From Asticcacaulis taihuensis (GTDB lineage Bacteria > Pseudomonadota > Alphaproteobacteria > Caulobacterales > Caulobacteraceae), in assembly GCF_900100255.1 (NCBI RefSeq), contig NZ_FMTS01000009.1:1-64000 (forward strand): DNA of 64,000 nt, read 5' to 3'. The position numbers were made by a program, and so were the translations under genes. Each line of letters opens with the position of its first letter. Positions within the stretch are counted from its first letter, which is position 1. This document shows, one piece after another, positions 1 through 64,000 of the stretch. The notes beneath the pieces were generated by a model, which was given only the letters and a program-made list of their open reading frames with translations, made no database searches and was not told where the DNA came from.

Positions 1-758
<758 letters not shown>

Positions 759-870
759 ATTTCATCTCCGCCGTAGCGGACCTTCATTCGTCAGGGGTTG
801 TTAATGTTGGAGCGGCCCGTAGCACACAAAATGCCACGGGCCAATAGGCATTTGTCAGACGCGCATTTAA

Positions 871-921
871 TCCGAAAAGTGCACAACAGCATAGCAGGAC
901 ACTTTTCGGAATGCGCTCTGG
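871..921. repeat. Dispersed palindromic intergenic repeat between fusA and tuf
   Basis: Perfect 11-bp inverted repeat TCCGAAAAGTG (871-881) / CACTTTTCGGA (900-910) with an 18-base loop, followed by ATGCGCTCTGG, ending just before the fusA stop codon. The segment 906-921 matches 14 of 16 bases of 23006-23021 after gntP (TCGGA-W-TGCGCTCT-R-G), so both look like members of one repeat family. Related GCGCTCTAG-type elements are common between genes in alphaproteobacteria (general knowledge). Transcribed, it folds just after fusA and could reduce read-through or protect the fusA mRNA 3' end. No U-tract follows, so it is not a standard terminator. Confidence 0.65.
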
Positions 922-922
922 T

Positions 923-3001
923 TTAGGCGTACTTCTTGATCACTTCGTCGGCGACGTGCTGCGGCACGGGCTCGTAGTGATCATAGACCATCGAGAACTG
1001 GGCGCGGCCCTGCGACATACCGCGGAGAGTATTCACGTAGCCGAACATGTTGGCCAGCGGCACGAAGGCGTCGACAACGATGGCGTTGCCGCGCATGTCC
1101 TGCCCCTGGATCATGCCGCGACGGCCGTTGAGGTCGCCGATGACCGAACCGAGGTATTCTTCCGGGGTCACGACTTCGACCTTCATGATCGGTTCGAGCA
1201 GCTTGGGGCCGCCCTTTTCACGCAGTTCCTTGAAGGCGGCGCGCGAAGCGATTTCGAAGGCAAGGACCGAGGAGTCGACGTCGTGGAACTTGCCGTCCGT
1301 GAGGGTCGCCTTGAAGTCGATCAGCGGGAAGCCGGCCAGCAGACCGTTTTCCTTGGCCGATTCCAGGCCCTTTTCGACGCCGGGGATGTATTCCTTCGGC
1401 ACCGCACCACCGACGATGGCGGATTCAAACACGAAGCCCGAGCCCGGTTCACCCGGTTCGAAGGTCAGCATGACGCGGGCGAACTGGCCCGTACCACCGG
1501 TCTGCTTCTTGTGGGTGTAGTCGATCTCGGCCTTGCGGGTGATGGACTCGCGGTAGGCCACCTGCGGCGCGCCGATATTGGCTTCGACCTTGTAGGTGCG
1601 CTTCAGGATGTCGATCTTGATGTCGAGGTGCAGTTCGCCCATGCCCTTCAGAATCGTCTGGCCCGACTCGAAGTCGGTCGAAACGGTGAAGGACGGATCT
1701 TCGGCGGCCAGCTTGGCCAGGGCGACGCCCAGCTTTTCCTGGTCGGCCTTCGACTTGGGCTCGACGGCGATTTCGATAACCGGCGCCGGGAATTCCATAC
1801 GTTCCAGGATGACCGGGGACTTCAGCGGATCACAGAGGGTGTCACCCGTGCGGGTGTCCTTCAGGCCAGCCAGGGCGACGATGTCACCGGCATAGGCTTC
1901 CTTGATGTCTTCACGGTTATTGGAGTGCATGAGCAGCATACGGCCGACACGCTCGCGCTTGTCGCGCGTCGAGTTCAGCAGGCCCTGGCCGGTTTCCATC
2001 TTGCCCGAATAGAGGCGGCAGAAGGTCAGCGAACCGACGAACGGGTCGTCCATGATCTTGAACGCCAGAACCGACAGGGGCTCCTCGTCCGAAGCCTTGC
2101 GGGTAACGGGCTCTTCGGTCTTGTAGTCGATGCCTTGCGTGGCCGGGATATCGACCGGCGACGGCAGGTAGTCGACGACGGCGTCGAGCAGGGTCTGAAC
2201 GCCCTTGTTCTTGAAGGCCGAGCCGCAGAGGATCGGATAGAAGGCGCCGGTGAGGACGGCCTTGCGGATGCACTTCTTGATGACGTCGATCGAAGGCTCA
2301 TTGCCTTCCAGATAGGCTTCCATGGCTTCGTCGTCGAGTTCGACGGCGTTGTCGATCAGGTACTGACGGGCTTCATTGGCCTTTTCGACCAGGTCAGCCG
2401 GGATCGGCTCGTCACGGTAGGAAGCGCCCAGGCCGTCATTGTCCCAGACAACGGCGGTCATGCGGACCACATCGACGAGGCCCTTCAGGTTGGATTCCGA
2501 ACCGATCGGGAACTGGATCGGCACAGCCTTGGCGCCGAGGCGGTCACGGATCGACTGGACCGACTTGTCGAAATCGGCGCCGATCTTGTCCATCTTGTTG
2601 ACGAACACAATGCGCGGCACCTTGTACTTGTCGGCCTGGCGCCAGACGGTTTCGGTCTGAGGCTCAACGCCGGCGTTACCATCGAGAACCGTGACGGCGC
2701 CATCGAGGACGCGCAGGCTGCGCTCGACTTCGATGGTAAAGTCAACGTGTCCCGGCGTGTCGATGATGTTCAGGCGCTTGCCTTCCCAGAACGCGGTGGT
2801 GGCGGCGGAGGTGATGGTGATGCCACGCTCCTGCTCCTGCTCCATCCAGTCCATGGTGGCGGCGCCATCGTGGACTTCGCCGATCTTGTGGCTCTTGCCG
2901 GTGTAATACAGAATGCGCTCTGTGGTCGTCGTCTTGCCGGCATCGATGTGGGCCATGATGCCGAAGTTACGATAGTCTTCAATCTTATGACTGCGGGGCA
3001 T
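923..3001 (-). CDS. fusA: Elongation factor G
   Basis: A 692-residue protein, the usual length for bacterial EF-G, the GTPase that moves tRNAs and mRNA through the ribosome. GTPase motifs are intact: AHIDAGKT at residues 17-24, DTPGH at 81-85 and NKMD at 135-138, followed by recognisable EF-G domains II-V. The N-terminus [20 protein letters not shown] is typical of alphaproteobacterial EF-G. It lies between rpsG (176 bases upstream, with a strong hairpin in between) and tuf (164 bases downstream). A 710-residue open frame on the opposite strand is only a codon-bias shadow. Confidence 0.98.
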
Positions 3002-3091
3002 TGGGGAGCCTCAAAAACTTGTTTGTGTTGTCCTGCCGCTTAGCCGCTTGAGGGCACGGTCGGATTTAAAAAATTCGTTGAATTGCAAGCA

Positions 3092-3122
3092 GCGCGGGCG
3101 GTTTAAACCAAACCGCCCGCGC
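3092..3122 (-). terminator. Strong hairpin between rpsG and fusA (attenuator or processing site)
   Basis: Perfect 13-bp GC-rich stem GCGCGGGCGGTTT (3092-3104) / AAACCGCCCGCGC (3110-3122) with a 5-base loop. In the direction of the str transcript it follows the rpsG stop (3178) and precedes the fusA start (3001). No U-run follows immediately, so full termination is unlikely. It may partially attenuate transcription, or act as an RNase or stability element that sets the ratio of S7 to EF-G. Confidence 0.5.
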
Positions 3123-3177
3123 CGAAAAGCAATATTTTTGCGACAGTGAGAACCGGAGCCCTCGCCGTCAATCGCTC

Positions 3178-3651
3178 TTACCAACGATAATGCGAGAAGG
3201 CGCGGTTGGCTTCGGCCATCTTGTGCGTGTCTTCACGCTTCTTGACGGCGGTGCCGCGGTTGTTGGCGGCGTCGAGCAGCTCGGCGGCCAGCTTTTCCGT
3301 CATGGTGTTTTCGCCACGCTTGCGGGCGGCGTTGACCAGCCAGCGGATGGCCAGGGCGCGGCGGCGGTCCGGACGGACTTCAACCGGCACCTGGTAGGTC
3401 GCACCACCGACGCGGCGCGAACGCACTTCGATCGAAGGGGCAACGTTATCGAGGGCCGTGTGGAAGGTCTCGACGGCGGTCGCGTCCTTCTTCTTGGCTT
3501 CCAGGATGTCGAAGGCGCCGTAGATGATGTTTTCAGCAACAGCCTTTTTGCCTTCGTACATGACGTAGTTCATGAACTTGGTGACGACCAGATCACCGAA
3601 CTTGGGGTCCGGAAGGACGTCGCGCTTCTCTGCGCGGTGACGACGTGACAT
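3178..3651 (-). CDS. rpsG: 30S ribosomal protein S7
   Basis: 157 residues starting [10 protein letters not shown], the normal length and sequence pattern of S7 (for example PDPKFGD and [19 protein letters not shown] near the end). S7 nucleates assembly of the 30S head by binding the 3' domain of 16S rRNA. It starts 12 bases after the rpsL stop codon, so the two are co-transcribed and probably translationally coupled, as in the classical str operon. Confidence 0.98.
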
Positions 3652-3663
3652 GTATCTCTATCC

Positions 3664-4035
3664 TTACTTAGGACGCTTCGCACCGTAGTGCGAACGGCGT
3701 TGCTTACGGTTCTTGACGCCTTGCGTGTCGAGCACGCCGCGCAGGATGTGGTAACGGACACCCGGAAGGTCCTTCACGCGGCCGCCGCGGATCAGAACAA
3801 CGGAGTGTTCCTGCAGGTTGTGGCCTTCACCGGGGATGTAGCACACGGCTTCGATGCCGGAGGTCAGACGCACCTTGGCGACCTTACGCAGAGCGGAGTT
3901 CGGCTTCTTCGGGGTCGTCGTGTAGACGCGGGTGCAAACGCCGCGGCGCTGCGGGCAGCCCTTCAGGGCCGGAACCTTGTTGCGAACCGGCTTGGGATGG
4001 CGCGGCTTGCGGATCAACTGGTTAATTGTGGGCAT
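3664..4035 (-). CDS. rpsL: 30S ribosomal protein S12
   Basis: 123 residues, the usual length of S12, the decoding-centre protein. The [10 protein letters not shown] and [10 protein letters not shown] segments are present, with lysine at positions 43 and 88; these are the wild-type residues whose substitution gives streptomycin resistance in other bacteria, so the sequence predicts a sensitive allele. It is the first gene of the str operon, preceded by a leader of about 220 bases that carries an inverted repeat and a sigma-70-like promoter. Confidence 0.98.
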
Positions 4036-4115
4036 CGGATTCGATGGCTTTCTTCTTTATGACCTGTGCCGTTTGGCCGGGCGATCATAGGTTTCAGGAG
4101 CTTCCCATAAGGCAA

Positions 4116-4162
4116 GCGGCTTTTATTCCGGAGGCCGTAGCCGAAACAAACACAAAAGCCGC
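4116..4162 (-). promoter_or_regulatory. Inverted repeat in the str operon leader
   Basis: Perfect 9-bp inverted repeat GCGGCTTTT (4116-4124) / AAAAGCCGC (4154-4162) with a 29-base loop, inside the untranslated leader of rpsL. Ribosomal-protein operons are often autoregulated by a product binding leader or intercistronic RNA (S7 in Escherichia coli). Whether this structure does that here is inference. The rest of 4036-4258 shows no credible ORF. Confidence 0.35.
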
Positions 4163-4258
4163 AACCTGCGCTATGGAGGTTACGGCGGGGACACAGCCCC
4201 TGCATATTTTTCGGATCGGGACGCGCTTTTAAGGGCGCACCTCAAAAATGATCCGCGG

Positions 4259-4287
4259 GCTATATAGGAGAGTCTCAAGGCGGTCAA
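4259..4287 (-). promoter_or_regulatory. Probable str operon promoter
   Basis: On the minus strand, TTGACC (4282-4287) is followed after 17 bases by TATAGC (4259-4264), or after 15 bases by TATATA (4261-4266). It lies about 225 bases upstream of the rpsL start and only 7 bases past the stop codon of the toxin gene, in an otherwise non-coding stretch. Spacing and sequence fit a housekeeping sigma-70-type promoter. Confidence 0.6.
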
Positions 4288-4293
4288 GCGGCA

Positions 4294-4614
4294 TTAAGAC
4301 TCTGGTCGTTTCAGCACCGCCATGAGGCGTTTTTCAATGTTCATCGCCGGGTGCAGGACCGTCAGGACTTCGATCCGCTCTTTCACCGAATTGTGGCGAT
4401 AGACGATCAGGTGACTGCCCACGGCATAGACAAGGAATGGCGGGGGCACGTCCGAGCGGGATCGGCCGAGCGCCGGATTGTCGCCCAACCTATGGGAAGC
4501 CTCGAACAGCGTTTCAATATAGCGTCCGGCCTGCGCATCACCCCAGGTTATTGCCGTATAGTCTTCAATCTCTTCGATAACGCACCGCGCTTCTTTCGAG
4601 AGAATCCAGTTCAC
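4294..4614 (-). CDS. ParE/RelE-family toxin of a type II toxin-antitoxin pair
   Basis: 106 residues starting at a GTG codon (4612-4614). The pattern WGDAQAGRYIETL, LGDNPALGRSR, HLIVYRH and VLTVLHPAMN matches ParE-type toxins, which poison DNA gyrase, or the related RelE fold, which cleaves mRNA on ribosomes; the pattern favours ParE. Its start overlaps the antitoxin stop by 4 bases (GTGA), so the two are translationally coupled. The gene ends 7 bases before the -35 box of the str promoter and has the same direction, with no terminator between. Confidence 0.85.
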   Translation of the reverse strand: MNWILSKEARCVIEEIEDYTAITWGDAQAGRYIETLFEASHRLGDNPALGRSRSDVPPPFLVYAVGSHLIVYRHNSVKERIEVLTVLHPAMNIEKRLMAVLKRPES

Positions 4615-4874
4615 GCGGAGCGGCCCCGACGGACTCGCCCTTGCGCGATTATATCTTCAGCCGTCACGTTTTCGGCCAACTCGCCGTCATCGAGTTGCTT
4701 CGCACACAGCGTCAGGTATTCCCACAGCAGACCACGCTCGGTTTGCGCTGAGCGCTTCTGGTCTTCCCGGATCAGATGACGCACATATTCACTGGCGCTG
4801 TATTGCCCGCGCTCGGCCTGCCGCTCGATATATTCGCGCATGGACTCAGGCATGGATACATTCAGCGTGGACAT
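4611..4874 (-). CDS. ParD-like ribbon-helix-helix antitoxin
   Basis: 87 residues from ATG at 4872-4874, chosen because GGAGG lies just upstream; a longer frame reaches 4961 but its extra residues look non-coding. The N-terminus MSTLNVSMPESMREYIERQ and the segment SASEYVRHLIRED are typical of ParD/CopG ribbon-helix-helix antitoxins, which bind the operon promoter and neutralise the toxin with a C-terminal tail. It precedes and overlaps the toxin gene, the usual order for parDE modules. Confidence 0.85.
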   Translation of the reverse strand: MSTLNVSMPESMREYIERQAERGQYSASEYVRHLIREDQKRSAQTERGLLWEYLTLCAKQLDDGELAENVTAEDIIAQGRVRRGRSA

Positions 4875-4942
4875 GGGCGCCTCCATTCTGAAGCGTAGCA
4901 TCCGGCCAAAATTTGTCAAATATTGGCCGGATACCTCCTCCC

Positions 4943-5665
4943 TCAATATACCGGCACGCACTGGGTCAGCATCAGCCGGCGGCTGAGATTGCTGAAATCC
5001 TCGCGGCAGAGGGTCGGGCGGGCGGCGTGTTCCATTACGGCCTCGAAAACCTCCTTAGGAGCATTTTCTTTCATGCCGGCCAGCAGCCGAACCCGTTCAT
5101 CGCGGCTGATCGCCGGAATCATCAGGCGCATGGCCGCCATGGCCTTCTGCGGCGGCAGGCTGCCGACAATGGCGCGTTCCATGGCGTGCAGTTCGCCGTC
5201 ATCGAACAGCTCCCAAAGCCGGGCATTGTTGAGGGTTTCTTCCTCAAACATATGCTCGAAATCGTGGGCGATGAAGGCACTGTAGGCCAGATAAAGCCGG
5301 CGTCCCAGCGCCTCGCGCCTTTCCGGCGCGCTTTCCTGCACGACATTTATGAGTTCTTCCAGCAGGCGGAAATTGTGGCGGTGGCTGTCATGCTGGTGTT
5401 GCAGGTCGGTCGTCGCGGCCGGTGCGCGCAGTTCGATGGCCGGATGGATATGCACTTCTTCATGCGAGATATGCGAACTGCCGAAGGACAGAAGCTCGCG
5501 CAGGTCTTCCAGCAATGAGGCCAGATCATCGCGGGCAAAATCGGTCTGTCCCAGGCGGATCAGCATCTCGCACTGAGCCTTGCGCAGCGCCTTATGAATA
5601 TTGGCATACATATCGTAACGCCCGAGCGTGTCGGGGATCGACTGGACAAAATGGGTATGGTTCAT
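4943..5665 (-). CDS. Hemerythrin HHE-domain-like protein
   Basis: 240 residues from ATG at 5663-5665 (AGGAAG upstream). An upstream in-frame start at 5713 would add 16 residues without a better ribosome site. Histidine/acidic clusters HISHEEVHIHPAIE, HQHDSHRHN and HDFEHMFEEE are spaced as in HHE-type four-helix proteins that hold a di-iron centre or respond to oxygen, NO or iron. The C-terminal third (LPPQKAMAAMRLMIPAI..) is a helical extension seen in hypothetical members of this group. The gene is divergent from the phytochrome operon, with about 160 bases between. Confidence 0.65.
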   Translation of the reverse strand: MNHTHFVQSIPDTLGRYDMYANIHKALRKAQCEMLIRLGQTDFARDDLASLLEDLRELLSFGSSHISHEEVHIHPAIELRAPAATTDLQHQHDSHRHNFRLLEELINVVQESAPERREALGRRLYLAYSAFIAHDFEHMFEEETLNNARLWELFDDGELHAMERAIVGSLPPQKAMAAMRLMIPAISRDERVRLLAGMKENAPKEVFEAVMEHAARPTLCREDFSNLSRRLMLTQCVPVY

Positions 5666-5736
5666 GGGGGACTTCCTGTTTGATAATTGCGTTATCCGGA
5701 TTGACCGAGCCAATAACCTTGCCGCGTTTTTTGCGC

Positions 5737-5784
5737 TTCCTAAATCGTTCCTAGCCCATGACGCCTATTCCTAAAATTATCCTA
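5737..5784 (+). promoter_or_regulatory. Four helically phased TTCCTA repeats upstream of the phytochrome operon
   Basis: TTCCTA occurs at 5737-5742, 5748-5753 and 5768-5773, and ATCCTA at 5779-5784. Start-to-start distances are 11, 20 and 11 bases, so all boxes fall on nearly the same DNA face. The two pairs form a 19-base duplicated unit offset by 31 bases. Tandem direct repeats about 11 bp apart are typical of OmpR-type winged-helix regulators, and the second gene of the operon encodes a protein with such a C-terminal fold. Confidence 0.5.
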
Positions 5785-5824
5785 AGCGGCTAGAATGCAA
5801 CCTTTCGGGGATCAGGTCTCGGAC

Positions 5825-6307
5825 ATGTCGACACTCATCAGCAGCGAACTGGCGGACTTCATTTCCGGGCCGGTGATGATGGTTGTCTCGACGCGCGATC
5901 AGCGCTTCCGCGCCACCATCGGTCGCGGCACCGGGGCCCTGTACGATGAAGCCACGGGCCTGATCGATCTCTTTGTCTGCCGCGCCCAATGGCCGGATGT
6001 GGTTGAAAATGCCGCGCCCGGCGGCAAGATCGCCGCCACCTTCGTGCGCCCCACGGACTATCTGTGTTACCAGATCAAGGGCGTGATCGAGGATATCACC
6101 CCCGCCACCGAGGCCGAAGCGGCACGCGGTCAGCTCTATGTCGAGCGGATGCTGACCCTGATGGAGGCCCTGGAGGTACGGCGGGCGCAGTTATCGCATT
6201 CCCTGTGCGCCAGGGATCTCATGCGCATCGGTTTCCATCCCAGCGATGTGTTCCTGCAAAGCCCCGGCCCTCATGCCGGCGAACGTCTGGCGGGCGTAAC
6301 GGCATGA
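5825..6307 (+). CDS. Pyridoxamine 5'-phosphate oxidase-like flavin-binding protein
   Basis: 160 residues from ATG at 5825; an upstream in-frame ATG at 5795 gives 170 residues but sits 10 bases after the phased repeats and lacks a ribosome site. The sequence (SELADFISGPVMMVVSTRD, LFVCRAQWPDVVEN, GKIAATFVRPTDY) fits the split-barrel PPOX fold that binds FMN or heme. The substrate is unknown. Its stop overlaps the next start by 4 bases (ATGA), so it is coupled to the PPOX-GAF fusion that follows. Membership in an operon with heme oxygenase and phytochrome hints at a flavin, heme or tetrapyrrole role. Confidence 0.7.
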   Translation: MSTLISSELADFISGPVMMVVSTRDQRFRATIGRGTGALYDEATGLIDLFVCRAQWPDVVENAAPGGKIAATFVRPTDYLCYQIKGVIEDITPATEAEAARGQLYVERMLTLMEALEVRRAQLSHSLCARDLMRIGFHPSDVFLQSPGPHAGERLAGVTA

Positions 6308-7650
6308 CCCGGCCCGTTATTCGCCTCGGCGACTTGCGCAACAGTTTTGAAGGCGTGATCCCCTCGATCATCGGCACGATCGACGATGACGGGATGCCGA
6401 ACATATCCTACCTGTCGCACGTCTATTATATAGACGAAACCCACGTCGCCCTGTCCAACCAGTTCTTTTCCAAGACGGCCGCCAATGTCCGGCGGCTGGG
6501 CGTGGCCACGGTGATGGTGGTCGATGCCCTTTCCGGCGCGCAGCACCTGCTCGATCTTCAATTCGAACAGTCCTGTGACAGCGGCGAGGTCTTCGAGCGC
6601 ATATCCACCCATCTCGATGTCATGAGCCATCTGCGGGGCCATGAAGGGCTGATGAAGCTGAAGAGCGCCGATATCTACCGGGTGACGCAGATCCGTGAAG
6701 TGCTGGCCGCCGCCCCGCTGGCGCCGCCCCCCGAACCACGTCCTCACCGCGACCGCATCAGCCATGCCGCCCGTATTATTTCCGCCATCGGTGCGGAAGC
6801 AGACAGCGACACCATTCTGGATGCGGCGCTGGATGGCCTGCGCGACGAGATGGCCTTCCGCAATCTTATGGTCCTGTTGCCGAACGAGGATGAAACCGTC
6901 CTGACCATGGTGGCAAGCCGGGGCTATGACCGTTACGGCACGGGCGCCGAAGTGCCGGTGGGCACTGGCGTTATCGGCATGACCGCCGCATCGAAACGCC
7001 CGGTCCTGATTGCCGACCTGACCCGCGCCCGTCGCTATGCCCGCGCCATCACCGGCGATACGGCGCAAATCCCCCTGCCCGGCCTGGAGGCGCCGCAATG
7101 CCAGATGGCTGTGCCCATGATGGCCAAGGGACGGCTGCGCGGCGTCATCTTCGCGGAGTCGGAGCTGTCCTTCGCCTTTACCCATGAAGACGAAGCCGCC
7201 CTCGGCCTGATCGCCAACCAGTTGGCGTCCTGTCTCCTGCTGGCAGACCTCCAGGCCCAGGCCGTCCAGCCATCCATTGCCTTGCCCCCCGCCCCGGATA
7301 CTGACAGCCGTCGGTTCCGGTTTCGTTATTTCCTTCATGATGACAGCGTGTTTATCGATAACGAGTATCTGATCCGCGGCGTGCCCGGCCGGCTGCTTTA
7401 CTATTTTGTCCGGAAGTTCACCGAAAGCGGCCAGCGCGACTTTTCCAACCGGGAGATCCGCCGCGACTCCTCGCTTCGCCTGCCCGATTTCAAGGACAAT
7501 CTCGAAACCCGCCTGATCCTGCTGCGACGCCGGCTGGACGAAAAGGCCGGTCCTTTACGCCTCTCCCGGCCCGAACGCGGTCAGGTTCGGCTGGAATTCG
7601 ACGGCCTGCCGGATATCGAGGTGGTGGGCGCAGCACCTGCCCTGCCGTAA
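6304..7650 (+). CDS. Three-domain regulator-like protein: PPOX fold, GAF, OmpR-type winged helix
   Basis: 448 residues from ATG 6304, overlapping the previous stop by 4 bases. Residues about 1-130 form a second PPOX-like split barrel (IPSIIGTIDDDGMPNISYLS). Residues about 150-310 look like a GAF sensory domain (PVGTGVIGMTAASKRPVLIADL). Residues about 345-440 resemble an OmpR-type winged helix (VFIDNEYLIRG, FSNREIRRDS, NLETRLILLRRRLDEK, RGQVRLEF). No receiver domain is seen, so any DNA binding would be driven by ligand or redox state through the PPOX or GAF parts. It lies 70 bases before the heme oxygenase gene. The DNA-binding role is inference from the C-terminal pattern; the phased repeats at 5737-5784 are a plausible target. 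Confidence 0.65.
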   Translation: MTRPVIRLGDLRNSFEGVIPSIIGTIDDDGMPNISYLSHVYYIDETHVALSNQFFSKTAANVRRLGVATVMVVDALSGAQHLLDLQFEQSCDSGEVFERISTHLDVMSHLRGHEGLMKLKSADIYRVTQIREVLAAAPLAPPPEPRPHRDRISHAARIISAIGAEADSDTILDAALDGLRDEMAFRNLMVLLPNEDETVLTMVASRGYDRYGTGAEVPVGTGVIGMTAASKRPVLIADLTRARRYARAITGDTAQIPLPGLEAPQCQMAVPMMAKGRLRGVIFAESELSFAFTHEDEAALGLIANQLASCLLLADLQAQAVQPSIALPPAPDTDSRRFRFRYFLHDDSVFIDNEYLIRGVPGRLLYYFVRKFTESGQRDFSNREIRRDSSLRLPDFKDNLETRLILLRRRLDEKAGPLRLSRPERGQVRLEFDGLPDIEVVGAAPALP

Positions 7651-7720
7651 CCTCCATATTTCCTCTTTATAAAAATTTGCAGATAAGATTTCTATTTTCT
7701 CCATTTCAGCCTTTCTGTTT

Positions 7721-8326
7721 ATGCGTCTTATCGAAGCCCTGCGAAGCCATACCCGTCAGCAACACGAAGCCCTTCACACGCATCCACTGCTGAACGGTCT
7801 GTCCAATGCCTCGCTCAGCATGGCTGACTTTCACCGCATCCTGCTCGCCTTCGAAGCCTATTACAGCCATGCCGAAGCCGCCTGCCTGGCCGGCTGGCCG
7901 GAAGATGTGCCCAATGCCCCGGTCCTGACTTGGCTCGGCAGCGACCTGGCGCAACATGGACTGACCAGCCAGGCGCAACACATCCCCTTTCTTCACCCGC
8001 CGATCGATACGCGTTCGAAACTGGCTGGCTACCTCTACACCAAGCAGGGCTCGACCCTGGGCGGTCATGTCATCAGCCGGCATCTGGAACGGCAGCTTGG
8101 CCTCATACCCCGCCTCGATCAGTGGTTCTTCGCTGGTTACGGCCATGACAACGGCCCCAACTGGAAGACATTTACCGCCCATATCGATGCCATGGGCGAT
8201 GCGCTCGATCCCGACGAGGTGCTGGCCAGCGCACGGCGGGCCTTCGAGACCCTCGCCTGGTTCTGCGACGCCTTCCACGACATGAAGCCAATTCCTCTCC
8301 TTCTGAAGACCGAAAACCTGTCATGA
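7721..8326 (+). CDS. bphO: Biliverdin-producing heme oxygenase
   Basis: 201 residues, the normal size for bacterial BphO. The N-terminal helix LRSHTRQQHEALH carries the probable proximal heme ligand His15, and KLAGYLYTKQGSTLGGHVIS is the distal helix with the glycines that allow substrate access. The enzyme opens heme to biliverdin, CO and iron. Biliverdin is the chromophore of the bacteriophytochrome encoded immediately downstream; the two genes overlap by 4 bases (ATGA), so production of pigment and apoprotein is coupled. No clear Shine-Dalgarno precedes the ATG; the upstream 70 bases are AT-rich. Confidence 0.92.
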   Translation: MRLIEALRSHTRQQHEALHTHPLLNGLSNASLSMADFHRILLAFEAYYSHAEAACLAGWPEDVPNAPVLTWLGSDLAQHGLTSQAQHIPFLHPPIDTRSKLAGYLYTKQGSTLGGHVISRHLERQLGLIPRLDQWFFAGYGHDNGPNWKTFTAHIDAMGDALDPDEVLASARRAFETLAWFCDAFHDMKPIPLLLKTENLS

Positions 8327-11022
8327 CTCCCGATCCCCGTATAGAACTCAGTGATGCCGAGCTGGAAGAGGCGCTGAAGGAATGCGCCCGCGAGCCCATT
8401 CACATTCCGGGCTCTATTCAGCCCTACGGAATGTTGTTCGTTCTGGAGGGCGACGAACACCGCATCATCCAGGTATCTGACAATGTCCAGCGCTGGCTGC
8501 CGCAACTGACAGTCGATACGGTCCTGCACAAGACCCTGGGGGAAATCATAGGCCACGAGCAGGCCGAACAGATCCGCGACATCATCGTCGAGCGCAGCCT
8601 GATGCCGATCCAGTCGACCATAATAAAGATAGACGAGATGTGGTTCGACGCCGTGGCGCACCGGGTGGACAACAACATTGTCGTCGAACTTGAGATTGTC
8701 GACGACAGGAAGTCGGTCGTCCGTGACTTTTTCTATGACGAACTGCGCGATTTCGCCGTCGGTCTGCGCAATGCCACCACCCTGCCCGATCTCTACGATT
8801 TCGTGACGCTGAAAATCCGCGAACTGACCGGCTTTGATCGCGTCAAGCTGTACCGGTTCGATGAAAACTGGAATGGCGAGGTGGTCGGCGAAAACAAGGC
8901 CGAATACATGCCGAGCTATCGTGGCCTGCACTTTCCCGCCTCCGATATTCCGGAACAGGCCCGACGGCTCTACATGACCAACTATATCCGCCAGATCGCG
9001 GACGTGAACTACGCGCCGGTGCCGATCATCCCGCCCGTACATCCCGATACCGACCGTCCGCTCGATATGAGCTTAAGCGTACTGCGCAGCGTCTCGCCCA
9101 TCCATGTGCAATACCTGGCCAATATGGGCGTATCCGCCTCCATGTCGATTTCGATCATCCAGGACGGCAAGCTGTGGGGCTTGGTCGCCTGCCACCACAA
9201 TGTCGGATATCACGTTCCCTATCGTGTGCGCATGGTTTCCGAGATCATGGGGCATATATTCTCGGCGCAACTGTCTTCGATGGAGGGCCTGCGCGACCGC
9301 CAGGAGCAGGAAAAGCGCAACCTGATCGTTGAACGCCTGACCGCCGGCCTGAAGACCGATTTCAACCTTGAAGAACTGCTGAAAGGCCGCCAGACCCTGG
9401 CGCTCAGCGCGCTGAACGCCACCGGCATGGCGGTCATGACTCGCAAACGGCTGCTGCGCTTCGGCGAGACGCCGCGCGAGGACATCATCCACCAGATCGC
9501 CGAATGGGTGCAGGCCCAGACCAGCGGCATCTATCACACCCAGGAAGCCGACAAGGCGTGCGTCGATCATCCCGATCTCTGCCGTCTGAGAGGCGGTTTT
9601 CTGGCAGCGCCCATCAGTGTCGCCAAGAAGGATTACATCATCTGGTTCCGCGGCTCGGAGCAGCAGCAGGTCAACTGGGCCGGCGCGCCGGAGAAGGTGC
9701 CTGAAAAGACCAGGGCCGGTTACCGGCTGATGCCGCGCGCCTCCTTCGAGCTATGGAAGGAAACCGTCCAGCATCGCTGCAAACCCTGGACCCGTGACGA
9801 TATCGAGACGGCGCAGAATATCGTGCAGGTCGTGCTGGAAGGCGAGCGCCTCTCGGCCGAACACGCCAATGTCGCCAAGAGTGAATTCCTGGCCAATATG
9901 AGCCACGAACTGCGCACCCCGATGAACGCCATCATCGGCATTGTGTCCCTGCTCGATCGCGGTACGCCACTAGATGAAAAACAAAAGAAGCTGCTGAGCG
10001 TCCTGCGCCTGTCATCGGATTCGCTGCTCAACCTGATCAATGACCTGCTCGACGTTGCTAAGATCGAAAGTCATGAACTGGTTCTGGAATCGGCGCCGAT
10101 CAATATCGCCGACATCGTCTCCGAAGTGGGTTCGATCATGAGCGTCAGGGCCTCCGAAAAAGACCTCATGCTCAATATAAAATGCGCCCCGCGCGCCGAA
10201 CTGCACGTCATGGGCGACACCATGCGCCTGCAACAGATACTGACCAATCTCGTCAGCAACGCGGTCAAGTTCACCGACGAAGGCTTCGTCAATATCCTGG
10301 TCCGGAGTGAGAGCGCCGGCGACGACAGGCGCAACATTATCATTGACGTCGTCGATTCCGGCATGGGCATGACACCCAAACAGGCGGAGCGCATCTTCGA
10401 CAAGTTCATGCAGGCCGATCCGAGCATTTCGCGGCGCTTTGGCGGTACGGGCCTTGGCCTGGCCATTACCAAGCAACTCACCGAACTGATGGGCGGCACC
10501 CTCTCCGTTTCGAGCCGCGAGGGGCTCGGCAGCCGCTTCACCGTCGTCCTGCCGCTGGAAGTCCTGCCGCCCCCCAGAATCGAGGCCGCTAATGACGAAA
10601 TGACCGACGTGGCGCCGCAAGGCGACGCCCGCGGCCGCATCCTGCTGGCCGAGGATTACGAAGGCAATATCATTGTCGCCGTCGCCATGCTCGAAGACCA
10701 GGGGTACAAGGTGACCGTGGCGCACAATGGCCAGGAGGCGCTTGATGCCTTGGCGCGCGATACCTTCGACCTGATCCTCATGGACGTCCAGATGCCGGAA
10801 ATGGACGGTTACGAAGCCACGCGCCGCATCCGGGCCGGCCAGAAGGAAGGGCTGATCCAGGATATCGCCATTGTCGGCGTTACCGCAAATGCCCTGGCGG
10901 GAGACCGGCAGAAATGCCTCGATGCCGGCATGGACGACTATATTTCCAAGCCGTTCAGCCCGTTGCAGCTCGACCATATGGTCAGCAAATATCTGTCTCC
11001 GCGCTCCGAGATCGCCGAATAG
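8323..11022 (+). CDS. bphP: Bacteriophytochrome hybrid histidine kinase
   Basis: 899 residues with complete architecture: PAS domain with chromophore cysteine Cys21 in [19 protein letters not shown] domain with PASDIP at 205-210 and a His-His pair near 290; PHY domain with the tongue motif PRASF at 471-475; HisKA with phosphoacceptor His528 ([12 protein letters not shown]); ATPase domain with N, G1 (DSGMGM) and G2 (GGTGLGL) boxes; and a C-terminal receiver with Asp821 and Lys876. It should bind biliverdin and respond to red/far-red light. The attached receiver makes it a hybrid kinase whose final output partner is not in the operon. The stop lies 1 base from the convergent ligase stop. Confidence 0.95.
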
Positions 11023-11023
11023 A

Positions 11024-12397
11024 TCAGGTCTGTGCCCGGTCGATCTTACCGCCGGACGTGGCCGCCAATTGCGCCACCAAACGGATCATGGCCGGCCGTT
11101 TCCAGTGCGGCAAACGGTCCGCGCACCAAGTTTTGAGCGCCACCGGCAGGGCAGCAGAATCGGCGCCCGGCGCTGCCACGACCTCGGCCACGACAATCTG
11201 GCCGGTGATCGGGCTTTTGCGCGCCGATACCCGCGCCAGATCGACCGCCGGATGGGCCAGCAGGACATGCTCCACCTCTTCCGGATAGACCTTGTTGCCG
11301 CCGACATTGATCGCGCCGTTTTCGCGGCCGAGGAAAAGACAGCGATCACCGTCAATCTCCACCCGGTCGCCGGTATCGACAAAACCCTCCGCGTCGGCGA
11401 ATGCTTCCTGCCGGTTGAGATAGGTGGCGCGCGTGTTCCGCGTCCGGACGAACAGGCGCCCGTCAATCACCTTCAGCCGGACGCTGCCCGGCGCGTCTTG
11501 CAGATAGCTGAGCGGGAATCCCGGCCGTCCGTCACGCACGGAAAAAGCCGTACCTGCCTCGGTCGATGCATAGATATGCACCACCCGCGCTGACGGATAG
11601 GCACGCGCCAAGGCAGACAGAATAACGCCATCGGCGATTTCCCCGCCGAGCGTCACCTGCGCCAGCGGCAGGATTTCGTGACCGGGCGTCATCAGTATCT
11701 TGCGCCACAGGGTTGGCGTCGCCGAAAGCGCCGTACAGCCGTTCTGCGCCAGAAATGCCAGTTGCTCAGGCAGTCCCGTTTCGGGCGCCGGCAGCAGCAG
11801 GCTGCCGCCCGTTATTCCCTGAAGAAAGACCTGAATCCCGGCAAACCGAGCGATATTGTACATCTGCCCCCAACGCCGGGGCCCGCCGGAAAACAGCTTC
11901 GTTGTCCGCGTCAGTGAGGCCAGGCTGTGCGCCACCAGCTTGGGTATTCCCGTCGTGCCGGAGGTGGCGAATATCCATTCGGTTGTTACATGCGGCCTCG
12001 CCATCCTATCCGCGCCCTTGCCGGGTTTCGGCGTCTCCCGCCAAATGATCTCCGGACTGTCCTTACCACCTTCAGAAGCCATATCCGTCAGCAGGGCATC
12101 GCCGCCAAACTGCGCCAGCAGATCGCGCGCCTCGGCATCGCTCATATCGCTAGACAGCAACAGCAAACGCCCCACCTGTCCGTCTAGGGCGATAATGGCC
12201 AGGGCCAGTTTCAACCGATCGGCCAGCCGCACTGCCACCGCATTACAGCTCAAAGCCGCCTGAAGCGCGCCTGCCGTCCTTGCCGTCCTGATATCGGCCA
12301 CAGACCATTCCCCCGCGGGCGTGATCAGGACCGGCAGGTCCGCCAGACCGGTATCAAGACGGGCATCGAGAAAAGCATCAAGGCTGGATATCGTCAT
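11024..12397 (-). CDS. AMP-forming acyl-CoA synthetase/ligase family protein
   Basis: 457 residues from ATG 12395-12397; a longer frame to 12550 overlaps the upstream gene and looks non-coding. The adenylation P-loop ATSGTTGIPKLVAHS, the IYASTEAGT motif, GRENGAINVGGNKVYPEEVE and the C-terminal catalytic-lysine motif SGGKIDR define the ANL superfamily, which activates a carboxylate as an acyl-adenylate. The N-terminal part is shorter than in fatty-acyl-CoA ligases and the substrate cannot be named; aryl or short acyl acids are possible. It follows the iron permease gene in the same direction after 55 bases. Confidence 0.8.
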   Translation of the reverse strand: MTISSLDAFLDARLDTGLADLPVLITPAGEWSVADIRTARTAGALQAALSCNAVAVRLADRLKLALAIIALDGQVGRLLLLSSDMSDAEARDLLAQFGGDALLTDMASEGGKDSPEIIWRETPKPGKGADRMARPHVTTEWIFATSGTTGIPKLVAHSLASLTRTTKLFSGGPRRWGQMYNIARFAGIQVFLQGITGGSLLLPAPETGLPEQLAFLAQNGCTALSATPTLWRKILMTPGHEILPLAQVTLGGEIADGVILSALARAYPSARVVHIYASTEAGTAFSVRDGRPGFPLSYLQDAPGSVRLKVIDGRLFVRTRNTRATYLNRQEAFADAEGFVDTGDRVEIDGDRCLFLGRENGAINVGGNKVYPEEVEHVLLAHPAVDLARVSARKSPITGQIVVAEVVAAPGADSAALPVALKTWCADRLPHWKRPAMIRLVAQLAATSGGKIDRAQT

Positions 12398-12452
12398 GGG
12401 TGAATCCACAAAAGTGCGGTCACCATAGCGCTGATTCTGACTTTTAACAGAA

Positions 12453-12929
12453 TTAGCGCCCGACGATGCGTTCATCCGCCAGGGCGACAATTTCTTCCGC
12501 CGCCTCAGCATTGGCGTGGGCCAGCTTTTCGCCCTTCGGCAAGTCGACATTCCGGGTGCGCGCGCGTTCTGCCAGCCGGCTGTATTTCGCCCTCAAGGCT
12601 TCCAGCTCGGTTTCGCTCATGTCGTCCATGCCAATGTAGGCGGTATTGGCGGTTTCCACCGCGCGGATCAGTTCATCCAGCTTGAGCTGGATCACCTTGC
12701 CGTCGCGGTTCTGGGCATTCTGTACCAGGAAGACCATGAGAAAGGTGACGATTGTGGTGCCGGTATTAATGACCAGTTGCCAGACCTCAGAAAAATGAAA
12801 CAACGGCCCGCTGATCGCCCAGATCACCACCACACCGATTGCCGTGGCGAAGGCGGGGGCACTTCCCGCCAGGGTCGCCGTCGCCTGGGCAAAGCAGGCA
12901 AACCAGCCCTTCTTCTGTACGTCACTCAT
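12453..12929 (-). CDS. Low-affinity iron permease family membrane protein
   Basis: 158 residues from the ATG at 12927-12929 (a TTG 6 bases earlier is possible). Two membrane segments lie at about 27-46 and 52-72 in the characteristic stretch WAISGPLFHFSEVWQLVINTGTTIVTFLMVFLVQ.AQNRD..IQLKLDELI, matching the bacterial low-affinity iron permease (Fet4-like) family. The second half is a soluble helical tail. These short bacterial proteins resemble only part of yeast Fet4, so transport function is family-based inference. It begins 2 bases after the small upstream ORF. Confidence 0.8.
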   Translation of the reverse strand: MSDVQKKGWFACFAQATATLAGSAPAFATAIGVVVIWAISGPLFHFSEVWQLVINTGTTIVTFLMVFLVQNAQNRDGKVIQLKLDELIRAVETANTAYIGMDDMSETELEALRAKYSRLAERARTRNVDLPKGEKLAHANAEAAEEIVALADERIVGR

Positions 12930-12931
12930 GG

Positions 12932-13099
12932 TCAATGCGCCGGATTTGGCGCCTTGGCCCGCGCCAGCCGGCGCAGCGGCAGGGCGACAGCGGCGAGATT
13001 ATCAATCACGGGCACAGGCGCCTTCTGACCGGCAATCAGGTTTTGCAGAAAAGCAATGCCGGCCGGTCGGGCATCGGCGAAATGGCGGCGGGACCACAT
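12932..13099 (-). CDS. Small ORF, 55 residues; possible remnant of a PaaI-type thioesterase
   Basis: ATG at 13097-13099 with a purine-rich AAAGGTAG upstream; the TGA stop is 2 bases before the iron permease ATG, an operon-like arrangement. The segment RPAGIAFLQNLIAGQKAPVP resembles the N-terminal start of PaaI/hotdog thioesterases, but the rest (LRRLARAKAPNPAH) does not continue that family. It may therefore be a truncated remnant or an unrelated leader peptide. It could also be non-coding. Confidence 0.3.
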   Translation of the reverse strand: MWSRRHFADARPAGIAFLQNLIAGQKAPVPVIDNLAAVALPLRRLARAKAPNPAH

Positions 13100-13256
13100 G
13101 GAAATCTACCTTTCAACGCTTGAGGCACGCGGCCTCTTCCCATCAACAATGCCTTTATGATCATAAGTTTGGCAGACGAAATCCAGATATCGCCATAAGC
13201 AGAAGATAAATCCGGCATCCCAATGTTCTGATTTCCGCGTTTAAGGCATCACTATT

Positions 13257-13290
13257 TTGACACCGCCTGACTTTGATGATAGCGCTGTCA
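13257..13290 (+). promoter_or_regulatory. LacI-gene promoter -35 box with overlapping LacI operator
   Basis: TTGACA at 13257-13262 is followed by the palindromic operator TGATAGCGCTGTCA at 13277-13290, placed over the expected -10 region of the regulator gene starting at 13407. The operator matches the three copies before the TonB receptor, so the regulator probably represses itself. The rest of the non-coding stretch 13100-13406 shows no credible ORF or RNA gene. Confidence 0.65.
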
Positions 13291-13406
13291 TGCATAGATA
13301 TGCCGAACTCAGATAAATCACGCAAGCATCCGAAATTTTTCCGGACTTGTTGCGAACCATGCGTACAGATAGAAATTAGACAACAGACAGGGGGCGGGCA
13401 CGCAAG

Positions 13407-14444
13407 GTGGTAGACAAGTCGGCCAAACGCAATGTGCGGGCCTCCAGTTCGGGGCGTGCAACACTAGACGATATTGCCGCGAAACTCGGCATATCCAGCA
13501 TTACCGTGTCGAGGGCGTTCCGTAATCCAGGCAAGGTTGCGGAGGAATTGCGCGAACGGATAATCAAGGTAGCCGATGAGCTTGGCTATGTCCGCAACAG
13601 AGCCGCAAGCACCCTGGCCTCCGCCCGGTCCATGAATATCGCAGTCATCATCCCCTCCTTAAGCAATGCCGTCTTCGTCGACATACTGAATGGTATCGAC
13701 AAAATCCTTCGACCGCGCGGATACCAGATGCTTCTGGGTGTCAGCCATTATTCATCGGAGGAAGAAGATGCGCTCGTCCGCGCCTATCTGGCCTTCGACC
13801 CGGACGGAATCATTTTGCCAAGCCTGAACTATCGGGAAGCGACGCGGCATCTGCTGGAAAAGACAGGGGTGCCAGTTGTGCATCTCATGGAATTGTCCGA
13901 CCAGCCGCATGTTCATTGCGTCGGTTTTTCGCAGGAAGCCGCCGGCAAGACGATGACACAACACCTTCTGGCAAAAGGGTATAAGCGCATCGCCTTTGTC
14001 GCGTCCCAGCTCGATTCGCGTACGCTGGCCCGCGGCCGCGGCTACCGCGATGCCCTGGTGGAAGCGGGGCTTTATGATCAGAAGCGTGAGCTGATGGTGC
14101 CGGATCCGTCATCGATCGCCCTAGGCGGCCGGTTGCTTCAGCGCCTTCTGCAACAGGCGCCCGATACCGACGCGGCCTTTTTCTGCAATGACGACCTGGC
14201 GCAAGGCGCGCTTTTCGAATGCGCACGGCAACAGATTTCGGTGCCGGCGCAACTGGCCATCGCCGGCTTCAACGACCTGTCGGCCTCAGCGTCCACGGTG
14301 CCTTCGCTGACCACAATCGCCACGCCGCGATTCGATATCGGCGTCCAGGGTGCGAACATGCTCCTGTCTCTCATTGAACATCAAAAGGTAAACCGTTCGA
14401 CCATCGACCTCGGCTTTGAACTGAAACCTCGTGAAAGCGCCTGA
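13407..14444 (+). CDS. LacI-family transcriptional regulator, probable gluconate repressor
   Basis: 345 residues from GTG 13407 (purine-rich AGGGGGCGG upstream). The N-terminal helix-turn-helix ATLDDIAAKLGISSITVSRAF and hinge helix (NRAASTLAS) are typical of LacI, followed by a periplasmic-binding-protein-like sensor domain. The sequence style resembles GntR-type gluconate repressors, and the downstream genes encode gluconokinase and GntP. Four palindromes of the form TGWTAGCGCTRTCA occur: one before this gene and three before the TonB receptor. It should release these sites when gluconate or a related metabolite is present; the effector is inferred from context. Confidence 0.85.
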   Translation: MVDKSAKRNVRASSSGRATLDDIAAKLGISSITVSRAFRNPGKVAEELRERIIKVADELGYVRNRAASTLASARSMNIAVIIPSLSNAVFVDILNGIDKILRPRGYQMLLGVSHYSSEEEDALVRAYLAFDPDGIILPSLNYREATRHLLEKTGVPVVHLMELSDQPHVHCVGFSQEAAGKTMTQHLLAKGYKRIAFVASQLDSRTLARGRGYRDALVEAGLYDQKRELMVPDPSSIALGGRLLQRLLQQAPDTDAAFFCNDDLAQGALFECARQQISVPAQLAIAGFNDLSASASTVPSLTTIATPRFDIGVQGANMLLSLIEHQKVNRSTIDLGFELKPRESA

Positions 14445-14567
14445 ATCCGGCCGGCACCCGTGACAAAATCCGGCAACAATAGGTTCAACTCAGACTTTTT
14501 TCAAAAATCGGGTTTGACTCCGGCGAAATTTCACGCATAGTGGCGTTCGCATGACGGCGTTACCATT

Positions 14568-14581
14568 TGATAGCGCTATCA
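14568..14581. promoter_or_regulatory. LacI operator, copy 1 before TonB receptor
   Basis: Perfect 14-bp palindrome TGATAGCGCTATCA, the best match to the shared operator. It is the most distal of three sites in the 351-base gap 14445-14795. That gap contains no believable gene. Confidence 0.75.
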
Positions 14582-14653
14582 TGTAATAAAATATGACACA
14601 GGAAATGCCTCTCGCCTGCCCGTGACCGGTCAGGCTTTTACAAAACCAAACAA

Positions 14654-14667
14654 TGTTAGCGCTGTCA
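14654..14667. promoter_or_regulatory. LacI operator, copy 2 before TonB receptor
   Basis: TGTTAGCGCTGTCA, 86 bases from copy 1 and 88 bases from copy 3. The core TAGCGCT is identical in all four copies. Near-equal spacing would allow looping or cooperative binding. Confidence 0.75.
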
Positions 14668-14741
14668 TTATGCTTTGAAGGCATAAGACAAAGAACGCTA
14701 GGCCATGACGTAAGCGAAGGCGCGAAACTGCCACTCGACAA

Positions 14742-14755
14742 TGTTAGCGCTGTCA
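14742..14755. promoter_or_regulatory. LacI operator, copy 3 before TonB receptor
   Basis: TGTTAGCGCTGTCA, identical to copy 2, ending 40 bases before the TonB receptor ATG. This position would block initiation or early elongation. Confidence 0.75.
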
Positions 14756-14795
14756 CAAAACATGGCATTGTTTTTAAACAGGATTGGGAAAGAAT

Positions 14796-17720
14796 ATGCA
14801 CATCTCGAAGCGAAAAATCTTGATCGGATCAGGCTCACTGCTGGCGTTCTGCGCCTTTGCGGGCGCCGTTCTGGCCGCCGAGCCGGCGCCGCAGCAGACT
14901 GACAAGCCGGACGACACCACCGTCGTTGTCGTCACCGCCTCACGCATCACCTCGCGGGGCTTCAAGGCCCCCACCCCGACAACCTCCATAAGCACGACGG
15001 ACATCGCCAATATGGCGCAGCCGAACGTGTTCACCACGATTACGCAACTGCCTTCCCTGCAAGGGTCCAGCGGCGTCGCCACCAATACCTTCAGCACGTC
15101 GAGCGGCCAGCAGGGCCTCAGTTCGTTTGCCCTGCGCGGCCTGGGCGTCAGCCGCACCCTGACCCTGCTCGACGGCCAGCGCGTCGTCCCTTCCAATATC
15201 GGCACCGGCGCGCCTGACATCAGCCTGTTCCCGCAACTGCTGCTCAAGCGCGTGGACGTGGTCAATGGCGGGGCCTCCGCATCCTGGGGCTCCGATGCCG
15301 TCGGCGGCGTCGTCAACTTCATCACCGACAAGAAATTCGAGGGCTTCAAGGCCAATGTCGAGATGGGTGAGACCACCTATGGCGACGACAAGCAGGGTCT
15401 GGTCCAGATGGCCTTCGGCAAGTCCTTCCTGGAAGGTAAGCTGCATACCGAATTCGCCGTCGAATACCACAAGGAAGACGGCGTCGAAGCCGGCGACTTT
15501 GGCGAGAATGCCGCCAATGGTCGTGACTGGTATCGCAGCTCAACCCTGGTCAACACCGGCATTACCAATAACGGCTCACCACAGTACGTGAACGTGGACC
15601 ACGCGCAGTCCATCACTTACGGCAAGTACGGCCTTATTACTGCGGGCCCGTTGCAGGGCATCGCCTTCGATCAGAACGGCAATCCCTACAACTTCGTCTA
15701 CGGTTCGAACGGCGTGCCGCAAAAGGACGCGGCCGGCACGGTCGCGGGCTGTTATATCGGCTTCTGCGTTGGCGGCGACACCTCGGCCAATGTCGGCGTG
15801 GGGGCAAGCCTGCAATCGGCCATCACCCGGTCAAACTTCTATAATCGCACCTCGTTCGATCTGAATGAGGACAATGAACTCTACTTCACCATCAACCTCG
15901 CCAAGGTCGATACGCACAATCAGCCGAACCCCGGCTTCACCGAGGCGGGCCTGACGATCCAATGCGATAACCCCTACGTTCCGGACGCCATCTCCAACCT
16001 GTGCTCAACCAACGGCATAACCCAGTTCAAGTTCGGCACCGTAACCCCCTTCCTGCCGAGCATCCGCGTCAATACCGAGCGCAAGCAGGAACGGTTTGTT
16101 GTCGGCGCCGATGGCAAGTTCGAGCTGTTTGGCAGCAACTGGAACTATGACGCCTATTATGAGCACGGTAAGCAGAACTCGGATATCTATGTCCACAATC
16201 TCCTGCTGAAGGCCCGCTTTACCGCCGCGATCGATGCGGTCGAAGAGAATGGCGTCATCGTCTGCCGTAATCCGGGGGCCCGTGCCAACGGCTGCCAGCC
16301 GATCAATGTCATCGGCAACCAGACCCCGAGCGCCTCGGCCATCGCCTATCTGCAACCCCCTGTCGGCGCCTACCAGAACACGATCCAGACCCAGGACGTG
16401 ACCGCCCTCAGCGTTTCGGGCGAGCCATTCTCGCTGTGGGCGGGCCCGGTTTCGGTGGCGACCGGCGCGGAATATCGCCGCGAATGGTACAGCGCCGTGG
16501 CTGATCCCTACGGCAACGGCACGAGCACACCTTACAGCGCCGACTACCCGTCCGATCCGCTGCTCAGCACCGGCGGCGGCAACTTCTACGCCGGCAACTA
16601 TCGCAACGGCACCGGCAGCTTCAACGTCATCGAAGCCTTCCTGGAATTCAACGTGCCGCTGCTGAATTCCAATGCCACCGGCCAGCTCAACATGAACCTC
16701 GCCGGTCGCGCCGAAAAGTACAGTACGGCAGGCAATGCCGAAGCCTGGAAGGTCGGCTTTACCTGGGATACGCCGCTCAGCGGCCTGCGCTTCCGCACCG
16801 TCCGGTCACAGGATGTGCGGGCGCCGAACCTGAACGACCTGTTCGGCCCCACCGTCTCGACAAATCTGCCGAATTTCACCAACCCCTTCACCAACACCAC
16901 TTTGACCATTTCGCAAAACCAGGGCTCCAACCCTGGCCTCAAACCGGAAATCGCGCAGAACTTCACCTTCGGGGCCGTTCTGTCGAACCCGGACTGGCTG
17001 CCCGGTTTCAGTGCCTCGATCGACTATTACGACATCAAGCTGGAGGACGCGATTGCCTCCGGCCCCAACGCTACCCAGCTCGTCCAGTACTGCTTTGACG
17101 GCTCCGTGCCGGCGGCCTGTAACGCTTTCGATCTGACCGGCGCCAATCCGTATGTCAATGTCGGCAGCATCAACGCCGCCTCGATCAAGACCAGCGGCGT
17201 CGATTACGAACTGAGCTATCAGATGCCCCATCCGCTCGGCTTGCAGGGCAACCTGACCTTGCGCGGCCTGGCGACCAATGTGCATAACTTCACCACTGTG
17301 CCGGGCCTGCCGGGCACGATCCCTTCGGAAACGGCCGGGCAGAATTCCGGCGCAACACCTGACTGGAAGGCCCTGTTCGTCCAGACCTATTCAACGCCAA
17401 CCTACAGCCTGACCCTTCAGGAACGCTGGTTCAGCGACGGCGTGATCGGAACGCAATATGTGGTGTGCAGCTCGGGTTGCCCGGTTTCGACCTCCAACAA
17501 CCCGACCCTGAACAACAACACGATGCCGGGCGCGACCTATGTCGATCTGGCCGGGTCCTACAACATCAACAAGAATGTCGTGGCCTACTTCAAGATCGAC
17601 AATCTGTTCAATGTCGATCCGGAACCATCCCCCCAGACCAATACCGGTCTCGATGTAAACCCGGCGCTTTATGATACGCTGGGCCGCTTCTACCACGCGG
17701 GCCTGCGCTTCAACTTCTAA
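14796..17720 (+). CDS. TonB-dependent receptor of the gluconate regulon
   Basis: 974 residues from ATG 14796, preceded by GGGAAAGA; a TTG 12 bases upstream is less likely. A signal peptide ends near LAAEPAP (residue about 30). A TonB-box-like DDTTVVVVTASRI is followed by a plug (LRGLGVSRTLTLLDGQRVVP, ASWGSDAVGGVVNF) and a long beta-barrel ending in GLRFNF with the terminal aromatic typical of outer-membrane barrels. It should import a ligand across the outer membrane using TonB/ExbBD energy. Three LacI operators upstream and gluconate genes downstream suggest a gluconate-containing or aldonic-acid-capped sugar; that is inference. Confidence 0.9.
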   Translation: MHISKRKILIGSGSLLAFCAFAGAVLAAEPAPQQTDKPDDTTVVVVTASRITSRGFKAPTPTTSISTTDIANMAQPNVFTTITQLPSLQGSSGVATNTFSTSSGQQGLSSFALRGLGVSRTLTLLDGQRVVPSNIGTGAPDISLFPQLLLKRVDVVNGGASASWGSDAVGGVVNFITDKKFEGFKANVEMGETTYGDDKQGLVQMAFGKSFLEGKLHTEFAVEYHKEDGVEAGDFGENAANGRDWYRSSTLVNTGITNNGSPQYVNVDHAQSITYGKYGLITAGPLQGIAFDQNGNPYNFVYGSNGVPQKDAAGTVAGCYIGFCVGGDTSANVGVGASLQSAITRSNFYNRTSFDLNEDNELYFTINLAKVDTHNQPNPGFTEAGLTIQCDNPYVPDAISNLCSTNGITQFKFGTVTPFLPSIRVNTERKQERFVVGADGKFELFGSNWNYDAYYEHGKQNSDIYVHNLLLKARFTAAIDAVEENGVIVCRNPGARANGCQPINVIGNQTPSASAIAYLQPPVGAYQNTIQTQDVTALSVSGEPFSLWAGPVSVATGAEYRREWYSAVADPYGNGTSTPYSADYPSDPLLSTGGGNFYAGNYRNGTGSFNVIEAFLEFNVPLLNSNATGQLNMNLAGRAEKYSTAGNAEAWKVGFTWDTPLSGLRFRTVRSQDVRAPNLNDLFGPTVSTNLPNFTNPFTNTTLTISQNQGSNPGLKPEIAQNFTFGAVLSNPDWLPGFSASIDYYDIKLEDAIASGPNATQLVQYCFDGSVPAACNAFDLTGANPYVNVGSINAASIKTSGVDYELSYQMPHPLGLQGNLTLRGLATNVHNFTTVPGLPGTIPSETAGQNSGATPDWKALFVQTYSTPTYSLTLQERWFSDGVIGTQYVVCSSGCPVSTSNNPTLNNNTMPGATYVDLAGSYNINKNVVAYFKIDNLFNVDPEPSPQTNTGLDVNPALYDTLGRFYHAGLRFNF

Positions 17721-17730
17721 AACCGCTCTC

Positions 17731-17763
17731 CCGGATATCCGCTGCCTGCCTGCGGATATCCGG
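17731..17763 (+). terminator. Hairpin just after the TonB receptor gene
   Basis: Perfect 12-bp stem CCGGATATCCGC (17731-17742) / GCGGATATCCGG (17752-17763) with a 9-base loop, 10 bases past the stop. No U-tract follows, so it may stabilise the receptor mRNA 3' end rather than terminate. Confidence 0.45.
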
Positions 17764-17840
17764 CCCTGCCCCTTCGGGGGCGTTCTCTCCCCCACTTGGC
17801 GCGATATCCTGGCAAGCGTGAGCGCAGCGATATTCGAGCC

Positions 17841-17896
17841 ACATGCTTTCAGGCGGAGCCGTCTCCCTGGGCGCCTGGAAGCATGTCTTTTTCTTC
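17841..17896 (+). terminator. Intrinsic-terminator-like hairpin before gluconokinase
   Basis: Stem ACATGCTTTCAGGCG (17841-17855) / CGCCTGGAAGCATGT (17872-17886) with one non-canonical pair, followed by CTTTTTCTTC. It would end most TonB receptor transcripts and lower expression of gntK and later genes. Its position argues against a gluconokinase start at 17843 inside the stem. Confidence 0.6.
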
Positions 17897-17932
17897 TCAT
17901 TACACGTCCCTGTCGGGCTCCGAGGTAACGCA

Positions 17933-18460
17933 TTGACACTTTCGACGAAGGCGATCGTCATCATGGGCATCAGCGGGTGCGGCAAATCCACCCTGGGCAA
18001 CGCATTGGCCGAGGTGACCGGCTACCGGTTCATCGAGGGGGACGATCTTCATGCCCCGGAGAACATCGCCAAGATGTCCGCGGGCATCGCCCTGACGGAT
18101 GATGACCGGTGGCCCTGGCTGGAACGTGTTGCTGATGTGCTTGGCAGCGCTAATGAAAAATGTGGAGTTATCGTCTCCTGCTCGGCGCTCAAATACGCTT
18201 ACCGGGATTTTCTGAGGTTCCGGTCGCAGCAGCCTATTCTGTTTGTCTTCCCGAACCTGCCGGTCGAGGTCGTGCGCGCCCGTCTGCGCCACCGCCCTGA
18301 CCATTACATGCCGCCGAGCTTAGTGGACAGTCAGTTGGCAATACTCGAACCACCCCGGCCGGATGAACGGGTGCTGATCCTGAATGGATCGCCCACCACG
18401 GCCCAGTCCGTCAACCTGGTCTTGGGCTATCTCTCGGCCCTGACTGAACTCCCCACCTGA
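17933..18460 (+). CDS. gntK: Gluconokinase
   Basis: 175 residues from TTG 17933, chosen because GAGG lies 7 bases upstream and the N-terminus is then right for the family; the longer frame to 17843 would start inside a terminator-like hairpin. Walker A GISGCGKST, then FIEGDDLHAPENIAKM, DDRWPWL and RHRPDHYMPPSLVDSQLA.LE are signature segments of the GntK-type gluconokinases. It phosphorylates D-gluconate to 6-phosphogluconate, which feeds the Entner-Doudoroff pathway. It lies between the TonB receptor and the beta-helix/SMP-30 gene. Confidence 0.92.
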   Translation: MTLSTKAIVIMGISGCGKSTLGNALAEVTGYRFIEGDDLHAPENIAKMSAGIALTDDDRWPWLERVADVLGSANEKCGVIVSCSALKYAYRDFLRFRSQQPILFVFPNLPVEVVRARLRHRPDHYMPPSLVDSQLAILEPPRPDERVLILNGSPTTAQSVNLVLGYLSALTELPT

Positions 18461-18494
18461 TCCATCCCTCCGCTCCGGAATTGAGGTTACGCCC

Positions 18495-21400
18495 ATGGTA
18501 CGCAAAAACTTGGTACGCAGATACTGGCCACGCAAACACTGGATGCTCGCCGCTTCCCTGACCGTTCTCTCGCTTGGCATCGGGTCATCCGTCTGGGCCG
18601 GCCAGTCGGTTTTTGTGACCGCGCCTCACGATCCGCTGGCCATAACGGTCAAGGCCGCGGGCGATGGCAAGACTGACGATACCGCCGCGATCCAGGCCGC
18701 CATAGATACCGCCGCCAAGTCCGGCGCTGGCAGCATCGTCTGGCTACCTTCCGGCCGCTATCGCCTCACGCGGACCCTGCTCGTGCCGCCGGCGGTGCGG
18801 CTGTTTGGCGAAGGCGCGAAACGGCCCACGCTCGTCCTGGCCGACCGGACGCCGGGTTTCGATACGGGTGTGAAAACCATGATGACCTTCACCGGCGCCG
18901 ATCAATATGCCACCGGTCCGGTGCCTGTGCCGGTGCCTTCGGCGATGCCCGGCAAACCCGATGTGCGTGACGCCAATTCGGGGACGTTCTATTCGGCGCT
19001 GTCCAACATCGATTTCGAAATCGGCGACGGCAATCCGGCCGCGGCGGGGGTACGTTTTCGTGTTGCCCAGCATGGCTATCTCAGCCATATCGATTTCCAT
19101 ATCGGCTCAGGCTTCGCCGGTATCTACCAGGCCGGCAACGAAGCCGAAGACCTGCACTTCTATGGCGGACGCTATGGCATAGTGTCCGAAAAGACCTCCC
19201 CGGCGTGGCAGTTCACCCTGATTGATTCGCACTTTGAAGGCCAGCGCGATGCCGCCATCCGCGAGCACGAGGTCGATCTCACCCTTGTCAACGTCACAAT
19301 CAAGGATACGCCGACCGGCATCGACATCGACAAGGGTTACAGCGACAGCCTGTGGGGTAAGAATGTGCGGTTCGAGCGCGTGTCGAACGCCGCCGTGGTC
19401 ATCAGCAACGAGAACAGCCCCTTCACCCAGATCGGCTTCGACAACGCCCTGGCCGCGAACGTACCGGTTTTCGCCCGCTTCCGGGATTCGGGGAAAACTG
19501 TCAAAGGACCGGCCAAAGCGTACCAGATCGGCGCCTTCAATTACGGCCTGAAAATCGACACCCTCGGCGAAATGGGCCATTTCGACACCCACTTCCAGGC
19601 CAAACCGCTGGCGCAACTGCCCAAATGGGGCGACCCCATTCTCCCTGCCCTGCCGCCCGTCGATCAGTGGGTGGATGTCCGCACCCAGGGCGTTATCGGC
19701 GACGGCGTGGCCGATGATACCGCGGCCCTGCAAAAGGCCATCGATAACAACCGCGTGGTCTACTTGCCGATCGGCCATTACCTGGTCAGCGACACCCTGC
19801 ACCTGCGCCCGGATACGGTCCTGATCGCCCTGCACCCCAGCGCGACCCAGATCACCCTGGCCGAAAACACGCCCGCCTACCAGGGCGTCGGCAATGCCAA
19901 GGCTCTGGTTGAAAGCGCGAAGGGCGGCAACGCCATCATAACCGGCATCGGCCTGTTCACTGGCGGCGTCAATCCACGCGTCACGGCCCTGCTGTGGAAG
20001 GCCGGCGAAGGCTCGCTGGTGGAAGATGTCCGCATCCACGGTGGCCACGGCACACTTCTGCCCAATGGCAAGCGCGTCGATTTTTCCGACCCAAAGTTCC
20101 GCATGGACGGTCAGCATCCCGGCATCTGGGTGACCGATGGCGGCGGCGGCACCTTCGTCGCCAACTGGACGCCCAATACCATGTCTGACTCCGGCTTTTA
20201 TGTCAGCAACACCAAAACGCCCGGCCATGTCTATGAACTGTCTGCCGAGCACCACAATCGCCATGAGATCGTGCTCGACAACGTGGAGAACTGGGAGTTC
20301 CTGGCGCCCCAGACCGAGCAGGAAGTCATCGACGGCCTGGAATCGATGTCGCTGGAGGTGCGCAACTCCAAAAACATCCTGTTCGCCAATTACCACGCCT
20401 ACCGCGTGACCCGCAGCCTGAAACCGGCGCCGACCGCCGTCAAACTGTTCAATGTCGACAATATCCGCTTCCGCAATATGTCGACCAATGCCGAAAGCGG
20501 CTACGCCACCTGCGATGACAATGGCTGCGGCACCTATCTGCGCGCCAGCAAGTTCCCGTTTGAAAACGCCATCACCGACATGACGCACAAGCTGGAGGTG
20601 CGTGAGCGCCAGTTCGCCGTGCTTGACGTGACGGCCACGCCGCCGTTGCCCGCCGCCGCACCCGTGCCCGTCGGCCTGACGAATGCGAAGGTCGAAAAGC
20701 TGGAGGACGGCTTCTATTCGATCGCCGGGGGTGCGGTCGATGACAAGGGCAATCTCTATTTCGTCGATCATCATTTCCACCGCATCTATCGCTGGTCGGA
20801 AGGGCGCGGCCTGGAAGTCGTCAGCGATGCCGCACTCGACCCGGTCAACCTGGCCGTCGATAAATCCGGGCACCTGATGGTTCTGTCGTCTGACGGCCCG
20901 GACGCCACGGTCTACAGTCTCGATCCGTGGACCGCCACGCCGGAACTGACCCGCATCGCCCCCACGCCGGTCGCGGCGCATCCCGACGCGGTCACCGCCC
21001 TGCCCGGCAATCTCTGGAACAACGGCGAATTCCGCGACCAGCTCGATCCGAAGACCTATGAATTCACCACGCTGGCGGAGATGTTCGCGCGCGATGCCGC
21101 GACGCCCAAGCCGCTGGAATATGTCTCGCCGGACGGCTGCCTGGTCCTGCCGGCCTTCCGCGTCTACAGGCAGGGGCCGACCAACTTCCAGGGCTGGCGG
21201 TGGTCCGATACGCTTGATACCTATGGCTTCGTCACGGGCAAGCCCGGCGAGCGGGTGGCGGTCAGCAACGGCTCCGAAGGGCGGATCTATAGCGGGCAGG
21301 TCGGACAAGGCGGCAGCCTGACCGATCTGAAGCCGCTGACCGATCGCGGCGGTGAAAGCGTCGCCGTCGATGCGAAAGGGCGGCTGTTCGTCGCCAACGG

Positions 21401-21554
21401 GCAGATCTTCATCTATGACAGCGAGGGCAAACCTCTTGGCCGGATCGATACGCCGGAACGGCCGCTGCAACTGATCTTCGGGGGCGTTGACAACCAGACG
21501 CTGTTCATACTCACTCACCACAGCCTGTACAGCCTCGATGTGAAAGGCTTCTGA
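18495..21554 (+). CDS. Secreted fusion: two pectate-lyase/GH55-like beta-helix domains plus SMP-30-like propeller
   Basis: 1019 residues with a Sec-type signal peptide ending near residue 36 (SSVWAGQ). A first beta-helix domain begins with GDGKTDDTAAIQAAID (about 56-71) and a second with GDGVADDTAALQKAID (about 400); paired domains of this sort occur in GH55 glucanases and GH28-related proteins. From about residue 725 to the end the chain reads like an SMP-30/gluconolactonase propeller (GGAVDDKGNLYFVDHHFHRI, ESVAVDAKGRLFVANG, FGGVDNQTLFILTHHSLY). It could cleave a glycan and open an aldonolactone end to give gluconate for the adjacent kinase and permease. Catalytic residues of the helix part cannot be assigned by eye. 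Confidence 0.75.
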   Translation: MVRKNLVRRYWPRKHWMLAASLTVLSLGIGSSVWAGQSVFVTAPHDPLAITVKAAGDGKTDDTAAIQAAIDTAAKSGAGSIVWLPSGRYRLTRTLLVPPAVRLFGEGAKRPTLVLADRTPGFDTGVKTMMTFTGADQYATGPVPVPVPSAMPGKPDVRDANSGTFYSALSNIDFEIGDGNPAAAGVRFRVAQHGYLSHIDFHIGSGFAGIYQAGNEAEDLHFYGGRYGIVSEKTSPAWQFTLIDSHFEGQRDAAIREHEVDLTLVNVTIKDTPTGIDIDKGYSDSLWGKNVRFERVSNAAVVISNENSPFTQIGFDNALAANVPVFARFRDSGKTVKGPAKAYQIGAFNYGLKIDTLGEMGHFDTHFQAKPLAQLPKWGDPILPALPPVDQWVDVRTQGVIGDGVADDTAALQKAIDNNRVVYLPIGHYLVSDTLHLRPDTVLIALHPSATQITLAENTPAYQGVGNAKALVESAKGGNAIITGIGLFTGGVNPRVTALLWKAGEGSLVEDVRIHGGHGTLLPNGKRVDFSDPKFRMDGQHPGIWVTDGGGGTFVANWTPNTMSDSGFYVSNTKTPGHVYELSAEHHNRHEIVLDNVENWEFLAPQTEQEVIDGLESMSLEVRNSKNILFANYHAYRVTRSLKPAPTAVKLFNVDNIRFRNMSTNAESGYATCDDNGCGTYLRASKFPFENAITDMTHKLEVRERQFAVLDVTATPPLPAAAPVPVGLTNAKVEKLEDGFYSIAGGAVDDKGNLYFVDHHFHRIYRWSEGRGLEVVSDAALDPVNLAVDKSGHLMVLSSDGPDATVYSLDPWTATPELTRIAPTPVAAHPDAVTALPGNLWNNGEFRDQLDPKTYEFTTLAEMFARDAATPKPLEYVSPDGCLVLPAFRVYRQGPTNFQGWRWSDTLDTYGFVTGKPGERVAVSNGSEGRIYSGQVGQGGSLTDLKPLTDRGGESVAVDAKGRLFVANGQIFIYDSEGKPLGRIDTPERPLQLIFGGVDNQTLFILTHHSLYSLDVKGF

Positions 21555-21557
21555 TTC

Positions 21558-22898
21558 ATGCTGGCCCTGTCCCCGGAAACGACCACCCTGGTCATTGTCC
21601 TCGCCGCGGTCCTGTCGCTCATCGTCATGATCGCCTGGGCAAAGGTTCAGCCCCTGCTGGCCTTTGTCGTGGCGTCGATCCTGGCCGCCCTGCTGCTACA
21701 AATGCCGCTCGACAAGGTGACGCATTCGATCGAGAAGGGCATCGGGGACATGGTGGGCTCCCTCGCCGTATTGCTGGCCTTCGGCGCCATCTTCGGCAAG
21801 ATTGTTGCCGACAGCGGCGCGGCCAAGAAGATCTCCAAGGTTCTGATCGGGCTGTTCGGCGACCGGCGCATTGCCCTGGCCCTGTGCCTGACCGGTTTCA
21901 TTGTCGGCATTCCCCTGTTCTACAATGTCGGCTTCGTATTGCTGGTGCCGCTGATTTTTTCGGTGGCGCGCCAATCGGCCCGGTCAATCGTATTCCTTGC
22001 GGTGCCGGTCATGGCGGGTCTGTCCATCGCGCACGGCTTCCTGCCGCCACACCCGTCACCGGCAGCGATCGTGCCCATGTTCAGCGCCAATATGGGCCTG
22101 ACCCTGATCTACGGACTGATCGTCGGCATCCCCACCGCCCTGATCGCCGGCCCGGTGTTCGCCTTGAGCGTACGGCATATTGTGGCCAATCCGCCGGCGC
22201 TGTTTGTTACCGATGAAATCCCGGACGATCAGTTGCCCTCAGCGGCAAACAGCTTCCTGACCGCACTTCTGCCGGTCCTCCTCCTGACCGGCTTCACCCT
22301 GCTCGGCTATGCCAGCGGTCTCGACGCCCAGGCAAAGCTGCTCATCTGTTTCCTCGGCAATCCGATGATCGTGATGCTGGTGTCGGTTCTGGTGGCGGTG
22401 CTGACGCTCGGCATCGGGCAGAAGATACCGCTGGCGAATTTGATGACCGGCTCGGGCAGCGCCCTGCGCGAAATCGCCCCGATCCTGCTGATCATCGCCG
22501 GTGCCGGCGCCCTGAAGCAGATATTCGTCGATGGCGGTGTCAATGACCAGCTTGGCATCCTGCTCAAGAGCCTGCCCGTACCGCCGCTGGTACTGGGCTG
22601 GCTGATCGCCGGCGTCATCCGCCTGTCCCTGGGCTCGGCGACGGTGGCCGGTCTGACGGCCGCGGGACTGGTCACACCGCTGGTCAAGGTCAGCGGGGTC
22701 GATCCGAACCTCATGGTGCTGGCGGTCGGCGCCGGCAGCCTGATGTTCAGCCATGTCAACGATTCCGGCTTCTGGATGTTCAAGGAATATTTCGGCCTGT
22801 CCGTCAAAGACACCCTGCGGTCCTGGACCCTGATGGAGGGGCTGGTTGGCATATTCGGACTGATCTTCGTCCTCCTGCTCAACCTGTTGATATCCTAG
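21558..22898 (+). CDS. gntP: GntP-family gluconate:proton symporter
   Basis: 446 residues, almost exactly the family length, very hydrophobic with about 12-14 predicted membrane segments. Segments such as PLFYNVGFVLLVPLIFS, HGFLPPHPSPAAIVPMFSAN and GSLMFSHVNDSGFWMFKEYFG are hallmark GntP sequences. It starts 3 bases after the preceding stop, so the two are in one operon. It would move gluconate from periplasm to cytoplasm for GntK. The stop codon TAG (22896-22898) lies inside the left arm of a dispersed palindromic repeat, so the repeat forms the very end of the gene. Confidence 0.95.
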   Translation: MLALSPETTTLVIVLAAVLSLIVMIAWAKVQPLLAFVVASILAALLLQMPLDKVTHSIEKGIGDMVGSLAVLLAFGAIFGKIVADSGAAKKISKVLIGLFGDRRIALALCLTGFIVGIPLFYNVGFVLLVPLIFSVARQSARSIVFLAVPVMAGLSIAHGFLPPHPSPAAIVPMFSANMGLTLIYGLIVGIPTALIAGPVFALSVRHIVANPPALFVTDEIPDDQLPSAANSFLTALLPVLLLTGFTLLGYASGLDAQAKLLICFLGNPMIVMLVSVLVAVLTLGIGQKIPLANLMTGSGSALREIAPILLIIAGAGALKQIFVDGGVNDQLGILLKSLPVPPLVLGWLIAGVIRLSLGSATVAGLTAAGLVTPLVKVSGVDPNLMVLAVGAGSLMFSHVNDSGFWMFKEYFGLSVKDTLRSWTLMEGLVGIFGLIFVLLLNLLIS

Positions 22899-23021
22899 AG
22901 CGAGATGCGTTTTGATGGAATTAAAACGCATCTCGCTCTAGCTTTTGTTTTGTCGCGCAATTTAACGAACGAAGTTCGGCGAAGCCAAAAGTGGTTTCCC
23001 CTTTATCGGATTGCGCTCTAG
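22895..23021. repeat. Dispersed palindromic repeat overlapping the gntP stop; likely bidirectional terminator
   Basis: Perfect 19-bp inverted repeat: 22895-22913 and 22923-22941 with the 9-base loop GATGGAATT, followed by CTTTTGTTTTG. The element continues to TCGGATTGCGCTCTAG at 23006-23021, the part shared with 906-921 next to fusA. It lies between convergent gntP and the GH31 gene (stop at 23035) and would fold in either transcript. The outer CTAGAGC/GCTCTAG ends recur at both borders, suggesting an insertion-derived or mobilised repeat. Confidence 0.75.
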
Positions 23022-23034
23022 AACAACCGGCCTC

Positions 23035-25953
23035 TTAGTGGTCGAGCTTCAGTTCCAGACTATCGCCGGTATAGACGACCGCTTTTGTCAGCCCTGCCTC
23101 GGCGATCCCGGCGGCGTTGCCGGGTGACGCGATTACGACATTAAATGTGCGCGACTGAACCAGCCCCGGAAAAGTCCCCTGGCGCTTTCCGAATACCAGC
23201 GTCTTGCGCTTGTCATCCCAATGGATATCAACCGTCGCCCGCGCGCCCTTCTCGTAGGCATAGGTTTCATTGTCATCTTCATAGAGGGTGAAGCTGGCAT
23301 CGGCGCCCGGGTAGATCCTCAGCTCATAGGGCGCTTCGGGGTTTTCAGTGGCGTACTGAACGACCGGCCCCATAGGCACGATCGAGCCCGCCCGGACATA
23401 GAGCGGGAAGCGATCGAGCGGTGCATCCATTGAAGCCGTCTGCCCGCCCTTGAAGGCTGCGTCCGTCCAGAAATCGTACCAGTTGGCGCCCTTCGGCAGA
23501 TAGGTTTCGACGCGGGTATCGATCGCCGGGGTATTTTGCTTGAGCGCACGCAGATCTGACGGTGTGCGCCACGCCAGGCGCAGGCTTCGCTCGCCGCCGC
23601 CCTGGAAATACTCGATCTTAACCGCGACCTGTTGCCCCTTGTGCAGGGTGACAGTTGCGCCCTTGTAGCGCTTGGCGCCCTGGGACCAGTCTTCCACGAT
23701 CAGCTTGCCGTCGAGGAAGAGACGATAGCCGTCGTCGCCCTCCAGGCCGATCTCATAGGTGCCCTCTTCCGGCGCGGTGACAAAGCCTTCCCAGCGGGCG
23801 GAGAAGTTGTTCAGGCTCTCCAGGCCGGCCGGAATTTCGGCCAGCGGCGGTCCGGGCCAGCGGGCATCCAGGGTCGCATCGACGACCTTGCCCTTCGGGG
23901 TGTCGAAATTGACGCCGGCAAAATATTGCCCGGCCAGTCCGGCCTTGCCATCAGCGGTGTGGAGCGCACTGGCGGGAATCGTCTCGGCCGGCGGATCCTG
24001 CACATGGTACATCGCCCGCGTGACCGGGTGGACGAGGAAAGATGGCCCGAACATGAAGGCGTCGTCGATGTCGTGCGTCGCCTTGTCATCCGGGAAATCC
24101 ATCGGCAGGGCACGCATCAGGGTCGAGCGGTTGGCGGTGACCTGCCAGGCTTCGCTGTAGATATAGGGCAGCAGACGATAACGCAGATGGACCGTATCCA
24201 GCAGCGACTGGTACATCTCCGGGTTCAGGTCTTTGAAGATATAGGGTTCGCGCTCGATGCTGGTGCCGTGGACCCGCATGATCGGATTGAAGGCGGCAAA
24301 CTGGAACCAGCGGGCGAACAGTTCCTGATAGGCCGGATTGCGTTCACCGCCGGGGAATTCATTGACAAAGAAGCCGCCGGTATCCTGTGTCCAGTAAGGA
24401 TTTCCGGTAATGGTCACATTGACACCACCGCTGATCTGTTCGCGGAGGGTCTTCCAGTTGGCGAAGATATCGCCGGACCACGAAGCCGCCGCCGTGCGCT
24501 GGGCGCCGGCCCAGGCGGAGCGCGTCAGGGTGAAGACACGCTGATCGCTGGTCGCGCGTTCACCATCATAGGTTCCTTGGGTCGTCATCAGCGAATAGGG
24601 ATTGAGATAACGGGTAAAATCGCCCATGGCGTTCACGCCCAGCCCCTTGATGTCGCGGATATTTTCCTGCGCATCCCAGGCGGCCGATCCGACCTCAACC
24701 TCTGTGCCGTCCATCCACAAGGCGTCCACGCCCTTATCCAGCAGGCCCTTCTTGATGTATTTGAAATAGATTTGCCGGCCGAGCGGACTGTAGGCGTCGT
24801 AAACCCGGGCCTTCTTGGAAATCCAGTGCAGCGGCGTAAAGCGCAGATTATGCGCATCGAGTTCATGCGCCAGCTCTGTATCATTGCCGATCGACGGCCA
24901 GATCGACACCATCAGTTTCATGTGCAGATCATGTATCTCGCGGGTCATGCCCTCCGGATCGGGATAGCGTTCCGGGTTCCAGATCATGCCGCTCCATGTG
25001 CCATCCGTGTCGCTGCCCCAGTATTGCCAGTCCTGGACGATGTAATCGAGCGGGAACTGTTCCTTACGGAAGGTGTGGGCGACTTCGACAAGCCGCTTCT
25101 GATCCGGGTAGCGTTCCTTGCTCATGAAAAGGCCGAACGCCTGTTTCGGAAACATCGGGGCATCACCCGTCAGGCCACGATAGTCGGCGACCACCTCGTC
25201 CAGCGAATTACCGGCCATGAAATAGTAATCGACCCCGCCCGGCGCGCTTTCCGCCCAGAGGGTGGCCTTCCCGGCGTCATCCTTGAACCGCATCTGGGAA
25301 TAGGTGTCCCACAGGATGCCATATTTTTCGCTGGAGACCATGACCGGAATAACAATCCCGACATTGGTCTGGACGAGCAGAAGGTCCTTGTTGCGCCGGT
25401 TCAGATTGCCCTGATCAACGAAACCGAACCCGTAGATGCCTTCATCGGGCTTGAGGGTGAAGCTGTTGCTGACTTCATAGGTCGGCGCGTCCGATATGGT
25501 CTTTTTCTCGACCGTTTGTGGATGCTTGCCGTCCTCGCGCGTGAATACGTGACCATCCGGGCCTTTGAAGGTCAGGGCGCCCGTTGCGGTATCGACATCG
25601 ATTTGCAGCCGGTCACTGCGGATCGACACCGTACCGCCGGACCGGCTGATCTTGAAGTCAATGTCGTCCGGCGTGTCGGTGACGACAATGCTCGGCTGCG
25701 TCCAGTAGTTCTCGCCGAGGTTGGTGTTGACCCGCACCGTGGTCGGCGAATAGAAGATGACGCTCTTGGTCATTCCGCCGACGCGGAACTGTACGCCGTT
25801 CTTCAGCCGCACCAGGTCAAAACCGGCGGCATTCACACTGGCGACCTCCACCATATGGCCTCGGCCGTCGAGACCGGTCGGGGTTTCCGCAAGGCCGGCG
25901 GAGGCGACAAGCGCCAGGGCCGACACGGCCAAGCCTAATGTTTTGAGTCGCAT
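23035..25953 (-). CDS. GH31 alpha-xylosidase with inserted PA14 domain
   Basis: 972 residues with a signal peptide (cleavage near SAGLAE). GH31 catalytic nucleophile Asp415 lies in WMDGTEVE and the acid/base Asp495 in WSGDIFANW. A PA14 domain lies at about 665-800 (GLAGQYFAGVNFDTP, GDDGYRLFLDGKLIVEDW, VKIEYFQGGGERSLRLAW), as in characterised xyloglucan-active alpha-xylosidases such as Cellvibrio Xyl31A (recalled family knowledge). It would remove alpha-xylose from the non-reducing end of xyloglucan oligosaccharides in the periplasm. It is last in the minus-strand operon, 41 bases after GH27, with AGGAAG before the ATG. Confidence 0.92.
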   Translation of the reverse strand: MRLKTLGLAVSALALVASAGLAETPTGLDGRGHMVEVASVNAAGFDLVRLKNGVQFRVGGMTKSVIFYSPTTVRVNTNLGENYWTQPSIVVTDTPDDIDFKISRSGGTVSIRSDRLQIDVDTATGALTFKGPDGHVFTREDGKHPQTVEKKTISDAPTYEVSNSFTLKPDEGIYGFGFVDQGNLNRRNKDLLLVQTNVGIVIPVMVSSEKYGILWDTYSQMRFKDDAGKATLWAESAPGGVDYYFMAGNSLDEVVADYRGLTGDAPMFPKQAFGLFMSKERYPDQKRLVEVAHTFRKEQFPLDYIVQDWQYWGSDTDGTWSGMIWNPERYPDPEGMTREIHDLHMKLMVSIWPSIGNDTELAHELDAHNLRFTPLHWISKKARVYDAYSPLGRQIYFKYIKKGLLDKGVDALWMDGTEVEVGSAAWDAQENIRDIKGLGVNAMGDFTRYLNPYSLMTTQGTYDGERATSDQRVFTLTRSAWAGAQRTAAASWSGDIFANWKTLREQISGGVNVTITGNPYWTQDTGGFFVNEFPGGERNPAYQELFARWFQFAAFNPIMRVHGTSIEREPYIFKDLNPEMYQSLLDTVHLRYRLLPYIYSEAWQVTANRSTLMRALPMDFPDDKATHDIDDAFMFGPSFLVHPVTRAMYHVQDPPAETIPASALHTADGKAGLAGQYFAGVNFDTPKGKVVDATLDARWPGPPLAEIPAGLESLNNFSARWEGFVTAPEEGTYEIGLEGDDGYRLFLDGKLIVEDWSQGAKRYKGATVTLHKGQQVAVKIEYFQGGGERSLRLAWRTPSDLRALKQNTPAIDTRVETYLPKGANWYDFWTDAAFKGGQTASMDAPLDRFPLYVRAGSIVPMGPVVQYATENPEAPYELRIYPGADASFTLYEDDNETYAYEKGARATVDIHWDDKRKTLVFGKRQGTFPGLVQSRTFNVVIASPGNAAGIAEAGLTKAVVYTGDSLELKLDH

Positions 25954-25994
25954 GTGCTTCTTCCTTTTTCGCAGTCGGCCTGAAGGCCCGTCTT

Positions 25995-27914
25995 TTATTT
26001 ATTCAACAGGGCGGCATTGCCCCAGGTGACCACGGTCGGCGTCTTGTTCTTTCCGGCCTTGCCGCGCGCCACCAGTTCGACGATCCGAACGCCGGTCACA
26101 TCCGCGGTCAGGGCCTGCGCCGGCTGGCCAAAGCGCATGGCTTTCGAGGTCGTCAGTAGCTTACCATCCCCGTAGACCGAGAAGGTCACATCGTCATCGG
26201 CATCGAAGGTCGAATCATCGACCCCGACCTCGGCAACGAAGCGACGGAACTGACCGTCGGCCTTGACCTCCAGACGGGAGTTGGACAGCACGCCGAGGCC
26301 GGTCTCATAGGCCGTGCCATTGATGCGCAACATCTGCCGGTAAGGCGTGGCGTCGGCCTGGGCGCCGCCCCAGCCGGTATAGGCGGGCGGCTCGCCCGTA
26401 TCGGTCGTCCCGCCCCAGGGCGTGATCATGCGGTGTATCGTCGGATCGGGCTGCGGCGTGACCACGCCGTCCACCGCCGGGTTCACGCGCCCGGTCATTT
26501 CCGACAGGTAGAGTCCGTCAGACAGGCTGCGTGTGCCGGCGGCATCAAAGATCAGAGTCTGGCGTGGCTCCAGGTGCATACGGGTTTCACCGCTGAAAGC
26601 CGGCAGGGAATGACCGTCCCACAAATCCCTGAGCGCAACCGGGGCATTTCCGTCAAATTTCAGGTGGTGGGCCGTCAGTGTGACCTCGGCCGGCGCCAGT
26701 CCGCGGTTGAATATGGCGACCGCCTTGTGCCCGTTTGCGAGCGTCTTGACCAGTATCTGGATGTCATCGGTGTCGTAGGCGAGGACAGCCTGGTTGCCCG
26801 CCGCATCCTGATCGACGGCGATGATGTCGCTGTTGCCCAGGATATCCATTAGCGGCTGCGGCGCCTGGCGCAGGTCATAACCGATCAGTAGCGGCGCCGA
26901 CAGCATGGACCACAGCGCGAAGTGCGACCTGGCCTCGGTCAGATGATGTTCGTCGAAATCGCCATGACCGATAAACAGCATATCCGGATCGTTCCACGAA
27001 CCGGGATGGGCATAAAGCGATCGCCCGACGGCGCTGTCGAAGTTGGCCAGCATACGCGTCCAGCTCGGCGTGATGTCATCGCTGGTGCGCGACACATTGC
27101 CGACATCCTTGGCCCAGGCGCGGACATCGGCCGAGCCCCAGGCGCAGATCGAAAAGATGTAGTCATTATCCGGATTGGTGTGGTGAAGCGCGTCGGCAAC
27201 CTGCTGGTAAAGCGCGCGCACGGCCGGAATGTCGGTACGACGGATTTCCTTTGTATCGATCAGCGGATCGAGCGCCCGGTAAAGGCCGGATTTGACTTTC
27301 GCACTATCCGAACCAAATGCACGAATGCCGCAGGCATCGACCTTGATATAGTCGAATGCCCAGTCACCGAAATAGAGCTTGATGTCCTGATCAATATGAC
27401 CGTACAGCCCGACCTCGCGCTCGGCGACCATGCCCTCTGGCAGGTTCGGCGTATCGGGGCCGCCGAAAGCCTGCGAACAGTTGTTGGCGCCGATATCGGA
27501 ATAGATCCCGGCCTTCAGCCCCATGGCGTGAATGCGGTCGGTAAACGGCCTGAAGCTTGTCTCTTCGGCGCCCCCAACGGCGGCAGAGGGGAAGATCGCG
27601 GTGCGCACGATCATGCGGCCGTCCGAAGCCCGCCGCTTCAGCCACCAGCCGTCATCGAGATTGATATACCGGTAGCCCTTGGCCGCCAACCCGCTGTCGA
27701 CAATGGCCTTGGCCGAATCCAGAACCTTTTGTTCGGTGACATCCGTATGGAACGCGTTCCACGAATTCCAGCCCATGGGCGGCGTAGATGCCTGTCCAGT
27801 GGCAACCGCCGTCCAGTGACCGGTCGGCGCCAACCTGTCCGACGCGGCATTGGCGACGCCCGCAAACAACCACACTATCGCCAGCCCCGTGGCAAGCCCT
27901 TTTCCAAATCCCAT
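25995..27914 (-). CDS. GH27 alpha-galactosidase with C-terminal NPCBM domain
   Basis: 639 residues from ATG 27912-27914 with GGGAAGAG upstream; a TTG 15 bases earlier is less likely. A signal peptide precedes the catalytic domain starting PPMGWNSWNAFHTDV. The nucleophile Asp193 sits in YIKVDACG, and RTSDDI probably contains the acid/base. Residues from about 490 form an NPCBM-type carbohydrate-binding domain (GLGVLSNSRLEV, VGVDDSTFDADDDVTFSVYGDGKLL). It removes terminal alpha-galactose, or beta-L-arabinopyranose as some GH27 members do. It lies 72 bases after GH62 and 41 bases before GH31 in the same direction. Confidence 0.92.
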   Translation of the reverse strand: MGFGKGLATGLAIVWLFAGVANAASDRLAPTGHWTAVATGQASTPPMGWNSWNAFHTDVTEQKVLDSAKAIVDSGLAAKGYRYINLDDGWWLKRRASDGRMIVRTAIFPSAAVGGAEETSFRPFTDRIHAMGLKAGIYSDIGANNCSQAFGGPDTPNLPEGMVAEREVGLYGHIDQDIKLYFGDWAFDYIKVDACGIRAFGSDSAKVKSGLYRALDPLIDTKEIRRTDIPAVRALYQQVADALHHTNPDNDYIFSICAWGSADVRAWAKDVGNVSRTSDDITPSWTRMLANFDSAVGRSLYAHPGSWNDPDMLFIGHGDFDEHHLTEARSHFALWSMLSAPLLIGYDLRQAPQPLMDILGNSDIIAVDQDAAGNQAVLAYDTDDIQILVKTLANGHKAVAIFNRGLAPAEVTLTAHHLKFDGNAPVALRDLWDGHSLPAFSGETRMHLEPRQTLIFDAAGTRSLSDGLYLSEMTGRVNPAVDGVVTPQPDPTIHRMITPWGGTTDTGEPPAYTGWGGAQADATPYRQMLRINGTAYETGLGVLSNSRLEVKADGQFRRFVAEVGVDDSTFDADDDVTFSVYGDGKLLTTSKAMRFGQPAQALTADVTGVRIVELVARGKAGKNKTPTVVTWGNAALLNK

Positions 27915-27986
27915 CACGTCTCTTCCCAAAAATTCAATTTGTGCCTGTTTTTTACCGGCTTGCCTACTGTTTCAGCCGATACGGAT

Positions 27987-29039
27987 TTACCGTATCCTGG
28001 AGGTACACATTTCACTGACCGGGTCAGCTCCGGTAGCGGCAATCAGGCCCAGCCGGTAAGGCAGCTTGAGATAGTCCGGCTCCTGGCTGTCCGGGTCAAG
28101 CCCCTGATAAAGAAATTGGAGCGGACGGCACGGGTCGATCGACAAGGTCTGATCGAAACCTGAACGGATCATTTCGCCATGCGAGACGCCCTGCGACCAG
28201 GTTTTGCCATCAAAGCGAACATTGCCCGCTCCCGCGAAAACATTCGTGGAATCGCCTATTGGCGCCCATTCACCATCCAGACGGTCACTTTTCCATATCC
28301 GGAAATACCGCCCCTTGGGGCCAATGGCCTCGACCAGCGTTATATAGTTTTTCGTGCCCGCTACCCTGTAGGTATTGCTGGCTTCAAAGATATCGTCCCT
28401 CGGCCCGGTCATTACGCGGGTCGTGTTGTGGAAGCCGGCCGGAAAGGCATCAAGCGTTGTTTCGGCGCGGAAGAAACTGCCATTATCATTGGTGAAGAAA
28501 AGATAGCAGTTCGCGTCATCGCAAATGACCCAGAAGTCCAGCCAGCCGGCCTCGCCGTTCGGTTGCCTGACCACATCCGGAACGGCGTCGAAGAATGGGG
28601 TGGGCGCGCTCCACGAAAGGGGATCGCTGATGTCCGAACTTGTGGAGTACATCGGGTCGCCGCCCTGGTAGACCATGTACCAGAGCTTTCGAGGCGCGAA
28701 GTAAAAGACCTGCGGCGCCGCGCGATAACCCGGCCCCATCGGCGACTTATCCAACGGCACGATCGGCGACGCTTTCGCCTGCGACCAGTCGGAAAAGTGG
28801 GTATAGGCCAGCCCCCAACCGTTCGTGCCGGCGGTGGTCATGAACACATGATACTCACCGTCGTAAAAGACGACCGACGGGTCTTTGACGCCGTAATAGG
28901 TTATCCCCTCGCCTTTCGGCGGCATGATCAGCGGCGGGCTGGAGGCCCAGTGGAAACCTCCGGCAGCCCCCGCCTGCGCCAGCCCTGGCAGGATGGTGAG
29001 CGCGAAGATGGCGGAGAGGATAGGCGTACATTTCTTCAT
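27987..29039 (-). CDS. GH62 alpha-L-arabinofuranosidase
   Basis: 350 residues with a signal peptide (AQAGAAG). The family pattern is clear: FHWASSPPLIMPPK, VKDPSVVFYDGEYHVF (catalytic base Asp53), PQVFYFAPRKLWYMVYQGG, GWLDFWVICDD, and DDIFEASNTYRV with the probable acid Glu. GH62 enzymes are five-bladed propellers that cut arabinofuranosyl side chains from arabinoxylan; here the target may also be arabinosylated xyloglucan. GAGG precedes the ATG. It follows the SGNH esterase gene after 32 bases in the operon. Confidence 0.88.
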   Translation of the reverse strand: MKKCTPILSAIFALTILPGLAQAGAAGGFHWASSPPLIMPPKGEGITYYGVKDPSVVFYDGEYHVFMTTAGTNGWGLAYTHFSDWSQAKASPIVPLDKSPMGPGYRAAPQVFYFAPRKLWYMVYQGGDPMYSTSSDISDPLSWSAPTPFFDAVPDVVRQPNGEAGWLDFWVICDDANCYLFFTNDNGSFFRAETTLDAFPAGFHNTTRVMTGPRDDIFEASNTYRVAGTKNYITLVEAIGPKGRYFRIWKSDRLDGEWAPIGDSTNVFAGAGNVRFDGKTWSQGVSHGEMIRSGFDQTLSIDPCRPLQFLYQGLDPDSQEPDYLKLPYRLGLIAATGADPVSEMCTSRIR

Positions 29040-29071
29040 AATGACCTCAAAATCCAGGATGAACCTGCCTG

Positions 29072-31048
29072 TCAGTTTATGTCCATGGCGAAGGGGGAGG
29101 CCGGCAGGTCCGCCCCGTCATAGAGATTGAGATAGGGCACATCGGCCCATCCGAAGCGCACAGACCGGGCATTGGCGATGGCTTCTCCCGGCAGAACGAC
29201 CGTGTTGCCTTCGATATGCGCGCTGGCGAAGTGGCAAGTCGCCGCACACACCTCGAAGCCCAGCACGTCCTTGCCACCATAGGCACGCAGCGCTCCGTTG
29301 ACACCCTGAAAATCGACAACCAGATCATTGCCGCGGCGATACACACGCTCAGGCCGCGGCCCCAGCTTCAGCGCTTCACCATAGGCGACCTTGCGCGCGG
29401 CCAGGGCCAGTCTCAGCCCGACCTGGCGTTTTTGCGTCGGGTGAATATCGAAACGGTCGCCGACATCGTAGCTGACCGCCATGCCGACATGCGGGTCATT
29501 CTGCTCCAACTGGCGCTGGATATCACGGATTTCGCCCCAGCCAGAGGCCGCCGGCACATCCTGAGGCGTGCCGAACGCGCTCAACTGCACCACCAGGAAC
29601 GGCAGGTCGGGCGCTTCGAAATGCTCGCGCCAGTCCTTCACCAGGGCGGGCAGGAGTTTGGCGTAAAGAGCTGGGTTGCCGGCATTCGATTCCCCCTGAT
29701 ACCAGGCAATACCCCTCAGGCTATATGGAGCTACGGGCGCAATCATGCCGTTGTAGAGCACGGCAGGCGCCGCGGCCTCGGACCAGGGCGCGGTGGGCGG
29801 CGTTCCCATGGCCTTGATATCAGCACCGATATGGTAATGCCATTCTGCCGACAAGGTGATGCGCGCACCAGACTCCAGCAACAGCGCCCGATCGGACGGC
29901 GCATCATAAAGACCACCCCCGCCGCCAGAGTCCAGAACGCGAACGGCAATGACATTTTGCCCCGCTTTCAACGTCCCCTTCGGAAGGGTGTAATGGCGCG
30001 GCAAGGTCCAACCGTCAGTCGTTCCGACCAAAACGCCGTTTACCCAGGTGGTATCGGAATCATCGACCGGTCCCAGATCGAGCGATACGGCGTGGGCCGC
30101 CTGATCCGCTGTCAGCGTGACTGTCTGGCGGTACCAGACAACACCGTCGAACGCCCTCAATGCCGGGACACCACTGCTCTCCCAGACACCCGATGCCACG
30201 AGGGTCGGCCAGACTGCGTCGTCAAATCCCTTGCCGGACCACAATCCGACTTGATTATAATCCGGATCGTGTTCGCGCCACCAGGCCTTGGAATGGGCCT
30301 CCCAGTCAGACATAGCGGCCCGCGGATCAGTCCGGTACAGATCCTGCACACTGAGAACTTCGCGCATGTCATCAAAGGCCGACAGACCTTCCCGGCTCAC
30401 CCATAGTTCAGCCGCCGTACCTCCCCACGACGCATGAATCACCCCCTGGGGCACATGTGTCTTATCGGCGAGTTCCCGCGCCATGAAGTAGCATACGGCC
30501 GAGGTGTTGGGTACGGAGGCGGGTGACGACACCTTCCACTGCGCCCCTTTGACGAACCCGGTGACGGGCGAAGCCTGCGAATTTCTGGGGACGTCGAAAA
30601 TACGCAATTGCGGATTTCCAGCGCCCGCCACCTCGCTCTCACCATTATTGGCCGCCTTGAGAGGAAACTCCATGTTCGACTGGCCCGAACACAACCAGAC
30701 ATCGCCGACCAGGATGTCGTTCAGGGTTTGCGTGTGGCCGTGCGTATCCGAAACCGTCAGTGCATAGGGACCGCCCGCCGCCTGTTGCGGCAGGGAGAGC
30801 GAAAAGTGGCCCGATGCGTCAGCCTTGCCGCTGATGCTGGTCACAACGCGGTTGCCTTCGGACAGGGTCAGGTTGACCGCTTCATTCGCCGGCCCCTGCC
30901 CCCAGACGGCTACCGGTTTGTCGCGCTGCAGGACGGCGTGATCGGTAAAGACCGGCGCCAAACCAAATGCCTCCTGCGCATGTGCAGCCGTGACGCCGCC
31001 AAACGCAATGGCAGCGGTAAATATCGCATTGGTTACCTTGTATTTCAT
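29072..31048 (-). CDS. SGNH sialate O-acetylesterase-like enzyme, candidate hemicellulose deacetylase
   Basis: 658 residues from ATG 31046-31048 (AGGGA 8 bases upstream); a longer frame to 31210 runs into the previous gene. A signal peptide ends at AHAQ. The nucleophile Ser124 is in the block I motif CSGQSNMEF, and the C-terminal DIHPTQK holds the catalytic Asp-x-x-His type pair. Between them is a GH2-like sugar-binding jelly roll (about residues 280-400; VVWYRQTVTL, DDSDTTWVNGVLVG). This layout is like acetylesterases annotated as sialate O-acetylesterases and the xyloglucan acetylesterases of family CE20. It would remove acetyl groups so that glycosidases can act. Confidence 0.82.
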   Translation of the reverse strand: MKYKVTNAIFTAAIAFGGVTAAHAQEAFGLAPVFTDHAVLQRDKPVAVWGQGPANEAVNLTLSEGNRVVTSISGKADASGHFSLSLPQQAAGGPYALTVSDTHGHTQTLNDILVGDVWLCSGQSNMEFPLKAANNGESEVAGAGNPQLRIFDVPRNSQASPVTGFVKGAQWKVSSPASVPNTSAVCYFMARELADKTHVPQGVIHASWGGTAAELWVSREGLSAFDDMREVLSVQDLYRTDPRAAMSDWEAHSKAWWREHDPDYNQVGLWSGKGFDDAVWPTLVASGVWESSGVPALRAFDGVVWYRQTVTLTADQAAHAVSLDLGPVDDSDTTWVNGVLVGTTDGWTLPRHYTLPKGTLKAGQNVIAVRVLDSGGGGGLYDAPSDRALLLESGARITLSAEWHYHIGADIKAMGTPPTAPWSEAAAPAVLYNGMIAPVAPYSLRGIAWYQGESNAGNPALYAKLLPALVKDWREHFEAPDLPFLVVQLSAFGTPQDVPAASGWGEIRDIQRQLEQNDPHVGMAVSYDVGDRFDIHPTQKRQVGLRLALAARKVAYGEALKLGPRPERVYRRGNDLVVDFQGVNGALRAYGGKDVLGFEVCAATCHFASAHIEGNTVVLPGEAIANARSVRFGWADVPYLNLYDGADLPASPFAMDIN

Positions 31049-31106
31049 TGACCACATCCCTGGCGCGCAAGACCTTTTCAAGACGGCGCCGCTCGTTAAA
31101 TTGCGA

Positions 31107-32093
31107 CTATGCAAACAACTTCTCCTGACGTGCGAAGTTGAGGAACAGCGGCAGCCACAGACCATCGGGACTGCCTGGCTGACCGCCCACGCCAAAGCCG
31201 TGTCCCCCATGGGCGAACAGGTGGGTCTCGACCGTTATCTTGGCGGCAACCATGGCGTCACGTAGCCGCACCGAATTGGCCACGGGCACAGCATCGTCAT
31301 CCTCAGCGTGGACCAGGAAGGTTGGCGCAGCCGCCGACGTAACATTGAGGTCTGGCGACCACTCGCGGATCTGCGCCGGCGTCGGCGGGCCGCCGAACAG
31401 CGATGGCGCCACCCCGCCATAGGCATAGGTCGGATCGACGCATTGTACAGGGTAGATCGGTGCCGCCAGGAACGGCCTCGCGCTGAATTGGTCCGCCGCG
31501 TCAACAGGCGAATAGAAGGCGGCCGAGTGTCGCGTGGCAAGGGTGGTCGTCAGGAAGCCGCCGGCACTGAATCCGAGAACGCCAACCCGAGCCGGGTCAA
31601 GGTGAAAGCGGGTCGCTTGAGCGCGGATGACGCGCATGGCGCGCTGGGCGTCGGCCGGCCCGACCTTGGCAGGTTCCTTCCAGCCGTCCTGGGCCAGACG
31701 GTAGATCAGCACGAAACACGAGATGCCGGCACGATTGAGAATGTCGGCAACCTTATAGCCCTCGTGCTCAAAGTAGTTCCACTGGAAGCTGCCCCCCGGA
31801 ATGATAAGCATGGCTGAGCCGTTGGGCTGGGCTGCCGGCAATGAGATCATGTACGGCCTACTAATACCATTCGTGCGCCGGCTGCTATAACCCGGACTTG
31901 TCGAGGTCTGCTCGATGACCTCAGTCATGCCGGGATGGAGTGCCCCTTCGGGCGCATCCGGCCACAATTCGATAATGTCCTGTGGGGCAGCCGCGCGGGC
32001 TTGCGCCCGGACCTCGGTAGCCGCCATTCCGATTACCGATGCGCCCGCCAGAGCGAAGGGAGATTTTACAAGATCGCGGCGCGACAGGCTCAT
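31107..32093 (-). CDS. Alpha/beta-hydrolase esterase with Tat signal
   Basis: 328 residues with a twin-arginine leader (SRRDLVKSPFALAGA). Nucleophile Ser176 is in GFSAGG, acid in VHAEDDDAVP, and the histidine in HGGHGFG, as in BD-FAE/acetyl-xylan-esterase-like hydrolases; the oxyanion segment IIPGGSF fits. It probably removes acetyl or other acyl groups from hemicellulose in the periplasm, complementing the downstream SGNH esterase. GGAG lies 9 bases before the ATG. It is 79 bases after the halogenase gene and 58 bases before the SGNH gene. Confidence 0.85.
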   Translation of the reverse strand: MSLSRRDLVKSPFALAGASVIGMAATEVRAQARAAAPQDIIELWPDAPEGALHPGMTEVIEQTSTSPGYSSRRTNGISRPYMISLPAAQPNGSAMLIIPGGSFQWNYFEHEGYKVADILNRAGISCFVLIYRLAQDGWKEPAKVGPADAQRAMRVIRAQATRFHLDPARVGVLGFSAGGFLTTTLATRHSAAFYSPVDAADQFSARPFLAAPIYPVQCVDPTYAYGGVAPSLFGGPPTPAQIREWSPDLNVTSAAAPTFLVHAEDDDAVPVANSVRLRDAMVAAKITVETHLFAHGGHGFGVGGQPGSPDGLWLPLFLNFARQEKLFA

Positions 32094-32172
32094 GGTGAAT
32101 ACTCCTCAAATTTCCTGAACTGAAACGGTTTCTTTCATGCCCCTGCAGTCGAACGGCATAGCGGCGCACCGC

Positions 32173-33663
32173 TCAGGAAGCCTTGCAGTACTGGTCGATG
32201 AAATCCTGATGCGAAGTGACCGCCTGTGCCGAACGTATGATCTCTTCGCGGCGTATTTCCATACCCTTGCGGATCTGCTCCAAGGGATAGAGATCCGCCG
32301 CTACGGCGTAGCGCGCGGGTACGACGCCGTTGCCCAGCAGGATGGCGAGCCAACTCGGCTCCATATAGGACTCGAGATCACCGAGCGCGATTTGCCCGCT
32401 GGCCTTCCAGATCTCAAGCTTGTGCCGAAGGCTGTCAGGTATTTCGATGTCGCGGGATGCCGCCCACAATGGTTCGGGCCGGCGTGACAGGTAATAGTGC
32501 GCGATGATGAAGTCGCGTATGCGCTCGAGCTCGATGGTCGTTATCCGATTATATTCGTCGCGCAAAACGGGGTTGATGGTCCTCTGGGGGAAGAGCCGAA
32601 GCAACTTCAACACCCCCGTGACGATCAACTGCAGTCCGGTTGATTCCAGTGGTTCGAGGAAGCAGGAGGCGAAACCGATCCCTATGCAATTGCGGTTCCA
32701 GAACCACTTGCGATGCCCGGATGTAAAGCGGAACACCCGTGGTTCGGCCAGCAGTTCGCCGTCGAGATTTCCCAGCAAAGCCTCGCGCGCCGCGTCGTCG
32801 CTCCAGAGATCCGAATTATAGACCATGCCATTGCCATTGCGATGTTGCAGCGGAATGGTCCAGCGCCAGCCCCCGGCGTGGGCGGTGGATCGCGTAAACG
32901 GCATCAGCGCGCCAGTCCGTTTCGATGGGGCCGCTATGGCGCTGTTGCAAAGCAACCAGCGCGACCAGTCAACAAACGGCGTGTCCAACGCCTTTCCCAG
33001 CAATTCAGATGCAAAACCCGTGCAATCCAGGAACAGGTCGCCGGGAACCTTAACGCCCTCGGCAAGATGGACAGCGGCAATATTGCCGGAGGCGCCATCC
33101 AGATCGAAGTGCGTCATCCTGCCTTCGATACGCTGCACGCCCAGCCCGGTCGCCACGTCCCGCAGATAGCGGGCGTACAATGCGGCATCAAAGTGATAGG
33201 CATGGTGATAGCGCGAATTCTGCGGATCACTAGGCGCAAAATTATTATTCTTCGCGACGGCGTAGGCGAACGAGTAGTCATCGATCGGACGTTCATCGCC
33301 GGATTGCCGCAATCTCAGCCAGTAATGGTGGGTCGATACATTGTCAACGTGGTGACCATAGTCGCTGAACGCGTGGAAATGCCGGTTTCCGGCAACGCCC
33401 CAGTCGCAAAATTCAATACCCAGCTTGAACGTGCCCTGGGTACTGCGAATAAAATCATTTTCCCCAATGCCGAGCAAAGCGTTGCAATGCGTCAGAATCG
33501 GAACCGTCGCCTCCCCGACGCCGATGATGCCGATCTCCTCGGATTCAACCAGAGTGATGCGGATGTGACGGCGATCCGTCCTCTTGGCGAGCAGCGCGGC
33601 CGCGATCCACCCCGCCGCGCCACCACCCAGTATGACGATTTCCTGTTGCTGTACGCTATTCAT
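32173..33663 (-). CDS. Flavin-dependent tryptophan-halogenase-family protein
   Basis: 496 residues from ATG 33661-33663 with GAGG upstream. It has the FAD dinucleotide motif ILGGGAAGWIAA, the second motif GVGEATVP, the catalytic-lysine segment TFKLGIEFCDW (Lys80, equivalent to the catalytic Lys of PrnA) and the halogenase WxWxIP signature in GWRWTIPLQH. No signal peptide is seen, so it is cytoplasmic. It directly follows the TonB receptor gene in an operon of secreted sugar enzymes. Halogenase-like genes next to TonB receptors recur in sugar loci of proteobacteria (recalled), but their substrate is unknown. Catalytic motifs are intact, so it is not a decayed copy. Confidence 0.9.
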   Translation of the reverse strand: MNSVQQQEIVILGGGAAGWIAAALLAKRTDRRHIRITLVESEEIGIIGVGEATVPILTHCNALLGIGENDFIRSTQGTFKLGIEFCDWGVAGNRHFHAFSDYGHHVDNVSTHHYWLRLRQSGDERPIDDYSFAYAVAKNNNFAPSDPQNSRYHHAYHFDAALYARYLRDVATGLGVQRIEGRMTHFDLDGASGNIAAVHLAEGVKVPGDLFLDCTGFASELLGKALDTPFVDWSRWLLCNSAIAAPSKRTGALMPFTRSTAHAGGWRWTIPLQHRNGNGMVYNSDLWSDDAAREALLGNLDGELLAEPRVFRFTSGHRKWFWNRNCIGIGFASCFLEPLESTGLQLIVTGVLKLLRLFPQRTINPVLRDEYNRITTIELERIRDFIIAHYYLSRRPEPLWAASRDIEIPDSLRHKLEIWKASGQIALGDLESYMEPSWLAILLGNGVVPARYAVAADLYPLEQIRKGMEIRREEIIRSAQAVTSHQDFIDQYCKAS

Positions 33664-33768
33664 AACATACCTCGCCGTGAACGCACCCGACGCCATGTCT
33701 GTCGAAGGGGCTTCAGGCCTTTACGGTTTGGAGTCGGGCAAGCCGCCTGCGCCTGTGCCCTGTAATAA

Positions 33769-33835
33769 GCGGCCGGAATGATCCGGCCGCCAGACTTTAT
33801 TTGAAAAAGCAAGGGCGCTTCGCGATGAAGCGCCC
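33769..33835 (-). terminator. Tandem hairpins after the TonB receptor gene
   Basis: In the minus direction the first stem is GGGCGCTT (33813-33820) paired with AAGCGCCC (33828-33835), followed by TTGCTTTTTC, which is terminator-like. The second stem is the perfect 9-bp GCGGCCGGA (33769-33777) / TCCGGCCGC (33782-33790). Together they probably reduce transcription from the receptor into the halogenase and the other downstream genes. Confidence 0.6.
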
Positions 33836-33846
33836 CCCTTTGCCCG

Positions 33847-36800
33847 TTAGTAACGTGCCCGAATAGTGACCTCGTAGCGCTGATCACTGACGTTATAGTC
33901 GTACGGCTCGAACACACCAGGTACTGGTTCCTGAAGCGTTCTCGACTTCGTGTTGGTGAGGTTGTTCGCGTTGAAGGAAACGGAAATCTCGTCGTTCACA
34001 CGGTAGTCAAAGCCCATATCCAGGTAACCGGCCGCGGCCATGTAGGCAGGCACCATGTTGTACACCGGATAGGAATGGGCGCTGTCAAAGTTGGTCGGGC
34101 TGGTGTTGAGGGTGTAGGGATTGCCGCCGCTTGTCGCATAGGACAGCGGATTGACGTTGGTCGACAGCAACGCCTTGTCGCGCCAGTTGTACGCCAGACG
34201 GAAATTGACCTCGTCGCGGCTGTACAGCAACTGGATGTTGTAGGCCCACTTCGACAACCCGGCGTAGGGGAGCTTGGAGTAGGTCAGAGGCACCGTGCCG
34301 TCCGGGTTGAGGCCCGGCAGAGAACCGCCTGCGGGCGGAGGCGTTAACACGCTGTTGGCCTGCTGGGCAGGGTTTCGGCTGTCGATGTAGGTCACGTTGC
34401 CATCAAGGCCAAACCCGCGAAGCAAACCGGGGAGTTTATCGAAGAACTTACGCCCACCGAGTTCAAAGCCCTTGATGTAGGCCTTCTGCTCCGACGTCTT
34501 GTTCTGCAGATAGAGCCAGGGAAGATCGAGCGTCGTCGGCGTCCCCGGATCCGGATCCCCTGCGTTGACCGGAGGGGTGTCACCATTGGCGTAAGCCAAA
34601 GCCGGGATCGGCAGATTGTTGGCGATGAACGAATAGAACACCGGGTGATCCTCGACCTGCTTGGCGAACAGATCGAAGTACAGGAAGCTGGACGACGACG
34701 GATAGTATTCGAACGTCATATCCTGACTGTTGATCATGGTCGGCTTCAGATTTGCGCCCCCACCATTAACGGAAACACCTGTGAGAATCGAAGGCGCCTG
34801 CGGATTTCCGGCAGAAACCGATCTGGCGGAAATCGAACCACCCGCGCGGATATCATTGAGATTCGGCGGGGCAGACGCCCTCGATGCCGCAGCGCGAATG
34901 ATGAACTTATTGGTTACGTCGAACTTGATGTTGAACGAAGGCAGAATACGATGGTAGCTGTAATCGCGGGTCTGCATGCTATACCCCGGAACAAAGGAAT
35001 AGAGCGTCGGGAAGACCGGCGATGAATTCGGATCAGCCGCCAGCGCCTGCTGCGCGTTGTAGTAATCCAGGCTGTCCTGCAAGGTTAGAGCAAGGTTCGC
35101 GGCATTCGGCGTGTTCAGCAGACCGCTCGCATGCAGGGTTTCGCTGAACGAACGAATGCCGATATTACCCGAGAACGCCGGAATGAATCCGAAGCCATCG
35201 TGCGCAAACTTGGCCTGGATATAGACCGCATTCGTGGCGATGTGGCTATTGGTCTTGTTCAGCCCCTGATCAATATACTTCGTCCAATAGTCGTCCGCGG
35301 TCCCGTTAGCGATCTGCCCGTTATAGGTCGAGAGCAAATGGTACCAATCATAACTCTGCATGAGCGATTGGCTGGGGACAAGAAGCTGGCCCGGAACAGC
35401 CGCTTCACCGCCAAAGAAATTCTTAAAGGTGCCGATTTCATAATCTGACGATGGCACGTTCGTATTCGTCAGATATAGTATATTCCCCGCGCCATAAGTC
35501 GGGTCTCCGGGATGCGATCCCCACGGATTCGACAACCAGGACTGACTCAGAGGCGCCCAATAGGTCCCTACAAAGTCGTCATTCTCGTCACGGGTAGCGG
35601 AACGACCGCCGAAACTGATGCTGCGCAGGAATCCATCATCGCTGACCTGGTATTCAACATCGATGTGGGCAGCGACCATCTCCCCTTTATTATCGGGTCT
35701 GTGATAGCCGAAATTGCTTAGATACGCGCTGCTTTTATCGAGCAGGCCAGTTGTGGAAAGACCAGACAAGACTGGCAGAGACCCCGTCAGGTCGACGTCC
35801 ATTGACGTCACCAACTGGCTGCTCTGAGCCAGGCCAACATAAAACTGTTCCCCGGTCGAGCTGGAACTGACATATTGCACACCACCACGAACCGCCAGAC
35901 GGTCTGTGGGCGTCCACATGAAGCTCTGCGATATATCGAGCGTGGAACTTTTGCCGTGAGAAGCGGACGCCCCGCCGCTCGGATTAAATGTACCCGCGGG
36001 GCCACACTGCACCAGACGCTTGCCATCCCAATCCGCAGGGGGATTGTTCGGATCAATACCGGAATTTGCCGACCAGTCCCACTGAAGCGACGACGCGGGG
36101 CTGCCAAAGACGCCGCCGCAATCCATCCTGTAGTAGGTGGGGAACCAACTGTTCTGCGACACAAAACTGTCGCTCGCGGTCGTGTTCGACCAATCGACCG
36201 AATTACCGCTGGACCCTACCGTGAGGCTACCCGAACGTAAAGCGCCGTTGGCGTCATACTCAACCGGGGTGCCGACATTGGGCATAACGGCAGACGCCGC
36301 CGAGGGGGAGGACCCCACGCCACCGCTGTTCCCCCAACTATCGTCGTTGTACTGCGTGTAGAACACCGTGTTGGTCAGCGTCAGGTTGTCATTCGGTTTC
36401 CACTGAACGGCCTGATAGGCGCCGTACCGTTCACGCTTGCTGGTATTGGTACTCCAGTTGAACGAGCTGGGAACAAAAGCCAGATGATCGTCACGCGTGG
36501 ACGTCGGCGCATATTCGCCGAACATGGCGCCGACCTGCAAATCGCTGCTCTGCTGGTGCAGAGCGCTGTAGGCCACATCCCACAACACGCCAACTTCACC
36601 GAATTTGGTGTCGAAACGCTTGGAGAACATGGCGGAAACACGGGGCGAACCCTTGCCCACCTGGCTGCCATAGCTTGCGCCGACAGTGAGCTGGCGTTGC
36701 GTCTCCTTGAAATCGAAGGGCAGATGGGTGCGAAGATTAATCAAGGATGCACCACCTTCAATGAGGTCAGCACGTGACGCCTTGTAGACATCGACACCGG

Positions 36801-37272
36801 CCATCAATTCAGGCGTGACCTCGTTCCAGCTGATGGCGCTCGCGCCATTGGCGCTGAATAACTGCTGGCCGTTAAGCATGCTCGAATTGAAGGGAAGACC
36901 GCGCACGGTGACACCCGTACCCTCGATCTGGAACGCGGTGCTGCCTCCGTTAGACCCGGTGAAACGGGAAATCGACACGCCCGACACGCGTTGAAGCACT
37001 TCAGTGATCGAATTGTCAGGCAGCTTGCCAGCCTCATCGGCGACGATCGAGTCGACGATCGTGTCCGAATTTTTCTTGATCTGGATGGCTGATTGCAAGG
37101 CCTTCCGACGCGCCGTAACGATAACGAGCGTATCGTCCGTGGCCGCCTTGGCTTCAGGCGCGCTGTCATTTCCGGCCGCGGCATCCTGCGCCATCGCGGA
37201 CACGCCTGTGGCCGCCAGAACAATGGCCGACACGCTTGCGCCCAATAAAATTTTACTCGTGATCTTTTTCAT
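33847..37272 (-). CDS. TonB-dependent receptor for hemicellulose oligosaccharides
   Basis: 1141 residues with a signal peptide (cleavage near SAMAQD), TonB-box-like DTLVIVTARRKA (about 47-58), plug domain (GKLPDNSITEVLQRVSGVSISRF, ISWNEVTPELMAGVDVYKA) and a large barrel ending YEVTIRARY. The size and plug type match receptors of the Caulobacter/Xanthomonas sugar-uptake class. As first gene of a 14 kb operon with halogenase, esterases, GH62, GH27 and GH31, it most likely imports xyloglucan-type oligosaccharides. GGAAGAAA precedes the ATG. A TTGTTG-18-TATTAT promoter with an adjacent inverted repeat lies about 80-120 bases upstream. Confidence 0.92.
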   Translation of the reverse strand: MKKITSKILLGASVSAIVLAATGVSAMAQDAAAGNDSAPEAKAATDDTLVIVTARRKALQSAIQIKKNSDTIVDSIVADEAGKLPDNSITEVLQRVSGVSISRFTGSNGGSTAFQIEGTGVTVRGLPFNSSMLNGQQLFSANGASAISWNEVTPELMAGVDVYKASRADLIEGGASLINLRTHLPFDFKETQRQLTVGASYGSQVGKGSPRVSAMFSKRFDTKFGEVGVLWDVAYSALHQQSSDLQVGAMFGEYAPTSTRDDHLAFVPSSFNWSTNTSKRERYGAYQAVQWKPNDNLTLTNTVFYTQYNDDSWGNSGGVGSSPSAASAVMPNVGTPVEYDANGALRSGSLTVGSSGNSVDWSNTTASDSFVSQNSWFPTYYRMDCGGVFGSPASSLQWDWSANSGIDPNNPPADWDGKRLVQCGPAGTFNPSGGASASHGKSSTLDISQSFMWTPTDRLAVRGGVQYVSSSSTGEQFYVGLAQSSQLVTSMDVDLTGSLPVLSGLSTTGLLDKSSAYLSNFGYHRPDNKGEMVAAHIDVEYQVSDDGFLRSISFGGRSATRDENDDFVGTYWAPLSQSWLSNPWGSHPGDPTYGAGNILYLTNTNVPSSDYEIGTFKNFFGGEAAVPGQLLVPSQSLMQSYDWYHLLSTYNGQIANGTADDYWTKYIDQGLNKTNSHIATNAVYIQAKFAHDGFGFIPAFSGNIGIRSFSETLHASGLLNTPNAANLALTLQDSLDYYNAQQALAADPNSSPVFPTLYSFVPGYSMQTRDYSYHRILPSFNIKFDVTNKFIIRAAASRASAPPNLNDIRAGGSISARSVSAGNPQAPSILTGVSVNGGGANLKPTMINSQDMTFEYYPSSSSFLYFDLFAKQVEDHPVFYSFIANNLPIPALAYANGDTPPVNAGDPDPGTPTTLDLPWLYLQNKTSEQKAYIKGFELGGRKFFDKLPGLLRGFGLDGNVTYIDSRNPAQQANSVLTPPPAGGSLPGLNPDGTVPLTYSKLPYAGLSKWAYNIQLLYSRDEVNFRLAYNWRDKALLSTNVNPLSYATSGGNPYTLNTSPTNFDSAHSYPVYNMVPAYMAAAGYLDMGFDYRVNDEISVSFNANNLTNTKSRTLQEPVPGVFEPYDYNVSDQRYEVTIRARY

Positions 37273-37348
37273 TTTCTTCCCTCTGGTCCGAAACAGACGC
37301 TGTCGCCGCTTCTTTATTCTTCATGGCAGCCGGGCCGCCATTTGTAAG

Positions 37349-37394
37349 ATAATAGCCTTGGTGTTTTAAATTCAACAATAAAATCTAATTTTAT
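37349..37394 (-). promoter_or_regulatory. TonB receptor promoter with AAAA-N5-TTTT inverted repeat
   Basis: On the minus strand: palindrome ATAAAATTAGATTTTAT (37378-37394), then TTGTTG (37373-37378), 18 bases, TATTAT (37349-37354). The arrangement AAAATT-NN-ATTTTATTG is shared with the GH5 promoter at 62593-62609. A regulator bound here would touch RNA polymerase at the -35 box. Confidence 0.5.
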
Positions 37395-37449
37395 ATAAGA
37401 AATGTCATGATTGTTGCGCCTTTGACACAAGGCGCTGGCTTCATAAATT

Positions 37450-37587
37450 TCGAAAAAAAGCCCCTCGCGCTGCGGAGCGAGGGAGTCGGGGAGGAAGCAC
37501 AATCGGTTGGGACGATTTGCGCCTTATTCACAAGCTTGCTCGAAACGCGCCGCAGCAACCTGACAGGACTTCAGGCACTAAGCTTAT
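37450..37587 (-). ncRNA. Candidate small RNA ending in an intrinsic terminator
   Basis: No protein gene is supported here, yet the minus strand carries a textbook terminator: stem CCCTCGC/GCGAGGG (37477-37483 with 37462-37468) followed after GC by seven T (37453-37459). About 110 bases upstream is TTGATA-16-TATTAT (37594-37621), predicting a transcript of about 130-140 bases. It contains CTTCCTCCCC (near 37488-37497), an anti-Shine-Dalgarno-like stretch of the kind used by many alphaproteobacterial small RNAs. It ends before the TonB receptor promoter. Transcription itself is not shown. Confidence 0.4.
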
Positions 37588-37593
37588 TGTACG

Positions 37594-37633
37594 ATAATAC
37601 ACCCTCCACCAATTTTATCAAATATAATTTTAT
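37594..37633 (-). promoter_or_regulatory. Candidate small-RNA promoter with second copy of the AT-rich element
   Basis: On the minus strand TTGATA (37616-37621), 16 bases, TATTAT (37594-37599). The 17-mer ATAAAATTATATTTGAT (37617-37633) overlaps the -35 box and matches 15 of 17 bases of the element at the TonB receptor promoter (37378-37394). Confidence 0.4.
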
Positions 37634-38074
37634 ATTTTGCTTATGAAATGATCTTGGGTGCGGGAAATTAAGACGGAACCGATGACCAAAATCTATGTAA
37701 CTAATTTATTTTATTCATATTTATGCACAATACATGCAGAAGGAAAGACCGTCTCCATACATCGCCTGTAAAATACCCATGCCATAATTTTACCGCGAAA
37801 CACTTTCCAGTTGGCTCTTGCTCTAAAAAGTAAGGCATGGAATTCCCGACCGCTTACATCGATCATAGGCAGTGAAAATACCTTGCCCGATGAGCGATGC
37901 TTCAAGCCCCCTACCCCACCCTTTACGCCGGAAGATGCGCCAGTACGAAATGGCCGCGCAAATTTTTCTAATGAATTTTATTTTTATTGATGCGCATACG
38001 CCTTCACGTTACATAAAGCCAAGACCTACGGCCAGAGAAGATAACGGCCGGCCACTCATCATGCAGGTAGGAAT
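37634..38074. other. AT-rich non-coding region before the fucosidase genes
   Basis: Together with 37273-37633 this forms an 800-base gap of clearly lower GC than its neighbours. Short open frames (for example 37711-37905 and 37872-38078) show no convincing codon bias, ribosome site or family pattern. A possible promoter for the GH29 pair is TTGATG (37987-37992) preceded by ATTTTTA, a half-match to the shared element, with TACATA near 38010-38015. An inverted repeat GTAAAAT / ATTTTAC lies near 37767-37792. Confidence 0.4.
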
Positions 38075-39661
38075 ATGAATAAGATAAGCAAACGCAGCTT
38101 TCTGGGCGCCCCCCTCCTGGCGACGGTCGGCCTGGCAAGCGCTCCCCTGGCATTTGGCCAGGAAACCACAAAATCCGGCGCTGACGGCGACTGCAAACCC
38201 GCTGAAAAGCCCGCTGAGTATAGGCTGCCGATCGCTTCCGGGCCGTTCGCCCCGGATATGGCCTCACTGGAGCAATATCACGCGCCGGACTGGTTCCGCG
38301 ACGCCAAGTTCGGCATCTGGGCCCATTGGGGCCCACAGGCCGTACCGCGCGCCGGCGATTGGTATGCCCGGCAAATGTATATTCCGGGGCATCCGCATTA
38401 CGATCATCACCTTAAGACCTACGGCCACCCATCCGAGGTCGGCTACAAGGACATCATCCCCCTTTGGAAGGCGGAGAAATTCGACCCCGAAGCCCTGATG
38501 GATAAATACGTAGCGGCCGGCGCCAAATACTTCGTCAGCATGGGCGTCCACCACGACAATTTCGATCTGTGGAACTCGAAAACCCACCGCTGGAATGCCG
38601 CCGCCATGGGGCCGAAACGCGATATCGTCGGCGCCTGGAAGGCCGCAGCGAAAAAACGCGGCCTGCGCTTCGGTGTATCCGAGCATCTGGGCGCCAGCCA
38701 CAACTGGTTCTACCCCAGTCACATGTACGATCAGATGTGGCCGAAGCTGGGCGTCAACTATGACGGCGCCGATCCGCGATTCGCCGACCTTTATCACGAC
38801 AACAAGGATGAGCCCTATCGCAGTACCGAGACCTGGTACACGCGCGACCCTGCCTATCACCAGATATGGTTCGATCGCATCCGTGATCTGGTCGACAATT
38901 ATCAGCCCGATCTGCTCTATTCGGACGGCGGCCTGCCCTTCGGCATTGTCGGGCGCTCGCTCCTGTCGCACTTCTATAACAACGCCGCAGACAAGAATGG
39001 ACGGACACAGGCGGTATATAACTGCAAGGCATTCGGTTCGGGCGAATACAGCAGTAAGATGTGCGTCCAGGACGTCGAACGCGGCGTTCTTAAGGGCATC
39101 AATCCCCTGCCCTGGCAGACGGACACCTCGAACGGCGACTGGTTCTATAGCGACAACTATACCTACAAGACGGCGCCTGACGTCATCCACATGCTGGCCG
39201 ACATCGTCAGCAAGAACGGCAATCTGCTGCTCAACATCGTGCTCTACCCAGATGGCAGCCTGCCGCCCGAATCACAAAGCCTGCTCGATGAACTCGCGGC
39301 CTGGATGTCGGTCAACAGCGAGGCGATCCACGGCTCACGTCCGTGGAAAATCTATGGCGAGGGCCCGACCGAAACCACGGATGGCGCTTTCATGGAGAAC
39401 AATGTCTATACCGGCCAGGATATCCGCTTCACGACGAAGGGTGATACGCTCTACGCCATTACGCTTGGCGATCCGAGCGCGACATGCCGGATCGTCGCGC
39501 TCGGCCGCAAGGCGGGCCATCTCAGCCGACCGGTCCGGAAGGTGAAACTTCTCGGGCAAGCGAAACCTGTATCCTTCCAGCAAACCGACGAGGCTTTGGT
39601 TGTGGATATGCCTGCGAACCTGCCGACACGACACGGCAGTGTGCTGAAACTGAGCCTTTAA
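38075..39661 (+). CDS. GH29 alpha-L-fucosidase (first of tandem pair)
   Basis: 528 residues with a leader containing KRSFLGAPLLATVGLASAPLAFG (possibly Tat-like with KR). The family opening WFRDAKFGIWAHWGPQAVP, VHHDNFDLWNSK and the nucleophile Asp284 in DLLYSDGG identify GH29. It would remove alpha-L-fucose from side chains such as those of fucogalacto-xyloglucan. AGG precedes the ATG. It shares an operon with the second GH29 gene, 29 bases downstream, although the two proteins are clearly diverged, suggesting different linkage or acceptor preferences. Confidence 0.92.
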   Translation: MNKISKRSFLGAPLLATVGLASAPLAFGQETTKSGADGDCKPAEKPAEYRLPIASGPFAPDMASLEQYHAPDWFRDAKFGIWAHWGPQAVPRAGDWYARQMYIPGHPHYDHHLKTYGHPSEVGYKDIIPLWKAEKFDPEALMDKYVAAGAKYFVSMGVHHDNFDLWNSKTHRWNAAAMGPKRDIVGAWKAAAKKRGLRFGVSEHLGASHNWFYPSHMYDQMWPKLGVNYDGADPRFADLYHDNKDEPYRSTETWYTRDPAYHQIWFDRIRDLVDNYQPDLLYSDGGLPFGIVGRSLLSHFYNNAADKNGRTQAVYNCKAFGSGEYSSKMCVQDVERGVLKGINPLPWQTDTSNGDWFYSDNYTYKTAPDVIHMLADIVSKNGNLLLNIVLYPDGSLPPESQSLLDELAAWMSVNSEAIHGSRPWKIYGEGPTETTDGAFMENNVYTGQDIRFTTKGDTLYAITLGDPSATCRIVALGRKAGHLSRPVRKVKLLGQAKPVSFQQTDEALVVDMPANLPTRHGSVLKLSL

Positions 39662-39690
39662 CCGCGCGCCCTTTTTTTTCGGAGACACCC

Positions 39691-41016
39691 ATGTTTGACC
39701 GCCGAAGCCTGATCGCCGGGGCGCTGGCCCTGCCCTTCACCGCATCCGCGCTTATGGCCCAGACCGTAACGGACGAGCAGCGGTCCGCGCAAAAAACGGC
39801 CAATGCCGACCCGACCCTTGCGCCCGACCTATTGCTTCCGGAGCGCAAGATGGCCTGGTGGCGCGATGCCAAGTTCGGCGTTTTCGTCCATTGGGGCCTT
39901 TATGCCATTCCCGGCCGCGGCGAATGGTACATGTTCAACGAGAAGGTTGCGCCGGAGGACTACGCCAAGCTCGCGCAGGAATTTAATCCCCGCCACTATG
40001 ATCCGGATAGCTGGGCCCGGCTGGCAAAAGTCGGCGGCGCCCGCTACATGGTCATGACGGCGCGCCACCATGACGGTTTCGCGCTTTGGGACAGTCCGGC
40101 CAGTTACGGTCATTATGATTCCATGCACGCGGCCGCCCACCGCGACCTGATTGCGCCCTACGTGAAAGCGGTTCGGCATCAGGGACTGCGCGTCGGTCTC
40201 TATTACTCGCCGCTCGACTGGCGTTTCCCTGCCTATTTCCATCCCAAGGAAATGCCCGAAAACGCCGCCCTGTTCAAACAACAGACCTATGCCCAGGTCG
40301 AGGAACTGATGCGCAACTACGGCCATATCGACATTCTATGGTGGGATGGCGGCTGGCTGGCGCACACCGGCACGGACGCTGACGCCGCCTGGTTCTGGGA
40401 GCCGGACAAGCTGAACCGCATGGTGCGAAAATACCAACCAGATATCGTCATCAATCCGCGTTCCGGCTGGCAGGGCGATTTCGACATTTCCGAAGGGGCC
40501 AGCCCGATCACCGGCCCTATCCGCGCCCGCCCCTGGGAAAAAGCCTTTTCCATCAATAATGGCGCTTGGGGCTATACGCCCGAAGATAGCGTCATGACCA
40601 CGGATCAGCTCGTGCGCCTGCTCGTCGATGCCATTGTGCGCAATGGCAATGTGATTGCGAATCTTGGCCCGGATCGTGATGGTCTCATCCCACCCAAGCA
40701 GGCCGAGACACTGAACGGCGTGGGACTTTGGCTGAAACGGCATGGCCGCGCCGTTTACGGCACGCGACCAGGGCCATTCCAGCCCGTGGATGGTGTCTAT
40801 GGCGCCACCATGGCCGGCAAGAGCGTGTTCGTCCATATTGTCGGCTGGCCGCAGGACGAACTGGTGCTGCCCCCGCTGCCCAGCAAGATCGTCGATGTCC
40901 GTAACCTTTCGGGTGAAACGCTAAAGTGGTCCGCCACCAGCGACGGTCTTGCTCTGTCCGTACCGCCAGCCTCGCGCGGCCCGGCGGTCACGGTCATCGA
41001 ACTGCGGCTTGCCTGA
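39691..41016 (+). CDS. GH29 alpha-L-fucosidase (second of tandem pair)
   Basis: 441 residues from ATG 39691, chosen for the GGAG 7 bases upstream; a longer frame overlaps the previous gene. It has a twin-arginine leader (DRRSLIAGALALPF), the family opening WWRDAKFGVFVHWGLYAIPG, ARHHDGFALWDS and nucleophile Asp219 in ILWWDGGW. It is shorter than its neighbour because of a reduced C-terminal part. It probably removes alpha-L-fucose from plant glycans. The convergent GH2 gene ends 26 bases after it, with no terminator visible. Confidence 0.92.
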   Translation: MFDRRSLIAGALALPFTASALMAQTVTDEQRSAQKTANADPTLAPDLLLPERKMAWWRDAKFGVFVHWGLYAIPGRGEWYMFNEKVAPEDYAKLAQEFNPRHYDPDSWARLAKVGGARYMVMTARHHDGFALWDSPASYGHYDSMHAAAHRDLIAPYVKAVRHQGLRVGLYYSPLDWRFPAYFHPKEMPENAALFKQQTYAQVEELMRNYGHIDILWWDGGWLAHTGTDADAAWFWEPDKLNRMVRKYQPDIVINPRSGWQGDFDISEGASPITGPIRARPWEKAFSINNGAWGYTPEDSVMTTDQLVRLLVDAIVRNGNVIANLGPDRDGLIPPKQAETLNGVGLWLKRHGRAVYGTRPGPFQPVDGVYGATMAGKSVFVHIVGWPQDELVLPPLPSKIVDVRNLSGETLKWSATSDGLALSVPPASRGPAVTVIELRLA

Positions 41017-41042
41017 TCAACATAGTCCTTGAGGGCCGATGT

Positions 41043-43115
41043 CTACTTGGACATCAGCATCCAGGTAACGGTGTCCGTGGTCGTCCCCCCCTCGACGGAC
41101 AGGGTGTTTTTGCCGGGGGTCAGGTGAACATTCCAGATCGCCATGTGGTTCCCAAGCGCTTTTTCGCCTAAATCCCTGCCGTTCAGCCGCAAACGGGCCT
41201 TGTCCACATTGCCGTAGACCTTTACCGCTACGTCCGCTGTATGGCGGGTCACGGCCCGGCGCGAGGTGATATAAAGCATGGGCTGCGTCGTCCAGTTTGC
41301 CTTGTACCAGAAGTAGGCATCCTTGCGAGTCCGCCGGTCATAGGTGATCAGGCCCTTGTCGTTGATGCCGGCATGATCACCTTCATTGCGTCCATCCGAA
41401 GGGAAATCGAAGCCGCACCAGATGAAGCTGGCCCACAGCCAGGGCTTTTGGGCGATCTGTACCCAGGCCCGTTCGTGATAAAGCCCCTGGTATTGCTCCG
41501 GATGCCAGTGCGATCCGGGTTGCGGACGCGTCGGCGGGTCTTCCTGATGGAAAGGACTGGCACCGGCGCCATATTCGCTTACGGCCTCGGGCATTGCGGG
41601 GCGCTTGGCATGATTGGCGTCAAGCCAGGGACCGAGATCATCAAACTGACCGTCATACCAGCCGTAATAGACATTGGAGCCGACGGTATCCGTATGGCTT
41701 GCCTGCGGCCCGTCGATAGGCGCGCAGCAATTGGCATAGGTCGTCTGCCGGTCGGGGTCTTCCTTGTGGGCAAGGGCCTGAAGACCATCGAGCAATCGCG
41801 CGCTGTCGGCATCAACACTATAGATTTCATTGCCAAGCCCCCACACGAAAACGCTGGGATGGTTCCTGTTCTGCCGCACCAGTTCGCGCAACTGATCCTG
41901 AAGGTTGGCCTCAAAACCCGTATCCGGCGACGCCTTGGCGACAAACGGGACTTCTGTCCAAACCAGGATGCCCTTGTCATCAGCCAGATCGTAGTCGCGC
42001 TGCGGGTGCTGATAGTGCGCAAATCTCAATCCGGTGACGCCCAGATCCTCCAGCGCGTGAAAGTCGCTGTCGATATTGGCGTCCGTGACGGCCGGTCCCC
42101 GTCCCGGCAGCATGGTCTGGTGAATATTGACGCCATGGACATTGTAGGGCCGGCCATTCAGGAGGACGCCCTGATCCGGACTTATCACAATTGAACGGAG
42201 GCCGGTGGCGATCGTGGCGCTGTCCAACCGACTGCGCGCGTTGTCTTCCACCGTTACTTCACTTTGATAAAGGTGCGGATCGATCACGCCATTCCACAGA
42301 TGCGGCGCTATAAGTTCACCCGCAAGGTCGGCCACGGCCACGGTACCGGCCTGCACGGTGAGCGATGTTTCCAGGCTGAGAACTGTCTTGCGGCCGTCCT
42401 TCAGATGCACCCGCACCCTGACGGCCCGATCGGTCCAACCGTCATTGGAAACCCTCACCTTATAGGCCAGTTTCGCCTGTCGTGCGCTGACTTCGGTTTG
42501 GCGGATCTCGATGCCGGAAGAGCCATAATCCAACATGTCGAAATGGATGTCATGCGTCCGGATGAGCCTGACCGGTCGATAGATCCCGCCGTAAACGGTG
42601 AAATCGCCGCCGAGAGGCGCGACCTGAAGCGACGCGCTGTTGTCCGTTCGCACGAGCAACTGGTTCTCGCTGGCGCGAAGATAAGGCGTCAGGTCGAAGC
42701 GGAAGCGCGCATAACCACCCTTGTGCTGCCCGACGTGAGCGCCGTTTACCCAAAGATCGGTGACCACGGCCGCGCCGTCAAATTCGATAAACGTCCGGGT
42801 AAATTCAGAAGCGGCAGGCAGGGAAATCGTTTTGCGATACCAGGCCGGGCCGCGATAATAACCACTGCCGTCATCCCCATCCACTGCGTTATAGGTGTGC
42901 GGAAGATTGACGCCTTGCCAGCCTGATGGATCAGCCGCCAGCATCTCGCCGGGCGTGCCGCCGCGCTGAAAGGTCCAGTTGGCGTTAATAGCCAGAACAT
43001 CCCGGACCTCATGGGCAAAAGCCGGGTAACTCGCAGCCGTCAGCAGGCAGGCGAAAAGACTGAGTGCGTATGCGGCTATGGACAAGCCGAGCTGAGACTT
43101 GATTGATGATCTCAT
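41043..43115 (-). CDS. GH2 beta-galactosidase-type glycosidase (first)
   Basis: 690 residues from ATG 43113-43115, which gives a compact signal peptide (hydrophobic SIAAYALSLFACLLTAA, cleavage near PAFAHE); an ATG at 43157 adding 14 residues is possible, and neither has a strong ribosome site. Domains: sugar-binding jelly roll (GYYRGPAWYRKTISLP), immunoglobulin-like domain, TIM barrel with acid/base Glu in FVWGLGNEIYS and nucleophile Glu in EAVSEYGAG. It would remove beta-galactose from xyloglucan side chains. It is divergent from GH97 and convergent with the GH29 pair, forming its own unit. Confidence 0.88.
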   Translation of the reverse strand: MRSSIKSQLGLSIAAYALSLFACLLTAASYPAFAHEVRDVLAINANWTFQRGGTPGEMLAADPSGWQGVNLPHTYNAVDGDDGSGYYRGPAWYRKTISLPAASEFTRTFIEFDGAAVVTDLWVNGAHVGQHKGGYARFRFDLTPYLRASENQLLVRTDNSASLQVAPLGGDFTVYGGIYRPVRLIRTHDIHFDMLDYGSSGIEIRQTEVSARQAKLAYKVRVSNDGWTDRAVRVRVHLKDGRKTVLSLETSLTVQAGTVAVADLAGELIAPHLWNGVIDPHLYQSEVTVEDNARSRLDSATIATGLRSIVISPDQGVLLNGRPYNVHGVNIHQTMLPGRGPAVTDANIDSDFHALEDLGVTGLRFAHYQHPQRDYDLADDKGILVWTEVPFVAKASPDTGFEANLQDQLRELVRQNRNHPSVFVWGLGNEIYSVDADSARLLDGLQALAHKEDPDRQTTYANCCAPIDGPQASHTDTVGSNVYYGWYDGQFDDLGPWLDANHAKRPAMPEAVSEYGAGASPFHQEDPPTRPQPGSHWHPEQYQGLYHERAWVQIAQKPWLWASFIWCGFDFPSDGRNEGDHAGINDKGLITYDRRTRKDAYFWYKANWTTQPMLYITSRRAVTRHTADVAVKVYGNVDKARLRLNGRDLGEKALGNHMAIWNVHLTPGKNTLSVEGGTTTDTVTWMLMSK

Positions 43116-43330
43116 CGCATTTACCGCATTCAACCTGGCTGGCGTTGGGCGGTCCATATTACCAGATAAAAAAAGTCTCCCGCGCCACGCCGCGAGAGCA
43201 GGCCAGTTGTAAAATCGGCGCCTTTCCAGGGAGAAGCAGACACCGAGCCAATTCTGACTCATTATATTGCGTGGGAGAGCCGGGAAGCCCCGCGAATGGA
43301 TATGTCAGACATAGAACGGGCACGTTGTTA

Positions 43331-43354
43331 TGTCAAATATAAATATTATTTTCA
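43331..43354 (-). promoter_or_regulatory. GH2 promoter -35 box with AT-rich element
   Basis: On the minus strand TGAAAATAATATTTATA (43338-43354) is followed directly by TTGACA (43331-43336). The layout AAAA-N5-TTTA then -35 is the same as at the TonB receptor, GH5 and GH74 promoters. Elsewhere in the 427-base gap 43116-43542, AATTGGTGA occurs at 43361-43369 and 43391-43399, exactly 30 bases apart, facing GH97. No gene is seen in this gap. Confidence 0.45.
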
Positions 43355-43542
43355 CAAGTGAATTGGTGAAACATTTGCTTCATGCTACAAAATTGGTGAT
43401 CGACCACGCCGTGTGTGGTAATTGTCAGTCAAATCGCCGAAGAGCGGGATAGCCGATCTGTTGCATCAGCCGCACCTGCGACAATAATAAACATTAGATT
43501 TCAGGCGGGTCGTATGCAAACGGCACACTACAGGACGGATTC

Positions 43543-45414
43543 ATGATTTTCGCTATGCTCGCCGCTGCGTCGGCCTTTCTCGTACAATCGCCCGACAAAT
43601 CGATCGAGGTACAGCTTTCCACGGATGGCTCACACTATACGGTTCAGCGCGGTGGCGAGGAAATTATCGCCCCCTCCCCCCTGGGCATCACCCCAGCCAA
43701 TGCCGCCGGCTATAGCGATCTGTTGCCAGTTGAGGCGCGACGCGATCATATCAAGCGCATGGTGCCATTGATCGCTACAAAAGCCGCGTCAACGAGCGAA
43801 GACTACAATAGTCTGGTTGTCACCTACCGCGAAAAGACAAGCCTGCACCGTCAGATTTCAATCGAGGTCCGTGCCTATAATGACGGCATCGCCTTCCGTT
43901 ATCTCCTGCCGAAAGGCCAAGCCTACGCCATAAAGGACGAACTGACCGGCTATCGCTTTGCCTATGATCCGGTGTGCGAGGTGACTGATTACACCTCTTC
44001 GCATGAAAATACCTGGCGCGCCGTGCCGGTGTCGCAGCTTGACAGCGCCAAAACCCTGGATATGCCTGTGGTATGTGCCTCTGCCAGCGGCCGCACGCAC
44101 TTTGCCATTACACAATCCAATCTGGCGGGTTATACCGGCAGTGCCTTTCAGGCGCGGCCCGACGGTTTTCAGGTTCACCTAACCCCGCATCCTGGCGATG
44201 CCGGCGTCGCCGTGACCTCGGCGGACGGTTTGAGCAGCGCCTGGCGTGTGGTCATGATGGCCGACCGGGCGGGCGATCTTATTTCATCCCATCTGATAGG
44301 CAATGTGGCCACGCAACCCGTCGGTGATTTTTCCTGGGTCAAACCCGGCAAGGCCGCCTGGGACTGGTGGTCCGGCCCGACTGCCGGTGAAAAACCGACC
44401 ATGGAACGCTTCAAACGGTTCATCGACTTTGCCGCGGAATCCGGCTTTCCCTATTTCCTGATCGATGCCGGCTGGGCATACGGCTCAACGCCCTGCTGCA
44501 ACGCTGACCCCAAAACAGATATTACCCGCCCCGAACCCAATATCGATATGCCGGAACTGGTGCGTTATGCCAATGAGCGGCACGTCGGCCTGTTGCTGTG
44601 GGTGCATTGGCAGCATATCGCACCACGGATCGACGAAGTCCTCGATACCTACCAGAAATGGGGCATCAAGGGCATCAAGATCGATTTCACTGAACGCGAT
44701 GATCAGGAAATGGTCAAATTTTTCCATGACATGGCCGAGGCGACCGCGCGCCGCCATCTGCTGCTCGATATGCACGGCGCCTATACGCCGGCCGGGCTTG
44801 AACGCACCTATCCCAACTACATAACCCAGGAAGGCGTGCTGGGCGCTGAATACAACAAGTTCTCGGACCGCATTACACCTGCCCACAATGTCCGCCTGGC
44901 CTATACCCGCATGTTGCTGGGGCCAATGGATTACACGCCGGGCGGCTTCCACAACGGTACGCCGGAGACCTACAAGACCCGTGAAATCATGCCGATGACC
45001 CAGACGACCCGTGGTCAGGCCCTGGCCATGTATGTCGTTTATGACAGCCCGCTCCAGATGGTTTCTGACGATCCCTCCGCCTATGAAGGCCAGTCCGGTT
45101 TCGATTTCATCAAAACGGTGCCGACCGCCTGGGACGAGACGCGCTTCCTCGATGGTACGCCCGAAACCTTTGTCGCCCTCGCCCGTCGCAAGGGAAACAC
45201 CTGGTATGTCGGTGTCATGACCAATGCCGACGGCCGGTCCGTGACCCTGCCGCTTACCTTCCTTGGCAAGGGCGCCTATACCGCGAAAATCTGGCAGGAT
45301 GGCGCCGATGCTAATTCCGTTGTTTCAACGCCGAAGACGATTCGCTCCGATGGCAGTCTGAGCCTCGACGTCAAGCCGGCCGGGGGCGCGGTCGTCGTCT
45401 TGACACCAAAATAA
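43543..45414 (+). CDS. GH97 alpha-glycosidase (alpha-galactosidase or alpha-glucosidase)
   Basis: 623 residues, normal for GH97. Family segments are AWDWWSGP, FPYFLIDAGWAYG, GIKIDFTERDDQEMV, LDMHGAYTPAGLERTYPNYITQEGV and DYTPGGF. GH97 has retaining alpha-galactosidases that use an Asp nucleophile and inverting alpha-glucosidases that use Glu bases; both IKIDF and TQEG regions are present and I cannot choose between them by eye. The signal peptide is unusually short (about 16 residues, no clear basic N-terminus). The ribosome site is AGGA. It precedes GH39 in the same direction. Confidence 0.85.
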   Translation: MIFAMLAAASAFLVQSPDKSIEVQLSTDGSHYTVQRGGEEIIAPSPLGITPANAAGYSDLLPVEARRDHIKRMVPLIATKAASTSEDYNSLVVTYREKTSLHRQISIEVRAYNDGIAFRYLLPKGQAYAIKDELTGYRFAYDPVCEVTDYTSSHENTWRAVPVSQLDSAKTLDMPVVCASASGRTHFAITQSNLAGYTGSAFQARPDGFQVHLTPHPGDAGVAVTSADGLSSAWRVVMMADRAGDLISSHLIGNVATQPVGDFSWVKPGKAAWDWWSGPTAGEKPTMERFKRFIDFAAESGFPYFLIDAGWAYGSTPCCNADPKTDITRPEPNIDMPELVRYANERHVGLLLWVHWQHIAPRIDEVLDTYQKWGIKGIKIDFTERDDQEMVKFFHDMAEATARRHLLLDMHGAYTPAGLERTYPNYITQEGVLGAEYNKFSDRITPAHNVRLAYTRMLLGPMDYTPGGFHNGTPETYKTREIMPMTQTTRGQALAMYVVYDSPLQMVSDDPSAYEGQSGFDFIKTVPTAWDETRFLDGTPETFVALARRKGNTWYVGVMTNADGRSVTLPLTFLGKGAYTAKIWQDGADANSVVSTPKTIRSDGSLSLDVKPAGGAVVVLTPK

Positions 45415-45419
45415 TCACC

Positions 45420-45442
45420 TAAAATTTCACATTTAAATTTTA
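45420..45442. promoter_or_regulatory. AT-only palindrome between GH97 and GH39
   Basis: Perfect 8-bp arms TAAAATTT (45420-45427) / AAATTTTA (45435-45442) around CACATTT, 6 bases after the GH97 stop. It could be a regulator site for GH39 or a weak terminator for GH97. It resembles the AAAA/TTTT element, but the spacing is wider. Confidence 0.35.
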
Positions 45443-45531
45443 ACTTCACTTATAGTTTTTTCTTGACGGCAGGTGGCTTAATCGTTCTGATCAGGCAATC
45501 TACCCTTACGGCTTTAAAGACGAGCGTTTTC

Positions 45532-47124
45532 ATGACACCTCCTTCCCTGAACCGACGGGCGGCGCTTTCCGGCCTCGCCCTGACCGGCGCCCTGACCGGT
45601 CTGGCTGTACCCGCATTTGCCGCCAAGGCCACAGCGCGGCGCGCCGTGCTGGATCTGAGCCAGGCGACGCAGCCACTTGACCGCTTCTTCGACCTGTCCG
45701 TCGGCGCAGATTTTCCCGGCACGACCATCCGCGACGCCAATCTGGCGCAACTGAAAGAGGCGTCGGAAGAGTTGGGCTTCCGCTACATGCGTTTCCACAA
45801 TATCTTTGCGGACGATCTGGGCACGGTGAAGCGCCAGGATGACAAGCTGGTTTATGACTGGACCCGCGTCGACTATTTCTATGACGCCATGCTGAAATCA
45901 GGCATCAAGCCGTTTGTCGAACTCGGTTTCACCCCTGATGCGCTCAAGACCTCCGACCAGACGATCTTTTACTGGAAGGGCAATACCTCTCATCCTCGCC
46001 TCGACCTGTGGAAGCAACTCGTGGACGCCTTCACACGGCATATGATCGAACGGCACGGCCTTGACGAGGTGCGTTCCTGGTTCTTCGAGGTCTGGAATGA
46101 ACCCAATCTGGACGGTTTCTGGCAATATGCCGACCAGGAAGCCTATTTCGCCCTGTACGGCTTGACCGCCCGCACCCTGAAGGCCATCGATCCCAACCTG
46201 CGGGTCGGCGGCCCGGCGACCGCCGGCGCGGGGTGGGTGCCGGAATTCCTCGCCTACGCCAAGGCCACCAACTCACCCGTCGATTTCATCACCACCCATA
46301 CCTATGGCGTCGATTACGGTTATCTCGACGAAGAAGGCAAGATGGACCTGCAACTGTCCAAGAACCCGGACGCCATCATAGCCGATGTCAAAAAGGTGCG
46401 CGCTCAGATCGAGGCTTCCGCCTTTCCGGGCCTGCCGCTCTATTTCTCGGAATGGAGCACCAGCTACAATCCGCGCGACCTCAGCCACGATTCCTATATC
46501 GCCGCGCCCTATATCCTCAGCAAGCTGAAGGCCGTTCAGGGCATCGCCCAGGGCATGAGCTACTGGGTCTATTCCGACCTGTTCGAGGAGCCCGGCCCGC
46601 CGTCCAAACCGTTCGAGGGCGGCTTCGGTCTGATGACGAAAGACGGTGTGCGTAAGCCGTCATGGTTCGCCTACAAATATCTGCACGCCCTGCAGGGCAA
46701 TGAAATCCCCTGCGCGGACAGCCAAGTCTGGGCGGCGCGCGATAACGAGGTCGTTTCGGTTGTCGCCTGGGACTTCCAGTTGCCCGACCAGAAGGGCCGC
46801 AGCAACGGCACCTTCTTCAGCAAGCTCGTGCCCAATAAGCCGTCGCAGCCGCTAGACCTCGCCTTCGAGGGCCTGAAGCCCGGTGTTTATGATCTGAGCA
46901 TTCAGCGCACCGGTTATCGCAAGAACGACGCCTACAGCGCCTATATCGCCATGGGCGCGCCGGCGACTCTGTCGCCGGATCAGCTCCGTGACCTGCAGGC
47001 GCTGACGCTCGACCGCCCGGAATCTAAGCGCACGCTCAAGGTGGGCAGCGACGGCAAGGCGCAGGTCAAACTGGCCATGAACAGCAACGACATCGTGCTG
47101 GCGCGGCTGACGCCGAAAGCCTGA
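45532..47124 (+). CDS. GH39 beta-xylosidase-like glycosidase
   Basis: 530 residues from ATG 45532; an upstream TTG at 45463 would add a non-signal extension. A twin-arginine leader (NRRAALSGLALTGALTG) is followed by the catalytic barrel. The acid/base Glu190 is in FEVWNEPNLDGFW and the nucleophile Glu307 in YFSEWST, both characteristic of GH39. It would release xylose from beta-xylosides; alpha-L-arabinopyranosidase or other activities exist in the family. It lies 117 bases after GH97 and is convergent with the esterase operon. Confidence 0.9.
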   Translation: MTPPSLNRRAALSGLALTGALTGLAVPAFAAKATARRAVLDLSQATQPLDRFFDLSVGADFPGTTIRDANLAQLKEASEELGFRYMRFHNIFADDLGTVKRQDDKLVYDWTRVDYFYDAMLKSGIKPFVELGFTPDALKTSDQTIFYWKGNTSHPRLDLWKQLVDAFTRHMIERHGLDEVRSWFFEVWNEPNLDGFWQYADQEAYFALYGLTARTLKAIDPNLRVGGPATAGAGWVPEFLAYAKATNSPVDFITTHTYGVDYGYLDEEGKMDLQLSKNPDAIIADVKKVRAQIEASAFPGLPLYFSEWSTSYNPRDLSHDSYIAAPYILSKLKAVQGIAQGMSYWVYSDLFEEPGPPSKPFEGGFGLMTKDGVRKPSWFAYKYLHALQGNEIPCADSQVWAARDNEVVSVVAWDFQLPDQKGRSNGTFFSKLVPNKPSQPLDLAFEGLKPGVYDLSIQRTGYRKNDAYSAYIAMGAPATLSPDQLRDLQALTLDRPESKRTLKVGSDGKAQVKLAMNSNDIVLARLTPKA

Positions 47125-47132
47125 TCAGGTTA

Positions 47133-47159
47133 CGGGCGCGGCGCCGACCACCGCGCCCG
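47133..47159. terminator. Bidirectional hairpin between convergent GH39 and esterase genes
   Basis: Perfect 9-bp GC stem CGGGCGCGG (47133-47141) / CCGCGCCCG (47151-47159) with a 9-base loop, 8 bases past each stop codon. No U-tract on either side. The position suggests protection of both 3' ends. Confidence 0.5.
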
Positions 47160-47166
47160 AATAAGC

Positions 47167-48219
47167 CTACTTCGTGAACGTCAGGGCCTGGGCAAAAAAC
47201 GGCAGCAGATTGTGCTGAAAGCGATCCGCAACGCCGCTGGCGTGATCGCCCGGATAGATGTCGAAGCGATTGGCGACGCCACTGTCCTGCATCCGCTGGT
47301 GCAGGATCTGCGCGTCGAAGCGGAAGTCGTCGCGGTCGCCGACATCGATGGCAATGGCCTTATACCGCTTGAGATTGAACATATACTGGTCCAGCATGGC
47401 CAGCGGCGCATTGGCGGCCCAGCGATCCAGTACCGTCCGGTCGACCTGGCCCTTCTGCGTCGGCAGATCGGCGTAAAAGGGCGACTTCAACGGGTCCGGC
47501 GACCACGCGGCGGCCACAGCAAAGGTCGCATGGCCGAGAAAATCGAGCGCAGCCAGACCATCCCGAGACTGTACGGCCTCGACGGCGGCGGCGGTTTGCG
47601 GCGGCGGCGCGCCGCGCACGGACAGGCAGCACGGGCTCATGATATAGAGCGCACCATAAACATCGGGATATTTCATGCCAAGACGCGTCGACCCGTAGCC
47701 GCCCATCGAATGTCCGGCCAGCCCCCGGCTGTCGCGGTTAGTCAGGGTGCGGTAATGGCTGTCGATATAGGCGACCAGATCGTGGGTGATAAAGCCTTCC
47801 CAGTCGCCGATTGTGACCGAGTTGGAATACATCGAGCCGCCGTGCAGGGTCTGGGTGTCGGGCAGAACCACGATCACGCCCGGCAGGCCCTGCGCATAGG
47901 CGCCGTCCAGCCCGCTCTGCGCCTGCAACAGGCCCGCAAAGCCCGGCGCGGTCATGTTGTAGCCGTGCAATATATAGATCACCGGATAGCGCTTGTCCGG
48001 GTTCTGCCGATAATCCGGCGGCAGATAGACGATCACCTGACGATCGGGCGTTTCGCCCTCCAGATTGCCTTCCAGCGCTGGGCTATGCACGACGACCTGC
48101 TCGACGGAGACATGCGCCCCGGCTGGCGCCTGCGCCGTCTCCGCCAGTGCGGCTGACGTCGAAAGCCCCGTCAGCAGGCACATAGTAAGCGTCAGGGTCG
48201 CAATGGCTTTCATAAACAT
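47167..48219 (-). CDS. Secreted alpha/beta-hydrolase esterase (CE1-like)
   Basis: 350 residues with a signal peptide (cleavage near ALAETAQ). The putative esterase pattern DRQVIVYLPPDY, YPVIYILHGYNM, nucleophile Ser171 in AGHSMGGYG, acid in IDVGDRDDFRF and histidine in YPGDHASG match the esterase D/feruloyl-acetyl esterase group. The start ATG lies 1 base after the GH2 stop, with GGGAGA inside the end of GH2, so translation is coupled. It would cleave acyl esters on the polysaccharide handled by GH74 and GH2. Confidence 0.85.
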   Translation of the reverse strand: MFMKAIATLTLTMCLLTGLSTSAALAETAQAPAGAHVSVEQVVVHSPALEGNLEGETPDRQVIVYLPPDYRQNPDKRYPVIYILHGYNMTAPGFAGLLQAQSGLDGAYAQGLPGVIVVLPDTQTLHGGSMYSNSVTIGDWEGFITHDLVAYIDSHYRTLTNRDSRGLAGHSMGGYGSTRLGMKYPDVYGALYIMSPCCLSVRGAPPPQTAAAVEAVQSRDGLAALDFLGHATFAVAAAWSPDPLKSPFYADLPTQKGQVDRTVLDRWAANAPLAMLDQYMFNLKRYKAIAIDVGDRDDFRFDAQILHQRMQDSGVANRFDIYPGDHASGVADRFQHNLLPFFAQALTFTK

Positions 48220-48220
48220 C

Positions 48221-50674
48221 CTAATTATCTCCCTGCCCCGCCGTGTCCGAAACAGCGTTCAGCGTCAGATATTGCGTCGGCAGGCCTTCGATCTCGACCT
48301 CGACATGAATCTCGCCCGCTTGGTTCAGGCTGCGCAGCACGAAGGCGAGCTGGCCGTGGAAGGTGGACCGCACGCCCGACTGGAAGCTTGAAGCGTCCAT
48401 CGGATTGCCATTGCCGATCCCGGCCAGGGTCGCAGCACCCGATACATGCACCGTCACCTTGCGATCACCGCTACGAGCATAGATAGGCGTACCGTTCTCG
48501 TCGACCAGCTTGAGATTGACATAGGCCAGATCCTCGCCATTGGCCCGAATCTGCGTCCTGTCGCTGCTCAATTGCGCCAAAGCGGGATCGCCAGCGGTGC
48601 GCAGTTCCCAGCGCCCGGCTTCGCGTCCGTCGCGATAGCCGACCGCGACCAGTCTGCCAGGCGCGTAGGGGACGGCATAGATGGCCTTGTATTCGCTGTC
48701 CACGCCGACTGCCTTGCGGCCCAGACTCTTGCCATTCAGGAACAGCTCAACCTGCGGGAATTCGGAATAGACATCGACCTCCAGCGCCTTGCCCTCCTGA
48801 GCGGGCCAGGTCCAGCTTGGATGGACGTCATCCAGCGACCAGTCGAGATGCGGCGGCGTGATCGGGAACAGGTGGCGGTCGGGCAGGTCTTCTGTCCCGT
48901 CCGGCTGGCGTACAAAAGCCGAGATCGGGTCGATGCCCGTCTTCCACAACACTTCGCGGTAATAGGCCGCCGGGCGCTTGCGGCCGATGGCGTCAATCTC
49001 GCCGCAATAGGCCAGGTGCCACGGATAGGGCCCCAGCTTCTGCCAGTCCTGACTGTAGCCCATCCAGCCAATGCCGGTTTCGCCGATATAGTCCACCGCC
49101 GTCCAGACGAAGTCGCCGATCACCCACGGCATGGTCTCCACCGGCCGCCAGTATTGAAAAGCGTCCTTCGAGGTCGATTCCGAGGTGAACATGACGCGGT
49201 TCGGGAATTTTTCGTGATCGCCTGCAAATAGATAGGGGTGGTAATTATAACCGGCCACATCGCTCGTCGCGAACTGCGCGTCGTCCAGTGGTGGTTCGGC
49301 ATTGACGGCCTGCGTAACCGGGCGCGACGGATCCAGCCTGCGAACCAGAGCGGTCAGCTTATGGCCGGTTTCGACACCCAACGGCGTGCCGCTTTCCGGG
49401 ATTTCGTTGCCGATGCTCCAGAACAGGACGCTGGGGTGATTGCGCCCGCTGATCACAAGGCTGGTGATGTCCTCCTGCCAGTTGTCGGCGAAAAAGCGGG
49501 CGTAATCTTTCGGACGCTTGTCCTTGTTCCAGGCATCAAAAGCCTCATCGATCACCAGCATGCCCAGTTCGTCGGCAGCTTCCAGTGTAGCCCGGCTGGC
49601 AGGATTGTGGGCGTTGCGGATGGCGTTGTACCCGGCCGCCTTCATCAGCGCGACCTTGCGCGTGTCGGCGTCGTGGAAACCTGCCGCGCCCAGCATATAG
49701 TTGTCATGGTGGATGTTGCCGCCGCGTAAGCGAACCGGCTGGCCATTGATGCGCAAACCATTGACCGCGTCGACGCTGATTGTGCGGATGCCGAAGCGCG
49801 TGCGGCGCTCGTCGACGACGGCGCCATCGATGCGAACCCGTTGAACCAGCGTGTAGAGGTTGGGCGCATCCGTTGACCACAGGGCGGGTGACGACACGGT
49901 CAGTTTTTGCGTTAATGGAACGCCGGCCTTTATCGAGGCAGAGATCGGCATGGCAGAACGCGCCACCACCTTTCCATCCACCGCCACCACTTCGCTGACC
50001 AGTTCCACGGATTGTGGTTTTGCGGCACAGTTTGCAATGGTCGTCGCAACCACCACCTCACCTGTCTGCGGCGTCGCCACCGGGGTGGTGATCGCTACGC
50101 TTTCCGGTTCGATATGGACGCAGTTCTGCAGGTCCAGAGACACCGGCCGGATCAGTCCAGTGCCGGCGTACCAGCGCGACGACGGATCTTCATGATTCAC
50201 GCGTACCGCGATCAGATTGTCGCCCGCGCGCAGCTTGCCGGTGAGATCGACTGAAAAGGCGGTGTATCCGTACCGATGCGTGGCCACGGACTGGCCATTG
50301 ACCCAGATTTCGGCATCCATGTAAACGGCTTCAAAGTTCAGTTTCGCCACCTGGTTTACCTGCGCGTCGGTCAGGTTCAGATGTTTGCGATACCAGACCA
50401 CACCGCCTGGCAGATAACCGGAATCCTGCCCGGCTGTCGCCTTGGCATCGAAGGGCGTGCCGTCCGGGCCATCCATGATCGAGGCGTCATGCGGGGCCAC
50501 CACCTGCGTCCAGCCTCGGTCGTCATAGCTGCCTTGATTGGCCCCGACGGCATCCCCCTTATGCACACTCCAGCCTTGCGACAGGTTCAGATGCTCGGCA
50601 TTGGCCGCCACAGGATGCGCGGCGATCAGTGCGGCCAGAATAAGCGCGCTGGCGGAGGACGTGAATTTAAGCAC
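48221..50674 (-). CDS. GH2 beta-galactosidase-type glycosidase (second)
   Basis: 817 residues from a GTG start (50672-50674) with AAGGAAAG upstream. A signal peptide ends near VAANAEH. Domains: jelly roll (VVWYRKHLNL, DAEIWVNGQSVATHRYGY), immunoglobulin-like domain, barrel with acid/base Glu in FWSIGNEIPESG and nucleophile Glu in MFTSEST, then C-terminal domains including VELFLNGKSLGRKA. This longer GH2 form is typical of plant-glycan loci. It follows GH74 after 28 bases and overlaps functionally with the first GH2; the two are clearly different in length and sequence. Confidence 0.9.
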   Translation of the reverse strand: MLKFTSSASALILAALIAAHPVAANAEHLNLSQGWSVHKGDAVGANQGSYDDRGWTQVVAPHDASIMDGPDGTPFDAKATAGQDSGYLPGGVVWYRKHLNLTDAQVNQVAKLNFEAVYMDAEIWVNGQSVATHRYGYTAFSVDLTGKLRAGDNLIAVRVNHEDPSSRWYAGTGLIRPVSLDLQNCVHIEPESVAITTPVATPQTGEVVVATTIANCAAKPQSVELVSEVVAVDGKVVARSAMPISASIKAGVPLTQKLTVSSPALWSTDAPNLYTLVQRVRIDGAVVDERRTRFGIRTISVDAVNGLRINGQPVRLRGGNIHHDNYMLGAAGFHDADTRKVALMKAAGYNAIRNAHNPASRATLEAADELGMLVIDEAFDAWNKDKRPKDYARFFADNWQEDITSLVISGRNHPSVLFWSIGNEIPESGTPLGVETGHKLTALVRRLDPSRPVTQAVNAEPPLDDAQFATSDVAGYNYHPYLFAGDHEKFPNRVMFTSESTSKDAFQYWRPVETMPWVIGDFVWTAVDYIGETGIGWMGYSQDWQKLGPYPWHLAYCGEIDAIGRKRPAAYYREVLWKTGIDPISAFVRQPDGTEDLPDRHLFPITPPHLDWSLDDVHPSWTWPAQEGKALEVDVYSEFPQVELFLNGKSLGRKAVGVDSEYKAIYAVPYAPGRLVAVGYRDGREAGRWELRTAGDPALAQLSSDRTQIRANGEDLAYVNLKLVDENGTPIYARSGDRKVTVHVSGAATLAGIGNGNPMDASSFQSGVRSTFHGQLAFVLRSLNQAGEIHVEVEIEGLPTQYLTLNAVSDTAGQGDN

Positions 50675-50702
50675 AATCTTTCCTTTCAGAGATATTCATG
50701 AA

Positions 50703-52952
50703 TTACTTTTGCGCCTGCTGCGCAGGATTCAGGTCCGAAGCCGGCTGCCCCAGGGCAACGCCGCGGCCGGATGTGGTGATATAGACCAGTCCAAACTGAC
50801 GGGGATCACCAATAACCTGGCCGCCCATGCCGCCGCCATACTGGTGCGCGTCGTCATTGATCCTGCCCCATGACGCGCCGGCATCATCAGAGCGGAATAT
50901 CCCCCAGACGCCCTTGTAACGCCCCCACATATATACCGCCGGATAGGTCTGACCGGGCGCGCTTTTGCCGAAGCCGACCGCCGAAGCCTCGGAAATATCG
51001 GGCAACTGCTTGAACGGCGATTTGGGATCTGGCGAATGGAACAGGCCCTGCGGCGTCGGCAGCCAGATATCGCGCAAGCGTCCAGGTGCGGCGCGCGGTT
51101 TGGGCGCAGGACGCCACGGATCGATCACCGGGAGTCCACTGGCGAAAACCTTGAAGCTGGCGCCGCCGTCAGCACTGACCAGCATGGCGCCCGCGCTGGC
51201 ATCATAGGCGTAGAAGACGCCCTCGGTCGAGCGGTCCGAAAAAACCGGGAAGGTCCGCCCCTTGACCTGCGGAAAGCCCTTGGAGGCCGTCCATGACTTG
51301 CCGCGATCCAGCGAATAATAGGCATCGCCTTTGCCGGTCACCCAGACCATCTGGCCGCCCTGCGCCGACACGGCGATGCGGCCCGGCGTATACCAGCCAT
51401 CGGCGTCGTGGCTGATGATAGGCGGTGACGACGGCATATCCGACCAGGTCTTGCCGTTGTCGAGCGAGATCAGCGCGTGGGTCTTGGCCGCATCGCCATC
51501 GGCAACACGCACCACCAGACCTGGATTCAGTTCAGCGAAATCGATCGAGCGATTCGTCCCGGCGGCGGGCTGAAAATAGCCGCCTTCGGCAGGCGGCGAG
51601 GCGCCAAAGTCAAGATAGCGGAAGCCGCCGACATCGCCGACCGCCGCGATCAGATGCGCGCCGGCGGTCGGGCTGATCAGATCCAGCGGCGCCGTTTCCT
51701 CCAGATTATCGACCGCAAAGCGCCACGCCACAGCCTTGCCGGAGTCGGCGTCGGTCAGGTTCTGCGTCATCCACAATCCATCGCCGGTTCCGTAAACCGC
51801 CTCATTCGCATCGAACGGATTGATCTCAATGTCGGACATCCAGTGCCCCATCGCCTCCTTGCCGTTGCGGCTGACCTCCATCCATGGAAAACCGTCGGCG
51901 CTGTGATGCGAGGCGGCGCCCAGATCGGTCCAGTGCGCGCCGCCGTCCGTGCTGCGATAGGCTGTGTCGCCGCCCCACCACCGGTCCAGAGTCGTGGTCA
52001 CCAGCGTACCCGGCGCGCTGCCCGCCGCGCTGATCCCGGCATAGCAGAAGCCTGGTCCGCCATTGCCGGGCTTTTGTGGCGTGATGTCGGTCCAGTTGCC
52101 GCTGGCCGTATCGAGGCGCCATACCGCGCCTTCCTTACAGTCATTTGGACCGGGCCGGTCGGCGAAGGCGATATAAAGGCGCTTGCCATCGCCATCGAAG
52201 GCGGCGTGATGCGCCATAAAGCCGGTCGGCGCGCCCTTGACGGCCTGCCATGAAGCCCCGCCGTCGTGGCTGACATAGAGGCCGGATTTCGCATTCACGC
52301 CCGCATAAAGGGTCGGCGTCGCAGCGCCATCCTGGCCCGACGCCGGATCGAACAGCACGAAGCTGATATATTTTTCCGGAAACGAAGACACATTGCTCCA
52401 GCTTTTGCCGCCGTCATCGCTTTTCAGCAGGCCGCTCGTCGTCGTGCCGAGGAACAGGATATCGCCCTTGTGCGGATCGACCTGCAAGCGCTCGCCGGTA
52501 TTGCGCCCATCCTCATTGCCGCCCAGCTTCACCGGCAGAGCGGTTTTCGCCCAGGTCTGACCCCGGTCGCTCGAACGCCAGACCGCGCCATTGCCCGCCC
52601 ACTGACCGGTATAAAGGCCAGTGGCGATATAGACCTTGTTCACGTCTTCAGGATCTAGCGCCAGACTGAAAACCCCCAGATCGTCGGCGCTGTTCATCCC
52701 GTCCAGCAGCGGAATCCATATCTGATCGGCGCCGTCCCAGCGATAGGCGCCACCAACATCGGTGCGGGCGTAAAGCAGCCCCTTCTGTTTCGGATGATAG
52801 ACGAAGCCATCGACAAACCCGCCGCCGCCCATAGGCGCGGTGGCCCAGACATAGGGCACGCTTTTAACTGTGGAGGTTTGCGCCAGGGCACCACCCGTCA
52901 TCAAAGCCATCAGAGCCGCACCCCAAAGGGCACTTAAGCCTATGCGTTTCAT
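50703..52952 (-). CDS. GH74 endo-xyloglucanase
   Basis: 749 residues from ATG 52950-52952 with GAGG upstream; the longer frame to 53024 is unlikely. A signal peptide ends at GGALAQT. The family opening GGGGFVDGFVYHPKQKGLLYARTDVGGAYRW contains catalytic Asp65, and the second catalytic Asp374 is in WMSDIEINPFDANEAVYGTGDG. At least eight Asp-box repeats (SSDRGQTW, SDDGGKSW, SHDGGASW, STDGGAHW, SLDNGKTW, SLDRGKSW and others) mark the twin seven-bladed propellers. It cuts the xyloglucan backbone. No carbohydrate-binding module is attached. It is the first gene of the GH74-GH2-esterase operon. Confidence 0.95.
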   Translation of the reverse strand: MKRIGLSALWGAALMALMTGGALAQTSTVKSVPYVWATAPMGGGGFVDGFVYHPKQKGLLYARTDVGGAYRWDGADQIWIPLLDGMNSADDLGVFSLALDPEDVNKVYIATGLYTGQWAGNGAVWRSSDRGQTWAKTALPVKLGGNEDGRNTGERLQVDPHKGDILFLGTTTSGLLKSDDGGKSWSNVSSFPEKYISFVLFDPASGQDGAATPTLYAGVNAKSGLYVSHDGGASWQAVKGAPTGFMAHHAAFDGDGKRLYIAFADRPGPNDCKEGAVWRLDTASGNWTDITPQKPGNGGPGFCYAGISAAGSAPGTLVTTTLDRWWGGDTAYRSTDGGAHWTDLGAASHHSADGFPWMEVSRNGKEAMGHWMSDIEINPFDANEAVYGTGDGLWMTQNLTDADSGKAVAWRFAVDNLEETAPLDLISPTAGAHLIAAVGDVGGFRYLDFGASPPAEGGYFQPAAGTNRSIDFAELNPGLVVRVADGDAAKTHALISLDNGKTWSDMPSSPPIISHDADGWYTPGRIAVSAQGGQMVWVTGKGDAYYSLDRGKSWTASKGFPQVKGRTFPVFSDRSTEGVFYAYDASAGAMLVSADGGASFKVFASGLPVIDPWRPAPKPRAAPGRLRDIWLPTPQGLFHSPDPKSPFKQLPDISEASAVGFGKSAPGQTYPAVYMWGRYKGVWGIFRSDDAGASWGRINDDAHQYGGGMGGQVIGDPRQFGLVYITTSGRGVALGQPASDLNPAQQAQK

Positions 52953-53093
52953 CGTCTGCCTCGCTGCCATTATTATTATAAAAGCCGGAAAAATTTTCGA
53001 TTGTGCCCGCCGCCTCTTTGACACACCTGCATCAGACGAGACGGTTTTGCCCTGCTCGAAACCCGCTTATATAATGATATTACATACAAATAG

Positions 53094-53119
53094 CTTCAAT
53101 TGTAAAACACATTTTTACA
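53094..53119 (-). promoter_or_regulatory. GH74 promoter with inverted repeat TGTAAAA-N5-TTTTACA
   Basis: Perfect 7-bp arms TGTAAAA (53101-53107) / TTTTACA (53113-53119). Next to it on the minus strand is TTGAAG (53094-53099), with CATTAT 17 bases on. TACATACAAA occurs at 53081-53090 and 53116-53125. The repeat lies between divergent GH74 and IclR genes and is the best local candidate for an IclR site; it has the same AAAA-N5-TTTT core as other locus promoters. Confidence 0.5.
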
Positions 53120-53368
53120 TACAAAACCATGCGGATAGTTGATAAGCGGTCGAACGATCCTGACATTCGCGCACACATTCCGGGCTATGCCTGTGCAGGC
53201 GCCAAAATTAATTCAATATGCCGGTAATTTTTTCCGGATTACTCTTTTCCACTGACGTTATTTTTTCTTTTCATATATGATTGCGATTGGTAAGACTCAT
53301 TCATACCTGTGAAAACGTCGTAAGACTTTTATTCTCAAGGTCACTGCGCAGGCACACAGAGGCATATC
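53120..53368. other. Non-coding leader of the IclR gene with direct repeats
   Basis: GTAAGACT occurs at 53290-53297 and 53320-53327, exactly 30 bases (about three helical turns) apart, 40-80 bases before the IclR start. This could be an autoregulatory site. No ORF or RNA gene is supported in the 416-base gap 52953-53368. Confidence 0.35.
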
Positions 53369-54172
53369 ATGGCGAAGCTAAATCTATCTGTTCAGGACGA
53401 CACGGAGGAGAGCGAACTGAAGTATCGTGCCCCGGCCCTGGAAAAGGGGCTGGATATCGTCGAGCTTCTTGCCGCCTCCCCCAAACCGATGCCGCCCCGG
53501 CAAATTTCAGAGCAGTTGAATCGCTCCGTCAGCGAACTGTTCCGGATGATCGCGGTACTCGAACACCGCGGTTACGTTGCCATGGCCGAAAACCAGAGCG
53601 GCTACGAACTGACGAACAAATTGTTTTCACTCGGCATGTCCCGGGGCGTCAGCAAGAATCTGCTCGACTACGCCATTCCCGCGATCCGGGCGCTAAGCGA
53701 TGAGATTTTGCAGGCGACGCACATCGTCGTCGCCTCCGATGACCAGGTTGTCGTCATCGGGCAGATGGATGCGCCGGCCGCTCCCAGCTTTCATGTACGT
53801 GTCGGCTATCGCCAGGAGATTGTCGAGGCGACCGCAGGCACCGTACTGTACGCCTTCCAGAATCCGACGAGCAAGGCGGCCTGGCGAAAGGCCCTGCAGC
53901 CCACCGTCTCCGAAAGTGAATGGGCCCGTTTTGAACAGCACGCCATACGCGCCAGGGAAAACGGCTTTCTCATCGCCCAAAGCACCTATTCGGAGAGCAT
54001 TACCGATATCGCCTGTCCGGTCTTCAATGATCGCGGTCTGGTTGCCGCCGTCACCATACCGTACATCCGCAGCAAGCTGAGCATCAGCGTCGAAGCCTGC
54101 GCGAACGCCCTGGTTGACACCTGCACCTCCCTGTCGAACGCATTGGGCGCGACACCGCGGGAAACCTTCTAG
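53369..54172 (+). CDS. IclR-family transcriptional regulator of the locus
   Basis: 267 residues, GAGG before ATG. The N-terminal winged helix is at about 20-85 (APALEKGLDIVELLAASPKPMPPRQISEQL, ELFRMIAVLEHRGYV), followed by the IclR effector domain (PAIRALSDEILQATHIVVAS, FHVRVGYRQEIVEATAGTVLYAF, ITDIACPVFNDRGLVAAV). It is divergent from GH74 and probably controls the hemicellulose genes in response to a released sugar; the ligand is unknown. Its TAG stop and the TAG of the convergent kinase lie within one CTAG at 54169-54172. Confidence 0.9.
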   Translation: MAKLNLSVQDDTEESELKYRAPALEKGLDIVELLAASPKPMPPRQISEQLNRSVSELFRMIAVLEHRGYVAMAENQSGYELTNKLFSLGMSRGVSKNLLDYAIPAIRALSDEILQATHIVVASDDQVVVIGQMDAPAAPSFHVRVGYRQEIVEATAGTVLYAFQNPTSKAAWRKALQPTVSESEWARFEQHAIRARENGFLIAQSTYSESITDIACPVFNDRGLVAAVTIPYIRSKLSISVEACANALVDTCTSLSNALGATPRETF

Positions 54173-55383
54173 CTATCCGCCATACTCTTACTGCCGGGAA
54201 GCCTGAACAAAAATTCCGAAGACCAGGGCTCTGAGTGTTCCGTCAACCGCAGGTCACCACCATGCGCCAGCGCGATCTGGCGGGCAAGGGACAGACCTAT
54301 ACCCGCGCCTTCCGGTTTGGTCGTTATGAAGCCATGGAAAATGCGGTCCCGCATCGCCGGCTCTATCCCGGTGCCGTTATCCGCAATCACAATACCCGTA
54401 TCATTATCCACACGCCGCAGAGCAATGTTCACACGCCGCGGCCCGCTATTATCGCGTGTAGCCTCGGCCGCATTGGTCAGGACGTTGATCACCGCCTGCG
54501 CCATCAGGGCCTCGTCCATTTCCAGGGACGGCGCCCCCTCGTCCATATGCAACGTAACCGTTACGCCTTTAGCCACGGCGCTCTGCTCAAACACACGCAC
54601 GACATCCGCGACAAACCCTGAAACATCAACGCGACGCAACTCCGGCTTCGGCAAACGCGCCAGCGAGCGGTATCCCTCAACGAACCGCTTGAGCCCCCTG
54701 GCGCGTCGCTCCAGCAAGGCCAGCGCTTCCCTGGCGGACTGTAGGTCTTCGGGCGCCTCGCCCTCAAGGTAGTGCTGTGCCGTCTCGGCGAGAGAGGCGA
54801 CCGGCGTCAGTGAATTCATGATTTCGTGACTGATGACCCTCAAGGTATCCCCCAGGGCCGTGGCCTCCGCTATGCGCATCTCGGCCTGAATATCCGTCAG
54901 GCTGATAAACCGTTCCTTGCGTTTCTCAAAAGACAGTTCGCTGCCCCCCAGGGCATAGATGCTGTCAAAAAGCCGGATCGAGGACCTCGCCCCTCTTTCC
55001 GCACGCATCACCGCCGTCACCAGCGCCGGCGGAGGATCGCTTATAAAATCATCCACCCGAAAAAGTCGGCGTGCGGCCAGGTTCAAAGCATAATAGCCCT
55101 CACCTTCCACGGACCTTAACAATGGCACCGGCACCTGATCCAGAAGGGCCGAAAGGGTTTGCGGTGGCGGTTCGGGACGACTGCGATCCTCGGCGGGCAC
55201 CTTGTCCTCGCGCCTACCGATCTCATGGGCGGCCAAGAGCATAACTGTGCTGACTGCCAGCCCCAGAAGGCACAAGGCCATATTGGCCCACATCTGATCA
55301 CGCGCCGACGTGAATGCCAGGATCGCGGTCACCGCAACGCCTGCCACGCACAGTAATCTGAGGATCACGCCCCTAAAGACCAT
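54169..55383 (-). CDS. Membrane histidine kinase
   Basis: 404 residues. Two membrane segments lie at about 5-23 and 33-52, with almost no periplasmic loop, then a PAS-like linker, phosphoacceptor His186 in ISHEIMNSLTPVASLAE, an N box (VLTNAAEAT), G1 (DNGTGI) and G2 (GAGIGLSLARQIA). The HEIMNSL motif is of the type found in NtrY-like kinases. With so little periplasmic sequence it may sense through the membrane or a partner such as the ABC permease. Its start overlaps the response-regulator stop by 11 bases. Confidence 0.9.
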   Translation of the reverse strand: MVFRGVILRLLCVAGVAVTAILAFTSARDQMWANMALCLLGLAVSTVMLLAAHEIGRREDKVPAEDRSRPEPPPQTLSALLDQVPVPLLRSVEGEGYYALNLAARRLFRVDDFISDPPPALVTAVMRAERGARSSIRLFDSIYALGGSELSFEKRKERFISLTDIQAEMRIAEATALGDTLRVISHEIMNSLTPVASLAETAQHYLEGEAPEDLQSAREALALLERRARGLKRFVEGYRSLARLPKPELRRVDVSGFVADVVRVFEQSAVAKGVTVTLHMDEGAPSLEMDEALMAQAVINVLTNAAEATRDNSGPRRVNIALRRVDNDTGIVIADNGTGIEPAMRDRIFHGFITTKPEGAGIGLSLARQIALAHGGDLRLTEHSEPWSSEFLFRLPGSKSMADS

Positions 55384-56614
55384 GGCGGCTCATTCGGCGG
55401 TAAAGGGTCTGTCGTGTCACGCCCAGTTCGGCAGCCGCCTTGGAGACATTGAAATTGTTGCGCTTAAGGGCGGACTCGACAACGAATTTTTCCGTGGCTT
55501 CCAGACTTGAGGCCGTGGTTCGAGGATCAATGTCCTGCACTGACGGTATGTGCAGATCGTTCGGCCCCAGCACCGGCCCGTCCGTTCCGACAACCGCACG
55601 CTCCATGACCTGGCGCAGAGCGTGCAGATTGTCGCTCCACACAGCCGCCTTGAGATGCGCGATAGCTTCCGGCGTCAGGGCGCGGTGAGGCAGATTTTGC
55701 CTGTAGGCGCACAGATTGGCGAAATGCCCGGCCAGTATACCGATATCGCCAGTGCGTTCCGCCAGGGTAGGCAGATTGATTTCAAGGGTACTGAGCGCAT
55801 AAACGAGACCACGCGGCAGTTCCATGTCGCCGCGCCCTCTCACTGAGGTAGCGACCACACGCACATTACGGCCCTCAAACCCTGGCAACCAGTCCAGCAA
55901 GGACTGATGAAAGCCGGCATCGAGTCTTTCAATCGCTTCAATAACCAGAGTAGCGTCCCGCAACTCTTCGGGCGCAATCGTCGAGATCGATGACGCGTCA
56001 ACCACTTTGAGATGCGCCCGCCCGGAGCGGTTATGCAGGGCGCGGGCGATATGCGATTTTCCTGTTCCTGGTGCCCCCGACAATAAAACCGGGACCGTCA
56101 GCGGCGCGTAGCGGTCCACCAGCGCCTTGATACGTGTCATGGCCTCGGTGTCACCGATAATGAATTTCGCGTCGGAAACCGGTGACGGCTCTGAAATCGG
56201 ACCGATGTCTGCACTCGGGTTTCGCTGCCCCTTCCCAAGTCCCTCTTCGATTGCGGCGATGAATTTTTCGTTGCTCCACGGCTTCATGATGAAATTCGTG
56301 GCGCCGGCCCTCAGAGCGCGAACAGCCACGGTCAATCCGCTGTGACCTGTGACGACCAGCACGGGTACGCCCGGCGCATAGCGACGCAACTCCTGCAAAC
56401 TGGCAAGGCCTTCCTCCCCCGAGGTCTGTGCCTGGGAAAAATTGAGGTCGAGCAGGATCAAATCGACGGCCTGTGCAGACAACAACGCATAGGCTTGTCC
56501 CGGCGAACCAGCCGTGAGGAGGGTATAGCCTGCCCTGTTAAGCAACAACTCCGCCGTCTTGAGGACATCGGCATCGTCATCGATAAACAGCAGGGTTTTA
56601 TGCGTTTGCGGCAT
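55373..56614 (-). CDS. NtrC-like response regulator lacking the GAFTGA region
   Basis: 413 residues. Receiver domain with acidic cluster IDDD (11-14), phosphoacceptor Asp56 (LILLDLNFS) and Lys111; AAA+-like domain with Walker A GAPGTGKS at 180-187; C-terminal Fis-type helix-turn-helix (NVSKAAAELGVTRQTLYRRMSRHGL). Between Walker A and the LPTLAERTGDI segment the usual GAFTGA loop and GTLFLDEI Walker B are missing, replaced by a short EELRDATLVIEAIERLDA stretch. It should therefore bind DNA after phosphorylation but not activate sigma-54 RNA polymerase. It pairs with the overlapping kinase gene and is divergent from the IclR-like/ABC genes. Confidence 0.88.
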   Translation of the reverse strand: MPQTHKTLLFIDDDADVLKTAELLLNRAGYTLLTAGSPGQAYALLSAQAVDLILLDLNFSQAQTSGEEGLASLQELRRYAPGVPVLVVTGHSGLTVAVRALRAGATNFIMKPWSNEKFIAAIEEGLGKGQRNPSADIGPISEPSPVSDAKFIIGDTEAMTRIKALVDRYAPLTVPVLLSGAPGTGKSHIARALHNRSGRAHLKVVDASSISTIAPEELRDATLVIEAIERLDAGFHQSLLDWLPGFEGRNVRVVATSVRGRGDMELPRGLVYALSTLEINLPTLAERTGDIGILAGHFANLCAYRQNLPHRALTPEAIAHLKAAVWSDNLHALRQVMERAVVGTDGPVLGPNDLHIPSVQDIDPRTTASSLEATEKFVVESALKRNNFNVSKAAAELGVTRQTLYRRMSRHGL

Positions 56615-56762
56615 GTACGATTCCGGACAATTCGGACACTTGGTGAGTCAAAATTCACTCAAATTGGGAAAAAGTCAAATAAAATTGACGCCTTAGCTTA
56701 TTTTTGAAAATCCGCTAAACTGTAAAAAAGAACAAAGATACGGACAACGCGGAGGAAGCCAC
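56615..56762. promoter_or_regulatory. Divergent control region between response regulator and ABC genes
   Basis: Contains CGGACA twice (in TTCCGGACAATTCGGACACT, 56621-56640) and the inverted repeat TGAGT (56644-56648) / ACTCA (56657-56661). Either could be the site of the response regulator. No -24/-12 sigma-54 signature (GG-N10-GC) is evident, consistent with the regulator lacking GAFTGA. AT-rich sequence follows up to the GGAGG site of the next gene. Confidence 0.35.
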
Positions 56763-57218
56763 ATGATGATGACCCAAAGAAGTGCTTTTGTCTTGGATGC
56801 GCCATGCGAGGACATGACGGAGTACGCAATGCCGGTTATGGATCAGCTCGCGGAGGCCCTGCAACAGTCCTGCCAGCTTGTCGTGCGTCAGGAAGGCAGC
56901 TTCCATGTCAGGCTTCAGAGCGTTCCGTCGGCCGCTTTCTATGTCAACATGCCAACAGGGATGGCTTACCAGGTTCAGGATGCCGGAAACAATATCTCTG
57001 ATCAGCCATATAAGGCCGATCAGCAGCCGAACCCCAACCTGCCTGACGTCACAGATGTCTACGCCCCGGTATTCCAGGGCACGAGCCTGGTCGCTCTTCT
57101 TGTTTCGTCCTGTGTCAAGCGCCGTAACGGGCCGTCTCTGGAAGAGTGCCGGGCACAGGTCGCAGCGGCCGCAAACCGCCTGAGCCAATCCTTCATTGCA
57201 CAGGCCCTGGTGGCTTAA
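56763..57218 (+). CDS. HTH-less, shortened IclR effector-domain-like protein
   Basis: 151 residues; GGAGGAAG 8 bases before ATG gives a clear start. It aligns by eye with the effector domain of the IclR protein at 53369: EYAMPVMDQLAEALQQSCQL with DYAIPAIRALSDEILQATHI, and DVTDVYAPVFQGTSLVALLV with SITDIACPVFNDRGLVAAVT. There is no DNA-binding domain, and the middle of the effector domain (the GTVLYAF..ENGFL part, about 50 residues) is replaced by a short Gln/Pro/Asn-rich stretch. No signal peptide. It lies before the ABC transporter genes and may modulate the IclR regulator by mixed dimers, or sense a ligand by itself. Confidence 0.6.
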   Translation: MMMTQRSAFVLDAPCEDMTEYAMPVMDQLAEALQQSCQLVVRQEGSFHVRLQSVPSAAFYVNMPTGMAYQVQDAGNNISDQPYKADQQPNPNLPDVTDVYAPVFQGTSLVALLVSSCVKRRNGPSLEECRAQVAAAANRLSQSFIAQALVA

Positions 57219-57312
57219 CTTACCGCAAAACCTGTATTAAGCTCGTTGACCAGACGCGCCTTGCGGCTCCCAGGGTTTCCAATTGCCAGCGCAAAACACA
57301 GTATCAGATACG

Positions 57313-58002
57313 ATGGCGCCCCTCATAAGCTTGAGGGGCGTCAATTTCTCCTATCGAGCCGCCGGCCGTCGCGTCGACGCTCTGCGTGACATCACGCTCG
57401 ACGTCGAACGCGGTGAGTTCGTTTCCATTTGCGGTCCCTCCGGTTGTGGCAAATCCACCTTGCTTAACATCATGGGCACTCTGGATCGTCCGGAGACAGG
57501 CAGCGTATTGTTTCACGGCCAGAACGTCGCCGATGCCGCGCCGGGCGCACTGGCCCGGTTGCGCGCCTTTGACATCGGTTTCGTTTTTCAGAGCTTCAAC
57601 CTGATCGATAGTCTCAGCGTTTACGAAAACATCAAACTGGCCCTGCTTTATCGCCACAAGCCGGATTTTCATATCGATGAACGGGTCCAGGAGGTTATGG
57701 ATCTTGTCGGCATCGCCCACAGGGCCAATCATCTGCCAAACCAGCTTTCCGGCGGCCAGCAGCAGCGCTGCGCCATTGCGCGCGCCATCGTTGGCAAGCC
57801 GTCGATCATTCTTGCCGACGAACCGACAGGAAACCTGGATTCAGAAAATGCCGCGCAGATTTTCAACATCCTGAAAGCCGTCAATGCCGAAGGTTGCACG
57901 CTCGTCATTGTGACCCACGCGCCGGCACAGGCCGATCAGGCCGAACGCATTGTTGAAATGCTGGATGGCAAGATTCAGTTTACCCGCCGGCGCCTGTCAT
58001 GA
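57313..58002 (+). CDS. ABC transporter ATP-binding protein, MacB/LolD type
   Basis: 229 residues from ATG 57313; a TTG at 57283 adding 10 residues is possible, and neither has a strong ribosome site. Walker A GPSGCGKST at 41-49, Q-loop VFQSFN, signature LSGGQQQR at 145-152 and Walker B IILADEPTGNLDS are intact. This type works with FtsX-like permeases in mechanotransmission, lipoprotein release or peptide and macrolide export. It overlaps the permease gene by 4 bases (ATGA), so the two form one transporter. Confidence 0.92.
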   Translation: MAPLISLRGVNFSYRAAGRRVDALRDITLDVERGEFVSICGPSGCGKSTLLNIMGTLDRPETGSVLFHGQNVADAAPGALARLRAFDIGFVFQSFNLIDSLSVYENIKLALLYRHKPDFHIDERVQEVMDLVGIAHRANHLPNQLSGGQQQRCAIARAIVGKPSIILADEPTGNLDSENAAQIFNILKAVNAEGCTLVIVTHAPAQADQAERIVEMLDGKIQFTRRRLS

Positions 58003-60383
58003 TGCGCCTGGCGCAAGGTTTCGGACAGCCCGGCCGGATACTGAGCCGGTACTGGGGCATGAGCCTGCTGAAAGTCCTCAGCCTGGCGATTGGTTTTGCC
58101 GCTGCCTTCATCGTTGCACTGGAAGTCAGAAGCGAACTCGGCTTTGACCGTTTCATACCTGATGCCGACAACATCTATCTCCTCAGAACCCTTTACGCAC
58201 CCGATGGCCCCGAACAGGTCAGCAGCGATCAGTCACCCGCCGGCATGGCCAAATGGCTGGCAAAGGAGAGCCCCTCTATTGATGCCGCGTCCCGTCTGGT
58301 CACGGCCGAGTGGCCGATGCGAACGCCGCGAATTACGACGCAGCAGCCGTTCTATTGGGCGGACTCAAACTTTTTCGACCTGGTGCCCCTCAAAGCCGTG
58401 TCCGGTGATCTGAGCCACGCCCTGCAGAAGCCCGACAGCATGGTATTGACGCAGAAAATGGCGCGGGCTTTTTTCGGACGCGAAGACGTTGTCGGACAGA
58501 CCGTCATGTTGAGCGACTGGTTGCCCGTTACCGTCACGGCCGTGCTCGCTGATTTTCCCGACAATACAAGCTTCGGAAGGCAGATATTTATATCCAGCGA
58601 AGCGGGTTATAGTATGCTTTCCATCCTGGACGCCCATCCGGAATGGAACTGGACCTCCTGCCTGACCTTCGTGCGCCTGAAACCCGGCGCATCGGCTCCA
58701 GCGGCGTCACTCAGCGCACTGGCAACCCGTCACGGCGTTTCGTCACGCGAGCATCCCATGACGTTTGAAATCGTCGCGTTGCCCAGGGTTCACTTCCTGC
58801 CGAGGGCCGATGCCCCGATCGCGCCGCGCGGACACCCCGATACGATTATAGCCATGATCGCCGTGGCTATTCTCATTGTTGTGCTGGCCGTGGTCAATTT
58901 CAGTGAACTGATGGCGATACAGATCGATGAACGGCGCCACGAAATGGCAATCCGCAAAACCCTGGGGGCGAAGACGCACGAGATATGTCTTCAGGTCCTG
59001 GTTGAAGCCGCTATCCTGGTCTCTCTGGCGTTGGTACTGGCGGCCGCAGCGGTTGAACGTTTCCTGCCCGTACTCGACCCGATCATGCGCATAGGCCAGT
59101 CCCCCTGGTCCGAAGCCTGGTTTTTATGGGGAAGCTTGTCGGTGGGTTTCATAATCGCCATGTTGGGAGCCTTTTATCCCGCCCTGGCCCTGGCGTCCGT
59201 TCATCCCCGCCTCAGCCGCAACCGCCCCCCCTCGTCGAGCGGCCCCTCATTGTCGCGTTCATTGTGGACAGTGGCCCGGTTTTCTCTGCTGATTTTACTG
59301 CTGATGACCTCTTACACGGTTTATCAGCAGTGGCGGTTCGCAACGAGCGATGCACTGAACCACGATGCCAACCGCATCCTGCTGCTCAACACCGCCTCAG
59401 ACGTACCGGCGGATGTAACTCTAAGGAAACCTTTGCTGGCATTGAAAGGCGTTCAAAAAGCCACCTACTCACGAAGCCTTCCCGAACAGAGCAACATCTG
59501 GCCGGACTGGATACGCAGAGCGGATGGACAGATTATCCAGGCGCAGCGGCAATCCGTAGATCCACATTTCTTTGAGTTTTACGATGTGCGGAGTCTTGCC
59601 GGCCAGACCTTTTCAAACACCTACGCGGAACTGACGCCGGCGCGGGACGTGGTGATAAACCGGGCCGCCCTGCAGGCCCTTGGCTTCAAGGCGCCACAGG
59701 ACGCCGTTGGCCGCGACATAAATCTGGCGCGTGATACCGGTGACATTGTCTCACATGTCATAGGCGTGGTTGACAATATACGCCTGGCCGATATCCGCGA
59801 ACCCGCGGCGCCTATGATTTTCGACAATCAGTCGGCCTTCTTTAATCGCCTGAGCGTGAAACTGGCTCCTGGTTCGGAAACAGAAACAATAGGTCAAATC
59901 GACCGGATCTGGAGACAGGCCTATCCAAGAGCCGGTCCCCTGGAAAAGCAGTTCTATTCGGAATATGTCCGCGCCGAATACGCTGACATGTACCAGCAAT
60001 GGTATGTCTTCGGACTATTGTCGGTTATCGGCGTTACCGTTTGCATATTCGGCCTGATCGGTCTGTCCATCCACATTTACAGGACGGATCGCAAGGAAAT
60101 CGCCATACGAAACGCGCTCGGCGCCAGCAAGGCTGATTTGATCGCGCTCCGGCTGAAGCCCTATCTGCGGCCGCTTCTGATCGCCAATCTGATCGCGGGG
60201 CCGCTCGCTTGGGGTATCGCCGTTACCTGGCTGCATACCTTCGCGCTGCATGTGAACCCCAGTTGGCTGGCCTTCCTTCTGGCGAGCGCCTCTACATTTC
60301 TTATCGCCTTCGGCACCCTGGCGATCCATACGGCGCTGGCGCAACCCGCCCGGTCAAGCAGCCCATTAAGAAATCTGGAATGA
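57999..60383 (+). CDS. MacB/FtsX-type ABC transporter permease with duplicated halves
   Basis: 794 residues with about eight membrane segments (near 24-42, 283-305, 335-355, 377-398, 423-440, 668-690, 720-742, 752-775) and two large extracytoplasmic regions between TM1 and TM2 and between TM5 and TM6. This is the layout of two fused MacB_PCD-FtsX units. The segments IDERRHEMAIRKTLGAKTHEI and TDRKEIAIRNALGASKADLI are the repeated FtsX cytoplasmic motif. No substrate can be read from the sequence; export or mechanosignalling with the nearby kinase is inference. No membrane-fusion (HlyD-like) protein gene is adjacent. Confidence 0.9.
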   Translation: MMRLAQGFGQPGRILSRYWGMSLLKVLSLAIGFAAAFIVALEVRSELGFDRFIPDADNIYLLRTLYAPDGPEQVSSDQSPAGMAKWLAKESPSIDAASRLVTAEWPMRTPRITTQQPFYWADSNFFDLVPLKAVSGDLSHALQKPDSMVLTQKMARAFFGREDVVGQTVMLSDWLPVTVTAVLADFPDNTSFGRQIFISSEAGYSMLSILDAHPEWNWTSCLTFVRLKPGASAPAASLSALATRHGVSSREHPMTFEIVALPRVHFLPRADAPIAPRGHPDTIIAMIAVAILIVVLAVVNFSELMAIQIDERRHEMAIRKTLGAKTHEICLQVLVEAAILVSLALVLAAAAVERFLPVLDPIMRIGQSPWSEAWFLWGSLSVGFIIAMLGAFYPALALASVHPRLSRNRPPSSSGPSLSRSLWTVARFSLLILLLMTSYTVYQQWRFATSDALNHDANRILLLNTASDVPADVTLRKPLLALKGVQKATYSRSLPEQSNIWPDWIRRADGQIIQAQRQSVDPHFFEFYDVRSLAGQTFSNTYAELTPARDVVINRAALQALGFKAPQDAVGRDINLARDTGDIVSHVIGVVDNIRLADIREPAAPMIFDNQSAFFNRLSVKLAPGSETETIGQIDRIWRQAYPRAGPLEKQFYSEYVRAEYADMYQQWYVFGLLSVIGVTVCIFGLIGLSIHIYRTDRKEIAIRNALGASKADLIALRLKPYLRPLLIANLIAGPLAWGIAVTWLHTFALHVNPSWLAFLLASASTFLIAFGTLAIHTALAQPARSSSPLRNLE

Positions 60384-60457
60384 CCGCATTTATATTTGAA
60401 TTATAACTTTATATATAATACAAATAAGCCAAATATATTTAACTAAAGGGGAAAAAG
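60384..60457 (+). promoter_or_regulatory. GH42 promoter region with half-match to the shared AT-rich element
   Basis: ATTTATATTTGA (60389-60400) is identical over 12 bases to the end of the element plus -35 at the GH2 promoter, with TTGAAT as the likely -35 (60396-60401); TATAAT occurs at 60414-60419 but at short spacing. The upstream AAAA arm is missing. AAAGGGGA precedes the GH42 ATG. Confidence 0.35.
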
Positions 60458-62509
60458 ATGAAATTCATGAACAGCCTGATGACGTCCTTACTGATCGCCA
60501 CAGCCATCCCCTGCACGGTTCAAGCGAAAGCGGCGGCAGAGCATCCCGGCTGGCCCGGTTCTGGACAATTGTTCGTCGGCACCTGCTATCAGCCTGTCGA
60601 CCGGAGTCCTGAGCAAATTCACCGTGATATTGCGCTCATGAAGAAGGCCGGTTTCAATATTGTGCGCATGGGCGACCTGTCGTGGGATTATTTTGAACCC
60701 GAAGAAGGCGTCTACGATTTCAAGGCGTTTGACGCCGTTCTGGCCGAGATGAAGGCCAATGGCATCCGCGTTATCCTCGATATCCCCGGCCTGCCCGCGC
60801 CCTTATGGCTGCATCGAAAATATCCAGGGGTCGATCTTGTTGCGCAGAATGGCACACGGCTCAACCCTGCCGAACGCTATATGGACAATATCAGCGATCC
60901 CGACTACCGGCGCCTTGTGACCGATTTCGCCGATACGCTGACAAAACGATACGGCGCCGATCCCAACGTTATAGCCATCGGTTTCGATAACGAGATCGGC
61001 AACGGCTTTATGTCGTATTCGGAGGCGGACAGGCAGCGTTTCATCGGCTGGCTCAAGGCGCGTTACGGAGACCTGCCCAGTCTGAATAAGGCCTGGGCCA
61101 CACAGCGCTGGTCGAGACGCATCAGTGCCTGGGATGAGGTCCAGCTACCCTATGGCGATGGTCCGGGGCCGGTAGAGCGCTATCTGGATCTGCATCGTTA
61201 CTGGTCGGATGTCACTATTGGCGCCCTCAAGGATCTGGAAGCTGTTCGCCAGCGTAACGCACCGGAAAAGCCGGCGATCTCAAACCTGTGGGACAGTGCC
61301 GATCGCAAGGGATTCGACTATCTCTCGACCTACCGCCAATATGTCAATTATGGCGCCTACGGCTATTACAATGGCGACCCCATCAGCGGCGGCTTTGAGA
61401 CATCGATGATGCGCGGGGCCTTGACCACCCCCGTCTGGTTCAACGAGTTTCAGGCCGGCGGCGGTGGTTTTTACGGCAGCAAGGGCCGGTCGCGCATGTG
61501 GGCCTATTTTGGCCTCCTCAATGGCGGGCAAGCCGTCCTCGCCTGGACGTTCAACAGTCATCTTGGCGGGGAGGAACAGGCCCTCTTCGGACTGATCGAT
61601 CACGACGACACGCCTTCCTGGAAGCTGGACGAATTCGGTGCTATCGCCCAGGAATTCCGCACAATGCAACCCCTTGGCTTCCCTCGACAGGTCTCGCCTG
61701 AAGTGGCTATCGACTATTCGTTTGACTCGCGCGTCGCTTCCAATCCGAACGGTCCCAGCAATACGGTGCGCGCCTACTACACCACGCCCTACCTGACGCA
61801 GAAGCACAACGCCTTCGCGCCGCTTTACAACGACAATATCGACGTGGCGGTGATCAATGTCGCGTACGAGGATTTGAGCCGATACAAGCTTGTGGTCGTC
61901 TCCGGTGAATACCTGATGGACCAAAAGGCGACCGACGCGATCCGCACCTATGTCGCCAATGGCGGCACGGTCGTTATGACGGCCTTATCCGACAAGGCCG
62001 ACGGAACCGCCCAATGGCACAACACACCGTTGCCGGGCAGGCTTTCCGATGTCTTCGGTCTGAAAACAAATGCGTTTTATCGCACCGATACGCCGCTGAC
62101 CGGCCGGATCGGCGACACGGATTTCAGCACCACAATCAATTTCTACGAAGTGCTCGAACCGTCAACCGCGAAAGTCATGGCCCGGTTTTCAAATGTTGAG
62201 GGATCGCCGCCCGTCATAACCGTGAATACCTATGGCAAGGGCCGCGCGATCTATGTGGCCACGCCCGCTCAGACGTCCATCATGGCGCCGCTATACGAAA
62301 GCCTGTATGCCGACCTGAAAATCGCCGTTGGGCCTAAAACGCCAGAGGGGGTCTATGCCCGCGAGGTGAATGGCCGAACCCTGTATGTAAACACAACCAC
62401 CACCGATAAGGTCGTGCCGATTTCCGGCCGCAAAACAGGGCTCATAACGCATATGACCTGGAACACGGAAATGCATCTGGGACCTTATGGTGTTGACCTG
62501 GTGCAATAG
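60458..62509 (+). CDS. GH42-type beta-galactosidase
   Basis: 683 residues with a signal peptide (cleavage near VQAKAAAE). The barrel opens LFVGTCYQPVDRSPEQIHRDIALMKKAGFNIVRMGD, with acid/base Glu179 in IGFDNEIGNGF and nucleophile Glu330 in VWFNEFQAGG. The trimerisation-like domain and C-terminal beta domain follow (SGEYLMDQKATDAIRTYVANGGTVV, NTYGKGRAIYVATP). Secreted GH42 enzymes act on beta-galactosides such as xyloglucan or galactan side chains; it is the third beta-galactosidase-type enzyme of the locus. It follows the ABC permease after 74 bases but has its own promoter-like sequence. Confidence 0.9.
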   Translation: MKFMNSLMTSLLIATAIPCTVQAKAAAEHPGWPGSGQLFVGTCYQPVDRSPEQIHRDIALMKKAGFNIVRMGDLSWDYFEPEEGVYDFKAFDAVLAEMKANGIRVILDIPGLPAPLWLHRKYPGVDLVAQNGTRLNPAERYMDNISDPDYRRLVTDFADTLTKRYGADPNVIAIGFDNEIGNGFMSYSEADRQRFIGWLKARYGDLPSLNKAWATQRWSRRISAWDEVQLPYGDGPGPVERYLDLHRYWSDVTIGALKDLEAVRQRNAPEKPAISNLWDSADRKGFDYLSTYRQYVNYGAYGYYNGDPISGGFETSMMRGALTTPVWFNEFQAGGGGFYGSKGRSRMWAYFGLLNGGQAVLAWTFNSHLGGEEQALFGLIDHDDTPSWKLDEFGAIAQEFRTMQPLGFPRQVSPEVAIDYSFDSRVASNPNGPSNTVRAYYTTPYLTQKHNAFAPLYNDNIDVAVINVAYEDLSRYKLVVVSGEYLMDQKATDAIRTYVANGGTVVMTALSDKADGTAQWHNTPLPGRLSDVFGLKTNAFYRTDTPLTGRIGDTDFSTTINFYEVLEPSTAKVMARFSNVEGSPPVITVNTYGKGRAIYVATPAQTSIMAPLYESLYADLKIAVGPKTPEGVYAREVNGRTLYVNTTTTDKVVPISGRKTGLITHMTWNTEMHLGPYGVDLVQ

Positions 62510-62590
62510 GCAAATCTCTGTTTCGATTAAAAAGTACGACAAAACGGCATCACTTTTCATAGAAGTGGCGCGACGGCAAATATTTTATTT

Positions 62591-62612
62591 GCAAAATTGT
62601 ATTTTATTGACA
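62591..62612 (+). promoter_or_regulatory. GH5 promoter -35 box with AAAA-N5-TTTT element
   Basis: GCAAAATTGTATTTTAT (62591-62607) runs directly into TTGACA (62607-62612). The core AAAATT-NN-ATTTTATTG equals that at the TonB receptor promoter on the other strand 25 kb away. No convincing -10 hexamer is seen at 17 bases. Confidence 0.5.
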
Positions 62613-62679
62613 AACTGATCGTAACCCATGCGTTTAGCTTTCGTGATCAAACGCACAACAAAAATATCGAGGAAACCAA

Positions 62680-63945
62680 ATGATACTTGGTAGGCGTGCA
62701 CTTCTTTTGTCGACAGTGGCCATCGCCGCCACCTGCAGCGCGTGCGGCGGCGGAGGTTCCGGCTCTTCTGGTGGCTCGTCCGGCGGTGGCTCTTCGTCGT
62801 CTTCGTCGTCCTCCTCATCCTCCTCATCCTCTTCAAGTTCCTCATCCGCGAGCCTTTACCCGGATTACAATACGAGCCCGCTGGCCGCGGATTCTACCGG
62901 CGTGACCAGCACGGCGGCGCAGATTTCCAGCAAAATCAAGCTGGCCATCAACATCGGCAATACGATGGAAGCCATTGGCGGCGAAACCGCCTGGGGCAAC
63001 CCGCTGATTACCCAGGACCTGGTGAATAAGTACAAATCGCTGGGTTTCGATGCCATTCGCCTGCCCTGCTCATGGGACCAGTATGCCGACCAGACCACTG
63101 CCAAGATTTCCGCCACCTGGCTCGATCGGGTGAAGACGGTCGTGCAATACTGTATGAATGCCGATCTCTATGTCGTGCTGAACATACACTGGGATGGCGG
63201 CTGGCTGGACAGTCATATCAACGACACCGACAAGGCGGCGACGGCTGCAAAGCAAAAGGCGTTCTGGGAGCAGATAGCTACTCACCTCCGTAACTTCGAC
63301 GAACGACTGATATTCGCAGGCGCGAACGAGCCACCTGCCGACACCGCAGAAAAGATGAGTGTCCTGAAATACTACCACCAGACCTTCATAGACGCCGTTC
63401 GTTCGACTGGCGGCAAGAACGCCTATAGAACTCTGATCGTCCAGTCGCCCAATACCAGTACTGAATATGCTGTATCACTGTGGACTGGTATGCCTACCGA
63501 TACTGCAACCAACCGCCTTATGTTCGAAATCCACTATTATACCCCCTCACAGTTCGCCATCATCAGCGAGGACCAGTCCTGGGGCAAGATGTTCTATTAC
63601 TGGGGTAAGGATAACCATTCGACCATCGAGCCCGACCGCAATGCGACCTGGGGCGAGGAAGACTATGTCGATCAGCAGATGCTGGCGATGAAAACGCATT
63701 TCGTCGACCAGGGTATCCCCGTCATCATGGGCGAATATGGCGCCTGGCGCAAAACCACACCACTCGACCTGCCGAAGCACAACGCCTCCGTGACCTACTG
63801 GAACAAGTACGTCACCCAACAGGCGCTGGCCAACGGCGTGGTACCGTTCCTCTGGGATACCGGCAGCCTGATCGATCGGGCCACACTCGCCGTCAAGGAT
63901 ACGGATATTCTCGACGCTCTCCTCACGACCGCCGGCAAGAAATAG
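62680..63945 (+). CDS. GH5 endo-glucanase/xyloglucanase lipoprotein with polyserine linker
   Basis: 421 residues, AGGA before ATG. The leader has RR (ILGRRALLLSTVAIAAT) and ends at a lipobox-like CSAC with Cys22, so it is likely an outer-membrane lipoprotein. Gly/Ser-rich sequence runs from residue 23, with 19 consecutive serines at 38-56, a linker typical of Cellvibrio-type cellulases. The catalytic domain has HWDGGW, acid/base Glu217 in FAGANEPP, HYYTPSQF and nucleophile Glu352 in IMGEYGAW. It fits GH5 subfamily 4, which includes many xyloglucanases. It would make the first backbone cuts at the cell surface. Confidence 0.9.
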   Translation: MILGRRALLLSTVAIAATCSACGGGGSGSSGGSSGGGSSSSSSSSSSSSSSSSSSSASLYPDYNTSPLAADSTGVTSTAAQISSKIKLAINIGNTMEAIGGETAWGNPLITQDLVNKYKSLGFDAIRLPCSWDQYADQTTAKISATWLDRVKTVVQYCMNADLYVVLNIHWDGGWLDSHINDTDKAATAAKQKAFWEQIATHLRNFDERLIFAGANEPPADTAEKMSVLKYYHQTFIDAVRSTGGKNAYRTLIVQSPNTSTEYAVSLWTGMPTDTATNRLMFEIHYYTPSQFAIISEDQSWGKMFYYWGKDNHSTIEPDRNATWGEEDYVDQQMLAMKTHFVDQGIPVIMGEYGAWRKTTPLDLPKHNASVTYWNKYVTQQALANGVVPFLWDTGSLIDRATLAVKDTDILDALLTTAGKK

Positions 63946-64000
63946 AAGATTTCCTGAAAGTCGCGTCGTGGCGTGCCATTAATACGCTGCCCGCTAACTC
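63946..64000. other. End of window, nothing recognised
   Basis: Fifty-five bases after the GH5 stop with no ORF, hairpin or promoter that I can support. Confidence 0.5.

Follow-up and report, generated by a model that had tools for sequence, protein, structure and literature searches.

A palindromic promoter element in a xyloglucan locus of Asticcacaulis taihuensis and its proposed IclR-family regulator

The promoters of a xyloglucan locus of Asticcacaulis taihuensis share a palindrome of 19 bp, TATAAAAT-N3-ATTTTATA, and we suggest, with a probability of about 0.78, that this element is the operator of the adjacent IclR-family protein (53369-54172). An IclR dimer would bind the palindrome directly upstream of the -35 box, with the centre usually 11 bp from the TTGA, at about position -47 from the presumed transcription start. 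Upon a xyloglucan-derived signal, the protein would then switch on, or less likely repress, eight promoters, i. e. those of the TonB-receptor unit, the GH29 pair, GH2, GH39, GH74-GH2-esterase, GH42, GH5 and a predicted small RNA. A position just upstream of the -35 box is usual for an activator that touches the polymerase; activation is the sign of control that we somewhat favour, and repression is distinctly less probable. A xyloglucan sugar is the candidate ligand because of the enzymes encoded in the locus. What the sequence itself shows is the motif together with its phasing, its distribution and its association with IclR genes.

Candidate operator copies in the xyloglucan locus

The window, i. 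e. the whole stretch of 64 kb that was analysed, is part of a 90,201-bp contig in the 3.97-Mb genome (labelled G000), and the locus spans 23-64 kb of it. It encodes GH31 (which matches alpha-xylosidase structures), GH27, GH62, an acetylesterase-type protein, a tryptophan-halogenase-like protein, a TonB receptor, two GH29, two GH2, GH97, GH39, GH74, IclR, a histidine kinase, an NtrC-like regulator, ABC transporter genes, GH42 and GH5. The IclR protein has 267 amino acids, where about 250 are usual for the family, and its HTH_IclR and IclR_C domains both exceed the curated cut-offs. Eight copies of the element, one of them a mere half-site, precede hydrolase and TonB-receptor units and the distal RNA unit:

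33847-37272, minus strand: TonB-dependent receptor, the inferred head of a same-strand gene unit running to GH31 at 23035
37377-37395, minus strand: candidate operator of the TonB-dependent receptor promoter, centre 37386, with a -35-like TTGAAT 11 bp from the centre
37414-37430, no strand assigned: second palindrome TTGTGTC-AAA-GGCGCAA, 36 bp upstream of the TonB-receptor operator centre
37453-37591, minus strand: predicted small RNA of about 135 nt with an intrinsic terminator (hairpin and T7, dG -14.5)
37616-37640, minus strand: distal candidate operator (the fifth copy of the original prediction) with TTGATA and TATTAT boxes, the proposed promoter of the predicted small RNA
37970-37988, plus strand: candidate operator of the first GH29 fucosidase (GH29a) promoter, centre 37979, TTGA at offset 8
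43338-43356, minus strand: candidate operator of the GH2 promoter, centre 43347, in the intergenic region common to the divergent GH97
45432-45450, no strand assigned: candidate operator of the GH39 promoter, centre 45441, no TTGA at 11 bp; GH39 copies also in genomes G107 and G104
50703-53024, minus strand: GH74 xyloglucanase, matching 17 solved-structure sequences, many of them named xyloglucanase (best E 2.6e-161)
53101-53119, minus strand: candidate operator of the GH74-GH2-esterase promoter, centre 53110; also in G107 at 38484
53369-54172, plus strand: IclR-family regulator (HTH_IclR and IclR_C), the proposed operator binder
54169-56614, minus strand: histidine kinase and NtrC-like response regulator (the rival binder, itself at 55373-56614)
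60387-60401, plus strand: right half-site CATTTATATTTGAAT before GH42, consensus left arm absent; same in G104 and G107
62590-62612, plus strand: candidate operator of the GH5 promoter, centre 62599, TTGACA at offset 8
62680-63945, plus strand: GH5 of the cellulase/xyloglucanase type

The four strings that the original prediction had quoted are all present in the window, before the TonB receptor (37373-37392, minus strand), GH5 (62593-62612, plus strand), GH2 (43331-43352, minus strand) and GH74 (53094-53115, minus strand). The same is true of the half-matches before GH42 (60387-60401, plus strand) and the first GH29 (37972-37990, plus strand), and the copy before GH39 is an addition. The fifth copy exists as well, but at 37620-37636, a few bases from the 37617-37633 given for it, and its role is corrected here to that of the head of the predicted RNA. 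Another palindrome, GCAAATATTTTATTTGC at 62576-62592, accompanies the GH5 operator. Among related genomes, the TonB-receptor operator is also present in G107, G104, G110, G102 and G111, and its left arm is weak in G089. The GH29 operator has counterparts at 38060 in G104 and 28421 in G107, and the GH2 operator at 43422 in G104 and 31645 in G107, a genome in which the search did not turn up GH2 itself.

Frequency and spacing of the element

The element is real and more frequent than chance, and this can be seen in weight-matrix scans against shuffled sequence and in comparison with the genome background. The exact AAAA-N5-TTTT string by itself is weak evidence: there are 3 in the window against 0.5 expected, and 2 of 100 shuffles reach 3. 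On the 90-kb contig, a matrix trained without the window genome and its two nearest relatives found 12 strand matches of at least 18 bits, whereas 20 locally shuffled versions of the contig averaged 0. With matrices that each left out the tested genome and its near relatives, and again 20 local shuffles, the matches and shuffle means were 10 and 0 for G107, 13 and 0.1 for G104, 3 and 0.05 for G110, 14 and 0 for G102, 7 and 0 for G111, 4 and 0.1 for G089, and 7 and 0 for a second locus of G110; a palindrome may score on both strands in these counts, and they are partly circular because the matrix that first collected the sites had been seeded from the window genome and Asticcacaulis sp. AC466. 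That first matrix (8 sites from these two genomes) has its top match upstream of iclR in the four more distant genomes G110, G102, G111 and G089, each time between IclR and a TonB-receptor gene; the receptor of G111 is 36% identical. In 560 kb of background from the own genome, its best score was 16.9, whereas five sites of the locus, themselves training sites, reach 25-33.

Within the whole genome of 3.97 Mb, the exact AAAATNNNATTTTA is restricted to two palindromic places, the TonB-receptor and GH5 promoters. If up to two mismatches are allowed in the motif with its downstream TTGA, four of the nine strand places of the genome (three palindromes) are in the locus, where about 0.06 would be expected by length. 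Since the total of 9 shows no overall excess over the 10 of the reversed pattern, matrix and location tests were used instead. The core without the TTGA has nine matches in the 26-kb G000 locus (two of them overlapping registers of a single site) against five in the 560-kb background, and it is therefore not specific by itself.

The merged set of 41 centres has the consensus TATAAAAT-N3-ATTTTATA followed by TTTGA. The element had been described as fused to the -35 box, and this layout was dropped since the orthologous promoters have N3 between ATTTTA and TTGA. Likewise, the spacing to the box as originally drawn was not constant (0, 0, 3 and 3 nt); the idea of a constant distance holds for four promoters once the box of the TonB promoter is reassigned to a TTGAAT located 3 nt further on, which the orthologous promoters suggest as the true -35-like box. 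With this assignment, 11 bp separate the centre from the TTGA in the promoters of the TonB receptor, the predicted small RNA, GH2 and GH74, and the distance is 8 bp for GH5 and GH29a. If only the palindrome core is scored, 45 centres of at least 13 bits emerge across 8 loci; 22 of these have a TTGA at offset 11 (23 instances, 13 of them from the four more distant genomes; about 0.7 expected per offset), three have it at offset 8 (GH29a twice, GH5 once), and none has it at offsets 9, 10 or 12-19, a result that is partly circular because the matrix used to collect the first training sites contained the TTGA and had its seed in the window genome and AC466.

The predicted RNA unit

The distal copy appears to head a predicted terminator-ended RNA upstream of the TonB receptor, placed in the window between the distal and proximal operators of this gene; this proposal is new here. 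In all seven genomes that encode the IclR ortholog and in the second G110 locus, a GC-rich hairpin and a T-run, ending 126-179 nt after the TTGA, lie downstream of a distal copy, whose left arm is poor in the two loci of G110. This makes nine RNA units (two in G102), and eleven if G100 and G111:C2 are included. The unit has promoter-like boxes, an intrinsic terminator and a structure that is conserved in five sequences, as is typical of small RNAs. In the alignment of these five units TTCGAGCRAGCTT is invariant, 88.5% of the cells pair, and two-sided changes occur in 11 pairs as compared to 3.9 in shuffled and 2-7 in slid alignments, although this comparison leans towards the structure because the latter was derived from the same five sequences. 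No Rfam family matches the predicted RNA. The possibility of a coding unit was rejected, since no reading frame is conserved, judged by eye, in the five translated units.

An RNA model (R1) built from the five units has 32 matches in 19 of the 25 Asticcacaulis genomes at E <= 0.05, five of them the training units, and most of the weak ones may be due to chance. Two, G111:C2 and G100:C30, belong to the motif module; the four others that were inspected, in G094, G029, G014 and G085, resemble unrelated hairpins, and matrix scores there do not exceed 9.3 over 7-11 kb. The genome-wide search missed the units of G089, G111:C3, G102b and G110:C13, and the kinship of these four rests on position and layout; in a smaller search, R1 recovered those of G089 (E 0.044) and G111:C3 (E 2.1) exactly at the predicted positions.

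As the unit lies on the strand of the TonB receptor, directly upstream of it and with a terminator at its end, it might also be a conditional leader of the receptor mRNA, i. e. an attenuator, rather than a small RNA. We regard this as less likely: each of the seven loci has a further operator copy behind the terminator and ahead of the receptor (weak in G089), and the related units in G100 and G111:C2 precede genes on the opposite strand and not a TonB receptor in the same direction.

The proposed regulator and its relation to known systems

The IclR ortholog is present in seven of the 25 Asticcacaulis genomes (E <= 1e-85, the window's own included), among them that of AC466 and an Asticcacaulis MAG. 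All ten exact occurrences of AAAATNNNATTTTANNNTTGA are in these seven genomes, at least one in each, and none is in the other 18. With up to one mismatch there are 22 matches as compared to 2 for the reversed pattern, and four of them fall outside the IclR genomes, in three of the 18 (G099, G014 and G109). The proposal of one regulator for the locus, with IclR foremost and the NtrC-like protein second, is thus in good agreement with the distribution of exact matches (7/7 versus 0/18), and the comparison of related loci points the same way: eight that lack this IclR but keep the NtrC-like gene have no good copy in the 10-20 kb around that gene. In AC466, a GH74-like gene (31% identical) on a separate contig has three moderate motif matches (17-18 bits) upstream, which fits the expectation for one regulon; GH74 was not found in the examined part of the main locus of this strain.

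A second IclR protein, 30% identical to that of the window and 96% identical between G100 and G111, adjoins the same element divergently. The two loci, G111:C2 and G100:C30, were reached via the RNA model; here iclR is divergent from TGTGGAAATG(A/G)ATTTTATATTTGAT and a terminator-ended unit, in a different glycan locus, and we count them as one case because they are very alike. The stretch that we take to be the recognition helix is similar in the two 30%-identical proteins. Among 299 genomes of the family, the right half ATTTTATATTTGA occurs at 23 places as compared to 1 for the control. Nine of these score above 20 bits with the full matrix and all nine are in IclR-bearing loci, where seven had served in training and those of G100 and G111:C2 had not. 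The other 14 score below 15, and no IclR was found within 1.5 kb of them; six share CGTATATTTTATATTTGAC in six genomes (five plainly orthologous, full-matrix scores up to 9.4). The copy that was annotated, in G029, stands before a DUF5695/GH127 operon, and stretches of 15-20 kb read from five of the six genomes revealed no IclR. Such right halves without an IclR neighbour count against the IclR reading.

Not all observations follow the IclR ortholog. G109, which is without it, has one 24-bit match before another TonB-receptor-like gene, and an IclR of about 50% identity occurs in genomes without the exact motif, its presumed recognition helix nearly identical to that of the window IclR. The idea that other IclR homologs (mostly 38-51% identical) use the same operator was rejected: of 22 small loci around their genes, only L023 (24.2) and L024 (16.2) exceed 15 bits, and no common operator was apparent to the eye in the 14 loci that were read. 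Covariation between the arms, considered as proof of dimer binding, was dropped as it is not significant (p 0.29, 39 sites).

Instead of IclR, the owner of the operator might be the NtrC-like response regulator (55373-56614). All seven loci encode it next to IclR, and the regulators of IclR-bearing loci group in a single clade (100/100), so that co-occurrence alone cannot decide against it: the regulator tree separates the two types of loci. The GAFTGA loop is a hallmark of sigma-54 activators; the protein lacks it and could hence act at sigma-70 promoters, and one -24/-12 pattern had no match in 53.0-62.7 kb (plus strand) and 33.0-62.7 kb (minus strand). Moreover, G110:C13 has the motif and a regulator of the IclR-locus clade, but only a 28%-identical IclR. 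Nevertheless, we regard this assignment as improbable for three reasons. First, the regulator gene has a distinct candidate site of its own, unlike the AT palindrome: at least one exact TGTCCG/CGGACA is upstream of it in 8 of 8 copies of the IclR-locus clade and 9 of 9 of the other, with about 0.08 expected per 150 bp, for a string that was picked after reading some of these regions and with some start positions approximate. Second, the regulator is found in 15 genomes (E <= 1e-70), eight of them without the window-type IclR, and in the 10-20 kb around it these eight loci have no matrix match above 15.8. They keep the kinase and, depending on the genome, ABC genes, GH39, GH42, GH5, GH2, GH31-like and TonB-receptor genes (with receptor identities of 62-79% in three genomes and of 34% in another). 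Their sole match above 15 bits, that of 15.8, is found about 200 bp ahead of the TonB receptor of G101 and is a point against the IclR reading. Finally, in G100 and G111:C2 the motif adjoins IclR, and none of the five reading frames scanned at either place encodes a response regulator.

UP elements, which are contacted by the alpha subunit of RNA polymerase at strong promoters, sit at about -38 to -59 as an A-tract and a T-tract and need neither dyad nor regulator. That the palindrome is merely such an element is very unlikely: it has the right location (about -38 to -57, A-tract then T-tract), and its half ATTTTATATTTGA is enriched throughout the genus (17 places in 25 genomes as compared to 0 for the reversed control), but it has a dyad symmetry that UP elements do not require, its locus sites outscore the 560-kb background as described above, and the full palindrome followed by TTGA, in its exact form, is confined to IclR-bearing genomes and is rare in the own genome outside the locus, which speaks against UP activity as the only role.

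In architecture, the proposed IclR operator resembles known ones. In Suvorova and Gelfand (2021, PMC8222616), A/T-rich IclR-family palindromes include those of IclR (TGGAAATNATTTCCA) and KdgR (RWWGAAACGNCGTTTCAKKA) and the group 2 consensus TGRAACAN1-2TGTTYCA. As in the A/T-rich sites of E. coli IclR, gammaproteobacterial KdgR and group 2, the palindrome in A. taihuensis is short-armed and A/T-rich (RAAA...TTTY), the regulator gene lies beside its putative targets, and the function is related to carbohydrates as for KdgR; unlike in the group 2 consensus, there is A/T at the G/C positions. According to the same paper, tandem sites with centres 18-22 nt apart occur in 94 of 181 ortholog groups, whereas the window has mostly single sites and a GH5 pair 15 bp apart. 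IclR proteins are described there as generally controlling themselves and one or two adjacent operons, and here we find a fixed TTGA phasing, about eight promoters, and no copy at the promoter of the IclR gene itself in the window. The nearest centre, 259 bp upstream of the IclR start, belongs to the divergent GH74, and the conserved sequence ahead of iclR looks different. This missing copy counts against the IclR reading, since self-control is the rule for these regulators. Judged from its sequence, the operator set is ordinary in kind, a putative IclR regulon, and unusual in its extent and in the co-regulated predicted RNA.

The locus shares GH74, GH31, TonB-dependent transporters and an esterase with the xyloglucan locus of Xanthomonas (PMC8245568), and GH74 with that of Thermotoga maritima (PMC3750489). 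The control seems to differ: the term IclR is absent from the main text of PMC8245568, whereas IclR operators and an RNA are predicted here, and the paper on T. maritima names GloR (LacI family) and CelR as the predicted regulators of the cluster. No IclR-controlled xyloglucan locus is among the matches listed in the open-licence literature; the one listed paper with both terms assigns its cluster to the LacI-type GloR and to CelR. As for the RNA, ChvR (PMC6237742), CrfA and SisA-D (PMC12559287) of Caulobacter, which act on TonB receptors or carbon use, are likewise terminator-ended and associated with TonB receptors, and its CUUCCUCCCC stretch resembles the UUUCCUCCCU core of alphaR8 RNAs; unlike the Caulobacter RNAs, it lacks an Rfam match and sits inside a sugar locus under a local operator.

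Our work provides a testable set of regulator, operator and promoters for a xyloglucan locus in Asticcacaulis, and the related loci that lack IclR allow similar enzymes to be compared where control differs by nature. Should the predicted RNA exist, an alphaproteobacterial polysaccharide regulon would have a small RNA of its own, and a known sugar inducer would be at hand for studies of how RNA controls TonB receptors. It is tempting to speculate, at slightly less than even odds, that an IclR gene and an operator promoter making a fast-evolving, terminator-ended small RNA form a recurring glycan-locus module in Asticcacaulis, with two IclR proteins only 30% identical, and that the RNA is co-induced with the sugar locus and tunes outer-membrane transport via this or other TonB receptors. 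If so, this would be a sugar regulon with a built-in RNA arm.

A second palindrome near the proposed operator

Besides the proposed operator, the AT-rich palindrome upstream of the -35-like TTGA, a second palindrome, TTGYGNC-N3-GNCRCAA, was found at these places (locus coordinates in the relatives):

Window, 37414-37430
G107, a close relative, 27856-27872
G102, 18550-18566 and 32821-32837
G111, 34630-34646

At TonB promoters, and also at the GH5 promoter of G102, 35-37 bp separate its centre from that of the operator, which lies further downstream; 22 of 25 genus genomes contain matches to the second palindrome. In the G107 locus, several genes, the IclR gene among them, read as two pieces; these breaks may be draft errors.

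Motifs in leaders and in genomes without this IclR

The GH74 leader (window 53054-53062) and the predicted RNA upstream of the TonB-dependent receptor (37538-37546) have GTTTCGAGC in common, and their copies are among its few occurrences across the 90-kb contig. In G109, a genome without the ortholog of the window's IclR, a 24-bit match to the operator motif (G109:C2:174028; L096:10045) precedes a TonB-receptor-like gene, which is accompanied by a tryptophan-halogenase-like gene. Another promoter is conserved:

CGTATATTTTATATTTGAC promoter, L156:9394 (G029), with similar places in G094, G106, G085, G108 and G099

Most copies are followed by a hairpin, and in the annotated copy (G029) a DUF5695/GH127 operon lies downstream. 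Perhaps this is another leader or small RNA, here without IclR.

Surroundings of the NtrC-like regulator

Between the NtrC-like regulator and the ABC genes lies the gene of the following protein:

Window 56763-57218, 151-aa protein

This protein has no Pfam match, and its position is taken by a divergent IclR in G089 and the second G110 locus (G110:C13). TGTCCG, frequently repeated, precedes the regulator gene in both locus types, with and without this IclR (window 56615-56650 and 16 related loci), and is likely an autoregulatory site.
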